Below, piece after piece: positions 1 through 64,000 of a stretch of 64,000 nucleotides of DNA. Within the stretch, counting starts at the first letter, position 1. Every line of letters begins with the position of its first letter. The stretch comes from Branchiostoma floridae (Eukaryota; Chordata; Leptocardii; Amphioxiformes; Branchiostomatidae): contig NC_049991.1 in assembly GCF_000003815.2 (NCBI RefSeq), positions 19,362,822-19,426,821 on the forward strand. Direction: 5' to 3'. The notes below the pieces were generated by a model. The model saw only the letters and a program-made list of their open reading frames with translations. It made no database searches and was not told the origin of the DNA. Position numbers and translations under genes: made by a program.

Positions 1-422
1 TCATGCTCGTTTGCGCACTGTGAATCCACTTTGCTGGTGTCTCCTTGATGCTCCGTCTTTGATGATCCGTGCGCCATAATCAAATCAAGCCGCGAGTAAC
101 TCTCCATCGATTCACACACGGGGTGGGCAGCAACCGTAGGTCAATTACGCGAATCGTTGCACCCGTAAGGCCCTTGACTCGCCGTGCTTCAATATGGATG
201 CCGTCACCGTGTATAAGGTTACCGTACGTCGTTAGTTCCATACTTCAACCAATAAAATCATAGGTCAACTATGATCTAATATATATGCAGTATATTGGGT
301 TACCTTAGAGCGTTATGAGCATCTCTGCGCCAGTGAAATTGCTGTAACCCGACTTTGATATGAGTATAACCGTCTTTAAATCTCCGTTAATGCTGATAAT
401 TTTCGTCCGTCATCTAGCGATT
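1..422. other. intergenic sequence, nothing recognised
   Basis: No gene, RNA or repeat structure could be supported. Short open frames here lack codon bias, splice context and recognisable motifs. Confidence 0.5.
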
Positions 423-880
423 TTAGGGATGGGTACGGTGTAATGGTACAAAACCGTTTTTCTTGTTGGAGCGGTCCAGAAAAAACGCACCTGAAAAAAA
501 AAATTCGGATTAAAAATGCACAGATGATACTGACAGACTATCATGTGTTTTGGGGGATTACAGGTCCGCGAGAATAACTAGAGAGAAGTAGAGGGGAGAT
601 GATAGTCATATTTGTCAACTTGGTCTAAGTTCTCAGAGGCAGTGGTGGTCACCAAGTAGTGTCTTTTTACCTATATTAATATATGCACGCATTGCATGAT
701 GGGAAGGTAAAAGACACCACTTGGGAAGTCACCAAACAGGATCAAAATTAGTAGCAAAATTGACCATTGCTTTGAGTATCATCCATTCACAAGTTTTTAG
801 ATAATTAGGTCCGGAGCAGGACCTGATCGTCTGCGGTCTGGACCTGCACCTGAATTTTCTGTACCGGTACCCACCCCTAA
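423..880. repeat. MITE-like element with inverted ends
   Basis: The left end TTAGGGATGGGTAC is matched in inverted orientation by GTACCCACCCCTAA at 867-880. Inside, a segment around 455-510 (AAAACCGTTTTT followed by CGGTCCAGAAAA) recurs just outside the element at 884-940 and again near 53360-53420, so this is a dispersed family. No coding capacity is seen. The superfamily is not assigned. Confidence 0.55.
641..735. repeat. imperfect inverted repeat (hairpin)
   Basis: TGGTCACCAAGTAGTGTC near 645 is the inverse of GACACCACTTGGGAAGTCACCA near 713, and the arms continue inward through TTTACCT and AGGTAAA. The structure is nested in the 423-880 repeat and may be a small fold-back element. Confidence 0.5.
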
Positions 881-1066
881 TTAAAACCGTTTTTTTTCTT
901 ATTGGACCGGTCCAGAAAAAAAGGACTTGTAAAAATTCGGTTGACCGGATGGTTGACTGGATGTTAGACCTATTAGAAAATGAAGAGGTTAATCGACAGA
1001 AATTCACATGTTCGGGGATTACAGGTTGAAGATTATTGTAATCTCTGAGTATTACCCATTCAAGTT

Positions 1067-1154
1067 CTCACATACTAAATCAGGTCAATTTTTCTATATT
1101 ACTATATTTCTCACATACTAAATCAGGTCAATTTTTCTATATTACTATATTATT
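1067..1154. repeat. 44-bp direct repeat, two copies
   Basis: The segment beginning CTCACATACTAAATCAGG is present twice in succession (about 1067 and 1111). It is followed by AT-rich sequence with no coding features. Confidence 0.6.
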
Positions 1155-1324
1155 ATATTGGGTGGGCAGACTACTCACTCTTTGCAGCCAGGGGCTGAAA
1201 TGCGAGGAACTTACAATAGGCGGGGCTAAATCGCATTGGAGTGAGCTGCCATTAGGCGCCACTCAGGTAACCCCAATACGACAGTAATTGCCCCAGTTGC
1301 GACCAAGTAACTGTAGATTTGGAA

Positions 1325-1595
1325 CCACTCACACCGCACCATCGCACGTGTGGCGGGTTCTTTAACGTGCCTGGGGTAAGGCTATCCCCAGACACGGGAC
1401 CTCCATTTAACGTCCTATCCGAGGGACGGTCCTAGCCGAAGCTAGGTACTCATTTTCACCTGAGTAAAGTGAGGAAAGTCTTATAAAGTGCCTTTCCCAA
1501 GGGCACAAGATCGGTAACACGGCAGCCGGATTCGAACCCGCGACCTCTCGGTCACGGGCCGAACACACTGCCGCTGGGCTACGCGGTCCCACCTT
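1325..1595 (-). repeat. tRNA-derived SINE, family A
   Basis: On the minus strand a tRNA-like head carries an A-box-like stretch (TAGCCCAGCGGCAG) and a clear B box (GGTTCGAATCC). A conserved body follows, with CTTGTGCCCTTGGGAAAGGCACTTT and the GTTAAAGAACCC motif. The same head and body occur at 9985-10250, 11405-11560, 26405-26540 and 61715-61905. Two open frames overlap the head but are not genes. Confidence 0.75.
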
Positions 1596-1599
1596 ACAG

Positions 1600-2224
1600 C
1601 ACCAGTCAGTCTTATCGAGAACGGCAGGAAATAAAATTTGCTGCAGGATTTTCTGGAGCAAGTTGCATTACTGTTTTCATTACCACTTTTACAGGAATGC
1701 GCACAAAATGAAAGCGTATAAAAACCAGTAAACGCTTTAATATTACAACGCACACATTTTAAGGGGGCACTTTGTATGTCTTAAGGGGAGTCTTTGGACT
1801 ATGAAATACTTGTTACCCTTAAGTCTCTAAAGTTCACCTTTAAATTTTTACCTACGTGTACATTTTATCATGTCTGATAAAGTTAACTAGTTACTGCCGG
1901 ATATGTATGTGAATACGCAAGGTTGGATCTTAAAGCCTCAGTCAAATACGTCATATAATTTATCTTCGTGGTGGGATTTTCAGCGAGGCTATGTCAGGAA
2001 CGGCATCTGAAGATTGTTTCAACTTCGCACATCTATATCACTTCTTGACTAAGCTTTTCTCGTGACATAAAATTTTCCTAGTTTGTCTTTTTTTGCTTGT
2101 TTCTTTGTTTTTATAGCATACCCAGTAAACCGCCTTCTGGCTGAAAAGTACAAGCTGCACATCCAAACAGATTTCACTCAAACCTAGAAGGTCCCGTATT
2201 GTTTTCTTTTAGATAAGTGTGGTG
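1600..2224. other. intergenic sequence, nothing recognised
   Basis: AT-rich sequence without a supportable gene or repeat structure. Confidence 0.4.
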
Positions 2225-2400
2225 GGTTCTTTTACGTGTTTGCGGTGTGACTCTCCTGAATAAACACGGTCCCTAAACGAAGTTAGGTAGTAATTTGAAC
2301 CTGAGTGAAGGGAGACAAAGTCGTCTCAAGTGCAATTCCAAAGAGGCACAATGTTGGAGACTCCAATCCAGGACTTCTGGCATTTGAGCCAAACACCCTA
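2225..2400 (-). repeat. degenerate SINE family A copy
   Basis: Landmarks of the family A body appear in the same order as at 1325-1595: GTGGGTTCTTTTACGTG, GAAGTTAGGTAG, CTGAGTGAAGGGAG, and CAAGTGCAATTCCAAAGAGGCACAA. They are strongly diverged, and the tRNA head is barely recognisable near 2370-2395. Confidence 0.5.
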
Positions 2401-2411
2401 TCGTCTACGAC

Positions 2412-3475
2412 GCTATCCTACTGTCGTATTTGCTTTCAAAGAGGAGATCTAGACGTCTGTGTGAAATCTTCCGAAATGATTTCAGAAAGCGACCCGAAGA
2501 AACATGACCCGAAAAAAAACGGACCGACGGACACAGGACCTTTGTAGGGCTTTCAGCCAAACACTCCACCTTTATGCGACACCACTCGGGACCCTACCGT
2601 CTTATTTGCTTTCACAGAGAAGTTACGCAACGCCATCCTACTGTCGTATTTGCTTTCAGAGAGGAGATCTAGAAGTCCGTGTGAAATCTTCCGAAATGAT
2701 TTCAGAACGCGGCTTGACCCGAAGAAAGCGTGACCCGAAAAGAGACGGCCCGACCGACACAGGACCTTTATAGGGCTTTCAGCCAAACACTCCACCTTTA
2801 TGCGACGCCACCCGGTAGCCTACCGTCTTATTTGCTTTCAGAGAGAAGTTACGCTACGCCATCCTACTGTCGTATTTGCTTTCAAAGAGGAGATCTAGAA
2901 GTCTGTGTGAAATCTTCCGAAATGATTTCAGAAAGCGACCCGAAGAAACATGACCCGAAAAAAAAACGGACCGACGGACACAGGACCTTTATATGGCTTT
3001 CAGCCAAACACTCCACCTTTATGCGACGCCACTCGGTACCCTACCGTCTTATTTGCTTTCAGAGAGAAGTTACGCAAAGCCATCCTACTGTCGTATTTGC
3101 TTTCAAAGAGGAGATCTAGAAGTCTGCGAGCAATCTTCCGAAATGATTTCAGAAGGCGGCTTGACCCTAAGGAAAGTTTAACGTGACCCGAAAAGAAACG
3201 GCCGACCGACACAGGACCTTTATAGGGCTTTGAGCCAAACGCTCCACCTTACCATCGTATTTTTCACAGTGAAGAAGTCTGTATGAAATCTTCCGAAATG
3301 ATTTCAGAGGGCGGCTTGACCCTAAGGAAAGTTTAACGTGACCCGAAAAGAAACGGCCGACCGACACAGGACCTTTATAGGGCTTTGAGCCAAACGCTCC
3401 ACCTTACCATCGTATTTTTCACAGTGAAGAAGTCTGTATGAAATCTTCCGAAATGATTTCAGAGGGCGGCTTGAC
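2412..3475. repeat. tandem array, about 224-bp then about 160-bp units
   Basis: The motif GAGGAGATCTAGA recurs at about 2442, 2664, 2888 and 3108, giving units of about 220-224 bp. Each contains GAAATCTTCCGAAATGATTT and ACACAGGACCTTTATAGGG. From 3180 the unit shortens to about 160 bp and is present twice. Several overlapping open frames on both strands are products of this periodicity, not genes. Confidence 0.8.
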
Positions 3476-3479
3476 CAAA

Positions 3480-4830
3480 AAAAGAGACGGTCCGACCGAA
3501 ACAGGGTGACATCGCAGAGACACGGATGAATATTTACGTCTCATCTCTGGCGGTGAGCCGGGCTCAGCAGACGTGCCGAGACGACTGCCGGTAGGGATTA
3601 CCCAGTAAACGATCCTATCTACGTAATCCTCCATCATTCACGGGATAACATGCGCGCAAAGGTCTGGTGAACACTCAGATTCGGAATCACTGGCGGACGA
3701 CCTGCGTGTCTGCAACCTCCTCCATATCTACAGCCGTCTGCGAGACTGGGAATTAAGTTTAAGCCTTGCATTAAGTCGGACATTCTTGCGAACCTTAATG
3801 TTAGACCTTTATAGGACTGTGCATGTGGGGATCGTATGAATTTTAAGGTCCGATATCCCCAATACTATAAAGACAGGAGATCTTGCATTACTTGCATAAA
3901 GGTAGCCTGGTTACCAAACCCCAGCCCGATCTCAAGTATCTATCGTGCAGGGGTCTGGCCGGATGGGATAGGAACTCTTCTCAATTTTGCCCCTTATAGT
4001 GGGCAAAAAATTCCACCAATACAACAGCACAGGATCAACAGGAGGTAATTACACCCCTGCCATGATTGGTTAAACACCCCCAATTGTACTTTTTGAATCC
4101 ATAACAGTGACCACTAAGTGCCTGATTCGCTACTGTAATAGCTTGCTGACCAACAGTGGTGTGTTGTAGCTGGCTACCTGTGGTAACAGTGGTCATCAAT
4201 CCTAGGTTCTCCTCCCTCTGATCAAGGGCCTTCGAGAACATTTCTACAGCCATCCTGCCAGACCCCACCACGAAAGATATATTTTGAGGTTGGGGTATGG
4301 TATCCAGGCTAGCATAGAGGGGGAATTACTATCCCCTAAAACGGGGATGGTAACATCAGTGAGAAAGGTGACAGACGGTCACCGAAAAGTCGGCTGTTGT
4401 AACTCCCGTTGGTTTTGAATGAAAGACTTATATATAACTGCCCCCATTATCAAGATGAAAGAAACAATTTTTTGACACAATCAAAACAATATTTCCAACT
4501 TTTCACCAGTTAGTAGACCTCCAAAAAACTACAATCCTGTTAAAATCACGGAATCTACTAATCATCAAAAACGTGGGACTTTTATCAGCCACTGCCTCCA
4601 AAGAAGAAGTCAAACCCTCAAGTAAACAATGTAGAATTATGTATATAGATAGATGTATATAGAATAGACACTTGTTACTTTTTACTGTCTTTTTGCATTT
4701 TGCCGCCTTAGCGGCAAAATGCTCTGAGGCCAGAATAGTCGCCGTTGTGATGGAGTGATGTTGAGATGAATGGACCTGTTCAATCCATGCCAAACATTTC
4801 TAAACCTGTTAAAACAGGCATTTTTCCAAC
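3480..4830. other. intergenic sequence, one unassigned open frame
   Basis: No gene is supported. A minus-strand frame at 4035-4271 (78 codons) has no recognisable domain and no clear splice context. Near 4355-4405 is a GGTGACAGACGGTCACCGAAA segment related to the stem-loop motif described at 24598-24912. Confidence 0.35.
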
Positions 4831-4905
4831 ATGTTCGCACTGGCGCAGTGGTTAAAGTTTACGCATTCTAAACCAATGCACCCGGTTCGAATCCGGGGAG
4901 GTAGA
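4831..4905 (+). repeat. tRNA-like sequence (tRNA pseudogene or SINE head)
   Basis: A-box-like TGGCGCAGTGGTTAA and B box GGTTCGAATCC are spaced as in a tRNA. The T stem CCCGG/CCGGG is intact and a T-rich run follows at about 4905. The acceptor stem does not pair (GTTCGCA against GAGGTAG), so I do not call a functional tRNA. Confidence 0.5.
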
Positions 4906-7059
4906 TTTTTTTTTTCTTTTTTACATCCATTAAAATACTAATTTTTACATCCATTTGGCCACACCAATTTATTTCTTTGGTTAACGGATTCGCCGCTTCG
5001 TTTTTTTGCCGAATAGAAATAAAAATTAAAAAAAAAACTTAAAAATGCCCCGCAACAGAGCTCACTCAAAAACAGGCAGTGTAGTGAAATTTGCTGCAGT
5101 TCACGCAAATTTTAACAGGTGGCGTCTAGATCTAGATTCAGGCACATATGTGAATCTCTCCATGCGCCAATATCAGGTTTAGTTACTCTGTTCTATTTAT
5201 ATGACATTCTAATAACTAGAAAAAAACGTTCACACACGCAAACATTGGCAAAATGCCAGCTTTTTTTAAAAGCACTTGTTTATATACGGACACTGGTAGT
5301 GTAGTGTGTTTAGCTTCCATACTCTTTCTCTTAGCAGAGAAAAAAGTATGCACCATTTTTAAGAGTCTTTGGTATGACCTGGTTACAGCAAGTAGTTTTC
5401 GTTGGTTGTCTCCCATCCAAGTACTGACCCGACTGAACGTTGCTTAACTGTCACATTTGGCGAAATTCAATCGGACGACGATTCTGCGGCAATCGCCCAA
5501 GCCTCGTTTATGATAATAAATAATTAAGTTATAACTTTATTGCATAACAATTGCACAAGGTACAAAGTATGGTTTATATGTGACAGGGACGGTTTTCAGG
5601 TGAAAAATACACGCAACCCTCTATCGATCTTAAATATGGCCGATCTTCCATAGATACGCCAGAAGATCGTGAATAATGTGACCGGTGTATTGCCAGATAA
5701 AGGGATCGGGTGTTTCAACGCGCCACGGCCGTAGCCTTTCATCATCATGATTTATTATAAACTTCAAAAGATTCAGTCCATCTAATCTGTGGAATTGCTG
5801 TTTTGAACTTACTTCAATAAAAAAATCACTCTCTTATCTGACTATCCCTGGTAACTCTCTACCCACAGATTTATTAGAATTTTTCAATTCTGTCATCTGA
5901 ACAACAAGAAGAAGAAGCCGAACAAATGTTCTAGAGTGAGTAGTTTTAGAACTATCCATCTTCATGGCTACCTTGTCCCCCAACGACATGGAGGTCAAGG
6001 GACTAGGTAGGTACGTAGGTAGGTAGTTTTAGAACCCATGTTTTAGATTAGTCGAAGAAACCATCTCATTATCACCATATGTGCTGTATCACAACCTTTG
6101 TGTCTATATTCCTGTAAGTACTTGACCCAATAGGGCATGGCTGTGCAATACATATAGAATACCACAATACAACACGGTGTATTCCGTATCACCCGAGGCG
6201 TCATACCCGCCTGAGAAAACACATATTTCGATGAGAAATACGCTAGAAGTTGAGAAAATTTGTTGCACACACACAAAAAAATGTTTCAACATTTAAGTTC
6301 CAATGTCCAATTCAGGTATTCAAAGTTTCGACCTCGCCGCGCTGGCGTGCACAGAAACCTTTCGAATTATTCGATGGTAGCCTGTGTGATACAACTTCGA
6401 AGCCTGTGTGATACGGCTTTTTATCACACGGTCCGGAACACTTGTATCGAACGTTATCGCGGCCCAGGTGTGACATAAAGGCTGTTACAAACTAATTAAA
6501 ACCGCCATCAGATCCCGCCTATCTCTCCCTACATCAGTCAACCTCTGAAGGTGAAGGCAACAGCGGCGCGGGAGATTATGTTCTAATTATGTAACTTGAT
6601 ACGTCTGTGCTGAACCCGATACATGCACGCCGTGGAGAGGAACATTCATCAGCGGCAAACTTATGAGCGTGAAGTTGAAATGTTGTCCAGATTAAGAGAT
6701 TGCACAAGAGCTATGATTGTTTTGCACTTTAGTTTGATTACTACAATGTAACCTCCACCAGGCCTTCCTATGGGGGTACAGGGATCAGCAAAAAATCGGG
6801 AAATTGGCCAGGGGAATCATTCCACGTTAAGGTTAATGTGCTCGGCCGATCAACTTCTCTGGTAGTAAAACTTCCAGGGCAAATTATTCTCCCTACATGA
6901 GCCAGAGTAGTCAGTCTTGTAGAGACTATAGCATTTGCACCATAGTTTGGGTAGGGTGGTGACAATAACACTCAGTTGAGTTCTCCTGTCTTCATTTCAG
7001 AAGGCTGCGCCCTTACCTCCCCCCCCCCCCCAAACTACCTACTCCACTTCTGACTCTGT
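4906..7059. other. intergenic sequence with a SINE B fragment
   Basis: About 5305-5400 matches the tail of SINE family B on the minus strand (CTTCCATACTCTTTCTC, CACCATTTTTAAGAGTCTTTGGTATGA). A short GTAGGTAGGTAG run lies near 6005-6025. The open frames here show no known domain. I see no gene. Confidence 0.45.
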
Positions 7060-7640
7060 TCATAGATACGGACAAAAAATTATGTTTCGAATGTACAAAG
7101 TTTTCAACTTCGTAGAGCAATCACAAAGATAAGAATCTGTAGTCACAAACTAAATGTAGAAGCCGGAAGTTATACTAAAATTCCCCGTGACCAGAGGTTT
7201 TGTACATTCTGCCCAAATGAGATCGAAGATGAACGTCACTTTGTCATGGATTGTTCACGATATAATGATAAATGCACAAAGCTGTTCACATTTCTTTCCG
7301 CTTGCTCTTAAGAATTTGCCACTCTCTGTTCGATAGATCAATTCAACAACATTCTGGGAGGCGATAACCCTCACTGTGTACATGTAGGCAAATATATCCA
7401 CGAATACTTATATCGTAGAACCAATAGTGTAAATGACATGCTAGACCAGGGCTCATATCAATTAGGATTTAACCATGGTCAGTACTGACCGAAGGAGGCA
7501 ATATGTTGATTTATTCATAACTGTAGAAATCCATATATTGTTTAGTTGTACTGTAAGTAGTTGTTATAGACCTTATGAAAGTCGCTGTACTTGTATCGTG
7601 CCAATAAAGATTTCTGTTCAAACCCATTCATTCCCTCCGG
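7060..7640 (+). pseudogene. LINE 3' end, C-terminal part of reverse transcriptase ORF (CR1/L2-like)
   Basis: The frame starting at 7084 reads about 130 residues with the C-terminal signature of CR1/L2-type non-LTR ORF2: RFCTFCPNEIEDERHFVMDC, then RYND. This resembles the Cys-x2-Cys ... E-D-E-x-H-F ... C motif of the family. There is an in-frame stop at 7309-7311, after which the same frame continues (NNILGG, HVGKYIHEYLY) to about 7488. A GTTCAAACCCATTCATTC tail near 7617-7634 looks like the LINE 3' terminus. The copy is 5'-truncated and broken. A second one lies at 25620-26096. Confidence 0.75.
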
Positions 7641-7689
7641 GGCAGGTGGGCACCGTGAGACAAGGACTCTGATTCAGCTGGTGTATCGG

Positions 7690-8045
7690 AGTTAGCCTCT
7701 ACCAGGCTCCGTGGATCGGTAGAATCATTATCCGTGGTGAGGAAACGTACTCTTCTGGCCGGCTAACTCCCCTAGCGTACTATAGACTCTATTGGTCCAA
7801 TTTCTACAATTAGACCACCGATCCACGAAGACTGGTAGAGGCTAGGAAACGTACTCTTCTGGCCGGCTAACTCCCCTAGCGTACTATAGACTCTATTGGT
7901 CCAATTTCTACAATTAGACCACCGATCCACGAAGCCTGGTGGAGGCTAGGAAACGTACTCTTCTGGCTGGCTAACTCCCATAGCGTACTATAGACTCTAT
8001 TGGTCCAATTTCTACAATTAGTCCACCGATCCACGAAGCCTGGTA
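7690..8045. repeat. MITE-like element with internal tandem duplication
   Basis: The left end reads CCTCTACCAGGCTCCGTGG and the right end is its inverse (CCACGAAGCCTGGTA). A block of about 110 bp containing GGAAACGTACTCTTCTGGC and GGTCCAATTTCTACAATTAG occurs three times. Related termini occur at about 9340 and at 15160-15355, so it belongs to a dispersed family. Its right end is split by the element at 8046-8903. Confidence 0.6.
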
Positions 8046-8903
8046 CAGTGGAAGCCGCTTAATTGCACGCCCAATTTGCCAGCGAATTTCGTGCAATTAT
8101 CCGGCGTGTGCGATAATGCGGAGTTGGTCATTTGGACCGCATCACCACGGGCGGGGGGTCGAGAGGTGGTATGGGAGGTAGTACAACGCACAGTTTATTT
8201 ACGTGCCACAGTAGTGCTGTACCTGTTGTGCTCCGGACGTCATATACATGTCTTCACGAAACATCGTACTGCAATGCACTTGAAATCGAAACTAAAAGTA
8301 AGTTACTGTATACGTTATCTAGCTTCCTTATCACGAAACTAAAGCACTGCATGCGCACCGCCGAAGGCGAGTGTTATGTCCGCCTGTAGGCCCCGAGTCG
8401 CTGTGTTGTTTCCGACTGGCTGCCAAGAACATAAAACCACTGCATAAGTATTTCCCCGCAACCCTAATTACGTAATTAGACAATGGACAGATAGAGAACA
8501 TTTGTTATTGAGTATGTCATAGCAAGTTGTCTGCCCAATCGTAATACCGGCTTTTGACGACCTTTCAAGCGGGCGGGCGTCTCTTCATGGTGCCGACCCC
8601 AGAATATCGCTTTCTTTTTATCCCAATGAAAATTTCATACATGTTGTTAGTATAGCGACTTCACAAAGGCCGTTATCGGCTCATTTGTACCGTGTCTGGC
8701 GATTTTAACACGCATTTTCAGTCAATTTGCCGACGATGTTTGACAAACTTTCGTGCATTTATCCGGCGTTGGTGATATTTTGTTGTGCAGATAAGCGAAG
8801 TCACTAACAATGGAGTGAATGGGAGACGGTTTGGGATTTAGGGATTCCGTGCAATTATCCGAAGTGTGCGTTTATCCGAGGTGCAATTGACTGGCTTCCA
8901 CTG
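8046..8903. mobile_element. non-autonomous pogo/Tigger-like DNA transposon
   Basis: Terminal inverted repeats CAGTGGAAGCCGCTTAATTG and CAATTGACTGGCTTCCACTG are each flanked by TA (8044-8045 and 8904-8905). A TA target duplication plus CAGTGGAA-type termini fits the pogo/Tigger branch of Tc1/mariner. The internal 858 bp has subterminal repeats (TTATCCG, TGCGATAATGCGG) but no transposase frame. It is inserted into the 7690-8045 repeat family. Confidence 0.75.
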
Positions 8904-9102
8904 TACTGGTAGAGGCATCGGAGTATCAGAAGCTTGTCATCCGACCTAGTCGGTATTTGGCAGACTTTCTAGTGTTAGGCTATGGACGACCATGAAACAC
9001 TTTCTGGACTTGACTCTTCTTACTTCTTATATCTTGGCAATGACTCTGCTGCACTTTCTTATACTAGAATTTATGGGTTCTGGAGAGAGCTTCTTGCCGA
9101 AT

Positions 9103-9257
9103 GGGGGGGGGGGGGGATATATGCTGATAGGGGAGTGTGTGCGTACACTGTATCACTATGTATGTGCGTGTGTATGTGTCTGTGTGTGTGCGTATGTGTG
9201 TGTGTGTGCGTGCATGTGTGTGCGTGTGTGTGTGTGTGTGTGTGTGCATGTGTGTGT
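9103..9257. repeat. G-run and (TG)n microsatellite
   Basis: A run of about 14 G at 9103-9116 is followed by TG/CG-type dinucleotide repeats at 9150-9257. Valine/cysteine-rich and histidine/threonine-rich open frames on both strands come from this repeat. Confidence 0.9.
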
Positions 9258-9840
9258 CTTGGTGTCCGTTTTGTCTGCAATGTGTCCATCAAACAAATGA
9301 CTGTGCGGTCTCTGTACATAGCTAACGCTCTCTCTATATAGCCTCTACCAGGCTCCATAGAGAGCTGGAAAAACATGTGTCTTGGTGTCCGTTTTGTCTG
9401 CCTTGTGCCCATCAAACGAATGACTGTGCGGTCCCTTTACATAGCTACAAATATCTAACGCTTGTTAGCTGTACCGCTACTACCATCGTGTCCTCCGCCG
9501 TCCTTAGATGCTTGTGTGTGTCCGTGTGTCTTGGTGTCCGTTTTGTCCATCTAACGAATGACTATAAGGTTTCTACTATTAGGTTTCTACTACATAGTTA
9601 ACGCTCTTTGAATAGCCAATGCTCATTAGTTGTGTCGGTAACTACCACCATCGTGTCCTCCACCGTCCTTAGATGCTTGTGTGTGTCCGTGTGTCTTGGT
9701 GTCCGTCTTGTCTGTCTTGTGTCCATCAAATGAATAACTGTAAGGTTTCTACACATAGTTAACGCTCTATGAATATCCGATTCTCGTTAGCAGTGTTGGT
9801 AACTACCCCCATCTTGTCCTCCACTGTCCTTTGATAGATG
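9250..9840. repeat. tandem repeat, about four diverged copies
   Basis: GTGTCTTGGTGTCCGTTTTG recurs at about 9253, 9377, 9526 and 9690. Each is followed by CCATCAAACGAATGACTGT-like sequence and ACATAGCTAACGCTC. Units are about 125-165 bp and vary in length. No coding role is seen. Confidence 0.7.
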
Positions 9841-9984
9841 TAATTGTTTTTCTGAACCTCCCCGTAGAGAGGTGACGGATGCTGGCCATTAGCGGGAATA
9901 TTGAGGATCCTGCCGCAGGAACATCAATCAGCGCCCCGCGAAGGTCGGGGTAGAGGAGACACGTGCGGATATATACACGTGCAC

Positions 9985-10250
9985 ACGTGGGACCGCGCAG
10001 CGCAGTGGCAGTGTGTTCGGCTCGGGACCGGGAGGTCTCGGGTTCGAATCCGCTGCCGTGCTACCGATCTTGTGCCCTTGGGAAAGGCACTTTACACGAC
10101 TTTCTTTACTTTACTCAGGTGAAAATGAGTACTTAGCTTCGGCTAGGGCCGTCCCTCGGATAGGATTTAAAATGTAGGCCCCGTGTCTGGGGAGAGCCAT
10201 ACCCCAGGCACGTTAAAGAACCCTCACACGTGCGATGGTGCGGTGTGAGA
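9985..10250 (+). repeat. tRNA-derived SINE, family A (well preserved)
   Basis: The head shows GCGCAGTGGCAGTGTGTTCGG and the B box GGTTCGAATCC. The body follows with TTGTGCCCTTGGGAAAGGCA, CTCAGGTGAAAATGAGTACT, GGCTAGGGCCGTCCCTCGG and CACGTTAAAGAACCC. It is the best plus-strand reference copy of the family in this window. Confidence 0.8.
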
Positions 10251-10499
10251 TGGTGCAAATGTGAGATGGTTGCTATCTCTTTAATTCCCCAGAAGAAGAT
10301 TCTAGAAACTCTCATTTGGTGAATTAATGAGATATTAAAACCTGAATCTTTTATCACAACTTTTTCAGTCATCACGTCATTTATTTTGAATACTTTTTAG
10401 AGCTAAATACATGTGATAAATAATCAGGTCTGTCACCTGAGCCTTCTTTCTCTCACCATGTCTGCCACCTATGTCTGGTTAGTCCTGTGGTACACCTCT

Positions 10500-10830
10500 T
10501 TGCAAAATGTAATATCATATATTAAGTATATATAGTTATATAGATATTATATACATCTATAACAAGAGTCCAAAGACCACATGCGTCCATGAAATACTTT
10601 GTAGATTTGTCTTATTGATTATGCAAATGAGGCTCTAATAAGCATAACATACATGTACCCCTGTAAATTTTGTATTTAGACAGCCCTTTGTCCTTAGATA
10701 GCCACGGCTAGTTGGGCGACCTTGGCTGCCTGTAATGTCAGCCAAACGAATAAACAATAAACAAACCCTTATTAACCGCCTAATCGAAGTTTTTGTGATT
10801 CTAGAAATAATTTTTTCAAACTAGCTGCTT
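10500..10830. repeat. dispersed repeat, possible LINE 3' end (copy 1)
   Basis: It is nearly identical to 17385-17700 over about 310 bp. Shared landmarks are CAAGAGTCCAAAGACCACAT, ATGCAAATGAGGCTCTAATA, GCGACCTTGGCTGCCTG and the A-rich end AACGAATAAACAATAAACAA. The A-rich terminus suggests a retrotransposed 3' end. No coding is seen. Confidence 0.6.
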
Positions 10831-10849
10831 TCTCTCACCATGTCTGCCA

Positions 10850-11174
10850 CTTGTCTCTGGTTTGTCCTCTTTGCTGTAGAAGTTACCTTGCAGGATGCGT
10901 GCAAAGGGCAATGTCCTGTCAAGAGTCGTAACGTTACAAATCATTTTGATTTGACGGCTCTGAGGCGAATGCAGGAAGTTCTGCGCAGTACTCGTGTCTA
11001 GAGCGAAAATGCCACTGTTTTCAAATTGACGGTGTTGCCACGCAACGTGACGTCACGAGCCACGGCGATGTTCAATCGTGACGGGCGTTTGAAGAGATCG
11101 TCTGATCGCGCACCGCGCGAGAGGAAGCGATGTGGAAATGCGAAAGATTCAGTTTGGCTTTAAATAACCGCTAA
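10850..11174. other. intergenic sequence, GC-richer stretch
   Basis: Contains a TGACGTCA palindrome near 11049 and CpG-rich sequence near 11080-11180, but no start codon with a supportable exon. No gene is called. Confidence 0.35.
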
Positions 11175-12245
11175 CGCATCGCCACGCGCGCCCGACAGAA
11201 TGTCAGGACAAAAAGTGACAGCTCTGACTGGCTTTAAGAACTCTTACTACTCTTAAACCCATGATGTGATCTACTAAGATGGTCGGTCTTGTCTTGCCAC
11301 GCGCGCTCGACAGAATGTCAGCAGAAAAAGTGACAGCTCTGATTGGCTTTAATAACTCTTAATACTGTGACATCCGCGCTCGAAAGGAAATCTATGACGG
11401 CGGCGTCGCGTGTGGTGTCACTGGTTCGGCTCGGAACCTTTTAAAGGTTGCGAGTTCGATACTCGCCGTGCTCCCGACGTTGTGCCCTTGGGAAGGCACT
11501 TTACACGACCTTCCTCACTTCATCCAGGTGTAAGAATGGGTACCTGACTTTGCTTGGTGAGATTAAAGACTACATTTACCTTCTGTGTGCACGTTGCATG
11601 TGGCACTATTAAAATAAGTTACGAACTTGAGTGTAGGGCCACGTTGTCCTCGTCCGTCCCAAACCAAATTTTTAAAAAAATTATGAAAAAATCCATGATG
11701 TGATCTACTGACTGAGACATTACCGTTGGTCTTGCCTAAATGTATGAATGATATGTAGCAACACGCGCGCACTAGCAGAATGTCATGTGTACCCGTGACA
11801 GCTAGCGCTCAGCTTGGGTTCAATAACTCTTAACTACTCTTCCAGCCACGACAAGAAATTTTTGACAGGATGCACTGTCTGAGTCGAGATTACCCGTCCT
11901 GTCTAAATATTTTGCCACGTAAGCCGGGGAGAATGTCATGAGTAAAAGTGACAGCTAGTCTGGCTTGTCTTTGATAAGTCTTACTACTCTCAGTAACTCT
12001 CACTCCTCCGGACAGGATATTTTGACGGAATTTACTGTCTGATTATATATATACGTCTTGTCTAAATGACTAAATATTTAGCCACGGGCGCACTCAACAG
12101 AATGTCATAAGTAACTCTGACAGCTCAGTTTGGCTCCAATGACTAACACTCTGCCCCCCCCCCTCAACAAGACAATCTTGATTACCCGTCTTGTCTAATT
12201 GACTAACGTTAGATATAATGCCACGCGCGCTAGACAGGAAACTTA
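11175..12245. repeat. degenerate tandem array interrupted by a SINE
   Basis: CCACGCGCGC followed by GACAGAATGTCA, GTGACAGCT and GGCTTTAATAACTCTTA recurs at about 11181, 11297, 11760, 11920, 12075 and 12220. Units are about 115-160 bp. A SINE family A copy (11405-11560) separates copies 2 and 3, so the array predates that insertion. Confidence 0.65.
11405..11560 (+). repeat. tRNA-derived SINE, family A (diverged)
   Basis: B-box-like GAGTTCGATACTCG and the body landmarks TTGTGCCCTTGGGAAGGCAC and TTACACGACCTTCCTCAC are in family order, inserted within the 11175-12245 array. Confidence 0.65.
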
Positions 12246-12394
12246 ACACGGCTGGACGATGGGAAAATCGAGCTGACTTGTATGTTGCAACTGAAAATTT
12301 ATCCCATCACATTGAACATGGTCATGGATCGGGGATTCCTTCCGTCATAAACTATCTGCAACCAGAAAAAAATTCAAACCCACAGCATGTCACA

Positions 12395-12545
12395 CCTTAC
12401 CGGTTCAATAGCCAAGTGGGGAGAGTGTTGCTTTCAATTATTCTGAAGGTCGTGAGTTCAATCCCGGGTCATACCAAAGACTTTAAAAACGGTACATGCT
12501 GCTTTTTCTGCTTAGAACTCAGCACTAATGAGCAATACCTCCATT
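12395..12545 (+). repeat. tRNA-derived SINE, family B
   Basis: A tRNA-like head (TCAATAGCCAAGTGGGGAGA, B box GAGTTCAATCCC) is followed by ATACCAAAGACTTTAAAAAC, GTACATGCTGCTTTTTCTGC and CTTAGAACTCAGCAC. Minus-strand relatives occur at 24290-24540 and 29000-29290. The 154-codon frame across this region is a repeat artefact. Confidence 0.7.
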
Positions 12546-12611
12546 TTCACTCACTCTCTCATCACTTTCATAGAGGTAAAAATGGCGTGAGAGCGACGGG
12601 CGCACATATAG

Positions 12612-13819
12612 GAGGGTCTGCATGGGGGGTCCTGACAACGCTTTACGCTAAATTCGGGACGGTCGACAACGCTTTACGTTAAATTCACGAAGGCAGGCAA
12701 CGTTTTACGCTAAATTCAGACAAGCTGACAACGGTTTACGCTAAATTCTGGAAGGCTGGCAACACTCGACAGAGGCGGGGGCGTGCTCCGCAAGAAAGAT
12801 TGAAATTTTGACTCTCTGAAACACTATTCCCTGCAGTTTGAAGGGAAATTTTCGCTGGCAAACAAAGCTAAGTTAAATGGCATATCTAATTAAAGAGTCC
12901 AAGGGGTTCAGCGTAAGCTTATGAGGGTGACGCCAGCCAACTTATTTTTGCCACGTCGAGCGCCGAAGGAAAGTCCGGGAAAATTTTGAAATCCTGCCCC
13001 CCTGAAACGCCAGTTTTTTTGGCTATTATAGAAAACTAAGTGAAATTACATTTCTATCAGTAAAAAATGTGTTTGAGGTTGACACGTCACATCCCCCAGC
13101 CATGATACATATTTTTACGAAGTCGATGACCGAAGGTGAATAGAGTGGCAAAGGAGATCCGGCTAAATTTTGAAATCTTGACCCTCTATAAAACGATATT
13201 TTGTGCATTTTGATGGGCAAATTTCTATTAGCAAAACAGATCTTTGAGGTTGACACACATCCCCAACATATTTTCAGAATTTCGAGTTCCAAAGGCGCGA
13301 GGCGGCACAAGGAGGACCATGGAAATTTTGAAATCTTGACCCTCTAAAATGATATTTCCTGTATTCTGATGGGCAAATTTTGCTGGCAGACTAAGCTAAC
13401 TTCAATGACATTTCTATTTGCAAAAAAAAGAAGATTTTTGAGGGTATATACCATATTTGTACCATGTCGATGACCGAAGGTGAAAGGAGTCGCAAGTGAG
13501 GTCCGGCGAAATTTTGAAATCTTGATCCTCTGAAACGCAATTTCCTGTGTTTTGAAGGACTAAATTTACTGGTAGACTACGTTTCGACTTACGAAATTTG
13601 GGAGGCCAGGCTACGATTTACGGGTAATTTTTAGGCTTAATTACGCTTTACGTGAAATTTTTAGGCTAGATTACGATTTACGTGAAATACACTGGCTACG
13701 CTTTACGGTAAATTTTCCATCCTCACTACGAATTACGTGAAATAAAATAGCTTACCCTACGAATTACGGGAATTAAAAAGGCCTGCCTACGCCTTACGGA
13801 AAAGAGCATGCAGACCCTC
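12612..13819. mobile_element. unclassified DNA element with TTTACG subterminal repeats
   Basis: Inverted ends GAGGGTCTGCATG (12612) and CATGCAGACCCTC (13807-13819) lie inside an ATATA-like flank on both sides, a possible 5-bp target duplication. The first 150 bp carries repeated ACGCTTTACGCTAAATTC units of about 33 bp. The last 230 bp carries related TACG(A/C)TTTACG(T/G) units. The middle has three or four diverged copies of a block with GACCGAAGGTGAA, GAAATCTTGACCCTCT and GATGGGCAAATTT. No transposase frame is seen. Confidence 0.6.
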
Positions 13820-14870
13820 ATATAGTATTACTGCCGACATGTCATTTCAACTCGTCGGCAGATCGAGTTCCTACTGTGCGACAGGGACTTAACGAGACGG
13901 ATGATTAAGTGGGCGTAGCTTCACTGACGACGATGCGTTTTGTCACACCATGTTTGGGCCCCTTTTCCACTGGGAGCCGCCGTTGAGCGTCAAAAATAAC
14001 ACAGATACGTCAATGAAGGCAAGACGCCTTGGTAATAAAACACACCAAATCATGTTACTTAATCAACTGGATAGATTTAAGAAACGGTGAGACGTTTCAG
14101 ATAGCTTCCACTATATTTCGTCACTGTCACTGTAGTAGTGAATGCTACCTGAAACGACTGGCCGTTCCCCAAATCTAGTACATGTAGCCAGTTGCTTGAT
14201 CATGAGTAATTGTAATAGAGCCCATATTGACAATATCTGTTTAAAATGATTCTTGGGTGGGTTCTTAGAAATCCACAGATTCTGATAATCACTGATAAAC
14301 ATCTTGTATTTTAGCTGACCAGCCTAGATGAGATAAGGAAGAACAAAGAGGCGATCACAGTTAATTAATGACCTGTCAAGTACATGTGGTAAAAATTTGT
14401 TTTGGTTAGTCAGCACCCAGCTAGGAGATAAAAAGGAGGAACACCAGAGTTCTATAGTTCAGTTCAGAGCGAGAGGATACACAGAGACAGTCATGATGTG
14501 ACAGAGGAGAATAAAGATCGTTTCTCGGCCACGGCAGATCTTGTGCGTCTGTGATTCATTTTCTACGACACCAGTCCCATCTTCCTTCTTTACATAATTG
14601 TTTTCTTGAATACTTTGTGGCCATTCCATAATGGGCTGAAAGATTACGAAACACACACAAAAAACGTAGTACAAAGGAAAGTTTTCATCAGATTCATTGG
14701 CACTTCTTCTGAGTTTTAATCGTTAAACGGACGCCGCCTTGTGCACGTCGGGTCAGCGACAACACATACGTATCTCCAACCAGACGTGTCAGCTGGATAA
14801 ATAATAAAAGAGGAAGAATTTGGCCAAATAGGTTGTCATGGGATTTCAGCCAGTCTTTTTCAGTCTGCCC
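13820..14870. other. intergenic sequence, nothing recognised
   Basis: No gene or repeat family could be supported. Two minus-strand frames of 63-71 codons have no recognisable motif. Confidence 0.4.
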
Positions 14871-14953
14871 AGCCTGGGTACCATCATTTCTACCGGGGCT
14901 CCTTAAAACAAGAGTGTAAGGAGCTCCGGTAAAAATCGGATGGTACCCAGGCT
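14871..14953. repeat. palindromic hairpin (short MITE)
   Basis: AGCCTGGGTACCAT pairs with ATGGTACCCAGGCT, and a second inner pair GGGGCTCCTTA/TAAGGAGCTCC surrounds an 11-bp loop. The whole 83-bp segment could fold back. AGCCTGG-type ends also occur at 44702-44863. Confidence 0.65.
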
Positions 14954-15159
14954 ACAGTTGGTACCGGTTAGTTAACTCCTTGGCTTTTTACCTCCAACTT
15001 GTCTTTTATCCCTAACTTGGTCATAGTCCCCTATTACTATTCCACCAGTCGGACGGAGTCTGGTAGAGACTACACAATAGACGGGTTTGGAGTTCCGGAC
15101 TATTAAGGTGGGTTCACACGTGCGTATATATGTAAGTCGTATGAGGCGCGCATGGAAGT

Positions 15160-15355
15160 ATTTGCCTCCACCAGGCCCCACAGGTCGTTGTAACAATAAT
15201 AGATATTGGACAAACGTAAACAGGTAATATGTTCGAAGAGTTAGCTGGGTCGTTAACCATACCTCTCGGTCAGCTAACTCATCTGGCATGTTACGTATCT
15301 ATATTTGTCCAATTTGTACTATTTTTCCCGCGACCTGTGGAGCCTGGTAGAGACT
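15160..15355. repeat. MITE-like element of the CCTCTACCAGGC family
   Basis: GCCTCCACCAGGCCCCACAG at the left is inverted as CTGTGGAGCCTGGTAGAGAC at the right. The inner arms share AGTTAGCTG/CAGCTAACTC and ATTGGACAAA/TTTGTCCAAT. Related termini are present at 7690-8045. Confidence 0.6.
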
Positions 15356-15732
15356 AAGAGCGTTATACGCACCTCAAACGTACTTGAATATATATGCATA
15401 TGTGACCCCACCTTAAAGTCAAGAGGACGGAGTGTGGTAGAGACTACACAATAGACGGGTTTGGAGTTCAGACTCAAGGACTCAGGTCAAGAGGACGGAT
15501 CGCCCACGCTCTCTTCTACTGGGACTCGGAGATTAGAGACGAGAGCGTGCCGCTTCTCACATTCAGACGTGCAGGCCGAAACTTTATGCTTCCCTTATCC
15601 CGCTGGGTTTCTACCTCCGATCGCATGACAAATACCTGTTGACATGACGTCTGACCTCCTAAGCTGCTGCCATTTTCCCTCGTTCGGACGTACTCAATTA
15701 TACTGTAAAAGTGGAAATGTCATCCTCCTACA
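15356..15732. other. intergenic sequence, local duplication
   Basis: GAGACTACACAATAGACGGG occurs here (about 15441) and upstream (about 15065). No gene is seen. Confidence 0.4.
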
Positions 15733-16080
15733 GCCCCGTTTACAAATCAAGAATTCGGCTCGGCCGACTTGTCAGCGAGCTCCAACTGGGCATTTTCGGC
15801 CGGACTATGACCGGCGTTTGGGCGATTACGCGGGCTTCGGGCGACTTTTAACAGCTCGTCCGTTGGGATTTAAACCTCCATGTGATGTCAGTTGTGCACC
15901 AAAAAAGCAGGAAAGACTATGACTTGAACTTTCCGGAGGGAAACACCGAGCCCCGTCCAATTTGTGACGGTGCAGATTATTTGATAAAAAGTAAAGCCGA
16001 TGCTCGGGCGATGTTGATTTTCGGCGAGCTCTGACCGATCTACAAATTCGGCCGGCGTCCGTATGAATTGTAAACGGGGC
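15733..16080. repeat. MITE with GCCCCGTTTACAA inverted ends
   Basis: The left end GCCCCGTTTACAA and right end TTGTAAACGGGGC are perfect inverses. Inside, GAATTCGGC/GCCGAATT-like arms and GTCAGCGAGCTC/GAGCTCTGAC extend the inverted structure. The enclosed open frames on both strands are not genes. Confidence 0.65.
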
Positions 16081-17384
16081 TTACGCACGGTCCCCAACGG
16101 CTAGCTAACTCGCCTATTGACCACAAGGAGTTTCGACACGACTATGGTCCCTCTGCGTAGGAGAGTGGGAAATGTTCGCAAGGATTTAATTTTGCGAAAG
16201 GTGGGAAATATACCATTCGTCATGGCTGCAACTGGCAGGGAAAAGAGCAAAAACTTTCGCGATGGTTTTAATGTAACAGTGTCGTCCAGGGACTGTTAAA
16301 TTGAAGACGCCAAACGGCTTAAGCCTTTTGGCCGAACGGTTTGAGTTTGTGAGCTGGCGGCCGGGGATCGGCGCGGGTTCGAGTCCGGATATTTGTATAT
16401 AATATACTGTCTCTACTCCCTTCTTGTTTGAACGTCAAGCTCGCTGTGAAGTGATCACGGTCTGAAATATGAATCAGGCCGCAAATATTTCTCCTTTTAC
16501 TGTATTTCATCTCTGGTTACACTCTTCGCGTCCAATTTGCTGCCGCCTCTGATCCGATCCAGAAATGATAACAACAGGTGATAATGGTCAAATTGGTACA
16601 TAGAGCGTTATGACTTCGCAATCAAAACGCTTGATCCGCGTTTAGGGCTAAATATATAGAGGGGTTTAAGACAACTGGCCAATTTCCTGTTTTCTAAGAT
16701 AAACGATGGAAATGATAAAAATGCAGTACAGGAATACAAGCTAGATTTTCTTTGATATTAAAGGGAGGCCCCTTGGGTTTATATCCTGCCCGCAGCGTGC
16801 AGCCTGGCGGGTGTTTCTTGTCCGACGTGAATGGCTTTTTGGCGGATGAAATTACGTGAAATTGTCATTCCGAAAAATTATCTACATTATGTCTTTCTGT
16901 AGTAAAACGGCAATCGCCAGTACTAGAATTAGAAATGACATGAACTGTTTTAGTGTTTGTTTACATAAGTTTACGTACGTTCCTAAGCGATTCCTTACTA
17001 CGTTGTATCGTTCACGGTTTGGTTTGCATTTGCTGATTTGCGAATTAAAAGCACATTTGTGCTCCCTCCAAACGCGTGCTAGTGTCTTGGTGATCTTTTA
17101 ATTTCAAGTAAAAGCATTAGTCTGGTAACGAGAAAAGCATTTTGCCACACGGCAAAGAGATAGTTACATGTGTGGGGGCGACACGCGTATCCCTCTGGCT
17201 AGCATAGCGTCAACAACGATTTGTACATTACCATAAAAGGTAGCGCTGTAATCGAGGGAATGCTGTTGGTAAATGAACCAAGAAGGTCCTTACCTCCTGG
17301 AATGAATGAATGGAAGACTTAATTGTACATTTATGCTCTTGCAAGCTCTTGGTGATATTGCAGAAGTATAGATACAGTGAAATA
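16081..17384. other. intergenic sequence with a tRNA-like motif
   Basis: At 16325-16395 a B-box-like GGTTCGAGTCC follows a G/C-rich possible tRNA body, too diverged to call a tRNA. The rest shows no gene. A plus-strand frame at 16856-17101 lacks recognisable motifs. Confidence 0.4.
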
Positions 17385-17700
17385 ATTATGTGATATTATA
17401 TATTAAGTATATGTAGTTATATAGATATTATACATCTGTAACAAGAGTCCAAAGACCACATACGTCCATGAAATACTTAGAGCCTTTCATGAAGATTTGA
17501 CTCATTGATTATGCAAATGAGGCTCTAATAAGCATCACAAACATGTACCCCTGTAAATTTTGTATTTAGACAGCCCTTTGTAATAGCCACGGCTATGTGG
17601 GCGACCTTGGCTGCCTGTTATGTCAGCCAAACGAATAAACAATAAACAAACCCTTATAAACTGCCTCATCCAAGTTTTTGTGATTTTAGAAATGATTTTC
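17385..17700. repeat. dispersed repeat, possible LINE 3' end (copy 2)
   Basis: Second copy of the 10500-10830 repeat with the same order of landmarks and the same A-rich end. It differs by small indels, for example loss of a few bases before TAGCCACGGCTA. Confidence 0.6.
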
Positions 17701-18889
17701 CAGACTGGAAGTGCGGTGGTGTCAAATGGCTCAATGACTAAAGATGGAACTACAAGCTAGGGTGCGTTGATGCACGGTGGACAGGTTTCTCTGCAGCTGA
17801 TGACATCAGACCAGCTGACATAACTTCTTGTGGTGTATCATCGGTGAAAGTTTCATCAGTCAATCACTAGCAAATCATCAGTACTGGCATCTTACTGATC
17901 ATTACTGACAGCCAGTACTTATCGGCTACTGATATATTACTGTCATGAAGGTACTACAAGTAATTATTCACAAATTATGCACATTTTCAATAACAGATCA
18001 GTTGCTGAATCAGGTAGGCTGCCACAGAAATCAGTACATGTCAGTAGTAGATCAGTAGCAGATCATTAATCAAATAATTAATTAGCTGACAGTAGAGGAT
18101 CAGCACTAGGTCAGTAGTTAAATCAAGGACTCAAATACTCATCTTTGGTGTCAGCTGGCCTGGCTTCAGGAACACTTACACAAAACATTATCTAACAGTT
18201 TTATATCAGTAGCAGATAAGTAATTGATTCAGTAACTGACAGTCCTGACAAGTCCAAGCTTTGCAATAGCTATAAAATGTATTTCAGACTCTGACACAAC
18301 AGAAAGTATGAGTTAAGTAAACAACACAATGTCTTGTTGAACCATCGTCATGCATGAGAAGCACCACCAAAGTAGCACTGTAGATATCACAACCATGCTA
18401 GATCTTTAAATACATGGATTTCTTGTGCTCGACATAACCATAGTAAATTTCTTAATTATGAAGTATCATTATGAAATGTTATTCAAATTGATACCACAAA
18501 ACACACAAGATATTGACCTGAAAATAACATATGTACACACACACACAAAAAAAAACTGGAATTTTCAATGCAGCTCTTTCAGCAATTTCTTCATCACTTT
18601 GTAACTTAATCAATCAGATTCCACATCTCTAAGTTTTTAATACTGGCCTCTTGGTAATTCAAGTTCTGATTGATGATATTAAATTCCTTCGTCACTATAT
18701 ACATGTAATTTATGTACTATACTATGTAAAAACATAGCACGTGTAATATCAGCAGAATAGTTTCATCAGGTGAATGAATCACTGGAGAACAAAGTCCCTT
18801 GTTCGCAACAACTGAATTAATATCTAGCAAAAATTTTCCTCACATTTGTTCTCCAGTTACTTACCATTACATTTGTAGAATACAGTAAA
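17701..18889. other. intergenic sequence downstream of the kelch-like gene
   Basis: AT-rich, with many scattered CAGTA/GATCAGTAG words at 17860-18240 that look like decayed simple repeats. No gene is supported. Confidence 0.4.
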
Positions 18890-20694
18890 ATTACCATGGC
18901 TGCATGAACTATCAACTACGTATACTTGGTTTGAAAGAAGTGGTGACCAGCAAATGAAGTCGCGACGCCGCCCTGCTCTGCAACGGCCTGTCCGCTATAC
19001 ACTCCAGTTCCTCTAAAGAGTCATGTACATGTATGTACAATACAGCAACAATATCATGGCTGCATGAAGTATCAACTACTTGCTTTGAAAGAAGTGATGA
19101 CCAGCAATGGCTGAATGAAGTCGCGACGCCGCCCTGCTTTGCAAAGACCTGTCCGCTATACACTCGAATCCGTCTAAAGAGTCATGTACATGTATGTACA
19201 TTATCATGGATGCATGAAGTATCAACTACTTGGTTTGAAAGAAGTGGTGACCAGCAATGGCTGAATGAAGTCGCGACGCCACCCTGCTCTGCAACGGCCT
19301 GTCTGCTATACACTCCAGTCCGTCTAAAGAGTCATGTACATATATCATGTATGTACAATACAGCAACAATATCATGGCTGCATGAAGTATCAACTACTTG
19401 CTTTGAAAGAAGTGATGACCAGCAATGGCTGAATGAAGTCGCGACGCCGCCCTGCTTTGCAAAGACCTGTCCGCTATACACTCGAATCCGTCTAAAGAGT
19501 CATGTACATGTATGTACAATACAGTAACAATGCAATGGCTGCATGAAGTATCGACTACTTGGTTTGAAAGAAGTGGTGACCAGCAATGGCTGAATGAAGT
19601 CGCGACGCCACCCTGCTCTGCAACGGCCTGTCTGCTATACACTCCAGTCCCTCTAAAGAGTCATGTACATATATGTACATTATCATGGATGCATGAAGTA
19701 TTAACTACTTGGTTTGAAAGAAGTGGTGACCAGCGATGGCTGAATGAAGTCGCGACGCCGCCCTGCTTTGCAAAGACCTGTCCGCTATACACTCCAGTCC
19801 CTCTAAAGAGTCATGTACATGTATGTACAATACCAGGGCTTGAAATACTTTTTTCTGCATACCTGCACTGGTGCAGGTAACATTGAAAATTACCTGCACC
19901 AGACAAATTTTACCTGCACCACTCTTAATTTAGGAAATATGGATCATACTAAAATTTTTCAGGAACAATTGCTATTTTCTCTCCTATACTTTATAGGTCG
20001 TAACATTCAATGCAGCTAATAACAATCCACATACACTTACATCATATGACATGTATTTATAAAACCCAGTACATGGACCAGTGCAGGTTATGTGCAGGTA
20101 GACACCAGAAATACCTGCACAGCTCCAATTTCACCTGCACTATAGTGTATATGCAGGTGGTATTTCGAGCCCTGAATACAGTAACAATACAATGGCTGCA
20201 TGAAGTATCAACTACTTGGTTTGAAAGAAGTGGTGACCAGCAATGGCTGAATGAAGTCTTGACGCCGCCCTGCCTTGCAAAGACCTGTCCGCTATACACT
20301 CCAATCCCTCTAAAGAGTCATGTACATGTATGTACAATACAGTAACAATGCAATGGCTGCATGAAGTATCGACTACTTGGTTTGAAAGAAGTGGTGACCA
20401 GCAATGGCTGAATGAAGTCGCGACGACGCCCTGCTTTGCAAAGACCTGTCCGCTATACACTCCAATCCCTCCAAAGAGTCATGTACATGTATGTACAATA
20501 CAGTAACAATATCATGGCTGCATGAAGTATTGACTACTTGGTTTGAAAGAAGTGATGACCAGCAATGGCTGAATGAAGTCGCGACGACGCCCTGCCTTGC
20601 AAAGACCTGTCTGCTATACGCTCCAGTCCCTCCAAAGAGTCATGTACATGTATGTACAATACAGTAACAATATCATGGCTGCATGAAGTATTAA
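18890..20694 (-). repeat. array of kelch-like terminal-exon ends (about 161 bp x 9)
   Basis: Nine copies of an approximately 161-bp unit lie directly downstream of the kelch-like stop codon. Each corresponds to the last 32 codons of the coding sequence, the stop and about 65 bp of 3' flank. CAGCAATGGCTGAATGAAGTC, GACCTGTCCGCTATACACTC and GTCATGTACATGTATGTACA mark each unit. The array is split by a hAT-like insertion at 19834-20174. If the kelch-like transcript extends this far, the array is its 3'UTR. The open frames of up to 164 codons here are repeat artefacts. Confidence 0.85.
19834..20174. mobile_element. non-autonomous hAT-like element (5-bp target duplication)
   Basis: CAGGGCTTGAAATAC at the left is inverted as GTATTTCGAGCCCTG at the right. 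The flanks give a clean duplication of AATAC when compared with uninterrupted neighbouring array units. Internally there are many TACCTGCACC/GGTGCAGGTA words in both orientations. A relative with the same termini and a different 5-bp duplication (TTAAA) is at 55399-55722. CAGGG ends with 5-bp duplications fit the hAT5 type (family assignment inferred). Confidence 0.75.
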
Positions 20695-21169
20695 CTACTT
20701 GGTTTGAAAGAAGTGATGACCAGCAATGGCTGAATGAAGTCGCGCCGCCGCCCTGCTCTGCAACGGCCTGTCCGCTATACACTCCAGGCCCTCCAGGTGC
20801 AGACGTCCCGTAGTGCAGGCAAAGTTCTCAAACCTCACCACCTCCCTCTCGTTCAGGCACCACTGTCCGAACGGCCAGGGGAGGTCCGTGGGCGAGAAGA
20901 AGTAGACGTCCCGCATGCCCCCCTCCCCGGCGCCGCAGAGATACAGCCGCCCGTCCAGCGCCACCAATCCCACTCCTGACACCACGTTGTAGGGAAGCAC
21001 CACGCCCGGCTCCCACTTCTCCTTCTCGGGGTCGTACATCTCCATGGTAACCTGGCCCTGCCACGCCCCCACCGCGTAGATCTTTCCGTCGAGAGCCGCC
21101 ACGCCAGCCTTCATCCGGGCAATGGACATGGGCGCAAGCTCGGTCCACGTGTCGGTCGCGGGCTGGTAC
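20695..21169 (-). CDS. kelch-like terminal exon (last kelch repeats and repeat-derived tail)
   Basis: Acceptor TACCACAG before 21169, stop TAG at 20697-20695. It encodes the last kelch blades (YQPATDTWTELAPM, KIYAVGAW, MYDPEKEKWEPGV, RLYLCGAG). The final 32 residues (from EGLECIADRP to HHFFQTK) have no kelch features and match the unit of the downstream 161-bp array. The protein's C-terminus is therefore either the founder of that array or was replaced by it. Confidence 0.88.
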
Positions 21170-24100
21170 CTGTGGTAGAAGGATACTTTTATTCAATTTT
21201 ACCTTGTATGGGTACGGGTGTGTCGACTTCCCTTGGCTCGTCTGGCTTCCTCACAGGTAGCTCATAAAAACCTCGCCCAATGTCTGGATACAGGCTACAT
21301 GGAAGGAATTTCTATGTACAAGTCACAGCCATCGTTACTGTCAACAAGTTTCTGATGAATTAAAAGCAAGTTTCTGATCAATAATATAAAACCTACATGG
21401 TTATTGCTTAACTCTACTTAGAGCTTTATTTCTGTAGTTATTTCTGTAGTTTAACTAACACTTATATATGGCGTACCTGATCGTGGACGTGGTGACCACA
21501 CGCCTTGCATAGCCACCTAGCACATAGATGCAGTCGCCCACCGTCACCGCAGTGTGCCCGCTTATTGCGTAGGGCAAAGGTCGCGCTGCATGCCAAACGT
21601 TCGTGTCCGGGTCGTATCTCTCCACCGCCGCGATGTAACCCACGAGAAAGTTCTTCCCGCCCATCGCGTAGACGCTCTTCCCCACGCTCGCCATGGCAAA
21701 GTTCGTGCGTATGTCGCGCATGGACGCCTTCTCCAACCACACGTTGTGAACCGCGTCGTAAACGAAAAACAACCGACAGGGCTTACAGTGTCCGATGGCG
21801 TTGGCGTCCTCAACGTTTCCCCCGCCGACATACAGTTTCTGGTCTTCCGTGACAACAGCACAGGCATTCGAGGCGCTGTAAGGCAGCGGCAGGCGGTATT
21901 GTGTCTTGGCGTGGGGGTTGTAGGCTATACAGACGCTCCGGTCGGGAAAGTCTTTGTGTGGGTCTCCGCCCAAGAACAGGATGGTGTTGCAGCCCTTCAT
22001 GCCGAACCTCAGATCCGTCGTGAGCCCGAGAGATTCGGCGTATGCTGCGTTACCGTCCACATCGTCGTCCCAGCCCCTCACCTGTACAGCAGCCTCGCAG
22101 AGCTTCAGGGTCTCGGGACAGTCCTTCACCAGGCTGTGGGCTCGCACCTTCAGTGAGAGAAAGATATGGTTGATACAAATGTGCAAATTAAGTTACATGT
22201 GATGGGTCGTTCGGTGTAATATAACCAGCTGCTGCCGCGCGGGCGGTTATACCGGCTATATAGATACAGATACAGAAGCTGGTGTGTTACACCGAAGGGC
22301 GGTTATACCGGCTATGTAGATACAGATACAGAAAGAATTGATGACGTAAGAAAACTATTTGTACAACAAGCAGAGATTTCATAATATCATAGTCAATGCG
22401 CCTTTACATTTTTGCCAAGTTTGTCTCAGTCTCAAAACTGCAACATTATCCAAAGTACGCTCACTATTCCCACACCTACTCAAAATTTCCAATCAATCTT
22501 TTTAAATCTGCACACCCTGATAAATACACTCTCTTTCTACTGCCTTTTACCTCTTCAATCATAGTCAGGTTCCCATTTACATGTATACACCTGGGTGGAG
22601 TGTTGCATAGTTACTTTTATGTGGTAGCAATTAATAGCCTGCCACGAGAGTGAGAGAGGTAGCAATTAATAGCCCATTCCGTTAATGCAAGAGCCTGATC
22701 ATCCCACAACCAACTGGATGCCAGGTAAGACTGTGAAAAGTTTTGGGGGATTTCTGTGAATAGTTAACTTCTTCCAGAGTGGCAGTGTGGACATTGACAG
22801 GTTCACCTCTGACCTCTCCCCATTGCTTTTCAGTAAACTAGATTAGTTCATGCTTTAAACTTTCTGTCTACCAGTTGTGTAGGTTTTGTTCTTTTACATT
22901 TCATTTCATCGTGTCTGTGGAAAGCGGACTCCATGCCCAGAATAGTGTTAAAACCATGTAACAATAGTGCACATGTTTCAGCACTCACCTTCTCCTGTAG
23001 GTACTGGGGATCTATGAGGTAGTAGCGCACATGTTTCAGCACTCACCTTCTCCTGTAGGTACTGGGGATCTATGAGGTAGTAGCGCACATGTTTCAGCAC
23101 TCACCTTCTCCTGTAGGTACTGGGGATCTATGAGGTAGTAGCACACATGTTTCAACACTCACCTTTTCCTGGACGTACTGTAGATATATGAGGTAGTAGC
23201 GCACATGTTTCAGCACTCACCTTCTCCTGTAGGTACTGGGGATCTATGAGGTAGTAGCGCACATGTTTCAGCACTCACCTTCTCCTGTAGGTACTGTGGA
23301 TCTATGAGGTAGTAGCGCACATGTTTCAGCACTCACCTTCTCCTGTAGGTACTGTGGATCTATGAGGTAGTAGCGCACATGTTTCAGCACTCACCTTAGT
23401 ATACGTAGGTACTGGGGATCTATGAGGTAGTAGCGCACATGTTTCAGCACTAAACTTCTCCTGTAGGTACTGGGGATCTATGAGGTAGTAGCACACATGT
23501 TTCAGCACTCACTTTCTCCTGTAGGTACTGGGGATCTATGAGGTAGTAGCGCACATGTTTCAGCACTCACCTTCTCCTGTAGGTACTGGGGATCTATGAG
23601 GTAGTAGCGCACATGTTTCAGCACTCACCTTCTCCTGTAGGTACTGGGGATCTATCAGATAGTAGCGCACATGTTTCAGCACTCACCTTCTCCTGTAGGT
23701 ACTGGGGATCTATGAGGTAGTAGCGCACATGTTTCAGCACTTGGTCGGCCACGAGCCCATCGGCCCCCGTGTGCTCCAGCCACCTCATGGCGGCCTCAAA
23801 CACATCCGACTCCGCACGGACCTCCAGCGAATCGTCAGACACGAGCTCCACCAGCTGTTCTACTCCCAAACTCAGGAACTCCTCTCCCTCACTCACCTGA
23901 GAAGGAAATAAATCCATTTGTGGGGTCAGGTGGGATAACAGTAGGGTGTTTGGCCATGAAATGAGAGATCCTGGGTTCAAATCCAGCAATATATATGATA
24001 CAGATCTTGTTCACTGGAGAAAGGTGCTTGATTTACATTACTAATTACTCACATGTTAAAGAACCCACAACACTTAAAGAATAGAGAAGGGGTCCTTCTC

Positions 24101-27100
24101 GGTGTGACTGGATCAAACCTACTAGACTGAAGGTCAATAGATAAATAAATAAACCTTACAGTCTAGCCTCCACCACCACCACCCCTTTGCTCTTGATTTA
24201 CCCCATACTTTGCCCCTGTCTCACCTCCCTGATTCGGAGTTAATTGGGGGTGTTTAGTCTGAATAAAAAAGTTCAAGTTGCCCGTAAATCTGCGCGGATG
24301 CTTAGGGGTGGTGCCCATCTCCATTTAGCCCTTAGGCCACACATCTGTGCAAGCCACTACAGCAGGGAGCTGGTCCACTGGTAGTAATTCTAAGCGATGT
24401 GTGTTTAACATGCTCTTCCTCATTAGTGCTGAGTGGTAAGTAGAAAAAGCAGCATGTACCATTTCTTAAGTCTTTGGATCGAACTCACAACCTGCCGAAT
24501 GCAAGGCGAACACTCTACCCACTCGGCCATTGCACCGGTCAGAATTACTGAATACATGCATGTACATCCGTGAACAGTTTCATCAGGTTGGTACGTCACT
24601 GAATAAAGAGACTCTTTTTACACAACCAATGCTTTATTCTCACCGACGTTTCGGTGACCGTCTGTCACCTTCTTAATGTTATGGATGTATTACACTCCTT
24701 TACGTTTGGGACCGCATTGTAAATATGTGCATAAAGCTGTCTGTACATATGTACTTTTCGTTTTGTGACCGCATCTGAACTGTGAGCAGCAACACCTGTC
24801 CTGCAGTACAATGTGAACCAGTCAGACTTGCCCTGAAGAAGGGGACAGACGGTCACCGAAACGTCGGTGAGAATAAAGCATTGGTTGTGTAAAAAGAGTC
24901 TCTTTATCGACATGCATGTACAGTAGATGAAACAAACCTCTGTGAAGTTCCCCCCCAGCATCCACTTGGCGGCGCGCGTGAGCCGCCCGCAGTTGTGCGT
25001 TCCCGCCAGGAAGTACAGCGAGACGCAGTTTGCCGTTGTCAGGAACCGCAGCAGCCACTCCTCGCACGCACGCTGCAGGTTACCGATCTGGAACAGGTCA
25101 GCGGCCTGGAGAAGGGCCTTCACCTCCTGATGAGAATAGGAAAAAAAAGTATTATGGCACCAGGTCCTGGTGGAATTTTTATACACGAATAAAAGATGCC
25201 ATCTACATCACATACAGTCAAACCTGTATTAGGGGCCACCTCTACAGAGGGGCCACCTGTCCATAGTGACCACTTTTTGTCGGTCCCTTGGGTATTTTAT
25301 CTACAAGTTACCACCTCTATACAGAGGCCACCTGTCTATAGTGGCCAAATTTGTCCGGTCCCTTGAGTGGCCGCTATAGACAGGTTTGACTGTATTTACA
25401 ATCATCTCCAAACAGAGACGGTGGACACCATCTACTTTTTGCAACACTGCTCACTAAATCATGTGTGCTATCTACATAACATGACTTAACAGAAGCAGTG
25501 GATTGTCCATTCCTTGACAAACACTTGGGTCAATCAGCTGTCAAAAATTGATCAAGGTGTCTGTGCAGTACACCTTCATCACGGTATGGCCAAGTCTTAT
25601 GAGCTCATAATTTGTATGGATCTCCCCCTCCCCCCTGGGTCCTTGCAGAATAGGCGGAGCAACTCCTGAAAATTTGTACTACTAGGTACATGGTTCACAT
25701 GTTTTGTCCTACATGTCATGAAAATATAGAAGATGAATTCCACTTTGTTATGAAATGTCCTACCTACAGTAAAGAGAGAGAAACATTGTTTAAGAACATT
25801 AGAACCAAAACACACATCTCTCTTACTGGTGCAGAAAACGATATTTTCAATATATTGCTCTCATGTTCAACTCATATATCCGTCTACGTAGGCCAGTTTC
25901 TTCATAATGTATTCCAAATGCGAGACCAGATTACTCATACATAATTGTACTGTTATCAATGTTTTGTTATTGTTTTGTATGTAGCCTCTTAGTACTATTG
26001 TCTGTATAGCTATTAGTTGTTATTGGTTGTCATACATTGTTCCCTCTGCGATTGCTGAGCAATAAACTCATTCATTCATTCATTCATTCATTCATGTTTT
26101 CATGAGTCACTGATTCTAGAATTATTCCATTAACTTTGATACCCAGACCTGTATGATGTCAGGAGTGAGAGAAACCGTCTCAGTGTAGATACATGCATGT
26201 ACATGTAGGTCAGGGGAAAAAGTGTTCCGACTGCAAAATTTCAGGTTGCACACTGCACTAAGCAAAATGGTTGCATTTGAAGTATGGAAGATAAATGTTG
26301 TTACCCTTTCTTTCTTTTGTTTTTTTCGTTTTTGAGGCTACCAACTTCAATTTGCTCTGAAGACTTTTGTAGCCTAAATAATAAGAAAGTTTGCTGAAGA
26401 TTTTTGTAGCCTATATAAGAAAGTCGTGCAAAGTGCCTTCCCCAAGGGCACAAGACTGGTGACACGACGGGGTTTGAACTCAGGACCTTCTGGACCTGAG
26501 TCAAACGTGCTGCCGATTGCACCATGCGGTCCCACCAACCCCCCCCCCCCCATACCTGTATGCTGTCAGGGGTAAGAGAAACCGTGCCCGTGTAGATGTT
26601 ACATGTACCCATACCTGTATGCTGTCCGGAGTGAGAGAAACCGTGCCCGTGTAGATGTTACATGTACCCATACCTGTATGCTGTCCGGAGTGAGAGAAAC
26701 CGTGCCCGTGTAGATGTTACATGTACCCATACCTGTATGCTGTCAGGGGTAAGAGAAACCGTCCCAGTGTAGATGTTACATGTACCCATACCTGTATGCT
26801 GTCCGGAGTGAGAGAAACCGTGCCCGTGTAGATGTTACATGTACCCATACCTGTATGCTGTCCAGAGTGAGAGAAACCGTCCCCGTGTAGATGTTACATG
26901 TACCCATACCTGTATGCTGTCAGGATTGAGAGAAACCGTGCCTGTGTAGATGTTACATGTACTCATACCTGTATGCTGTCCGGAGTGAGAGAAACCGTGC
27001 CCGTGTAGATGTTACATGTACCCATACCTGTATGCTGTCCGGAGTGAGAGAAACCGTCCCCGTGTAGATGTTACATGTACTCATACCTGTATGCTGTCAG

Positions 27101-28596
27101 GAGTAAGAGAAACCGTCCCCGTGTAGATGTTACATGTACCCATACCTGTATGCTGTCCGGAGTGAGAGAAACCGTGCCCGTGTAGATGTTACATGTACTC
27201 ATACCTGTATGCTGTCCGGAGTGAGAGAAACCGTCCCCGTGTAGATGTTACATGTACTCATACCTGTATGCTGTCCGGAGTGAGAGAAACCGTCCCCGTG
27301 TAGATGTTACATGTACTCATACCTGTATGCTGTCCGGAGTGAGAGAAACCGTCCCCGTGTAGATGTTACATGTACCCATACCTGTATGCTGTCAGGAGTG
27401 AGAGAAACCGTGCCCGTGTAGATGTTACATGTACCCATACCTGTATGCTGTCAGGGGTGAGAGAAACCGTGCCCGTGTAGATGTTACATGTACTCATACC
27501 TGTATGCTGTCCGGAGTGAGAGAAACCGTGCCCGTGTAGATGTTACATGTACCCATACCTGTATGCTGTCCGGAGTGAGAGAAACCGTGCCTGTGTAGAT
27601 GTTACATGTACCCATACCTGTATGCTGTCCGGAGTGAGAGAAACCGTGCCCGTGTAGATGTTACATGTACCCATACCTGTATGCTGTCCGGAGTGAGAGA
27701 AACCGTGCCCGTGTAGATGTTACATGTACTCATACCTGTATGCTGTCCGGAGTGAGAGAAACCGTGCCCGTGTAGATAAAGTCCAGGAGAAGCGCCATGA
27801 TGTCCTGGTCCACACCGTGGATGGCGACCTCTTTCTGCCGGGCCTCGTGCAGCCCGCCGGTGAACATGGCGTAGAAGTACCTGCAAAATCAAGATGGTAT
27901 TAAAGTAAAACCTGATAAAAACTACCTATGCTTACCGATTGATTGTAAAATTAACATAACTACCCTATATAATGATATATAAAGCTGGTGTGTTACGCCG
28001 AAGGGTGGTTATACCGACTATATAGATACAGATACAGATATCAATGGTTTGATGTATCCCAGTGTTGCATTCTTATCTTCTCTACTTCTATGCGTAGCGC
28101 TCCAGTAAACATGGCGTAGAAGTACCTGTAAAATCGGGAGGGTTCATTTCAAAAATCCTCCCTTAATCAATAATTCCAATGAAATCTTTCTTTCTCATGA
28201 GCTAAATGCTAAAAATATGGTCTAAGACCTGAAAAAAAACTGATGCACAGACAGTCAAAGTACAAACTTTTGGTGAAGAGCTCCAAATTTACATGCTCAC
28301 AGCAATAAAGAAAAAAAATAGAAACTTGAAGGGGACAGAACATTCTTGTGCGGCTTGTATCTATTCTACAAACCTGGTGTGTTATGTCAAAAGTGGTGTG
28401 ATATGTTTTACGAGTTATACCTATAAAATGAAAATAAACATTACGGGCTTGCAGCGGCCAGGACATTCCTGTGCGCGGGAAACAGCTGCCCGTCCACCAA
28501 CAGCGTCACGTCGGTGAGAACTCCGGCGGTCCGCATGTCGTGTAGGCCGCGTACGATGGCCGGGAGATGCGTCGAAGACTTGTCGATGTCCACCAT
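20695..28596 (-). CDS. kelch-like protein (BTB-BACK-Kelch), six coding exons
   Basis: Joined coding sequence on the minus strand: 28596-28445, 27880-27736, 25126-24938, 23896-23687, 22147-21477 and 21169-20695. These are 152, 145, 189, 210, 671 and 475 nt, together 613 codons plus stop, and every junction is in phase with GT/AG ends. BTB is at residues about 25-125 (GVLTDVTLLVDGQLFPAHRN, SPYFYAMFTGG). BACK is about 127-235 (ADLFQIGNLQRACEEWLLRF, FEAAMRWLEH). Five or six kelch repeats are about 275-585, shown by GG doublets and Tyr-Asp-Pro ... Trp spacing (ERYDPDTNVW, MYDPEKEKW). Length fits the KLHL family (about 570-640 aa). By family it would be a substrate adaptor of Cullin-3 ubiquitin ligases in the cytoplasm; the substrate is unknown. 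I cannot assign a specific vertebrate KLHL. Three of its exons carry tandem copies of their 3' ends. The gene is head-to-head with the fucosidase gene. Confidence 0.93.
21477..22147 (-). CDS. kelch-like coding exon 5 (kelch repeats)
   Basis: Acceptor is CTGAAG before 22147 and donor GTACGC after 21477; phase 0 in, phase 2 out; residues 233-455 plus two bases. Kelch blade landmarks include LFLGGD, LYVGGG, VYAMGG and IYVLGG with YDAVHNVWLEKASMRD and YDPDTNVWHAARPLPY. The exon is GC-rich, and open frames on the other strand are shadows. Confidence 0.92.
22220..22335. repeat. short tandem/dispersed repeat (GGTTATACCGGCTATATAG)
   Basis: Two adjacent copies of a unit with GGGCGGTTATACCGGCTAT, AGATACAGATACAGA and GCTGGTGTGTTACACCGAAG. 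The same unit occurs in kelch-like intron 1 (27985-28040) and fucosidase intron 7 (38955-39125), so it is a small dispersed family. Confidence 0.65.
22336..22970. other. kelch-like intron 4, non-repetitive part
   Basis: Intronic sequence between exon 5 and the exon-edge array. No exon or repeat family is recognised. Confidence 0.5.
22971..23686 (-). repeat. array of exon 4 3' ends with splice donors (58 bp x about 13)
   Basis: On the minus strand each unit reads the last part of exon 4 (codons of LKHVRYYLIDPQYLQEK) followed by the donor GTGAGT, then immediately the next copy. There are about 13 units between 22971 and the true exon end at 23687. A few diverge (23145-23200 and 23395-23410, where CTCCTG is replaced by AGTATAC). 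Because 58 is not a multiple of 3, use of a downstream donor would usually shift the frame. The first donor therefore has to be used for a normal protein. Confidence 0.92.
23687..23896 (-). CDS. kelch-like coding exon 4 (BACK)
   Basis: 70 codons, phase 0 on both sides, residues 163-232. Acceptor TTCTCAG, donor GTGAGT. It carries the BACK segments LVSDDSLEVRAESDVFEAAM and VLKHVRYYLIDPQYLQEK. The last 18 codons or so plus the donor are repeated about 13 times in the following intron. Confidence 0.92.
23955..24289. repeat. kelch-like intron 3: SINE-like fragment
   Basis: At 23955-24090 there is a B-box-like GGTTCAAATCC with CTTGTTCACTGGAGAAAGG and GTTAAAGAACCC, a diverged family A-type SINE. 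It ends in ATAGATAAATAAATAAACC (LINE/SINE tail). The remainder is plain intron. Confidence 0.5.
24290..24540 (-). repeat. tRNA-derived SINE, family B
   Basis: The minus-strand head near 24540 (GTGCAATGGCCGAGTGGGTA, GAGTTCGATCC) is followed by the body CTTAAGAAATGGTACATGCT and CCAGTGGACCAGCTCCCTG. The same body occurs at 29000-29290. Confidence 0.75.
24598..24912. repeat. fold-back element with hammerhead-like stem-loop motif
   Basis: Left arm 24600-24676 and right arm 24832-24908 are inverse copies: GAATAAAGAGACTCTTTTTA, CAACCAATGCTTTATTCTC, GACGTTTCGGTGACCGTCTG. On the plus strand the right arm contains CTGAAGA (24833), a GC-rich stem and GAAAC (24858), reminiscent of a hammerhead ribozyme core. 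Related CTGANGA...GAAACG motifs occur at 39405-39434 and, minus strand, 51434-51463. About 155 bp of unrelated sequence separates the arms. Confidence 0.6.
24938..25126 (-). CDS. kelch-like coding exon 3 (BTB end, BACK start)
   Basis: 63 codons, phase 0 on both sides, residues 100-162. Acceptor TCATCAG, donor GTTTGT. Encodes ADLFQIGNLQRACEEWLL and the start of BACK (NCVSLYFLAGTHNCGRL). A 70-bp-armed inverted repeat lies just downstream in the following intron (24598-24912). Confidence 0.92.
25215..25392. mobile_element. pogo/Tigger-like MITE
   Basis: CAGTCAAACCTGT at the left and ACAGGTTTGACTG at the right are perfect inverses, each flanked by TA. The 178-bp interior has two related halves (GGGGCCACCTCTACAGAGG, GAGGCCACCTGTCTATAGTG). 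It has no coding capacity and lies in kelch-like intron 2. Confidence 0.8.
25620..26096 (+). pseudogene. LINE 3' end, C-terminal part of reverse transcriptase ORF (CR1/L2-like)
   Basis: The open frame 25690-25944 encodes MVHMFCPTCHENIEDEFHFV followed by the MKCPTYSKERETLF motif. This is the C-terminal Cys/His signature of CR1/L2-type ORF2, as at 7060-7640. The 3'UTR follows and ends in a (CATT)n tail at 26066-26094, typical of these LINEs. It is 5'-truncated and inserted antisense in kelch-like intron 2. Confidence 0.8.
26405..26540 (-). repeat. tRNA-derived SINE, family A
   Basis: Minus-strand head (TGGGACCGCATGGTGCAATC, B-box-like GAGTTCAAACCC) and body (CTTGTGCCCTTGGGGAAGGC). A C-run at 26539-26550 separates it from the 59-bp array. 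Confidence 0.7.
26551..27735 (-). repeat. array of exon 2 3' ends with splice donors (59 bp x 20)
   Basis: CATACCTGTATGCTGTCCGG recurs every 59 bp from 26551 to the genuine exon copy at 27731, a distance of exactly 20 units. On the minus strand each unit holds the last 36 nt or so of exon 2 (codons YTGTVSLTPDSIQ), the donor GTATGRG and 17 nt of intron (TACATGTAACATCTA). A decayed extra copy is at 26141-26210. Units differ by few substitutions (CCGG/CAGG, GCCC/CCCC), which implies recent expansion or homogenisation. Confidence 0.95.
27736..27880 (-). CDS. kelch-like coding exon 2 (BTB core)
   Basis: Acceptor TTTTGCAG before 27880, donor GTATGAG after 27736, phase 2 in and phase 0 out, residues 51-99. 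It encodes the SPYFYAMFTGG and LLLDFIYTGTV parts of BTB. The last 36 nt and the donor are the founder of the 59-bp array at 26551-27735. Confidence 0.92.
28093..28135 (-). repeat. single extra copy of the exon 2 acceptor edge
   Basis: AACATGGCGTAGAAGTACCT followed by GTAAAATC resembles 27863-27890, the first codons of exon 2 plus the acceptor. It lies about 240 bp upstream in transcription order. The copy keeps an AG acceptor (TTTTACAG). Confidence 0.7.
28136..28444. other. kelch-like intron 1, remaining part
   Basis: AT-rich intronic sequence; nothing else is recognised. Confidence 0.5.
28445..28596 (-). CDS. kelch-like coding exon 1 (BTB start)
   Basis: Encodes residues 1-50 plus two bases of the next codon. 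ATG at 28596-28594 is preceded in frame by TGA two codons upstream, which fixes the start. The exon begins at an acceptor (TTTTCAG) at about 28618, so 21 nt of 5'UTR belong to it. The donor is GTAATG after the AGC-CC boundary. It holds the first strand and helix of the BTB domain. Confidence 0.9.
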
Positions 28597-28649
28597 CTTT
28601 AGTCACTCTCCTACAACCTGAAAAGAAAGATGGCAGTCAGTTTGTGTAA

Positions 28650-28860
28650 TGTGTAAATGCGTTTAAGTTCGCGGGGATTTAATTTCGTGGTAGCGGGAAA
28701 AGGACTTTTCGCGGTGGATTTAAGTTTGCGGTAACACGATAGACTTCAGTCTAATACCATAATAGAAAAATGTTCGCGGTGGTTTTAAGTTCGGGGTGAA
28801 GTAGTCACCATAAAAACCGCGAACATTAATCCACCGTGAACATTTCTGCATTTATAGTAC
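28650..28860. repeat. MITE-like element (GTTCGCGG family)
   Basis: AATGCGTTTAAGTTCGCGG at the left and CCGCGAACATTAATCC ... CATTTATAGTA at the right are related inverses, with TTAATTTCGTGGTAGCGGGA in between. A shorter relative sits at 48758-48895. It lies in the putative 5'UTR intron of the kelch-like gene. Confidence 0.55.
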
Positions 28861-28999
28861 TTCGGGGAGAGACCATAAACATAGGCGGTGTGGCTAGCAA
28901 GGTGTGGTTGGGAGGGCTTGCACCAGAAAGTTATCCCAGCCCGCTCGATAAGGCTGTGTGGAAGTGGGAGTTCAGAGGACAAGTGTAGCGGCATGTTTA

Positions 29000-29290
29000 A
29001 AAAAGTTAAAGTTAAACCCTTCCCGAGCCAAGATGGCGCATAGGGCGGTGCCCATCTCTGTTTCATTAGCCCTGGGCAACACACAACGCAATCACTACAG
29101 CAGGGGGCTAGTCCACTGGTAGTGGTGTGTGTTCAACTTCCATACTCTTTCCCGAATGCTGAGTGCTAAGCAGAGAAAGCAGCATGTACCATTTTTGAAG
29201 TCTTTGGTATGACTCGGCCGGGATCGAACTCACGACCTTCTGAATGCAAGGCGAACACTCTACCCACTAGGCCATTGCACCGGTAGCAGC
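29000..29290 (-). repeat. tRNA-derived SINE, family B (best copy)
   Basis: On the minus strand: GGTGCAATGGCCTAGTGGGT, B box GAGTTCGATCCC, ATACCAAAGACTTCAAAAAT, GGTACATGCTGCTTTCTCTG, CTTAGCACTCAGCATTC, then CCACTACCAGTGGACTAGCC. It is the most complete copy of the family here. Confidence 0.8.
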
Positions 29291-29649
29291 ATGTTAACTC
29301 AGCCTGGTACATAAAGTTTTTTTTCCATTTGCCATAATATAATGGGACCACAAATGTTATCATGATCATGGCAAAACAAACTAAAAACAAAAAGCACACT
29401 ACCCCCACCCCCAATAAGAAAAAAAAAACAAGGGCAGGATGAGGTACTAAAAGTGGTAAGGTAGGTAATTACATGAGAATTATTACACTCCGTCTAGCAC
29501 TTTTTGCGCTTAACTTAAGAGAAACAGACACCTGTTGGGAGGGGGGCATCCGTAGAGACCCGTTTTTGCGTAACACTTTTAATTACACCTTATGAGTAGA
29601 GCTAGAGTTGAGTTATGCGCCCTAAAATTACATTTGAATGCAGTCTCAC

Positions 29650-29790
29650 CTTGGCTAATGTCTCTGGAAGTTTGGTCGCATTAGCGCTGTCCTGAACAGT
29701 GGTTTCGGCGCTTACAAACAATGATTTCTCTCATAGTATAGTAGCAAACGTTACAGCAAACGTTGCGCTCGAGTACTTCCGGGTTTGGTA
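29650..29790 (-). other. candidate non-coding first exon of the kelch-like gene
   Basis: The coding exon at 28596 starts behind an acceptor, so an upstream 5'UTR exon must exist. On the minus strand, CATTAGCCAAG|GTGAGACT gives a good donor after 29650. The sequence upstream to about 29790 is moderately CpG-containing. The 5' boundary is a guess. Confidence 0.4.
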
Positions 29791-30222
29791 TTTCTAATCC
29801 TGATGACCCAAATATTCCATCAGTCACAATGTTTCCGCTTGACCGTTAGACCACAACTGTTTTCAAAGCAGTTCTTCTTCCGTGTCTTTGAAAGCTACTC
29901 TTGTATGGTTCACATTTGCCTATAATACTCCAAAACTAACAGAAAAAAATGACGTCACAGAAAAACATGAACGTAAAAAGATTGACGCGGGTCGTTGTCC
30001 TCATATGACATTTGACCTGTCAGCTGACGGAAGCTTGGAAGGGGAGTGATCCTCATTTCACACATTGAAGTGTGGATAGTGAAAACAATTTGCTTTGTTC
30101 CGGCTCTACAAATATTCTAAACCTTTTAGGGCGAAAGCGTCGAATCTTAGAGCTCTCCAGGACCAAAAGCAGCCTATTGTCTTGTCGGACATTAGCTGTA
30201 GCTTTGTTTTGTTTGTTGGTTT
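29791..30222. promoter_or_regulatory. possible bidirectional promoter between the kelch-like and fucosidase genes
   Basis: The two genes diverge from this interval. It contains a perfect CRE palindrome TGACGTCA at 29950-29957 and no recognisable transposon. No clear TATA box is positioned for either gene. Promoter activity is inferred from gene arrangement only. Confidence 0.4.
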
Positions 30223-30375
30223 ATGGTCCGTAGTCGAGTGAAACTCGTGATCTGTGCGATGCTGCTGTGTGTGAGTGCCGTAGTCGGGTTTGTGCTGACC
30301 CTGTACACACCCTCCCCAATCCTGGGTGTGGAGCGTCAGAAGGACACACACTACGGAAGACAAGGAAACAACCAG
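30223..30375 (+). CDS. FUCA: fucosidase exon 1 (signal peptide or anchor)
   Basis: 51 codons from the ATG at 30223, donor GTAAGG, phase 0. It encodes a basic start (MVRSRVK), a hydrophobic stretch ([20 protein letters not shown]), then a hydrophilic linker. This start is chosen because the hydrophobic segment fits a secretory signal. Confidence 0.85.
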
Positions 30376-33300
30376 GTAAGGTCATGGTGATTTGATTATA
30401 ATAATAACTTTATTGCACAACAATTTCTTTAACTTTTTAACAACAATTTTACGAGGTAATATCCACTGGTGACACCAAATTAAAGTCATTTAACTGGTGC
30501 GATCGTGCCAGGAAAAAAAATGTTGCAACTCACACGTTCTCGTGAGACCACAGTTATCAAAAGTTACATTTTAGGATACCGTTACTGTATATAATGTATT
30601 GTTGTTGTTGTTGTTGTCGTCCTCGTAACATCTATCAATACGTTGACGCGGTCTCTTGGTGCTGGGTAACACATGGTTCGTTTTTTAGTTAATTGTGTCA
30701 CTTGGTTTTATTTACTCTTGGTAATTGGTGACCTGGAGTAATACTTGGTTGATCAATTGACTATAACTGCCATGTCACTATTATAGATAACAAAAGCAAT
30801 TCTCAGTTGTAAAATGTTAAATGCTGTTAAATGTGTTGCTTAATTAACTAATCAACCATAGCTAATTGATCAACAACAGCCCCCATATGCACCAACCCGG
30901 GACTCCCTTGACCTGGCCAACCACCGCCCAGTTGGTCTGACGATGCAAAGTTCATTACGATAACTTACCTAGTGAGTTGGATTGGTTAATTAGTTAATTA
31001 ACTTATCAACCATAACCTATTGATCAACATCATCCCCAATATGCACCGACCTGGGACACCCTTGATCAGTGGCTGCTGCCTGGCTGGTATGACAAGGCGA
31101 AGTTTTTCACATCAACTTTGATTAGTTAATGCATTAGTTAATTAACTTATCAACCATAACCTATTGATCGACTTCAGCCCAGATACGCACCGACCTGGGA
31201 CTCCCTCGACCAGCGGCCACTGCCCAGCTGGTACCATGAGGCTAATTTCTCATATTAACTTTGATTAGTTAATGCATTAGTTAATTGACTTATCAACCAT
31301 AACCTATTGATCAACAGCAGCCCCGATATGCACCGACCTGGGAGTCCCTCGACCAGCGGCCGTTGCCCAGTTGGTATGATGAAGTTCTTTATGATAACTT
31401 ACCTTGTAAGTTGGATTGGTTAATTAGTTAATTGATTTATCAACCATAACCTATTGATCAACAGCAGCCCCGATATGCACCGACCTGGGACTCCCTCGAC
31501 CAGCGGCCGTTGCCCAGTTGGTATGATGAAGTTCTTTATGATAACTTACCTTGTAAGTTGGATTGGTTAATTAGTTAATTAACTTATCAACCATAACCTA
31601 TTGATCAACAGCAGCCCCAATATGCACCGACCTGGGACTCTTTCAACCACTGCCTGGCTGGTATGACAAGACAAAGTTCTTCACGTTAACTTACCTAGTG
31701 AGTTGGATTAGCTAATTAGTTAATTAACTTATCAACTATAACCTATTGATCAACAGCAGCCCCGATATGCACCGACCAGGGAGTCCCTCAACCAGCGGCC
31801 GTTGCCCAGTTGGTACCATGAGGCTAATTAAGTAATTTCTCATATTTACTTTGATTAGTTAATGCATTAGTAAATTAACTGATCAACCATAACCTATTGA
31901 TCAACAGCAGCCCCGATATGCACCGACCTGGGAGTCCCTCGACCAGCGTCCGCTGCCCGTTTGGTATGATGAAGTTCTTTATGATAACTTACCTTGTAAG
32001 TTGGATTGGTTAATTAGTTAATTAATTTATCAACCATAACCTATTGATCAACAGCAGCCCCGATATGCACCAACCTGGGACTCGCTTGACCAGCGTCCGT
32101 TGCCCAGCTGGTACCATGAGGCAAATTTCTCACATTAACTTTGATTAGTTAATGCATTAGTTAATTAACTTATCAACCATAACCTATTGATCAACAGCAG
32201 CCCCGATATGCACCAACCTGGGACTCCCTCGACCAGCGGCCGCTGCCCAGCTGGTACGATGAGGCGAAGTTCGGCATCTTCATGCACTGGGGCGTGTTCT
32301 CCGTCCCCAGCTACGGCAGCGAGTGGTTCTGGTGGGACTGGAAAGGTACAGCGACTCGCTCTGACCGAGGGCACACCAGTCTTATTCCTTGGGTCGTGCG
32401 TAACGTCTTAAAATGAAGAACTTTGTTTGTTTGAACCTTTGTTTAATTATGAAAGCTCAAATCTGCCTCCTTGAGGCATGGGTCAGACAAACTTGACCCA
32501 CGAAGATGAAAAAATTATGCTCCGATAACTGCATGATATTACCCCATCAAAATGTGACATTGGCTTACTACTATAGACAAATATAAGTACACCAATACTG
32601 CATTTTTGAAAAATTGGATTTGATATTGCAATCAGTTTCTGTCCTGAGCTCTAAGAAATCAGAAAAAAGACTTTCAAAATTGCTAAGTGTAAAATTTATT
32701 ACTCACTCAGGGAAGATTCAAGAACTGCAACTTATTCTTTATTAGATGCATTACTTTAAAGATTTTCTTCACTTAGTCCCTTCCATTGATGCTTGAGGGC
32801 TGGGGACTATTTTGGCATCCAGTATCAGCCTCCTCCACTCCCTCCTGTCTCTGTGAGACACTTGGAGAACACTCTGCCAGTGATATGCCCATCAAGTTGG
32901 TTGACACAATCTTTTTTAAATTTCAAAGATTGCAAAAACTTTCGACAACCAGATTGGAACCCAAGGAATGAAACTGGTGTGCCCAAAACTTAAGGTTTGA
33001 AACACATCATCTTACGTGGTGCCTTCTTGTGCTCAGGTCCACTACGAGCCTACGTGGGAGTCGATAGACAGCCGCCCCCTCCCAAGTTGGTTCGATGAGG
33101 CCAAATTTGGCATCTTCATCGTGTGGGGCGTGTACTCGGTTCCCAGCTACGGGTCCGAGTGGTTCTGGTACAATTGGAAAGGTACACCGACCAATTGAAA
33201 AACTCGCTGCTTTGCCCACAAATTTGAAACGAAATACAAATGACTTTTCAATGGTCTGAGCTTTTTTCTTGTAGATATTTGGACAAAAGACTGATTAGTA

Positions 33301-36300
33301 TAATTTCTTCCTTCTGAATTTCATTAATGTAATCAGACAGTAAAATTGTGAAATCGGAGCACAGAATCACAGACCGTATTTCTTCTTTTAATTCAAATTT
33401 ATCCTTGAATAAATTCATAAATAAAAATTCACAGGCACAGTCAGTGTGGCAGCAGCTGAATGATCTGTCATGCCTACACTGTAGCCTTTGCACTTAAATC
33501 TGTAAGGAAGTGTTTAAAGCTTTCTAAGAATGCTCCTACTCTGTACTTGGTGTCAATCAGTTCCACTGTACTTGTATGATGTGGTTATCGGGAAAAACAA
33601 ATTTTTGATCAGACACCTCAGTCCTCGGTTGACAACTCTGGTACTTAAAGGTATTCATGACAATATTTCTTGTTTTCTGAGCTGATGCGTAATAGTCGGT
33701 AGATCTACCAGGCTATTAGTAATTTTGTACATTGGCTAATTTACAGTCAACCTGTGAAAAGAAAACACAGCAAACAAATGAACAGCAATGAGATTGAAAT
33801 GTGTACTGATGTCATGAATTGTACCAGGTTGACAACCTGATGCTATTCAGATGGCTGACTGCACATACATGTAGTAATGACTATCTGCAGTAGGATTTCT
33901 GCCATTGTTTTGCTTTGCTGATAAGGCAATATTTTTGCATTAATGATGTACCTATAATGACATTATATGATAACTTCTTCATGTTTTTTTATGATATTAT
34001 GTTACCACTGTAACGGTTGTAGTAGTGCAACCTTAGAATTTGCAAAAAAATTGTTATATTTTAAGAATTTCAAAGTTAATCCATTTGTTGATTCCAGGTG
34101 CACATGATCAAAACTTCATAGACTTCATGAAAAGGAACTATCCACCAGGTTTCCGCTACGCCGACTTCGCCCCCATGTTCACAGCAGAGTGGTACAACCC
34201 GTTACAGTGGGCAGAGGTCCTACAGGCATCAGGAGCAAAGTAAGGGGGCCATTCCATTTACTGTGCGGGGGGATAGTGAGGAAGGGACATAGTGGGGACA
34301 GAACGCAAAGTGTAGGCATTCATGCAGGGTTCAAGAAATGTTTGATTATGGAGTGTCTTGTCTGTTTCATGGTCTTATTGTTGAACTGTATGTACCTGAT
34401 GATATTGATAAAAGTTAGCCATCCAGGTAAACAATGTTTTCAAGTTAACTCAATCTCTACAACTGGGTAAGATTTGGAGATAATACTTCTGGACATGACA
34501 TGTCTGGACATGACATGTATCATGTCACTCTAAGTCTTCAGCATTACTAGAATGAACTGGTAGAACAAGTCAATACTTGTACATGAGAATTATAACCAGA
34601 AAAATGGAGATATCCTATCTGCTTGCAAGTCAAGAATCCTTTGTGACCCGTGATGGCATCCTCGATGTCCATGTTCAAGGTTCATCTTAGCCCTAACACA
34701 AGTCTGCCTGTTCCACAGGTACGTAGTTTTGACCTCCAAACACCACGAGGGCTTCACCAACTGGCCCTCCAAGTACAGCTGGAACTGGAACTCCGTGGAC
34801 AACGGGCCCCACAGGGACCTGGTCGGTACGTTTTTTTTTTAACGAGTTTGCTCAGTGCAAGGCCATAGACCACAAGGCCATAGGCAGTGGCGGCGGCAAA
34901 ATATGTTGGGGGGGCGTCGCACCCCCCAAAAAATCAAGCTGAAACCTTGTGTGTTTTTTTGATGATGGAAATTTTATAAAATCAAGCTAGTCTAACAGCA
35001 TAGTTTATTACCTGAAAATGCAAGAAATGGCGTTTCAGAGAGTCCCGATTTCAAAATTTTGCCAGACCTCCCTTGTGACGACTGCGTCTTCGACGCAGGA
35101 CAATATGTTGCGGGAGCGTTGCTCTGAAAAATCTTTTAAAATTTAATCTTTTAAAGATTTTAAAATTTTCTCCGGACCTCCCTAGGGATGACTTACGCCT
35201 CCGGCACTCACAACGACAATGTGAAAATTTGTGCGTGGTAATAGGTCATCGCCCTCAAACATCTTTTTCTTTGATTTAGCATAGTCTGCAAGCAAAACTT
35301 GTCCCTCAAAATACAGAAAATGTCATTTCAGAGGGTGCAGATTTCGAAATTTCCAAAGACCAACCTTGCAACAGCTCGCACCTTCGGCACTCGAAATCGT
35401 GAAAATATTTTGTGGGCGTCGCCCTCGCTAAAACCATGTGTCTTTCTAACAGAATTGCCATCAAACTTAGCTTAGTCTGGCAGCAAAATTTGCCCGTCAA
35501 AACGCATGAAATGCCGTTTTAGAGGGTCTAGATTTCAAATTTTCATTTGCGACGGGTAGCGCCTTCGGCGCTACGTAAGCGCGTGCCGCAAAATTCTGTC
35601 AGTAAAAGTTCGCCCCCCCAGATGAAATTTCCTGCCGCCGCCTCTGATAGGCCATAAGGCGCCAAACTACGCTCGCTGTGGCAGCATCTCTTCTCCCTAA
35701 GTCAGAAACATCGAGCTTCAGCAAGTTCGACTAACTGACTCAATAGGCGAAGCAGGGGTTATGAGGCTGCTCGGGAAATTCCCTACCCCACTTACATGTA
35801 GCCGGAATGGTTTGATCCACTCACACCAGGAAGGTCCCCTACTCTTTTCGACAAGTGTGGCAGGTTGTTTTAATAGTTTTATGTGCCCGGGTGCCCGTTT
35901 ACTTTAGCCTAGGTTGTTCATGATACGATGATATTTAAAATAATGTTCACAACTGGAACTCTGTGGACAGCGGGCCTCATAGGGACCTGGTTGGTACATT
36001 CACTTGGATTGGATGTAGCAAAACACAATCTCAAGCCGGCTTCACTCCTCTGCTTTTGATACCATCTTATGCTACCGTAGGATCTGCTTGGAGATTAACT
36101 GAAAGTATGAGAATGACGAAATGTCTTTCCATTCCAGGTGAGCTAGCCATGGCCATCAGGAACAATTCGGACCTGCACTTCGGGCTGTACTACTCCCTGT
36201 TCGAGTGGTTCCACCCGCTGTATCTCAGGGACAAGCAGAACAAGTGGGCAACACAGGACTACACCAAGGTAAGTACTACTCCCTGTTCCACCTGCTGTAC

Positions 36301-39300
36301 CTCAGGGACAAGCAGAACAAATGGGCAACACAGGACTACACCAAGGTCAGTACTACTCCCTGTTCCACCCGCTGTACCTCCAGGACAAGCAGAACAAGTG
36401 GACAACACAGGACTACACCAAGGTCAGTACTACCCCCTGTTCCACCCGCTGTACCTCCAGGACAAGCAGAACAAGTGGGCAACACAGGACTACACCAAGG
36501 TCAGTACTACTCCCTGTTCCACCCGCTGTACCTCAGGGACAAGCAGAACAAGTGGACAACACAGGACTACACCAAGGTCAGTACTACCCCTTGTTCCACC
36601 CGCTGTACCTCAGAGGGACAAGCAGAACAAATGGGCAACACAGGACTACACCAAGGTCAGTACTACTCCCTGTTCCACCTGCTGTACTTCCAGGACAAGC
36701 AGAACAAGTGGACAACACAGGACTACACCAAGGTCAGTACTGCTCCCTGTTCCACCTGCTGTACAGTTTGTACTTCCAGGACAAGCAGAACAAGTGAGCA
36801 ACGCAGGACTACACCAAGGTCAGTACTACTCCCTGTTCGAGTGGTTCCACCCGCTGTACCTCCAGGACAAGCAGAACAAGTGGACAACACAGGACTACAC
36901 CAAGGTCAGTACTGCTCCCTGTTCCACCTGCTGTACTTCCAGGACAAGCAGAACAAGTGAGCAACGCAGGACTACACCAAGGTCAGTACTACTCCCTGTT
37001 CCACCCGCTGTACCTCAGGGACAAGCAGAACAAGTGGACAACACAGGACTACACCAAGGTCAGTACTACCCCCTGTTCGAGTTCTTCCACCCGCTGTACT
37101 CCAGGACAAGCAGAACAAGTGGGCAACACAGGACTACACCAAGGTCAGTACTACCCCCTGTTCCACCCGCTGTACCTCCAGGACAAGCAGAACAATTGGG
37201 CAACATAGGACTACACCAAGGTCAGTACTACTCCCTGTTCCACCCGCTGTACCTCAGGGACAAGCAGAACAAGTGGGCAACACAGGACTACACCAAGATC
37301 AGTACTACTCCCTGTTCCACCTGCTGTACCTCAGGGACAAGCAGAACAAATGGACAACACAGGACTACACCAAGGTCAGTACTACTCCCTGTTCCATCTA
37401 CTGTACCTCAGGGACAAGCAGAACAAGTGGGCAACACAGGACTACACCAAGATCAGTACTACTCCCTGTTCCACCTGCTGTACCTCAGGGACAAGCAGAA
37501 CAAGTGGACAACACAGGACTACACCAAGGTCAGTACTACCCCCTGTTCCACCTGCTGTAGCTCCAGGACAAGCAGAACAAGTGGACAACACAGGACTACA
37601 CCAAGATCAGTACTACTCCCTGTTCCACCCGCTGTACCTCAGGGACAAGCAGAACAAGTGGACAACACAGGACTACACCAAGGTCAGTACTACCCACTGT
37701 TCCACCTGTTGTACCTCAGGGACAAGCAGAGCAAGTGGACAACACAGGACTACACCAAGGTCAGTACTACTCCCTGTTCCACCCGCTGTACCTCAGGGAC
37801 AAGCAGAACAAGTGGGCAACACAGGACTACACCAAGGTCAGCGTGGTCTCACACCACAGTTGTCAAATTAATGTAGCCTTTATGCTATCCTTGCTTAAGG
37901 ATTAGGATTAGGTCAGAAATTTTTTTTTAGATTTCTTTTGTTCACACTTATGTACCATGTACAATATTGTTATAATTGAATATAATTCTATCCTTGTCTT
38001 ATCTCATTGATATTGTCTTTGTCACACACATCCCAAAACATAATCTTCTTGGCAAAGATAGTTATACAATGTATGTTAATGTTGTACCATCCATAGGATG
38101 TAGGCCTTGCCGAGCTGTATGAACTTGTGAACGCCTACCATCCAGAGGTGGTGTGGTCGGACGGGGACTGGGAGGCACCCTACACCTACTGGAACAGCAC
38201 CAACTTTCTCGCATGGCTCTACAATAACAGGTGCCAATCATTCTGTTTCATTCATTTTATTTCATTTGTTTGCTGTGTATGCCTTTTCCTAAGTATGTAG
38301 AAACGAACTTGCTTCCTAGAAGTCTGCCTAGTTTGTACTTGATCATGACGCAGGTCCCACTGTTCACCCATCCTACTAATGAAGATCAAATTAAATGAAC
38401 TTGTGTCTTTCAACACAGGCCAATCAATGCCCAGTAATATAACAAGTTCCATATTTGCCAATAAGCATAATGAGCATGGAGTATCAAGTTTGCGGAGACA
38501 AGTGCAAAGGACCGTGCAACCTGGAGACTTCTAACGAAGAGGAGCAAGGGGCCAGTCCCTGGCCTAGGCACTTAGGCAGTAGACAGACAGTATTGAGCGC
38601 CAGCTGCAACAATGCTCAGAAAACTTGACAGTGTTTGTTTTTGTGTTGGGATAACAGTTTCTTCACATGTTTGGTTGGTAATAGGTTTTCATATTCTTGA
38701 TGGCTGATAGTTCTCATGTCATCTATTAATCATTCTCTTATGCATGATAATTTTTGTTTGTTTTGTGCCCTCAGCCCTGTTAAGGACACAGTGGTGACCA
38801 ACGACAGGTGGGGAAGCGGCATGTTATGCCACCACGGAGGGTACTACACCTGTTCAGACAGGTATAACCCAGGTGAGCATCCACACTAGATGGCCTTGAA
38901 CATTACTTACAGCTACTTAATCATAGAAGTTGTGTCAACTGCTGCCATGCCGTATGTCTGCAAAGCTGGTGGTTATGCTGAAGGGTGGTTATACCAGCTA
39001 TATTAGGTACATAATTATACAAAAGCTGAATGTGTTACACAGAATGATATCGTTAAACTGGCTGAAAAATAATATATAGATACAGATACAGAAGCTATAT
39101 ATTGACTGTTATACCAAAGGGGGGTTAAGAATAAGGAGGAATAATTTTGTTAGAATCATAGATTATGTACCAGTAAAGTTTGTAACTGCTTGAATCAGAA
39201 TGGGTTCTTTACATTTGTCAGATAGACTTTATCACACTCTTTTCGAACTGTCCAGGTGATCTGGATAAGAAAGTCAACCCCTGGTTATGAACCGGGACGA

Positions 39301-42300
39301 GAGGGATACAAGCTTAGCCATGTTTGGGATTGTTTTGTCACTGCGAAAGCGCCACCTACATCGGCTACATATTGCCGTAAGAAGCAGAACTACAGTTAGA
39401 AGCTCTGACGAAGGTGTCTGAGAGACATCGAAACGTAAGCAATGTAAGTCCCTGCTGGTTGTATAAAAAGAATTCTCCTATATCCCATGCCCAGGTGTCC
39501 TGCAGAAGCACAAGTGGGAGAACTGCATGACGATCGACAAGAAGTCGTGGGGGTTCCGCCGCGAGGCGACCTTGGCAGACTACCTAGACATGGATGACCT
39601 TGTCAAGATCTTGGCGGAGACAGTCAGGTCAGGTTTCACACTTGACCTTTGACCTTCACTATTGACCCTTGACCTGCTAAAGCTCCTGTCATACATTCAG
39701 GACTTGACCTTCAGACACATAGTGACACAGAATGGCTGAGTGGTTAGAGCTAAAGGTCACAAGTTCAATTCTTGGCACTCTGGTCTTGACGTTGTGATCT
39801 GCAGCTGGCCTGCATTCATTATCATCTTGTCCTCTTGTTTGAATTGATTTCTTCATAAAGTCATCAGACAAACTTGACATAGATTGGTCTTCTGACTATA
39901 CTCTTAAAGGGACATAATGTAGAAATATGGCGCCAAAATTTCAAATGTTCTGAACTTAAAGATTTCAAGTCAGACTGACATTTGTAACTTATTTCCGACT
40001 TATCTGCGTCATTTTATCACATTTGTAGCGCTAATTAACAACGCCAAAGTAAGCCCCGAACAAATTCACATACTTCCGGGTAGCCTACCCGGAAGTATGT
40101 CAGTTCTAGACTTCCGAATCGACCGTTGCGGTCGCAGATCATTTGAGCTTAGCGGGGACTTTCAACAAACTTCAGTAACGATTCGAGCGAACCACCGAAC
40201 ACGTTCTAGAGCGCGCCTTGGTTCGTCGGAGAGTTGGATAAAATGGCGGACAACTCAAGCGGCGATGGGAAGTGCGCATATTTCAAGACGTCCTCACGGC
40301 ACTACAAAGCCGTATCAATACGTTGTAAATATTGCTGTGCAGTGTAATAAGGTAGACTCAACTCATAATGCAGAAAAATGACCGAAAACAGTAACTTTAT
40401 TTTTTACATTATGTCCCTTTAAGCTATTTTTCAATGGTTTATACATGAAGTATATGTAGCATCTGTCTTCTCTTTCACGACCAGTGAAATATGAACTCAA
40501 TTGTTCATGGAGTAAGCATGAAATCTTGAGTTCATTCCAGCTAACCTTCAAGGTCACCTTGACTTCCAGTTGTGGAGGTTTATAAATACTGTACATAGCA
40601 TCTGAATATGTCTTCTCTGTCTTGACCAGCATGAAATTTTATTTGAGCTCATTCGAACTAAACTTCAAGGTCACCTTGACTTCTCCAGTTGCGGAGGAAA
40701 CCTGCTGATGAACATCGGACCGACTCACGACGGTCGCATCGTGCCGATCTTCGAAGAGCGCCTGCGGAGCATGGGGAAGTGGCTGAATGTCAACGGGGAT
40801 GCCATCTACGCAACCAAACCATGGAGGGCGCAGAACGACACTCGGGAACCAGGCGTCTGGTGAGATATAACAATATATCATATTTTGTTGTCGATTTATT
40901 TACTTATTTGAGCTTTACCATGTGCACAAACAAAAATGGTGGGGAGGCAAAAACAGATGAGAACATATACAATAATAGACACAAGGATAGATATAATGAC
41001 AATGAATGATACCAATGGTACTAAGATAATATTAATAATAATTATAATAATGTTGACAACAATAAGAACAAATAGAAACAAATGTATTATAGAAATGATG
41101 GTAAAATGAAATATCTAAAAAGGTTTACCGTTGGGACATTAACAGTGGGTAAGCCAAGTGCATACATTTTCCCAAAGGAGAAAACAAATTAATTGTTTTG
41201 CTGGTGCATCCTTTTTCTTTCTTCCTCCTAGCACAAAAGGGTTATGGAAAAGGCTTGGCTGTCTACCTGGGCTGTGTATCATGTCAGGCTACTCAGATAA
41301 CCCCATTCAAAGCCCCAATTCAAACTATAAACTCAATTTTTGGGGTAACATAGAGTCATTGTTTTAAAAACTGTGTATTTAGAGATTTTAGGTCAACAAT
41401 GTGGGTTTCAAATGTCAACATTTCAAAGATATTGCAGTGAGAAACTACCTTCCATCGACTTAACGATCCCCAAATAGTAAATACCCTATTTATAATCATG
41501 CAACGGATAACAGTTACCCTACAGATGAAGGTGAACTTACGTTATATCTTTTGTTAAACAGATTCTTAGCGAGAAGAAATCAAATTCACGTAATACACTC
41601 GGCACAAAAAGTTTGGAATATCAACTTTGGTATATCATATTTCTGTTATTTATGCATCAATTTCAATGTATTATATATCAATAGAAAGCTTGTGTGATTT
41701 TCTTTCCTATGGTATCAAACTTATTATGATTGTAAACACATGAAACGAGCACAAGGCCTGCTTACGTGAGTGGGTCACGAAAAAAAAGTGCCCAAATTCC
41801 CCTAATTCTGTTCAACACTGTATCGTCCTGTTGATATTGGCGCGAGTGTCACTGGTTCAATCAATCCTCTTTTCACCTCACATTTTGTATACGGAACATA
41901 CAAGGTTTCAGTACACTTGAGCAGAGTTCATCTGCCCTTTCGATAGTTGGATGGCAGCGTGGATGCGGCAAGGAGAACCGCACGCTGACAAGGCAAGAGT
42001 AACTTTCGGCATTTGGTGGTGGAGGCAGCGTCATGGTGTGGGGCGGTATAACCGCCATAGGAAAAACAAGACTCGTCATCATTCCAGGCAAATTAATGTG
42101 GTGACAAATAGGGACACCATCCTCCATCCAATAGCAACATTCTACCTCTTCAATATTGGACCAAATACCATTCTGCAAGATTACAACACCAGTCCACACA
42201 GAGCAAGGACCATTAGATGCTGGAGCACAGTCTTAGGGTGGAATAGCCTTCCTACGGCTTATGGCTAGCACTCGATTGATCACCTCTTGCCATGGTTCAG

Positions 42301-44255
42301 ATTTTTTGCTTAATAGTAGATTTTATTGACATGTCCTGTTTATTCAACTTGCCTTCATTCACAAGTCAATACTGACGGTAAAAAATGAGCGATTAGAGTG
42401 ATTGACTTTAGTAGGGTAACTTTGGCACTTTATCTTTGTGACCCACTGAACGTAAGCAGGCCTGGTGCTCGTTCCATGAATTTACACTCATAAAATACTC
42501 TACTCAGATATGCTAAAAAGAAACTTGGACGTTCTGTATACCAAACGTTAGGTGATAAAAGGATTGATTGAATTATTGTCACCCGCGGCCATAACAACAG
42601 TTGAACCGGACGATACAGTTTTGAACAGAACGGGGGAATTTGGGCACTTTTTTTTCGTGACCCACTCACGTTAGCAGGCCTAGTGTATATTCCATGAGTT
42701 AACAATGATAATGAGTTTGATACCATTGGAAAGAAAATCATGCAAGCTTTCTATAGATATATAATATATTGAAATTGATGCAGAAACAACATAAATATGA
42801 TCAACCGAAGTTGGTATTCCAAACTTTTTGTGCTGAGTGTAGAATACAATTCTTGTATTGTTTAACCCTTGTCCTGCGGGCCCAGTTATATAACCGGATG
42901 CACATGTTGTGCCTGTGTGCGGTCCGGTTATTTAACCGGTTGGGGGTATTCCCCACAGGAACCTTTGTGGCTTCTGTACGGTAACCAGGAACAGCTGGGA
43001 AGAAGATGGGGGCTGCATGAATGGGGTCAAGGGTCAATATCCTGGTTGCGCAATCAATCCCAGAGCTCTTTGCGGGCATAAATTATGTTAATGAGCCAAG
43101 ATGGCCGACTGTCGTCTGCAGATATGTTTTTTTCATGTTTTTTTCGTGTTTTGGGGCATAAATTCTTAGTTTAGTCGCTAAAATGTCAAAGTTTACTTAG
43201 AAACAAGTGCATAAGGAGCCTTTCCCCACTGATTCTGAGGCAGAACATCCAATTTTGGGCAAGAATGGTGAAGAAATGCTGCCGAACATGAGAAAAGAAG
43301 ATATGCACGTGAACTTTACCATTTTTATGGAAAATTACCCCCCACGCAACAGGAAACGAATTAGGACAGTCTGTTAAGCTGCAAATTCGTCCTTGGTTAC
43401 TTTTGTGGAGGTCATTAAGTACCTTGATGTGGCAAATAATTAGTGACAGATGGAGCTGATCATATGTTACATTATTCTATTGAACAGCCTTTTCAGCACC
43501 CAGGACAATACCTAGCCATAAACTCACCTGTAGTGATACCTGGGTAATTTTTTTTGCTGCATGTGTGGCTCTGATGTTATCAGTATGTCATAGGAATGTT
43601 GTAGTGTTGATACTAAGATTATTTATAAAATTCAGGTATTATTAATACAAAAGTTTATGAAATTAACTTGTTTTATTGATTTATTACCCTTGCATATCAT
43701 TTTTATGACTCAGGGTAAAACTTTCAAGACATAACTTAAAAGTAGAGACTCTCAGCTTTCTATTGATGTATAACATTATAGGGTTACTTAAATGCAAAGT
43801 AACTAGAAAATAGCAAAGTAAAAGCATTTCCCATACTTTGAAGAGAGTCAAAAGTCCCCAGCACAGGGAGGGTATATGGGTAAAAAATTGCCAGCAGGAC
43901 AAGGGTTAACATATTTCATGTATCTGTTGTGGCAACCTGTACTTAACCCAGTGGATATGTAACTATGTACAATAAAGGTCTTCATTCATTCATTCATTCT
44001 CCTTTGTTTGAAAGGTACACTTCCAAGAATGACAGCGTCTACGCCATCGTGCTGGATTGGCCCAAGTCCGGACAGCTGACCCTCGGGGTTCCGAGGTCAT
44101 CGCCCACGACTACGGTCACAATGCTGGGCTGGGCAACTCCGCTGAAGTGGGCGGCAGTGTCAGGCGGAGGGATCACGGTACAGATGCCGACTGCTTTGCC
44201 TAACCAGCTGCCGTGCCAGTGGGCATGGGTCATTCAGATGAAGGGGGTGATGTAG
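30223..44255 (+). CDS. FUCA: alpha-L-fucosidase (GH29), ten coding exons
   Basis: Joined: 30223-30375, 32198-32345, 34098-34239, 34719-34825, 36138-36268, 38097-38230, 38775-38872, 39495-39627, 40689-40859 and 44015-44255. This is 1458 nt, 485 codons plus stop, all junctions in phase with GT/AG ends. A hydrophobic N-terminus (about residues 7-27) is a signal peptide or anchor. Family landmarks are [59 protein letters not shown] and [18 protein letters not shown]. By homology Asp249 in WSDGD is the catalytic nucleophile; His81 (HWG) and His156/157 (KHHEGF) line the fucose site. It would remove alpha-linked fucose from glycans, in lysosomes or outside the cell. Sequons include NNS, NST and NDT. 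Length is close to animal FUCA1/FUCA2 (about 460-470). An alternative exon 2 lies at 33037-33181. Confidence 0.95.
30838..32197 (+). repeat. array of exon 2 acceptor edges (about 147 bp x 9)
   Basis: Nine copies precede the genuine exon 2, with the CCCC-ATATGCACC landmark at about 30880, 31034, 31178, 31321, 31468, 31615, 31760, 31911 and 32058 (real: 32201). Each unit has intron sequence (TAATTAACTTATCAACCATA, CTATTGATCAACAGCAG) and the first 62 bp or so of exon 2 (codons [21 protein letters not shown]). The copy then breaks off into intron-like sequence. Many copies keep the AG acceptor. The unit is longer than in the donor arrays and more diverged. Confidence 0.92.
32198..32345 (+). CDS. 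FUCA: fucosidase exon 2a (HWG version)
   Basis: Tandem acceptor AACAGCAG allows a start at 32198 or 32201, differing by one Gln. Donor GTACAG; phase 0 in, 1 out. It encodes the first beta strand of the catalytic barrel with the conserved [20 protein letters not shown]. It is the last and only full-length member of the preceding array. Confidence 0.93.
32346..33036 (+). other. fucosidase intron between exons 2a and 2b
   Basis: Intronic sequence; an AT-rich middle and no recognised repeat. Confidence 0.5.
33037..33181 (+). CDS. FUCA: fucosidase exon 2b, alternative second copy of exon 2
   Basis: Acceptor TGTGCTCAG, donor GTACAC, 145 nt, phase 0 in and 1 out, exactly as exon 2a. It encodes [20 protein letters not shown] and [20 protein letters not shown], about 75% identical to 2a by eye and without stops. 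The conserved His of HWG is Val here. Including both exons would break the frame, so 2a and 2b can only be mutually exclusive. The open frame, clean splice sites and conservative changes suggest it is functional or only recently silenced. Confidence 0.8.
33182..34097 (+). other. fucosidase intron 2
   Basis: No exon, repeat family or RNA gene is recognised. Confidence 0.5.
34098..34239 (+). CDS. FUCA: fucosidase exon 3
   Basis: Acceptor GATTCCAG, donor GTAAGG, phase 1 in and 2 out, residues about 101-147. It encodes [20 protein letters not shown] and [10 protein letters not shown], a well-conserved GH29 segment. Confidence 0.92.
34719..34825 (+). CDS. FUCA: fucosidase exon 4 (KHHEGF)
   Basis: Acceptor TTCCACAG, donor GTACGT, phase 2 in and 1 out. 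It encodes [20 protein letters not shown] and [15 protein letters not shown], including the two active-site histidines. Confidence 0.93.
34885..35646. mobile_element. non-autonomous hAT-like element (CAGTGGCGGCGG ends)
   Basis: CAGTGGCGGCGGCAAAATA at the left is inverse to the right end CCTGCCGCCGCCTCTG. ATAGG flanks both sides (34880-34884 and 35647-35651), a 5-bp duplication. Inside are three or four diverged copies of a block with TTTCAGAGGGT, GATTTCGAAATTT and GCCTTCGGCACTC. It is in fucosidase intron 4. Confidence 0.7.
35652..35949 (+). other. fucosidase intron 4, rest
   Basis: Contains a weak SINE-like tail near 35805-35900 (CACTCACACCAGGAAGGTCC). Nothing else is recognised. Confidence 0.4.
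35950..35993 (+). repeat. extra copy of the exon 4 3' edge with donor
   Basis: CAACTGGAACTCTGTGGACA continuing to GGACCTGGTTG|GTACAT repeats the last 14 codons or so of exon 4 ([14 protein letters not shown]) and its donor, 1.1 kb downstream. There is no acceptor in front of it, so it is not an exon on its own. Confidence 0.8.
36138..36268 (+). CDS. FUCA: fucosidase exon 5
   Basis: Acceptor CATTCCAG, donor GTAAGT, phase 1 in and 0 out, residues 184-227. It encodes [20 protein letters not shown] and [20 protein letters not shown] then DYTK. Its last 70 nt or so plus the donor are the founder of the 77-bp array that follows. Confidence 0.93.
36269..37842 (+). repeat. array of exon 5 3' ends with splice donors (77 bp x 20)
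   Basis: About 20 units follow exon 5. Each reads TACTACTCCCTGTTCCACC, GCTGTACCTCAGGGACAAGC and ACACAGGACTACACCAAG, then the donor GTCAGT. Three units have AAG|ATCAGT and so lack GT (about 37299, 37452, 37605). Two units regain GAGTGGTTC as in the true exon and one has GAGTTCTTC. The 77-bp length (3 x 25 + 2) with no stops in any frame creates a 637-codon open frame that cycles through all three readings. That frame is not a gene. Confidence 0.95.
38097..38230 (+). CDS. FUCA: fucosidase exon 6 (catalytic nucleophile)
   Basis: Acceptor ATCCATAG, donor GTGCCA, phase 0 in and 2 out, residues 228-271. It encodes [20 protein letters not shown]. Asp249 in WSDGD corresponds to the GH29 nucleophile; NST is a sequon. 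Confidence 0.94.
38231..38774 (+). other. fucosidase intron 6
   Basis: No repeat family or exon is recognised. Confidence 0.5.
38775..38872 (+). CDS. FUCA: fucosidase exon 7
   Basis: Acceptor GCCCTCAG, donor GTGAGC, phase 2 in and 1 out. It encodes [20 protein letters not shown] and [11 protein letters not shown], matching the conserved NDRWG and CHHGGYY segments of animal fucosidases. Confidence 0.94.
38955..39125. repeat. dispersed GGTTATACC repeat in intron 7
   Basis: GCTGGTGGTTATGCTGAAGG, GGTTATACCAGCTATATTAG and AGATACAGATACAGAAGCT match the unit at 22220-22335. Confidence 0.55.
39280..39480 (+). repeat. dispersed repeat with CTGACGA...GAAACG motif
   Basis: Matches the minus strand of 51420-51560 over GCGCCACCTACATCGGCTAC-like sequence, GAAGCAGAACT and GCTCTGACGAAGGTGTCTGA, then GAAACGTAAGC. 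A third partial copy is near 48215-48255. The CTGACGA, stem and GAAAC arrangement resembles a hammerhead core but carries an extra A before the stem. Confidence 0.55.
39495..39627 (+). CDS. FUCA: fucosidase exon 8
   Basis: Acceptor ATGCCCAG, donor GTCAGG, phase 1 in and 2 out. It encodes [20 protein letters not shown] and [19 protein letters not shown], a conserved GH29 stretch. Confidence 0.94.
39908..40418. mobile_element. MITE with TTAA target duplication
   Basis: TTAA, then AGGGACATAATGTA, and at the other end TACATTATGTCCCT then TTAA. TTAA duplications are typical of piggyBac and Kolobok elements; which one is not determined. The interior includes two inverse copies of ACTTCCGGGTAGC (40072-40098), and its open frame (40097-40381) has no recognised domain. 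It is in fucosidase intron 8. Confidence 0.75.
40440..40578 (+). repeat. extra copy of the exon 9 acceptor edge
   Basis: TTCAAGGTCACCTTGACTTC with CAG|TTGTGGAGG at about 40550-40578 duplicates 40667-40698 (the exon 9 acceptor and its first codons), 119 bp upstream. Flanking AGCATCTG, TGTCTTCTCT and CGACCAG are duplicated too. The copy keeps a usable AG but would read VEVYKYC-like sequence rather than the conserved GGNLLMNIG. Confidence 0.75.
40689..40859 (+). CDS. FUCA: fucosidase exon 9
   Basis: Acceptor TTCTCCAG, donor GTGAGA, phase 2 in and 2 out. It encodes [20 protein letters not shown] and [20 protein letters not shown], then KPWR, the conserved end of the catalytic domain. Confidence 0.94.
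40860..41595 (+). other. fucosidase intron 9, first part
   Basis: AT-rich; (AAT)n-like sequence near 41020-41080. At 41400-41545 there is sequence related to one end of the 45548-45753 MITE (CAACGGATAACAGTTACCC, GAAGGTGAACTTA). No exon is seen. Confidence 0.45.
41596..42839 (+). mobile_element. Tc1/mariner element with long inverted repeats and decayed transposase
   Basis: Ends CACTCGGCACAAAAAGTTTGG and CCAAACTTTTTGTGCTGAGTG are each flanked by TA (41594-41595 and 42840-42841). The inverted arms extend inward about 200 bp (AAGGCCTGCTTACGTGAGTG against CACTCACGTTAGCAGGCCTA). Inside, translations in two frames give Tc1-like transposase pieces: [20 protein letters not shown], then after a frameshift [12 protein letters not shown] and [17 protein letters not shown]. 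The transposase is broken by shifts and stops. It lies in fucosidase intron 9. Confidence 0.85.
42866..43905. mobile_element. piggyBac-like non-autonomous element
   Basis: TTAA|CCCTTGTCCTGC at the left and GCAGGACAAGGG|TTAA at the right (duplications at 42862-42865 and 43906-43909). CCCT-type ends with TTAA duplications fit piggyBac. The 1040-bp interior has inverse ATATAACCGG/CCGGTTATTTAACC motifs near the left end and no transposase. It sits 26 bp from the Tc1 element. Confidence 0.75.
43910..44004 (+). repeat. LINE 3' tail with (CATT)n
   Basis: GCAACCTGTACTTAACCCAG, GTACAATAAAGGTCTTCATT and a (CATT)n end at 43982-43999 look like a severely truncated LINE 3' end. It lies directly before the acceptor of fucosidase exon 10. 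Confidence 0.6.
44015..44255 (+). CDS. FUCA: fucosidase exon 10 (C-terminal beta domain)
   Basis: Acceptor TTTGAAAG, phase 2 in, stop TAG at 44253-44255, residues 406-485. It encodes [20 protein letters not shown] and the beta-sandwich end ([20 protein letters not shown] then IQMKGVM), comparable with the C-terminal domain of animal fucosidases. Confidence 0.93.
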
Positions 44256-44455
44256 GGCTTTTCCATGGTTTTCTAAAATTCACTTGTCCTATCGGGAAAG
44301 CACCTTAAAAATTTACTTGCCCAAACCAAATTTTCACTTCAAATGTCACTTTTATATGCATTTTCACATGAAGCAATGGAATGCTATATTCTATTGTTGC
44401 CTCTTTTCTTTTTCTATGTTGACCATTGCTTGATGCTGTGACTGTGAAAACTAAT

Positions 44456-44543
44456 GGGAGGATCGCGGTACAGATGCCGGCTGCTTCGCCTACCCAGCTG
44501 CCGTGCCAGTGGGCGTGGGTGATACAGATGAAGGGGGTGGCGT
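44456..44543 (+). repeat. extra copy of the exon 10 coding end
   Basis: GATCGCGGTACAGATGCCGG to the stop GTGGCGTAG repeats the last 28 codons or so of exon 10, about 285 bp downstream of the original. It still reads without interruption ([20 protein letters not shown], then IQMKGVA and stop). Whether it is in the 3'UTR or used as an alternative end is unknown. Confidence 0.85.
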
Positions 44544-44559
44544 AGGGCTGGCTAAGGAG

Positions 44560-45547
44560 TACAGCTGGCCAAAGGGAGTCATCATGATCAACCTAAGCCA
44601 AACACACTCCTAGGCCAGCTTCACTCCTCTGGCAACTTTTGATAATGTCTTATGCTACCGTAGGATCTGCTTGAAGATTAGTGATGCAGGACTTTTCTTG
44701 CATAGCCTGGTATCCAGCAGTATACTATTAGACCACAGGCACTACTTATACTTATATCAAAGAGATTATCAGACTTCTTATTATAGGCCCTGGTCTCTCT
44801 TGTCCTCTCTGCAGACAGAAGAGACTTGGGGGCTATAAAAAATACAGCTTGATACCAGGCTATTTGTTTCTAGGCCACACTATGGCTGGTATTAGTATAT
44901 AGGGGTGCCAAAACATTCTTACAAATGATATGTTGTCAAAAGCAAAGGCATAAAGCACTATGCAAAACTATACAAATCTTATGAAAACCGGATGGAGCGT
45001 AGGAATCTTATCAAAACCAAAGGCTTTTTATCCAAACAATACAAACATAATGACGAACACACCAAGCTCTAGATAAAAACATACAAATCTTATGAAAATG
45101 TACAGAGCACTATGCAAAATGTACAAATTTTATTAAGAAGAATCCATTTTTTTCTTTACTGCAACAGCACAAAAATATTGTAGCATTTTTTTTAAGACAA
45201 CACAATTTTCTTGTCAAAGTTAATGATAAGAAATAGCAACTGTACGCTCGGATAGAAGAAAACCCTGATCTGGTATCAGGCTTGTACATGTACTTGTATA
45301 TGTGCAGTTAGAAACCTAACTGTTTGACAAATTGCAAAATCTTGTAGTTCTTGTGATGTTTGCCCAGTTTTGAAAGATTATTAGTTTCCGGAAGATTGAT
45401 TAAATCTTTATACACATTTTCACAATCATATAACATATAGTTGTTAGTAATTGTTGTGAGCTATTAGGTACATGTATATGTTACGCTCATCATCATCATC
45501 GCGGGCTGCTTGCCCGGACCAAGTCCACCCTCTCCTTCCAGTTACGC
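44560..45547. repeat. fucosidase 3' flank with dispersed repeats
   Basis: 44610-44685 matches 36025-36110 (GCTTCACTCCTCTG, CTTATGCTACCGTAGGATCT). At 44702-44863 a MITE has inverse ends ATAGCCTGGTATC and GATACCAGGCTAT. No convincing polyadenylation signal was located by eye. Confidence 0.55.
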
Positions 45548-45753
45548 TAGTTCACCATTATCCACGAGGTAACCTATATCCGTTCTACTTACAAACAGGG
45601 AATTTAGGGATATAAAGTTGATGGGCAGTGGTTTTAAATGCATTTTTTGGTAGGTATTGCAGTTTGAAACTACCTGCCCTCAACTTAATATCCCTAAATG
45701 CCCTTGTCTTGAATACAACGGATAAAGGTTACCCCGCGAATAAAGGTGAACTA
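45548..45753. repeat. MITE with TAGTTCACC inverted ends
   Basis: TAGTTCACCATTATCCACG, GAGGTAACCTATATCCGTT at the left; AACGGATAAAGGTTACCCCG and CGAATAAAGGTGAACTA at the right. An inner pair GGGATATAAAGTTGATGGGC / GCCCTCAACTTAATATCCC gives a second stem. A one-sided relative lies at 41400-41545. Confidence 0.75.
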
Positions 45754-48275
45754 GAGTTCAATGCAATTAACAAACAAATTTGAGGCAGTCTCACTATATA
45801 GTGCTAGATAAATGTAAATGGATGTTACATGTGGCATAGAGTATGGTTATGTTGATTTCTTTTTCACTTTAAACACTTCTGGACTTTATGCATTGAAGGA
45901 GCAACTGAGTAAAAAGTATGTTATAAAATATACTTCTTGATGTAATCGGATATAAAGATGCATTTGTCATGATGAGAAGGTTGGTATAGAATGAATTAAA
46001 CCAGAATTTGTCAGAAAAAAGTTGTCTGAGGTTATTACTTTACTGTTGTATTGATAAAGATTTATTATGATCTTTAAGTTATATATCAACGTCCCAGCTA
46101 ATGCCATCAAGAAAAGATGAAATCATGGTAAAAAACTGAATAATAAAAAACAGAAAAAGAATTTGAGTACAGTAACGTTAGAATACAACATTGTACAAAA
46201 AAATATGGTTTTAAGGCTCATCTTTTCCTCCTCTCAGCTACTGCTAGTACTAGCAAGGAGGTTTTTTTCAACCTCCTTGGTACTAGGATACATGTATATC
46301 AGTTTCGCTGATGCCGTCTAGTGGAAGAGAGAAGTACTGTAGAATTGAACGACCCAAGGTGTTTACAATAGGTTTACAACCCATTACGAGTTGCAGCATA
46401 CATGCGTAACATTACATGCACATACAAACGTGTATTTGTATAATGTTGCTCATTTGCATACTCGGGACAACTTAAAGAAGACGTTACTGATTATGGTAGA
46501 CTGCCACATAAAGCCTAGTGCATTTTACATCTAACTCATCTAACGTTAACTGTTACACTTATGTTGCTAAACATTTGGTTATAGATGGTTGTTATAATTT
46601 GGACGCTTTAGCGTAAAAGCTTCATACTGCGCTTTTCTGTAGTAATATCCTACACCACTAGGCAGCGCTGTGAGACCTTGCGGGAGCAACAGATTCCAGC
46701 ACCTCACGACACCATGCAAGTTTTGCGGCTTCTTTGTGAACTTCACGGCTTCTGCGCGAATATGCAGAACTTGTCCTCTCTTTCTCGCCAAAAGCAACGA
46801 TGTGGGTTTCCTAGAAGACTAGTAGAAGAGTTGACAGCATGCACGTCGTCTCTGGTGAGTTCCTTTTTGAAATTACAGTGCAGTTTCCCTGGTCAGCAGA
46901 ATATGGTTAGTGTACGAAGAATTTTGAACAAAATGGCGACGTTCAAATGCTGCCGCGATTCTGAAACTTTCTGGGCACCAACGCAAAAGTCGCCGGAACA
47001 AACTTGCACATTTTAACCTTCATGAAAATGCGTCGAATCAAGAAAAACACTTTGAAAGAAATCTTGCAACCTAAACAGATTGTTAACGTTGCTAACGTTA
47101 GCGAAGCCCAGTACTCGAGTAACAATACACGATTTACATATCAACAACCGGTTGCTCTTGCGATGAAATTTGTAGGGATTTCCGGCGGTAAACGGAAAGA
47201 ATCCAGCATCCTCTTGCACTGACAGTCACAAACTTCTGATCGTGATCGTGGAGTTAGGCAGACCCTCACGATTGCACCATCCTTACTGATAAGGACTGGA
47301 AGTAAAGTTAGGCAGGATGTTTGCATGGGTTAGTCGTTCAGCACCAAGGAGAGAACCAACTTGGTGAAATGTTGGAACTTGTTGTGCAATTTTCCCATGT
47401 TTCTCACCCAATGTCGGCATAGTTTTATTCTAATGACATAAAAACTTTTGCAAATACCAGAGCTTAATTTGTTGCTGTCGTATTAGTATTATGACACAAG
47501 CTTTAGCACAGTGTTAATAATAGGTCATATTGGATTCATAATACTCTGATTTTTTCATCGAAAAAGTTGCCTGTTCTACTTCACTTTGCTAACTGGCAAT
47601 TGACCATCCCAAGGGAACCATTTATGGGTTATACCATCTGGGTATGCCTCAGGGACAAAGTAGTGTGTTCTTTACTTTTCCCCCAACAAAAATAGGGTGG
47701 GTTGGTAGCGATTTTTCTTCAAATTCTCATTCTACATACACATTGTAAAGCCATAATTTTTCATTTGCTAGAAATGAGGAGAACATGGTGGAAAATGATA
47801 CTACAACCTTTTTATCATCACTCAGATGTCAGGTTAAAAGGCCTTTGGCAGTGACAGTTGTTGACAAAAAAAGAAGAAGCTTGGGATGGCAAGTTTTTGG
47901 GAAGGTCTGTCGGGTAGCCTAAGAGACATTTTTTCTTAGACCTTACCAAGTTGAAACAAGTGAAAAGTTGCCTGAGACTTGTGAGCCTGTGAAGTTGACT
48001 TCTAGAAGTCCTTCATGCCGGCCTGCCACAGCAAAGCTGCAAGGTTAGCACGCGGCCTAGAGGGTCAAACCCTGCAGAAATTACCTCTGGTTCTAAACTC
48101 AGCTCCAGGAAACCTCCATGTCGTGGTCTGGTGGTGAGTAATCCGGCTCCAAGGCTACAAAGTTTCAGGTGAAAATCCCTGCATAGCTGAACTCTTAACC
48201 AGTTAGAAGCTCAAATAGTTGTCTGAGACTGAGAGACATCGAAACATAAGCAAAGTAAGTACTATACTGGCTGTG
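45754..48275. other. intergenic sequence, no supported gene
   Basis: A hairpin (GCAAGGAGGTTTTTTTCAAC / CTCCTTGGTAC) lies near 46253-46285. Two plus-strand frames at 46678-47016 and 47004-47222 sit in less AT-rich sequence with a donor-like GGTGAGTTCC at 46853. They have no recognisable domain, and I do not call an exon. Confidence 0.4.
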
Positions 48276-48586
48276 TCAGGGTTCTAGCCAGTGCATTTTA
48301 GCGTAGTGAGCCCCTACACTAAAATTTGTGACCACTACGCTAAAATAAGGGCCACTACGCTAATTTCTAACAAGGGTAGTGGTGTTTTGGTATCATTTGC
48401 TTGTTCAACAATGTCTTATCAATGTCTGCACAATGAAAAATGGTGACATGACCCTTAAACCTGACCAGAAAATCCTACAATTTACATGTGATGTTAACAA
48501 AGTGCCAACTTTTAACTCTACAATTTCAAAGTCTCACCGTGGAAGGGCCAAGACCCCCCCTTCCACACCATTGCCTCCCGGGCACT
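48276..48586. repeat. possible left end of a CAGGG-type element before the gap
   Basis: CAGGGTTCTAGCCAGTGCAT with repeated CACTACGCTAAAAT words (48310-48372) resembles hAT-like subterminal sequence. The other end is not visible, possibly because of the gap. Confidence 0.35.
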
Positions 48587-48686
48587 NNNNNNNNNNNNNN
48601 NNNNNNNNNNNNNNNNNNNNNNNNNNNNNNNNNNNNNNNNNNNNNNNNNNNNNNNNNNNNNNNNNNNNNNNNNNNNNNNNNNNNNN
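48587..48686. other. assembly gap (100 N)
   Basis: A run of exactly 100 N, a conventional gap of unknown size. Open frames that cross it are meaningless. Confidence 0.99.
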
Positions 48687-48757
48687 GACTGCACCACGAT
48701 CTCACGTGCTAAAGGAGTGGTTTCACAAGATTCAAGTCTTGGGATGCATAGCTTCAT

Positions 48758-48895
48758 ATACTGTGAATTCATCTAAGTTTGCTGAGATTTAATTTCACGG
48801 TAGCGGGAAAAAGGACTGTTCATGGTGGTTTTAACGGTAGCACCATGCAGTGTAGTCTCTTACTTCCATGGAAAAAATGGCATTTACAGTAATGT
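48758..48895. repeat. short MITE, relative of 28650-28860
   Basis: TATACTGTGAATTCATCTAAG at the left, TTAATTTCACGGTAGCGGGA inside, and CATTTACAGTA at the right match the family at 28650-28860. Confidence 0.55.
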
Positions 48896-49645
48896 GTAAA
48901 AGGCAATGCTGCTGGAATTCTACAGAGAAAGCTACTTCATATGTATTAAAGGCATGAGGCTCACTTTTGTCAAAGTGCCTAGTTTTTGAAATAAAATTGT
49001 TTGATGTAAAGTTGGCCGAAAAAGTTTTGAGCATTGGTGTGACTTTTCAAGATGTTCTGTTGAAAAAGCTAGACTTAAAAATGCTGTAAAATAACACTTT
49101 TTTTAATGCATAGTCACACCTCAGTTCTTTAAGGAGGTAACAACAGTACAACCTGCCAGTAAGGAAAGTAGTCTTTTCTGCACCATTAAGTTCCTATTCA
49201 GAGATGACAGCAGCACGGTTTGTCAACAGAGCAAGTGACTGATTGCCTCAGAATTTGTACTGTAATTGTAGCAGAATTTGAGCTATTGGGGGGAATGAAT
49301 AGCTTTATTCATGACTTTTGTAAAAGGCAGTGCTGCAAATGGAACTAATACATATGCGTCTTTATGCTGCTTTGTCAGAAACGCTCAATTTCTAGCCAAA
49401 AATGTATAATTGCTAACTTGGTCACAAAAGTTTCGAGCATCCATGTAACTTTTTGAGACGTTCCGCTGAAAAAGCTTGAAAAATGCTGTAAAATAACACT
49501 TTCCTGATGTATCATCGCACCTCAGTCCTTTATGGAGTAAACCTGCCAGTAAAAACTTAGTCTTTTCTGCACCATTAACTTCTTATTCAGAGATAACAGC
49601 AGCACGGTTTGTCAACAGAGCAGGTGACTGATTACCGCAGGATTT
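48896..49645. repeat. tandem duplication, two diverged copies of about 370 bp
   Basis: Shared landmarks at about 48950-49245 and 49330-49630 are AATGCTGTAAAATAACACTT, ACACCTCAGTTCTTTA-like, CTTTTCTGCACCATTAA, and CAGCAGCACGGTTTGTCAAC. No coding is seen. Confidence 0.7.
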
Positions 49646-49649
49646 CCAC

Positions 49650-50200
49650 GACAGCTCCTAAACCACTGCCTGCACAGGACTCCATGAATATCCCTTATCC
49701 TGGCTGCAATCGTGGCGCCAGGCAGCGAGCACAGATCATTTGGTGTTTAGGAGCTTAGCGATAACGCGGGGAGGCTAATTACTTTTCCTTAACGAGCTGT
49801 TAATTCGGCAAAGATGGACTCAGATCGGATCGGAGTCGCGGCGTAATCCAATCTGGCGACGTCCCCTAAATCAGTTTATCTCGCGAAATCTTAAGACGCA
49901 GGCCTCGAGGTGTAGGAAAAATCTGAGACGTAACGGCCGTGGGAGAGAGTAATTAGATTAATTAATGGGAAACTGTCAGCCGCAGATTCCTTTTTAGAAT
50001 GACTCATTTCCTGCGCAATCATAAATTCTCGGAAACTTCCCTCCAGGGATGTATATTGATGTAATTATCATAAATTCAGCTGCACGTGAGACTCACGGAT
50101 ATATAAATCCCGTAGTCACTTCGCCAGCCATTTTATTTCTCGTTGGCCCAGTGGGTTGATTATTAAGTTTTTCTCACTAGCTAAATGATTTTTAATCGGG
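49650..50200. promoter_or_regulatory. candidate conserved non-coding / enhancer-like sequence
   Basis: High-complexity, non-repetitive, non-coding sequence dense in homeodomain-type words (GGCTAATTACT, TAATTAGATTAATTAATGGG, TCATAAATT), an E-box CACGTG near 50083 and CpG-containing segments. It differs clearly from the repeat-rich surroundings. Conservation cannot be judged from one sequence; the call is by texture only. Confidence 0.3.
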
Positions 50201-50823
50201 CAAATTAACTAAAGACAATTAGTAGATTCCAAGACATGGAAGCACACTTTTGTCATCTTGATCACTATGCACATGAAAACATTAAGTTTCCTTGCAGCGG
50301 TGGGTACCGTTGTATTTTCTCTTTCAGGGGTAGTAAAATTTGATGATGTCATCCATATAGTCCAAAATATCATATACAGAATTTTGTTATGCACAGCCAA
50401 CAATATTCATTACAGCTACAGTTCTTCAGTACAACTAATTTGATTATCTAGAGAACAATATTAAGTCAAGATGCCAATGTAACCAGCAAGACAACCTGTA
50501 GAAAAAATTGATTTACAGAAGTCTGCAAAATCTCTTGCCATAATAACATATAAAGAAGAAACTATTCTTTGTATAATATTGTTGTCATTAAAGATAGATG
50601 ATTTGTCATATTTAACTGCTCCCTTAGACAAACAAGACGTTGGCAGACACCCTTTTAATTGGAGTAACCATTGCTTAATAATTTGATAGAATTTTTATCA
50701 TTGTACTAACCATTGATTCTTATGACTTTTTGTCTTATCTAACAGTTCTGCCTAACTTATTGCTTTTCATATCTATCCACTGCAGAGTGTATGATACAGC
50801 CCGATAACAGCCCTGTACAACGG

Positions 50824-51027
50824 TCTGCCTAAACACCTCAAACGACTCTAATATGCAGTGTACATGGAGCAACAACCTTGTGTGGTGCTCTGGATAGATT
50901 TTTATGCATTTCTGGATTTTAAAAAAGCAGCACTTGTCCTAAGTATTTACCAACGTCACACTAGGCATTTGCCCCATGTATACTGCATATTAGAGCGGTT
51001 TGAGGTCATTTGAGGTGTTTAGGCAGA
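50824..51027. repeat. MITE with TCTGCCTAAACACCTCAAAC ends
   Basis: The left arm TCTGCCTAAACACCTCAAAC, CTAATATGCAGTGTACATG is inverted at the right as CATGTATACTGCATATTAG and GAGGTGTTTAGGCAGA. Arms are about 48 bp with a loop of about 100 bp. Confidence 0.7.
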
Positions 51028-51059
51028 ACCCTGTACAGTACCTTGTCCAGAGTTCTCCT

Positions 51060-51260
51060 CTGACTTCACTTCTAATTACGTAAATGTGAAATCAATCGCG
51101 AGTTAACGTGGGCCACACAAGTCCATCGGAATCCGACAGCACGTTTGGGCCCGCGGGTCATCGGATATCCGTTCCCCTGGATTGCCTAATTTAATGGAAG
51201 CCAGAGAGCGACCCTTGCTACCTCGGCTGTGAAAGTCGTTTGCTCCTAACATCTTACATA
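51060..51260. promoter_or_regulatory. candidate conserved non-coding sequence
   Basis: Unique, compositionally balanced sequence with CTAATTACGTAAATG, GTTAACGTGG, GGATTGCCTAATTTAATGG and several CpGs. No open frame or repeat is seen. Regulatory function is a guess from texture. Confidence 0.25.
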
Positions 51261-51419
51261 TAAGCAGCTTGTTTGGCATGGCGTGATGCAGGGTTCAACT
51301 GAGCTTTATTGGATCCAACACAAATGTTTGTTCCTGGGGTTCATACCTTAGGGTGAAAAGGAGTTTAATTTCTACAATTTTCTAGGATATAGGAGAATTC
51401 TTGTACACAATCAGGTTAA

Positions 51420-51560
51420 ACTTACTTGCTTACGTTTCGGTGTCTATCAGACACCTTCCTCAGAGCTTCTGACTGGAGTTCTGCTTCTTGCCGCTATATA
51501 TGTAGCCGATGTAACGTTACGTGGCGCTTTTGCGTCGAGATACAAACACTATCCCAAATG
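51420..51560 (-). repeat. dispersed repeat, minus-strand copy of the 39280-39480 family
   Basis: Reverse complement contains CTGAGGA (51463-51457), the perfect 7-bp stem GGTGTCT/AGACACC and GAAAC (51438-51434). It also has GAAGCAGAACTCCAGTCAGA and the GCCACGTAACG region related to 39340-39400. Confidence 0.55.
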
Positions 51561-52189
51561 TGGCGAGATGCAGAACTCCCGAACTACCAACCTGCTGAAA
51601 CTATTTTCGGAAATCTACAATTTTCTATTTAAGAACATATCAATAGCTAAACACTTGGCAATTTAGCAGTAAGTTTGGTTCACCCACTGTTCTGAATGAG
51701 CTGAACTTACCGCTAAACTGCATGATAGAACATGTAGAATATTGCATTTAGAACATCAGAATATTAGAACAAATGCTTAGAACATTTCATTTAGAATGTC
51801 AGAATATCAGAACATTAGAATGTTAGACCAGTAGAATGGAACAACATTCTGGAGGCAGACTGGCTGAACTTCAGATATCACACAAATTTTTGTTCCTGGG
51901 TGGGGATGAAGGGATGGTGAAGAGTTACATGTCATGTCATTTTTTAATTTTTTGGCTTTGGAGCTTTGAAAGGTTCGTTAGTGACAATTGTTATGAAAGT
52001 TGCAGAGGAGCAAGAAAAAAGATGAGTTGGGATTTCTTTAACCTTAATTACGTTTGAGCTGAATGAGTGTCAACCTTGTTGTGGAAGTTGCAACCAGAGT
52101 CACTGCTGTGTACAAGAGTTCAATAATACGCTTTTTTCCATTGGACTATCCCAGACAATAATTACCTCCATGAATATTTTACCCCGCGT
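51561..52189. other. intergenic sequence, nothing recognised
   Basis: AGAACAT/AGAATAT words at 51725-51840 form a decayed simple repeat. No gene is seen. Confidence 0.4.
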
Positions 52190-52920
52190 TTGTGTGTCTG
52201 TGTGTGTGTGTGTAAACAAGATAACTCAAGAACGGCTGGGTGGATTGGTTTGATACTTGGTGTGTTGGTAGGGTGTGATAAAAGCTGGAAATGTTTAGAT
52301 TTTGGGCCCCCTAGCAGCTCCCCTTGGTACTGCAGCGCAACTTCCGGTTTTGCTATCTTGGTGTTCTGAACATGCTATGGTCACGATTTTTCAGTATTAG
52401 ATAGCTCTTGTGCTCAGAAAGAAATGACATAAGTTTGGGCCCCCTAGCGGCTAGTTTTGGGATAGCAGGGGCATTTTTGTCAATAACTTCTGAAGACGAT
52501 AACTCAAGAAGGGAACTACGGATTTTCATGATTTTTGGTATGTAGGTACCTTAGACAATGTTGTACAAGATATAATACTAATTATGCAAAATAGGAGTAC
52601 ATTTGCATAATTAATGAGAATATTCTATCATAGCAGTTTTTTCAATGTATCTCTCATCTCAGATGTGATAGGGTCGTGACATTTGGGTGGTAGATAGCTT
52701 TTAACGTCATGACAAAGTGGGGCAAGTTTCAGTCCCCTAACATTTAAGGAATTAATTTGCATAATTAATGAGGACATTGTATGATTCCATTATTTGCAAT
52801 AACTGGACTTCGATAAATGTAACACTTGTTAATTATAATCGGTGGAACATATGTAGATATCAAATATGCAAATGAGGAACTTATTTGCATAATTTATGCA
52901 AAAATTGCAAATAACTTAAT
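52190..52920. repeat. long dispersed-repeat-like sequence
   Basis: A (TG)n start at 52190-52213 precedes AAGATAACTCAAGAACGGCT. Then come two diverged halves with GGGCCCCCTAGC (52307, 52438) and GATAACTCAAGAAGG (52499), and repeated TTTGCATAATTAATGAG (52603, 52751). The internal repetition suggests a decayed mobile element of unknown type. Confidence 0.5.
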
Positions 52921-53324
52921 GATTGATGATCTGAATTGGGAATTTTACTTGTGACATGTGTACTGTATGTTATTCAATGATGAACAACACCATGCATAAA
53001 TCATGTTAATGTTAAGTCATTTGCATGAAATTAACAAAAGCTTTAAATATTTCATAATTATGGTAATTGATGTATTGGCCCAACTAATATACCTTGAGTA
53101 ATACTAATAGGCCACTTCCCAGTCATGGTCATGTCTCATCTAGCATGGCCCAGTTTCACTGTTTTCTTGGCCCCGTTCTTGTTCTGCCTGTCTTGAGGTT
53201 ATTGGGCCATTATGATTGGGTCATAGGACATCTTGCCTAGGGTCCTAAGTCACCTTCCTGGGGTCATGGTTTACCTTGTTGGGTCATAGGTCACTCACAG
53301 TCAATGACAAAATGTATGTCACTC

Positions 53325-53520
53325 TTAGGGGTGGGTACCGGTAGGGTGTTTGGTAAAAAACGTGTTTTTGTTGTTAGACCGGCCCGGAAAAAACGGACCT
53401 GAAAAGATTCAGTCGAACGGATGTTGGACTGATAATGAAAATTGAACTAATATACCGGCACAACGAAGGCGGGCGTTCCATGTGTTTGGGGGTTTGGTCC
53501 AGGAAATATTCAAAAGCAAA
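53325..53520. repeat. dispersed repeat related to 423-1010
   Basis: GGGGTGGGTACCGG, GACCGGCCCGGAAAAAACGG and CCTGAAAAGATTCAGTCGAA match 455-510 and 895-960. Confidence 0.55.
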
Positions 53521-55398
53521 ATAAAGTAGAGGAGGGTCTGCAAGATGCATGTTAATACATGTATGTGTCTCATGTAACTCTTGCGAGTTTATGATCTGGG
53601 ATTGGTCATCAGCACCTAAAAGAAGGCAAACAGTGGTTGTTGAAAATTTGTTCTGTGTGTACTTTAAAATTTGTGTTTGAAAAAAGTTTAGCATGGTACT
53701 AAAGGTTAATTATCATAATTATTATCATGATAATTGTGCTAAAGTTCTGGTGAATTTCAATGTCACTGATTGGATCTTGGACATTAACATTCTAACAACA
53801 CGATTTTGTTAAGAGGTATCACACAGGAGTTTCTGGACCATCCCTGACAACCCCGGAATCTGCATTCCGAAGCTTCATCGACAATCATGACGAGAAATGT
53901 GGCGACCTCTGACCCCCCATTATCGCCTGATTCTATTACCGACGTCAGTGGAGGCGTCGTACAACAGAGGGTGAAGCGATGACGCCGGGATGACATACGT
54001 AACGACTGGTTGAGTTTGCGGGATCAGGTAGGGGATCTTTGACTTTAACTTTGACTTTACTCAGGTTGTGACAAGTACAGTACGTACATTGTGGGCACTA
54101 TAGCTAGGCAGCAGGCTGCATGATATCGTGACCACCAGACCACGTTACATGTTCCATACAAAATGAGCATATATTAAGTAGAAAAAGATAGTTGTACTTT
54201 AAAAAGAGGTAAAGCTTAGAACTTGTGCATGATAGCTAACTTAAGAGTTTACAGCTAGACAGTGGCACAGCTGGAGGTGAATCAGGTAGGGTGTGTGATT
54301 CAGTTCCATCCAATCTAAGCATCACTGAAATGAAACAACTTGCAGACAATTGTGTCTGTATTGTACCTTGAAAGTTCATCTGTGTTGGTAGAAGTCCTTC
54401 TGAATAAGGTTTGGGCCACACCAATTTAATTTGTTGGTTCTCCGATTAAATTTTGTTTTCCAAAAAAACCCTATTATTGGAAAAACATAATGATGAAGCC
54501 TGAGGACCAGGTTTGTGCCTTGTTGCACTCAGTTTTATGGCGTGAATACAGTCATATTCAAGTTTTCCTTCCTAACCTCTAGCTTTATGATGTCCTCTTG
54601 CTATATTTTTACTTTTGAAAATCTGAGAGCCAAGAAATTAGATTTGTATGGCCTTAACTGTAACTTCTAACACAAAAATGTAATATTTTGACTTGGCAAT
54701 GTCAAAGAATCAGACAAAGGCTGTGCCTCAGCTAATGTCACATGCAGACTTTGGCAACTTGTGTTTTTCTTTCTTACAATTTGTATTAAGAACCCTATGA
54801 ATACAATACATGTCAAAATTTCCCAGTAATAATGATTCTATTGTCATCCATGTAGTACAAAAATATTGTTGCTGAATAATTTTGGTGAAAATTTATTCTT
54901 TGACCACGGTTAACATTAGGCTTTTTGCTGCAGTTCTGGTATGTCTTGCTAGGTGTCTCTTAGAGATTTTAAAATCTTATTGTGTTTGATGTTTGGCATA
55001 GCACTGTTTTATACTGGTAGAAGTCATCACAAAAATGACAAAGACTGGAGTTGGCCAGTCAAAAATTTGGGTAAATCCAGGTTTAACTTCAAAAGTCTTG
55101 TTCCTTAACTTTATTTCTATCATTTTTTTTCAAAAGGGTCTGCGGATGAAAGCAATGATTTGGTTTGGTCCATATTCTAACCTTAGATGATTTCAACCCC
55201 TTCCTTTAATCTTCCTAATGACATTCACACACTGCTGACAGCTAACAGGATTTCTATTTCTAAGCGTCTGAGGTGGTAATCAGTTTTATTGTGGTCATCC
55301 GGGTGAGTGAGAAGGTACTAAGAGGAAAGTGAAAGGAGTGGTGTGTGTGTGGATCTATGTAGTGTAATTGTTTGGGTGAAGTTTATAAGGTCTTTAAA
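53521..55398. other. intergenic sequence, no supported gene
   Basis: A unique, less AT-rich island at 53780-54020 is noted; its minus-strand frame has no recognised domain. The remainder is AT-rich without structure that I can name. Confidence 0.4.
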
Positions 55399-55722
55399 CA
55401 GGGCTTGAAATACCACCTGCATATGCAGGTAAGTGCAGGTAAAATTGGAGCTGTGCAGGTATTTCTGATGTCTACCTAGACCTAACCTGCACTGGTCCAT
55501 GCATGTACTGGGTTTTATACAAGTCATAAATATCCTATGATGCAGGTGTACATTGTATGTAGATTGTTATTAGCTGCATTAACTGTTAGTTACCACCTGC
55601 TAAGTATAAAAAAATAGCAATGATTCCTCAGAAATTTAGTATGATCCAGGTAGTGTGGTGAAGTAATTTTCAACGTTACCTGCACCAGTGCAGGTATGCT
55701 GAAAAAAGTATTTTGAGCCCTG
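55399..55722. mobile_element. non-autonomous hAT-like element (relative of 19834-20174)
   Basis: CAGGGCTTGAAATACC at the left and GTATTTTGAGCCCTG at the right, with a TTAAA duplication on both flanks (55394-55398, 55723-55727). The interior repeats TGCAGGTA words and is largely the inverse of the 19834-20174 copy. Confidence 0.78.
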
Positions 55723-56089
55723 TTAAAGTAAGCACCAAGGTTAAGAAAAGGTGGGAATATCAGATTTTTCTTTACTGAGAATCTAAAGGTTCTGGGTTTG
55801 AATCCCTTGCAGGCTCCAGTGTTGATCTCAGGAGGGGCACTTAAGTTAAGACCTATTTCATCTTGCAGGTGAAGCTAACTTCAGAATCTGTCTAAGATGT
55901 CCTTGAATGTAGCATGTAACACCATGATAATGCACTTGGTCTGCCTGAGCAATACCACCTCTGGACCAAGGCCTGGGGTTCAGATCCATCCGTGTAGCCT
56001 GTCCCAACCATATGATTATGATGTTTTAAGTCTTATACTAGGTTATCTGATTGATACGTTAACCTTTACATGTCTTTAATTCATCTTTC
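55723..56089. other. intergenic sequence with SINE-like remnant
   Basis: At 55795-55870 a B-box-like GGGTTTGAATCCC followed by GGGGCACTTAAGTTAAGACC suggests a diverged family A SINE. Confidence 0.4.
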
Positions 56090-56310
56090 TCCTCTGTCTC
56101 TCTGTCTCACTCTGTCTCACTCTGTCTAATATGTCTCACTCTGTCTATGTCTCACTCTCTCTCTCTCTCTCTCTTTCTCTGTCTGTCTGTCTATCTCTCG
56201 CTCTGTCTCTGTCTCACTCTGTCTCTGTCTCACTCTGTCTCTGTCTCACTCTGTCTCTCTGTCTCACTCTGTCTATGTCTCACTCTCTCTCTCTCACTGT
56301 CTCTCTGTAT
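56090..56310. repeat. (CTGTCT)n / (CT)n microsatellite
   Basis: Pyrimidine-rich repeats of CTGTCTCACT and CTCTCTCT. Serine/leucine-rich open frames here are artefacts. Confidence 0.9.
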
Positions 56311-56842
56311 TTCTGATCCACACGTTAACCTTTGCATGTCTTTGATCCATCTTCATCCACAGTTTCCACTCATCTACAGGTACCCGCCTTCACCACACAA
56401 CCAACTGATTAATGGTGCGACCTTGTTGAGTAAGAAATGCAAGAATCTATGTCCAACAAGGTTTTCTCGATTGCTCATCCAAATTTTGGCCACTGACCAT
56501 TACAAAGATAGCTATTGTACTGGGCTGAAATTACCTCACCCAGTAATGTATCCCCAGGGACCTCCCAATGGCTCCCTAGGTCCTCCTCTTAGCTAGATTA
56601 CTCCAATATTACATCCTCTTGATGAAACATCGCGGCCCAGACCTATAATTGGAAAACAAAACCATGTATAGATATGAAGCTGGTAGATAACTCTGGTATT
56701 GCGCATGGTTTCTGCAGTGTAGTGGACAGATTGCTTAATCAATACAGAGCAGTCTCATTCAATGTCTTTTTATGGCACTGAAATTGTGAGGGGGAGTTAG
56801 GTTCTCATGGACAACCTTGGAAGATTGGAAACTAAATCACAT

Positions 56843-57319
56843 TTAAGTTGAGGGTATTACACTTAGAGCAATTATTTGGCTTAGAGAGAAAGTCCCAGTT
56901 GATTTTCCGTCTTGTTTGAAACCTATTTGGCTAAGATTTGATATGATTGGCATCCTTGAAGAGGATTTTGTGGAGAGTAAATAAGATGCGGTAAAAAGTT
57001 GTGAGTTGTCCTTCAGGAAGTGATAGTTTATTTCATTTTGACTTTTTTTATTAGCTGATAATAGGTTGAAGTTGCAGTTTTGAAACTCAAGAAGCTGGAC
57101 ATGATTTTTGAAACGGTCAGACTTTTCAGACAGCCATCCGGTATCTTTCATCAGTGACACTTTGCTTGTCTTGTACTTTGTGTACATATAACTCAATGTT
57201 CTTCTAATATCATTGTTATTCTTGATAGACATTATGACCTCTGTCATGGCAGCATAGTCTCTGACATTGTCTTTTTGCCTGGAGTGGTATTTGAAGAATT
57301 TACCCCAGAAGGTGAACAC
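56843..57319 (-). other. 158-codon open frame of unknown status
   Basis: The longest non-repeat frame in the downstream intergenic region. It starts MFTFWGKFFKYHSRQKDNVR and is rich in Lys, Asn and Ser. There is no recognised domain, hydrophobic segment or splice context, and no neighbour to give meaning. In AT-rich DNA this length can arise by chance. It could be an exon of an unannotated gene or a decayed element. Confidence 0.2.
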
Positions 57320-59152
57320 AATGACTATGATTTGTAATTTTTTTAGAACGTTTTTAAAAACACCATTCTGTTAAGTTAACATATATCAATAAAAACATTT
57401 CCGTGGCCCTCTTTTCAAGTTGTTTATTTTTTGTTAGCATCATTATTAGAAGAACTAACACAACCAACCAACCTGTACATGTAATAACTAGGTTTTGTCA
57501 TCCATAGCAGCCTGTCGTTAGTTGGACAGCCACAGTAGACCAGTCAAAGAAATAAAATTTAAGGCAAGAACACAACAGTTTAGCTGAGATAAATTACAAC
57601 ATAGTGAAATGAAATAACCCTTGAAATCTTGAAAAACGGCTCAGGTCGAATGATGTATCAAGGTAAAATAAAGGTTGAAAAAAAAAAGTACCAAATGTAT
57701 TCTGAGTTTCTTGCCACTTGATTGCTAACATACAGAACTATTGAGCCATAGTAATAAATTAATTAGTCAATCGATCAATAACCATTGCTTAAACTGGAAT
57801 GCCCTGTTGGTCTTGGCTGCTTTTCCAAGAGGTGCAGTGGGGAGGTGATCTGTCTCTAGAACCCAACATGGTGTCGGGGAGTCGTGTTACACCACATGCG
57901 CCATTAGATACTTCCCTTGGGCGGGTCGACCAATGATGACCATGAATATCGATGATGCTTGGCAATGATCAACATGACATCCTACCCATCATGCCTGATT
58001 TATTACCCAGCATGCCCCAGCACATCACGCGAGCGCGCACTTTGCTGCATTGATCCATGGGTAGATTGTCGCAGCTTGCAGGTTTTTTGAGGCAACGAAG
58101 ACTAATCAACACCGGTCAGTATCGAGTCGTGAGGTGAAGCAACAGATTAACATTGCAGCTTGTAGTGACTCTGAGGTGACAGTTCCAAAGAAAAGGATGG
58201 TGAAAACTTCAAAGTCTTTTGAATGAATAAATCAAATCTAAGCGTTAGACTTTAGACTAGTCTAAGAGTAGTTGCTTACTTCGCATTGTATTCTGTTTAC
58301 CACAGTCTTTTTTTGTCCCTTGCAATAAACCCTCATCTACGCTCAGGCAAGAAATTGCAATAAGATTTATCATTATGACGTTATTACCCTATTCTAAGGC
58401 TAAATGAAATAAAATGCTCTGGAAGGATCAATAGATAGGAAAGAAAAAATAATAAGTGCTCCCAATCATTGAATCTGGAACAGTTTTTCCAAATAGGCTT
58501 ATGAAAACTTGGAAGACATTGATTGTATCACAACATTGTGAATGACCATTGGCATCATTTGCTAGGTCTAAGATTGGAATACCAGGTAAGGTAAAAAGAC
58601 AAACTTTCTAGCTATTCTCAGAGGGAGACTGTCTGCATTTGCCAGCAAATGTTGTCTGTCTATGTCTAAGTGCCTAAATGTTGGTAGGTTGGATCTGCTT
58701 TGACACGTATGTAGAAATTGACCACCCCATTCTTGTACAACTTTCATCTATTTGCACAACTACATTTGCACTTCCACTGGCAAGCAGGACTGGCTCCTGT
58801 GGATAAAAACACTTAGGATTGGCAGTTTGCGCCACGCCATGTCACTAAACAGTGCGGAGAGGCCGCCTTGACACTCGGATTACCCTCCCGCATCCCTCAG
58901 AGCAGACAAGAATCAGGCGGGGGGAAGTGACCCATCCTTCACCAGGCCTCCTCGAGCCGGGGTGTCCACGACCGCTGATGAGGTGGTACCGGCTGCGGAT
59001 GAGCTGCCACAAGCTCATCTGTTGGGCAAACCTATCTGCACATTGATCTGTAATGGCAAACATACATCACGTCGGCCCCAGCCGCCCCGGGCATCGCGCA
59101 GCCTGCCAGACACGCTACTCCCTTATTGAACTTCATTGCCGCGGCCACCGAA
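57320..59152. other. intergenic sequence with GC-richer unique islands
   Basis: 57820-58110 and 58850-59150 are unique, GC-richer and non-coding in texture, and may be regulatory. Nothing specific is supported. Confidence 0.3.
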
Positions 59153-60375
59153 CAGCGTGTACCTTATTACCCTGCGGTGTACCGATTAATAGCCCCCTGA
59201 CAAGCCTGCAGTGCCATTAAAGCTTAGCTGCACATGCAGGAGCCATCAGGTTTCTGTGCCAACTGGCTTCTGTTGTGTTCTGGGGCTGCTGGATTGCAGG
59301 GAGGCAGCACATTTGTGGTGCCATGCAGTGAAACAGGAATTTTTTTTAAAACATAACTATGGCAATGTGCAGCAGAAGGTTGATTGAAGCTGTAGTTGCC
59401 AAGAATTAAAGCTGCCTCTGTCCACAGAGTTTATAGAAAAAAAAGCATAAAACTCCAACAATGACTTTGATATCATTCAAAAAACATCATTCTGCTTCCA
59501 AAGCAAACTATTATTAAGCAACAGACCCATGCACGTATCAATGAAAACATTGATAAAAAACAGCGTGTACCTTATTACCCTGTGGTGTACCGATTAATAG
59601 GCCCCTGACAAGCCTGCAGTGCCATTAAAGCTTAGCTGTACATGCAGGAGCCATCAGGTTTCTGTGCCGACTGGCTTCTGTTGTGTTCTGTGGGTGCTGT
59701 GTTGCAGGGAGGCAACACAATTGTGGTGCCTTGCAGTGAAACAGGAATTTTTTTTTAAAAACATGATGATGGCAATGTGCAGCACAAGGTCGATTGAAGC
59801 TTCAGTTGCCAAGAAAGCTGCCTCTGTCCACAGAGTTAGTAAAAGAAAAAAAAGCATAAAAATCCAACAATGCCTATGATATCTTGAAAAAACATCATTC
59901 TGCTCCCAAAGCAGACTAACCAACAGACCCACGCACATATCAATGAAAACATTGATAAAAAACAGCGTGTACCTTACTACCCCGCTGTGTTCCGATTAAT
60001 AGGCCCCTGACAAGCCTGCAGTGCCATTAAAGCTTAGCTGTACACGCAGGAGCCATCAGGTTTCTGTGCCAACTGGCTTCTGTTGTGTTCTGGGGGTGTT
60101 GGATTGCAGGGGGGAAGCACAATTGTGGTGCCATGCAGTGAAACAGGAATTTTTTTAAAAACATAACTATGGCAACGTGCAGCAGAAGGTTGATTGAAGC
60201 TGTAGTTGCCAAGAAAGCTGCCTCTGTCCACAGAGTTAGTAATAGAAAATAAAGCATAAAAATGCAACAATGACTATCATGATATCTTTTAAAAACATCA
60301 TTCTGTTCCAAAGCAAACTAACCAACAGACCCATGCACATATCAATAAAAAACATTGATAAAAAACAGCGTGTAC
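59153..60375. repeat. tandem triplication of about 400 bp
   Basis: AACAGCGTGTACCTTATTAC begins copies at about 59153, 59560 and 59962, with a fourth start at 60364. Shared landmarks are GACAAGCCTGCAGTGCCATT, GGAGCCATCAGGTTTCTGTG, CCTCTGTCCACAGAG and ACCAACAGACCCA. The first copy merges into the unique island at 58850-59150, suggesting that sequence was the founder. The 86-94-codon frames within are not genes. Confidence 0.85.
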
Positions 60376-61714
60376 CTTTTCAGGATTGAAACAGGAAACA
60401 CAACAGCTACTTTTTTTCTTAGGCCTTACTAATGGACTCAAGGATAAAGTATTTCATTCCCTAAGCTAGCAGACTACTGGTACTGTTGCCACTTCCAAGC
60501 TAACACATACATCCAGTCACTGCCCCTGTGAAAAGAGACCAGTTGATATCTTTCTAATCTAAAGTAAGTATTTAATGTCTCTGGTCAAATTTTGCCACTT
60601 GAGCTTTCCAAGGAACTGCAAAAATGATCATGATTGCTCTGGCCACTAAGCTTTGTTCCATGTTTCTTTTGAGGCTCTCTTTTTTTGTTGCAGACTGAAA
60701 TATTTTACTTAAGAAATAAAACGACATGGTATAATCAAAGGCACCTGTAGGTAGCTGCAAAGTGTTGTGGTTAGTAACAATTTTTTTTTGGTTGACAATG
60801 GACATATGATGTTATACCCCTATAACTTTTTGAGATCCTTCAGCCTTTATCAGGAATGTCATGATGACCCATTTTTCTTGCATATGACCTCCTTTTCAAC
60901 ACATTAAAGTTATAAATCACATATCGTAGTAGGTCATAGGTGCCTGGAAGTTTGTACCGCCCCACTTCCCATAAATAGATCTGGTCACCTTTGACCCCTC
61001 CCTGAGGTCAAGTGTCAGCAAGGTCATATGACAAAAGTGCATTGTTCATTGGCTGAAGAAAGAGTAATAATGCATTGGGGAAGTCTGCAATGATTCGTAA
61101 TTTACAGAAAGTTTCAAAGTTGATCACCTTTTCCGCCAATACGGACAAGCTTTCTTGTCTAATGCCTCTGTCAGTGTTAAAGGCCTGGGTGTAATGGTCT
61201 GCTGTAACCATGATGAATGTTGATGCATTTCTGCAGAAATAGTGCTATAAGTCTGTCATGTGAGACAGAAGGCTCCATCCCTCAGTGTACCCCTGTCAGC
61301 AATAATCAATGAGGGTAAAGAGTTGTACTTTGCAAAATGAATGGTAGGACCACGCTGCAAAATTGCTACGTCAATAGGTCTTTATCCAGAGTCAGCCAAG
61401 CCTTGCCATGTGATGTTAATGTGAAGAGAAGCCTGAAATTACGCCCGTAAGTCATCCGATGTCCGATCTAACCTCGCTAAACTCTGCTCGCGCCAAGCCG
61501 CTGCCCAGTGCCACCTGTCCAGCAGCTTGAACATACATACAGCCAGGCCAGTTCAGGAGTTAGCACCTTCAACAGCTAAACTGATGAACATACAGTTGTA
61601 TGATCAGTCAATGATGGTGCTTACACAAGTCCAATACTTAGTAGATCTATAGCTACAAGTTTCTTTGGTCTAACCTTGCTAAACCCGGCTTGCACCAAGC
61701 CACTTGAACCTACA
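60376..61714. other. intergenic sequence, nothing recognised
   Basis: Two short GC-richer segments (61430-61520, 61650-61700) share CTCGCTAAACTCTGCTCGCG-like and CTTGCTAAACCCGGCTTGC-like sequence, a diverged local duplication. No gene is seen. Confidence 0.4.
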
Positions 61715-61905
61715 GTATATTTTGTGGTGTTGCGTGGGGCAATCAGTAAGTTGTTTGGGATAAACCCCAGAGATCCTGGGTTCAGAATTGCTGAATGATG
61801 TGCCCCGATGTTGTGTCCATGGGAAAGGCACTTTACATGACTTTCCTCACTTCACTCAGTTGTAAATGAGTACCTAGCTTTGGTTAGGGCAAAGAAGCCA
61901 CCATA
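61715..61905 (+). repeat. tRNA-derived SINE, family A
   Basis: Head with GCGTGGGGCAATCAGTAAG and the B-box-like GGGTTCAGAATTG. Body: GTTGTGTCCATGGGAAAGGC, TTACATGACTTTCCTCACTT, GTAAATGAGTACCTAGCTT. Confidence 0.65.
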
Positions 61906-64000
61906 CATACAATGTATTTGTCAACACCAATGCTCACACACATCCAATGCTCCAAGCAGGTTCATGAGCACAAGGTTGTGGTCTTCAGCCATCAGGTGAT
62001 CCTACCTGACGGCTGAATGAACAAATGAATGAATGAAATGAAATGAACCTGTGATTGGGCTGGTACCCCAAGTGATACAGAAATTGCCATTCTGTATTCT
62101 ATATCAGTTTTGGGGAGAGAATAAATTCCTGCCAGCTCCAGTACACTGAGGTGTTCCCAACTGTCAACTGCAAATCTTATGAAAGTCCAGTAGCATGCAG
62201 TCAATGATAATCTAAGTGAATTTTAAGTGTACTGTTTGTATTTCAGGTGGCCACATCTGCACTGCACATGCCAAGAGTATGGAGTAGAACAACCATTGCA
62301 CCTCTTCAACAAGCTTTGCTGCAACTGTAAGTCTAAGTTTTATCCTAACATTGTTTATCTTATTATCCATTGAGTATTTCCAAAGCTGTACAATTTGACG
62401 TGAAGTGTACATGTACATGCAGTTGAAAATGGTTGTGTAACACTGGGGTTCAAGCCCCAACAACTGACAACTCCAATGGGTCCAGTCCCTTTGGCTTAAC
62501 AGCTAGCAGCCTTGGTTTGCAAACTGGTGGGCTCTGGTTCGACTCCCAGGAGCCAGGAGACCGTGTCTACTCTTTTCTTGTGTTTCAATGGCCCCCATAC
62601 AGACCCTATGTGTAATTGCGCTGTGTGCTGCACAAGGATATTAAATGAATCTCAAAAAGAAAAGGGGCAGCAGTAAACTGGTCAGGACCTTTTGGTGTAG
62701 CAGCAATGGTGTCGGGTTAGTAAGCTGGCAGGCTATTGTTGGAATCCTGTGAGCCAGGGGACTTTTCTAATTGCCTCTTGTTTTTCAGTTGGTGTGCTTG
62801 AGAATATGATCCTTTGATTCTATCATATTCCATACCCAGTCAAGGCATAGAAATATTTTTCTCAGTTTGCCATGCAACAGTCCACCAGTTCAATTATTTG
62901 CATTGACAAAAAATTAAGATTTGTGGGCATTTCATAATACAGAAGTTTATATTTGAACTACTTCCACAATGGACCTTATTTTGAACAGGAGCTGTATTGT
63001 TATTCCTTTCTCTTTTTACTTAATGGTCAACACGTAACAAGACCTGAAGGTCATTTCAAGTAATACTATGTAACCTGAAGGCCACTCCAAGGTTACGGGT
63101 TACATTGTTACCGTAATCACTCTTAAATATTGTCCTTGCTGCATGCTCTCAAAAAAATACAAATTTGGTGCAAAATGTGTACATTAGCAGGGAGTTCACA
63201 CTAAGTTCACACCCTAGAAACTAAACAAAAAATTGTGGTTGATGAGCCATAAAGATACCAGCAAGCCTAATATAGTGTGTGAGTAACTTAAGTCTGATCA
63301 TCCTTCTTCAACAGACCTTTATCACAACTAAAGATAAGTTTGTAGGATTTGTACCATCTGTATGTGGTAATCCTGTCTATAGCACATTTTACAGTCTTCT
63401 ATCCTCTTTATCTGCTCAGCCGGAGAATTTGTCTCCAACAAGGCAAGTAAAGGATAAGGGTTGTGGCCTCTGTGGTGAGCCGGCAGCCATTAATGTCATT
63501 AAAACACACACCTTTGGGACGTAATGGACTAAATCCTAGATGGATTTACCACCAGTGTAAACTGGGAAAAGATAACAGGTTGCAATAACACAAGTCAGGC
63601 CGATGTATTTCCTTGGCTCTTGAAGTAAGTTTTGTTGTAATAAAAGCTTTTAACACAATATGTTGGAAAATCTTGATACAAAGTAGATATTATGAAGTTT
63701 GTAGACTAAGTACAAATGTTTTGTCGATGGCAATGATTGCACAATATACTGTGTATAACACAAAATCCTCAGTCATAGATTGTGGAGAGTGGTTGCAAAG
63801 CCTTTCAACACAATCCAGGAAGTCACTGTCTTGAGTCAAGAAGAAATTAAAGATAGGTATGAAAATTTCTGCCATCCTAGTTTGTTTTGATGATGATGAC
63901 GATAATGAAAATAATGACCATACAAACAGCTTTGTAACTCCTGCACAGCAATGTACCACCATGTGTTGTATTGTGTAGTGCTTTTGGCAGATATTAGTAC
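61906..64000. other. intergenic sequence with tRNA-like SINE remnants
   Basis: At 62485-62560 a tRNA-like segment has A-box-like TTGGCTTAACAGCTAGCAG and B box GGTTCGACTCC; a second diverged copy is at 62690-62765. No gene is supported to the end of the window. Frames at 63279-63524 and 63613-63834 have no recognisable motif. Confidence 0.4.

What the first reader, a model, noticed from the sequence alone, without database searches (positions are those of the whole stretch)
18890..44543. Two adjacent genes share repeated tandem copying of exon edges
Counted directly: five arrays and four single extra copies in this 26-kb gene pair all contain an exon edge, three with splice donors, three or four with acceptors, two with a stop codon. 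Both genes and both strands are affected. The copies lie on the intron or 3' side, so a normal transcript is still possible if the founder edge is used. I recall that amphioxus minisatellites spanning exon-intron boundaries have been described at the Adh locus (called 'mirage'); that is from memory. If so, this window shows the same process hitting two unrelated neighbouring genes many times. The mechanism (slippage at splice-site-like words, transcription-linked breaks, or selection keeping spare splice sites) is open.
Basis: partly seen in the sequence, partly recalled or inferred. Interest (0 to 1): 0.9.

Follow-up and report, generated by a model that had tools for sequence, protein, structure and literature searches.

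The report
Tandem-copied exon ends in lancelet genes
Two neighbouring genes of a lancelet carry many tandem copies of their own exon ends, a known lancelet habit called 'mirages', here unusually dense and also copying stop codons; the copies look like neutral decoys that seem to have traded sequence with the working exon.

Summary
The window is Branchiostoma floridae (amphioxus). A kelch-like gene on the minus strand (613 aa, identical to a named B. floridae protein) lies head to head with an alpha-L-fucosidase gene (484 aa). Inside the pair, five tandem arrays and four single extra copies each contain one exon edge: 4 splice donors, 3 acceptors and 2 stop codons. Random placement puts all five arrays on edges with P = 2e-4, and 9 of 13 local duplications with P = 5e-6; GC content alone does not explain it. 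The region was picked because it showed the pattern, so these values are conditional. No genome-wide test could be run. These are 'mirage' minisatellites, already published for amphioxus Adh3, globin, troponin C and PGBD5 genes. New here are the density, the stop-codon edges and evidence on how copies behave. Decoy splice sites are not preserved: GT changed at 4 of 104 sites against 116 of 3317 elsewhere. The array in fucosidase exon 5 appears to have exchanged coding variants with the working exon. Best reading: exon-biased tandem duplication, within-exon events purged, unequal exchange within arrays, splicing at the founder edge.

The parts
20695..28617 (-). Kelch-like (BTB-BACK-Kelch) gene, coding exons 28617-28445, 27880-27736, 25126-24938, 23896-23687, 22147-21477, 21169-20695; stop codon 20697-20695; a UTR donor at 29650 is read from sequence only
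   Evidence: 613 aa, no internal stop; Pfam BTB 1.1e-28, BACK 8.3e-26, Kelch_1 2e-31; P0121 kelch-like protein diablo isoform X1 [Branchiostoma floridae], 100% identity over 100%
30223..44255 (+). Alpha-L-fucosidase gene, coding exons 30223-30375, 32201-32345, 34098-34239, 34719-34825, 36138-36268, 38097-38230, 38775-38872, 39495-39627, 40689-40859, 44015-44255
   Evidence: 484 aa; Pfam Alpha_L_fucos 7e-134; human FUCA1 7pls 1.1e-186 over residues 51-483, so across the junctions after exon 2; 96% to P0002 (B. floridae x B. japonicum), one-residue gap at the exon 1/2 junction
18874..20795 (-). Array 1: last 101 nt of the kelch-like coding sequence, stop codon included, plus 60 nt of 3' sequence; unit 150-168 nt, about 10 copies (founder 20635-20795), split by a mobile-element-like insertion 19833-20181
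   Evidence: 9 copies found by anchor, one more diverged copy at the far end read; insertion has a relative at 55399-55725
22965..23741 (-). Array 2: 3' end of kelch-like exon 23896-23687 plus donor (54 nt exon + 4 nt intron), 58-nt unit, 13 full copies plus a partial
26549..27777 (-). Array 3: 3' end of kelch-like exon 27880-27736 plus donor (42 nt exon + 17 nt intron), 59-nt unit, 21 copies, the last one truncated
26140..26191 (-). Outlying diverged copy of the array 3 unit, separated from the array by repeat-like DNA
   Evidence: separating DNA has relatives elsewhere in the window
28096..28143 (-). Single extra copy of the acceptor edge of kelch-like exon 27880-27736 (30 nt exon + 18 nt intron, 83% identical)
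30840..32272 (+). Array 4: acceptor edge of fucosidase exon 2 (about 75 nt intron + 72 nt exon), unit about 147 nt, 10 copies; founder is the 3'-most copy 32126-32272
33037..33181 (+). Complete diverged duplicate of fucosidase exon 2, also 145 nt with both splice sites; either exon keeps the frame, both together would not (candidate mutually exclusive exon)
35951..36000 (+). Single extra copy of the donor edge of fucosidase exon 34719-34825 (43 nt exon + 7 nt intron, 88% identical)
36187..37841 (+). Array 5: 3' end of fucosidase exon 36138-36268 plus donor (81 nt exon + 5 nt intron in the founder; 16 of 21 copies are 77 nt), 21 copies
40515..40578 (+). Single extra copy of the acceptor edge of fucosidase exon 40689-40859 (9 nt exon + 61 nt intron in the founder)
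44460..44549 (+). Single extra copy of the last 86 nt of the fucosidase coding sequence, stop codon included, plus 4 nt; frame still open to the stop

Best explanation
These are mirage minisatellites: DNA-level tandem duplications whose unit spans an exon edge, seen here nine times in one head-to-head gene pair, including two that span the stop codon. Shown: each unit is contiguous exon plus flanking DNA; the founder edge stays joined to its exon; the extra copies lie on the intron or 3' side; decoy donors in three arrays change as freely as other sites; variants in array 5 are reshuffled among copies. Inferred: the founder edge is used in splicing because exon definition favours the copy nearest the rest of the exon, so the array is removed with the intron, or carried in the 3' UTR for stop edges. 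Also inferred: edges are over-represented because tandem duplication in this pair falls mainly on exon-containing DNA, while duplications lying wholly inside an exon would break the protein and are lost, leaving those that overhang an edge. Arrays then grow, shrink and mix by unequal exchange and gene conversion, which includes the founder exon.
For: Anatomy. All 9 edge units overlap an exon, although random placements of these lengths overlap one only 23-33% of the time. None of the 13 clusters lies wholly in an exon. Base composition does not account for it: GC-matched placement gives a product of 4.6e-6 for the nine (about 1.3e-3 for the five arrays alone), and seven flank units are not GC-rich. 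Founder use: the gene model with founder edges equals the B. floridae protein at 613 of 613 residues and aligns with a lancelet fucosidase over its length with one one-residue gap. Neutral decoys: GT changed at 4 of 104 positions versus 116 of 3317 others, Fisher P = 0.78. Unit lengths 58, 59 and 77 are not multiples of three; reading on through array 2 meets a stop 23 codons past the exon, and through array 3 two codons past it. Recombination: three biallelic sites within 33 nt of the array 5 unit show 8 of 8 combinations in 21 copies. Precedent.
Against: No RNA evidence was available; predicted 'isoform X' proteins are not transcripts. The exon-bias plus purging account was not separated from an edge-specific hotspot. 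Reading on through array 5 stays open for 578 codons, 43 of them the exon itself, so frame alone does not forbid use of its decoy donors. Decoy donors in array 2 score the same as the true one in 9 of 11 counted (12 exist), and in array 3, 14 of 20 score slightly higher (8.55 against 8.16), so site strength does not mark the founder there. In array 3, all five exonic sites whose variants are shared by two or more copies are third codon positions, which a purely neutral array would not be expected to show.
Confidence: 0.68

Rival explanations
1. Edge-specific mutational hotspot: something at exon boundaries (splice-site words, a step in composition, transcription- or U1-linked breaks) seeds the duplications.
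For: In the donor arrays the unit ends 4, 5 and 17 nt past the exon, and two single copies end 7 nt (donor) and 4 nt (stop) past it. In array 2 the junction word GTG sits in the donor consensus.
Against: Two of nine units straddle stop codons, which are not splice sites. The acceptor array unit reaches about 75 nt into the intron. Array 5 has 0-1 nt of junction homology (read). For old single copies the short intronic part may only reflect faster loss of intron similarity.
Confidence: 0.2
2. Chance plus ascertainment: amphioxus is rich in minisatellites, and this window was picked because several happened to lie on edges.
For: Flanks also hold arrays, such as 2410-3476, 7740-8045 and 59151-60378. 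The region was chosen after the pattern was seen, no genome-wide test was run, and old copies that hold conserved exon are easier to detect.
Against: All five arrays on edges in 39 of 200,000 placements; 9 of 13 clusters in 1 of 200,000; GC-matched product 4.6e-6. The same kind of structure is published for other amphioxus genes.
Confidence: 0.1
3. Selection keeps the copies as spare splice sites, alternative exons or alternative 3' ends.
For: Most decoys keep GT or AG (48 of 52 donors; 8 of 9 acceptors in array 4). Array 3 variants shared by two or more copies are all at third codon positions, and all 20 of its decoys keep an open exonic frame. The stop-codon copy at 44460 keeps its frame.
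Against: GT is no better conserved than other sites. Decoys in array 5 carry nonsense codons, indels and dead donors. Units are not multiples of three in the three donor arrays.
Confidence: 0.06
4. Assembly artefact inflating single-copy edges.
For: Published mirage loci were misassembled, or differed in copy number, in early assemblies (PMC3087553, PMC3902484 passages).
Against: Copies differ from one another in many combinations, the gene pair contains no N, and nine separate places in two genes are affected.
Confidence: 0.03

Closest known systems
Mirage minisatellites of amphioxus (globin genes BflGb6 and BflGb9; PGBD5; Adh3 and troponin C as cited there)
   Same: Tandem units spanning an exon-intron boundary, donor or acceptor side, founder retained, many but not all copies keep splice signals, copy number differs between haplotypes or assemblies (PMC3087553 and PMC3902484 passages)
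   Different: Nine edge-spanning duplications in one 26-kb gene pair, two of them spanning stop codons; the passages I read describe only intron/exon boundaries
Intronic partial exon copies in amphioxus VCBP3
   Same: Complete or partial exons, some with canonical splice sites, in introns next to the true exon (PMC2632668 passage)
   Different: Not described as tandem arrays in the passage I saw; data not shown by its authors
Intron gain by tandem duplication across AG/GT words (Rogers model, cited in PMC3087553; potato RdRp case PMC4974935, search listing only)
   Same: Tandem duplication that duplicates splice signals inside a gene
   Different: No new intron is shown here; copies lie in introns or past the 3' end of the coding sequence

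Membership tests
Mirage minisatellite | Tandem repeat unit spans an exon-intron boundary | tested here: met
   Arrays 2, 3, 4 and 5
Mirage minisatellite | Founder edge kept intact and joined to the rest of the exon | tested here: met
   Gene models with founder edges match lancelet proteins
Mirage minisatellite | Regular splicing is not disturbed | not testable with these tools
   No transcripts at hand; predicted proteins only
Mirage minisatellite | Copy number unstable between haplotypes or tissues | not tested
   The genome search unanswered; only one haplotype seen
Mirage minisatellite | Boundary is exon-intron (array 1 and the fucosidase 3' copy) | tested here: not met
   Those two units span the stop codon and 3' flank instead; filed as related, not as strict mirages
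Mirage minisatellite | Host is a cephalochordate | tested here: met
   P0121, 100% identical, named Branchiostoma floridae
Intron gain by tandem duplication | A new functional intron bounded by duplicated splice words | not tested
   Intron positions were not compared with relatives; the gene models need no intron inside an array

The most novel reading that the evidence does not exclude
Mirage arrays act as a reservoir of coding variants: decoy copies gather changes free of selection and gene conversion writes them back into the working exon end, so that proteins evolve faster at array-bearing exon ends. In array 5 the R213 and A220 codons of the working exon occur in 11 and 10 of the 20 decoys, while the rest have Q and T. 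None of eight relatives compared has R or A there; Q and T each occur in 3 of 8, including the lancelet P0002 and a sea urchin. Of 19 fucosidase replacements against P0002, 9 fall in the 96 of 484 residues inside duplicated units (Fisher one-sided P = 0.005). Direction of transfer is not shown; the kelch-like gene shows an excess only through its C-terminal tail.
Probability: 0.22. Interest if true: 0.78.

Novelty: new member of a known kind. Interest (0 to 1): 0.5.

Why it matters
Mirages have so far been reported gene by gene in the papers I saw. A gene pair with nine such duplications makes the process measurable: it helps to separate exon bias from splice-site bias (stop codons are copied too), shows that decoy splice sites are not preserved, and points to exchange between decoys and the working exon. 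If general, lancelet genes are a natural experiment on how splicing picks one edge among many near-identical ones, on intron gain, and on a route by which neutral repeats can feed protein change.

Tried and rejected
Junction microhomology as a common cause: no shared pattern. Array 2 ends in a partial copy with 16 nt of homology, array 5 has 0-1 nt, and array 3's last copy is cut off by a G run (read by eye).

Base composition as the cause: seven flank array units average 0.41 GC against 0.42 for random flank segments, P = 0.60, so composition is not the driver.

Founder donor stronger than decoys as a rule: true only for array 5 (GTAAG against GTCAG or ATCAG in 20 of 20 decoys). In array 2 the scores are equal for most decoys and in array 3 the decoys are level or slightly better. 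The donor score matrix used approximate frequencies recalled from memory.

Coding selection on decoys: array 3 has 5 of 5 exonic sites with shared variants at third positions, but array 5 has 3 of 10 and array 2 has 2 of 3 (counted by hand, founder-private changes and indels left out), so there is no general rule.

mis-cut arrays 2 and 5 (wrong frame, founder missing); it was replaced, and its numbers for those arrays are not used.

Other genes in the flanks: eight flank ORFs gave no Pfam family above its curated cut-off (one sub-threshold hit); the flanks were not otherwise searched for exons.

Prior art search: ten paper searches listed no genome-wide survey of mirages and no stop-codon case that I could recognise from titles and abstracts. 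The original Adh paper is not held and was not read.

Full report
What the window is. Two complete genes fill the part pointed out. On the minus strand lies a BTB-BACK-Kelch gene whose six coding exons give a 613-residue protein. It matches 100% over its full length the protein named 'kelch-like protein diablo isoform X1 [Branchiostoma floridae]' (P0121). On the plus strand, with its start codon 573 nt from a kelch-like UTR donor that I read from sequence alone, lies an alpha-L-fucosidase gene of ten coding exons and 484 residues. It is 96% identical to a protein named from Branchiostoma floridae x B. japonicum (P0002), and from exon 2 on it is collinear with human FUCA1 (7pls, residues 51-483, E 1.1e-186). 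So this is amphioxus, and the exon edges are firmly placed, although by homology and prediction and not by RNA.

What the observation amounts to. I ran a self-BLAST of the whole window on one strand and kept pairs within 4 kb. Of 28 clusters, 13 lie between 18874 and 44549. Nine contain exactly one exon edge in the founder unit and four contain none. The nine are: the kelch-like stop codon (array 1), two kelch-like donors (arrays 2 and 3), a kelch-like acceptor (single), the fucosidase exon 2 acceptor (array 4), two fucosidase donors (single 35951 and array 5), a fucosidase acceptor (single 40515) and the fucosidase stop codon (single 44460). That makes 4 donors, 3 acceptors and 2 stops. Extra copies lie on the non-coding side in all nine. 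Of the four edge-less clusters, three look like mobile elements: two have relatives elsewhere in the window and one has inverted arms. The fourth, at 25236, has no relative in the window. Six smaller TRF rows in the pair (units 4-37 nt, scores 51-106) also hold no edge; the largest is a 37-nt unit with 1.9 copies at 26357. None of the nine founder units and four single copies tested has a dispersed relative in the window. Two further copies fall inside these clusters: a diverged array 3 unit at 26140-26191, cut off by repeat-like DNA, and a full second exon 2 at 33037-33181.

Is it more than chance. I removed the extra copies, which left 18,843 nt with 34 edges, and dropped units of the observed lengths at random, refusing places wholly inside an exon. 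All five arrays hit an edge in 39 of 200,000 trials (mean 0.97 hits). At least 9 of 13 clusters did so in 1 of 200,000. Matching each unit for GC content, the product of probabilities for the nine is 4.6e-6, and about 1.3e-3 for the five arrays alone. These values apply after the region had been chosen for this very pattern, and old single copies may be easier to see when they hold conserved exon. Both biases favour the pattern, so the values must not be read as genome-wide evidence. The genome search tool did not answer in eleven tries.

What kind of bias. All nine units overlap an exon, while random placements of these lengths do so 23-33% of the time. If duplication favours exon-containing DNA and events wholly inside an exon are lost because they break the protein, only edge-spanning units remain. 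No edge-specific process is then needed. The two stop-codon cases fit this and do not fit a splice-site word. An edge-specific hotspot is not excluded: the donor units stop only 4, 5 and 17 nt into the intron.

How the copies behave. In the three donor arrays the GT of 52 decoys is changed at 4 of 104 positions, against 116 of 3317 at the remaining sites (Fisher P = 0.78). Decoy sites are therefore not visibly being preserved. In array 5 the working donor is GTAAG, whereas all 20 decoys read GTCAG (17) or ATCAG (3), as if the true site had been strengthened or protected; the older state is not known. In array 2, 9 of 11 counted decoys score the same as the true donor, and in array 3 decoys score level or slightly better, so position must also matter. 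Reading on through array 2 meets a stop 23 codons past the exon and through array 3 two codons past it, while array 5 stays open for 578 codons, 43 of them the exon.

Exchange between decoys and working exon. In array 5 three two-state sites within 33 nt occur in all eight combinations among 21 copies, which points to frequent recombination or conversion. At two of them the working exon has R213 and A220. None of eight relatives compared has R or A there; Q213 and T220 each occur in 3 of 8, including P0002 and the sea urchin protein P0008, and the other relatives have other residues. Copies are mixed: 12 R and 9 Q; 11 A and 10 T, founder included. The probably derived states are thus shared by the founder and about half the decoys. 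Transfer between founder and decoys after the array was born is the simplest account; an array mixed from two alleles in a polymorphic population is a variant of it. The direction is open. The single copy of the fucosidase 3' end reads S and T where the working exon has L466 and N468; P0002 also has S and T, but no other relative does, so which state is older rests on that one protein. Of 19 replacements against P0002, 9 lie in the 96 residues within duplicated units (2 in array 4, 3 in array 5, 4 in the stop unit, none in the other two; one-sided Fisher P = 0.005). In the kelch-like gene the excess over all units is significant against three lancelet proteins (P = 0.0007, 0.005, 0.0001) but only because of the C-terminal tail: with the stop unit left out, P = 0.31, 0.50 and 0.28. 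I report this as suggestive only.

What is known. [quoted passage not shown] it cites further loci (references seen). PMC3902484 (passages) adds PGBD5, cites troponin C, and notes different copy numbers in two assemblies. PMC2632668 (passages) mentions intronic exon copies in VCBP3. The arrays at splice edges here meet the defining features that could be tested. The two stop-codon duplications do not span an intron and are filed as relatives. My ten paper searches listed no genome-wide survey that I could recognise.

Verdict. It is a dense new case of a known lancelet phenomenon, with stop-codon edges and probable decoy-exon exchange as its new aspects.

Noticed in passing
33037-33181 versus 32201-32345: The fucosidase gene has two versions of exon 2, both 145 nt (not a multiple of three) with usable splice sites, so they look mutually exclusive; the second reads IVWG where the first reads MHWG, a His that I recall as a substrate-binding residue in this enzyme family.
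   Followed up: partly
19833-20181: A 349-nt element with inverted ends (CAGGGCT...AGCCCTG) interrupts array 1; a 74% relative lies at 55399-55725 on the other strand.
   Followed up: partly
36138-37873: The frame of fucosidase exon 5 stays open through the whole 21-copy array (578 codons), although the unit length is not a multiple of three.
   Followed up: partly
32190-32214: The founder acceptor of fucosidase exon 2 is a CAGCAG tandem acceptor; the related protein P0002 has the extra Q that the upstream AG would give.
   Followed up: partly
20695-20795: The kelch-like C-terminal tail coded inside array 1 differs strongly between lancelet species (14 and 15 of 30 aligned residues differ from P0123 and P0122), while the sequence just before it is conserved.
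   Followed up: partly
P0124 (B. lanceolatum isoform X4): This predicted isoform lacks the 70 residues of the exon that carries array 2 in B. floridae; the exon is 210 nt, so skipping keeps the frame.
   Followed up: no
2410-3476, 7740-8045, 59151-60378: Large tandem arrays in the flanks, where the eight ORFs I tested gave no Pfam family above cut-off; whether they touch exons of unrecognised genes was not resolved.
   Followed up: partly
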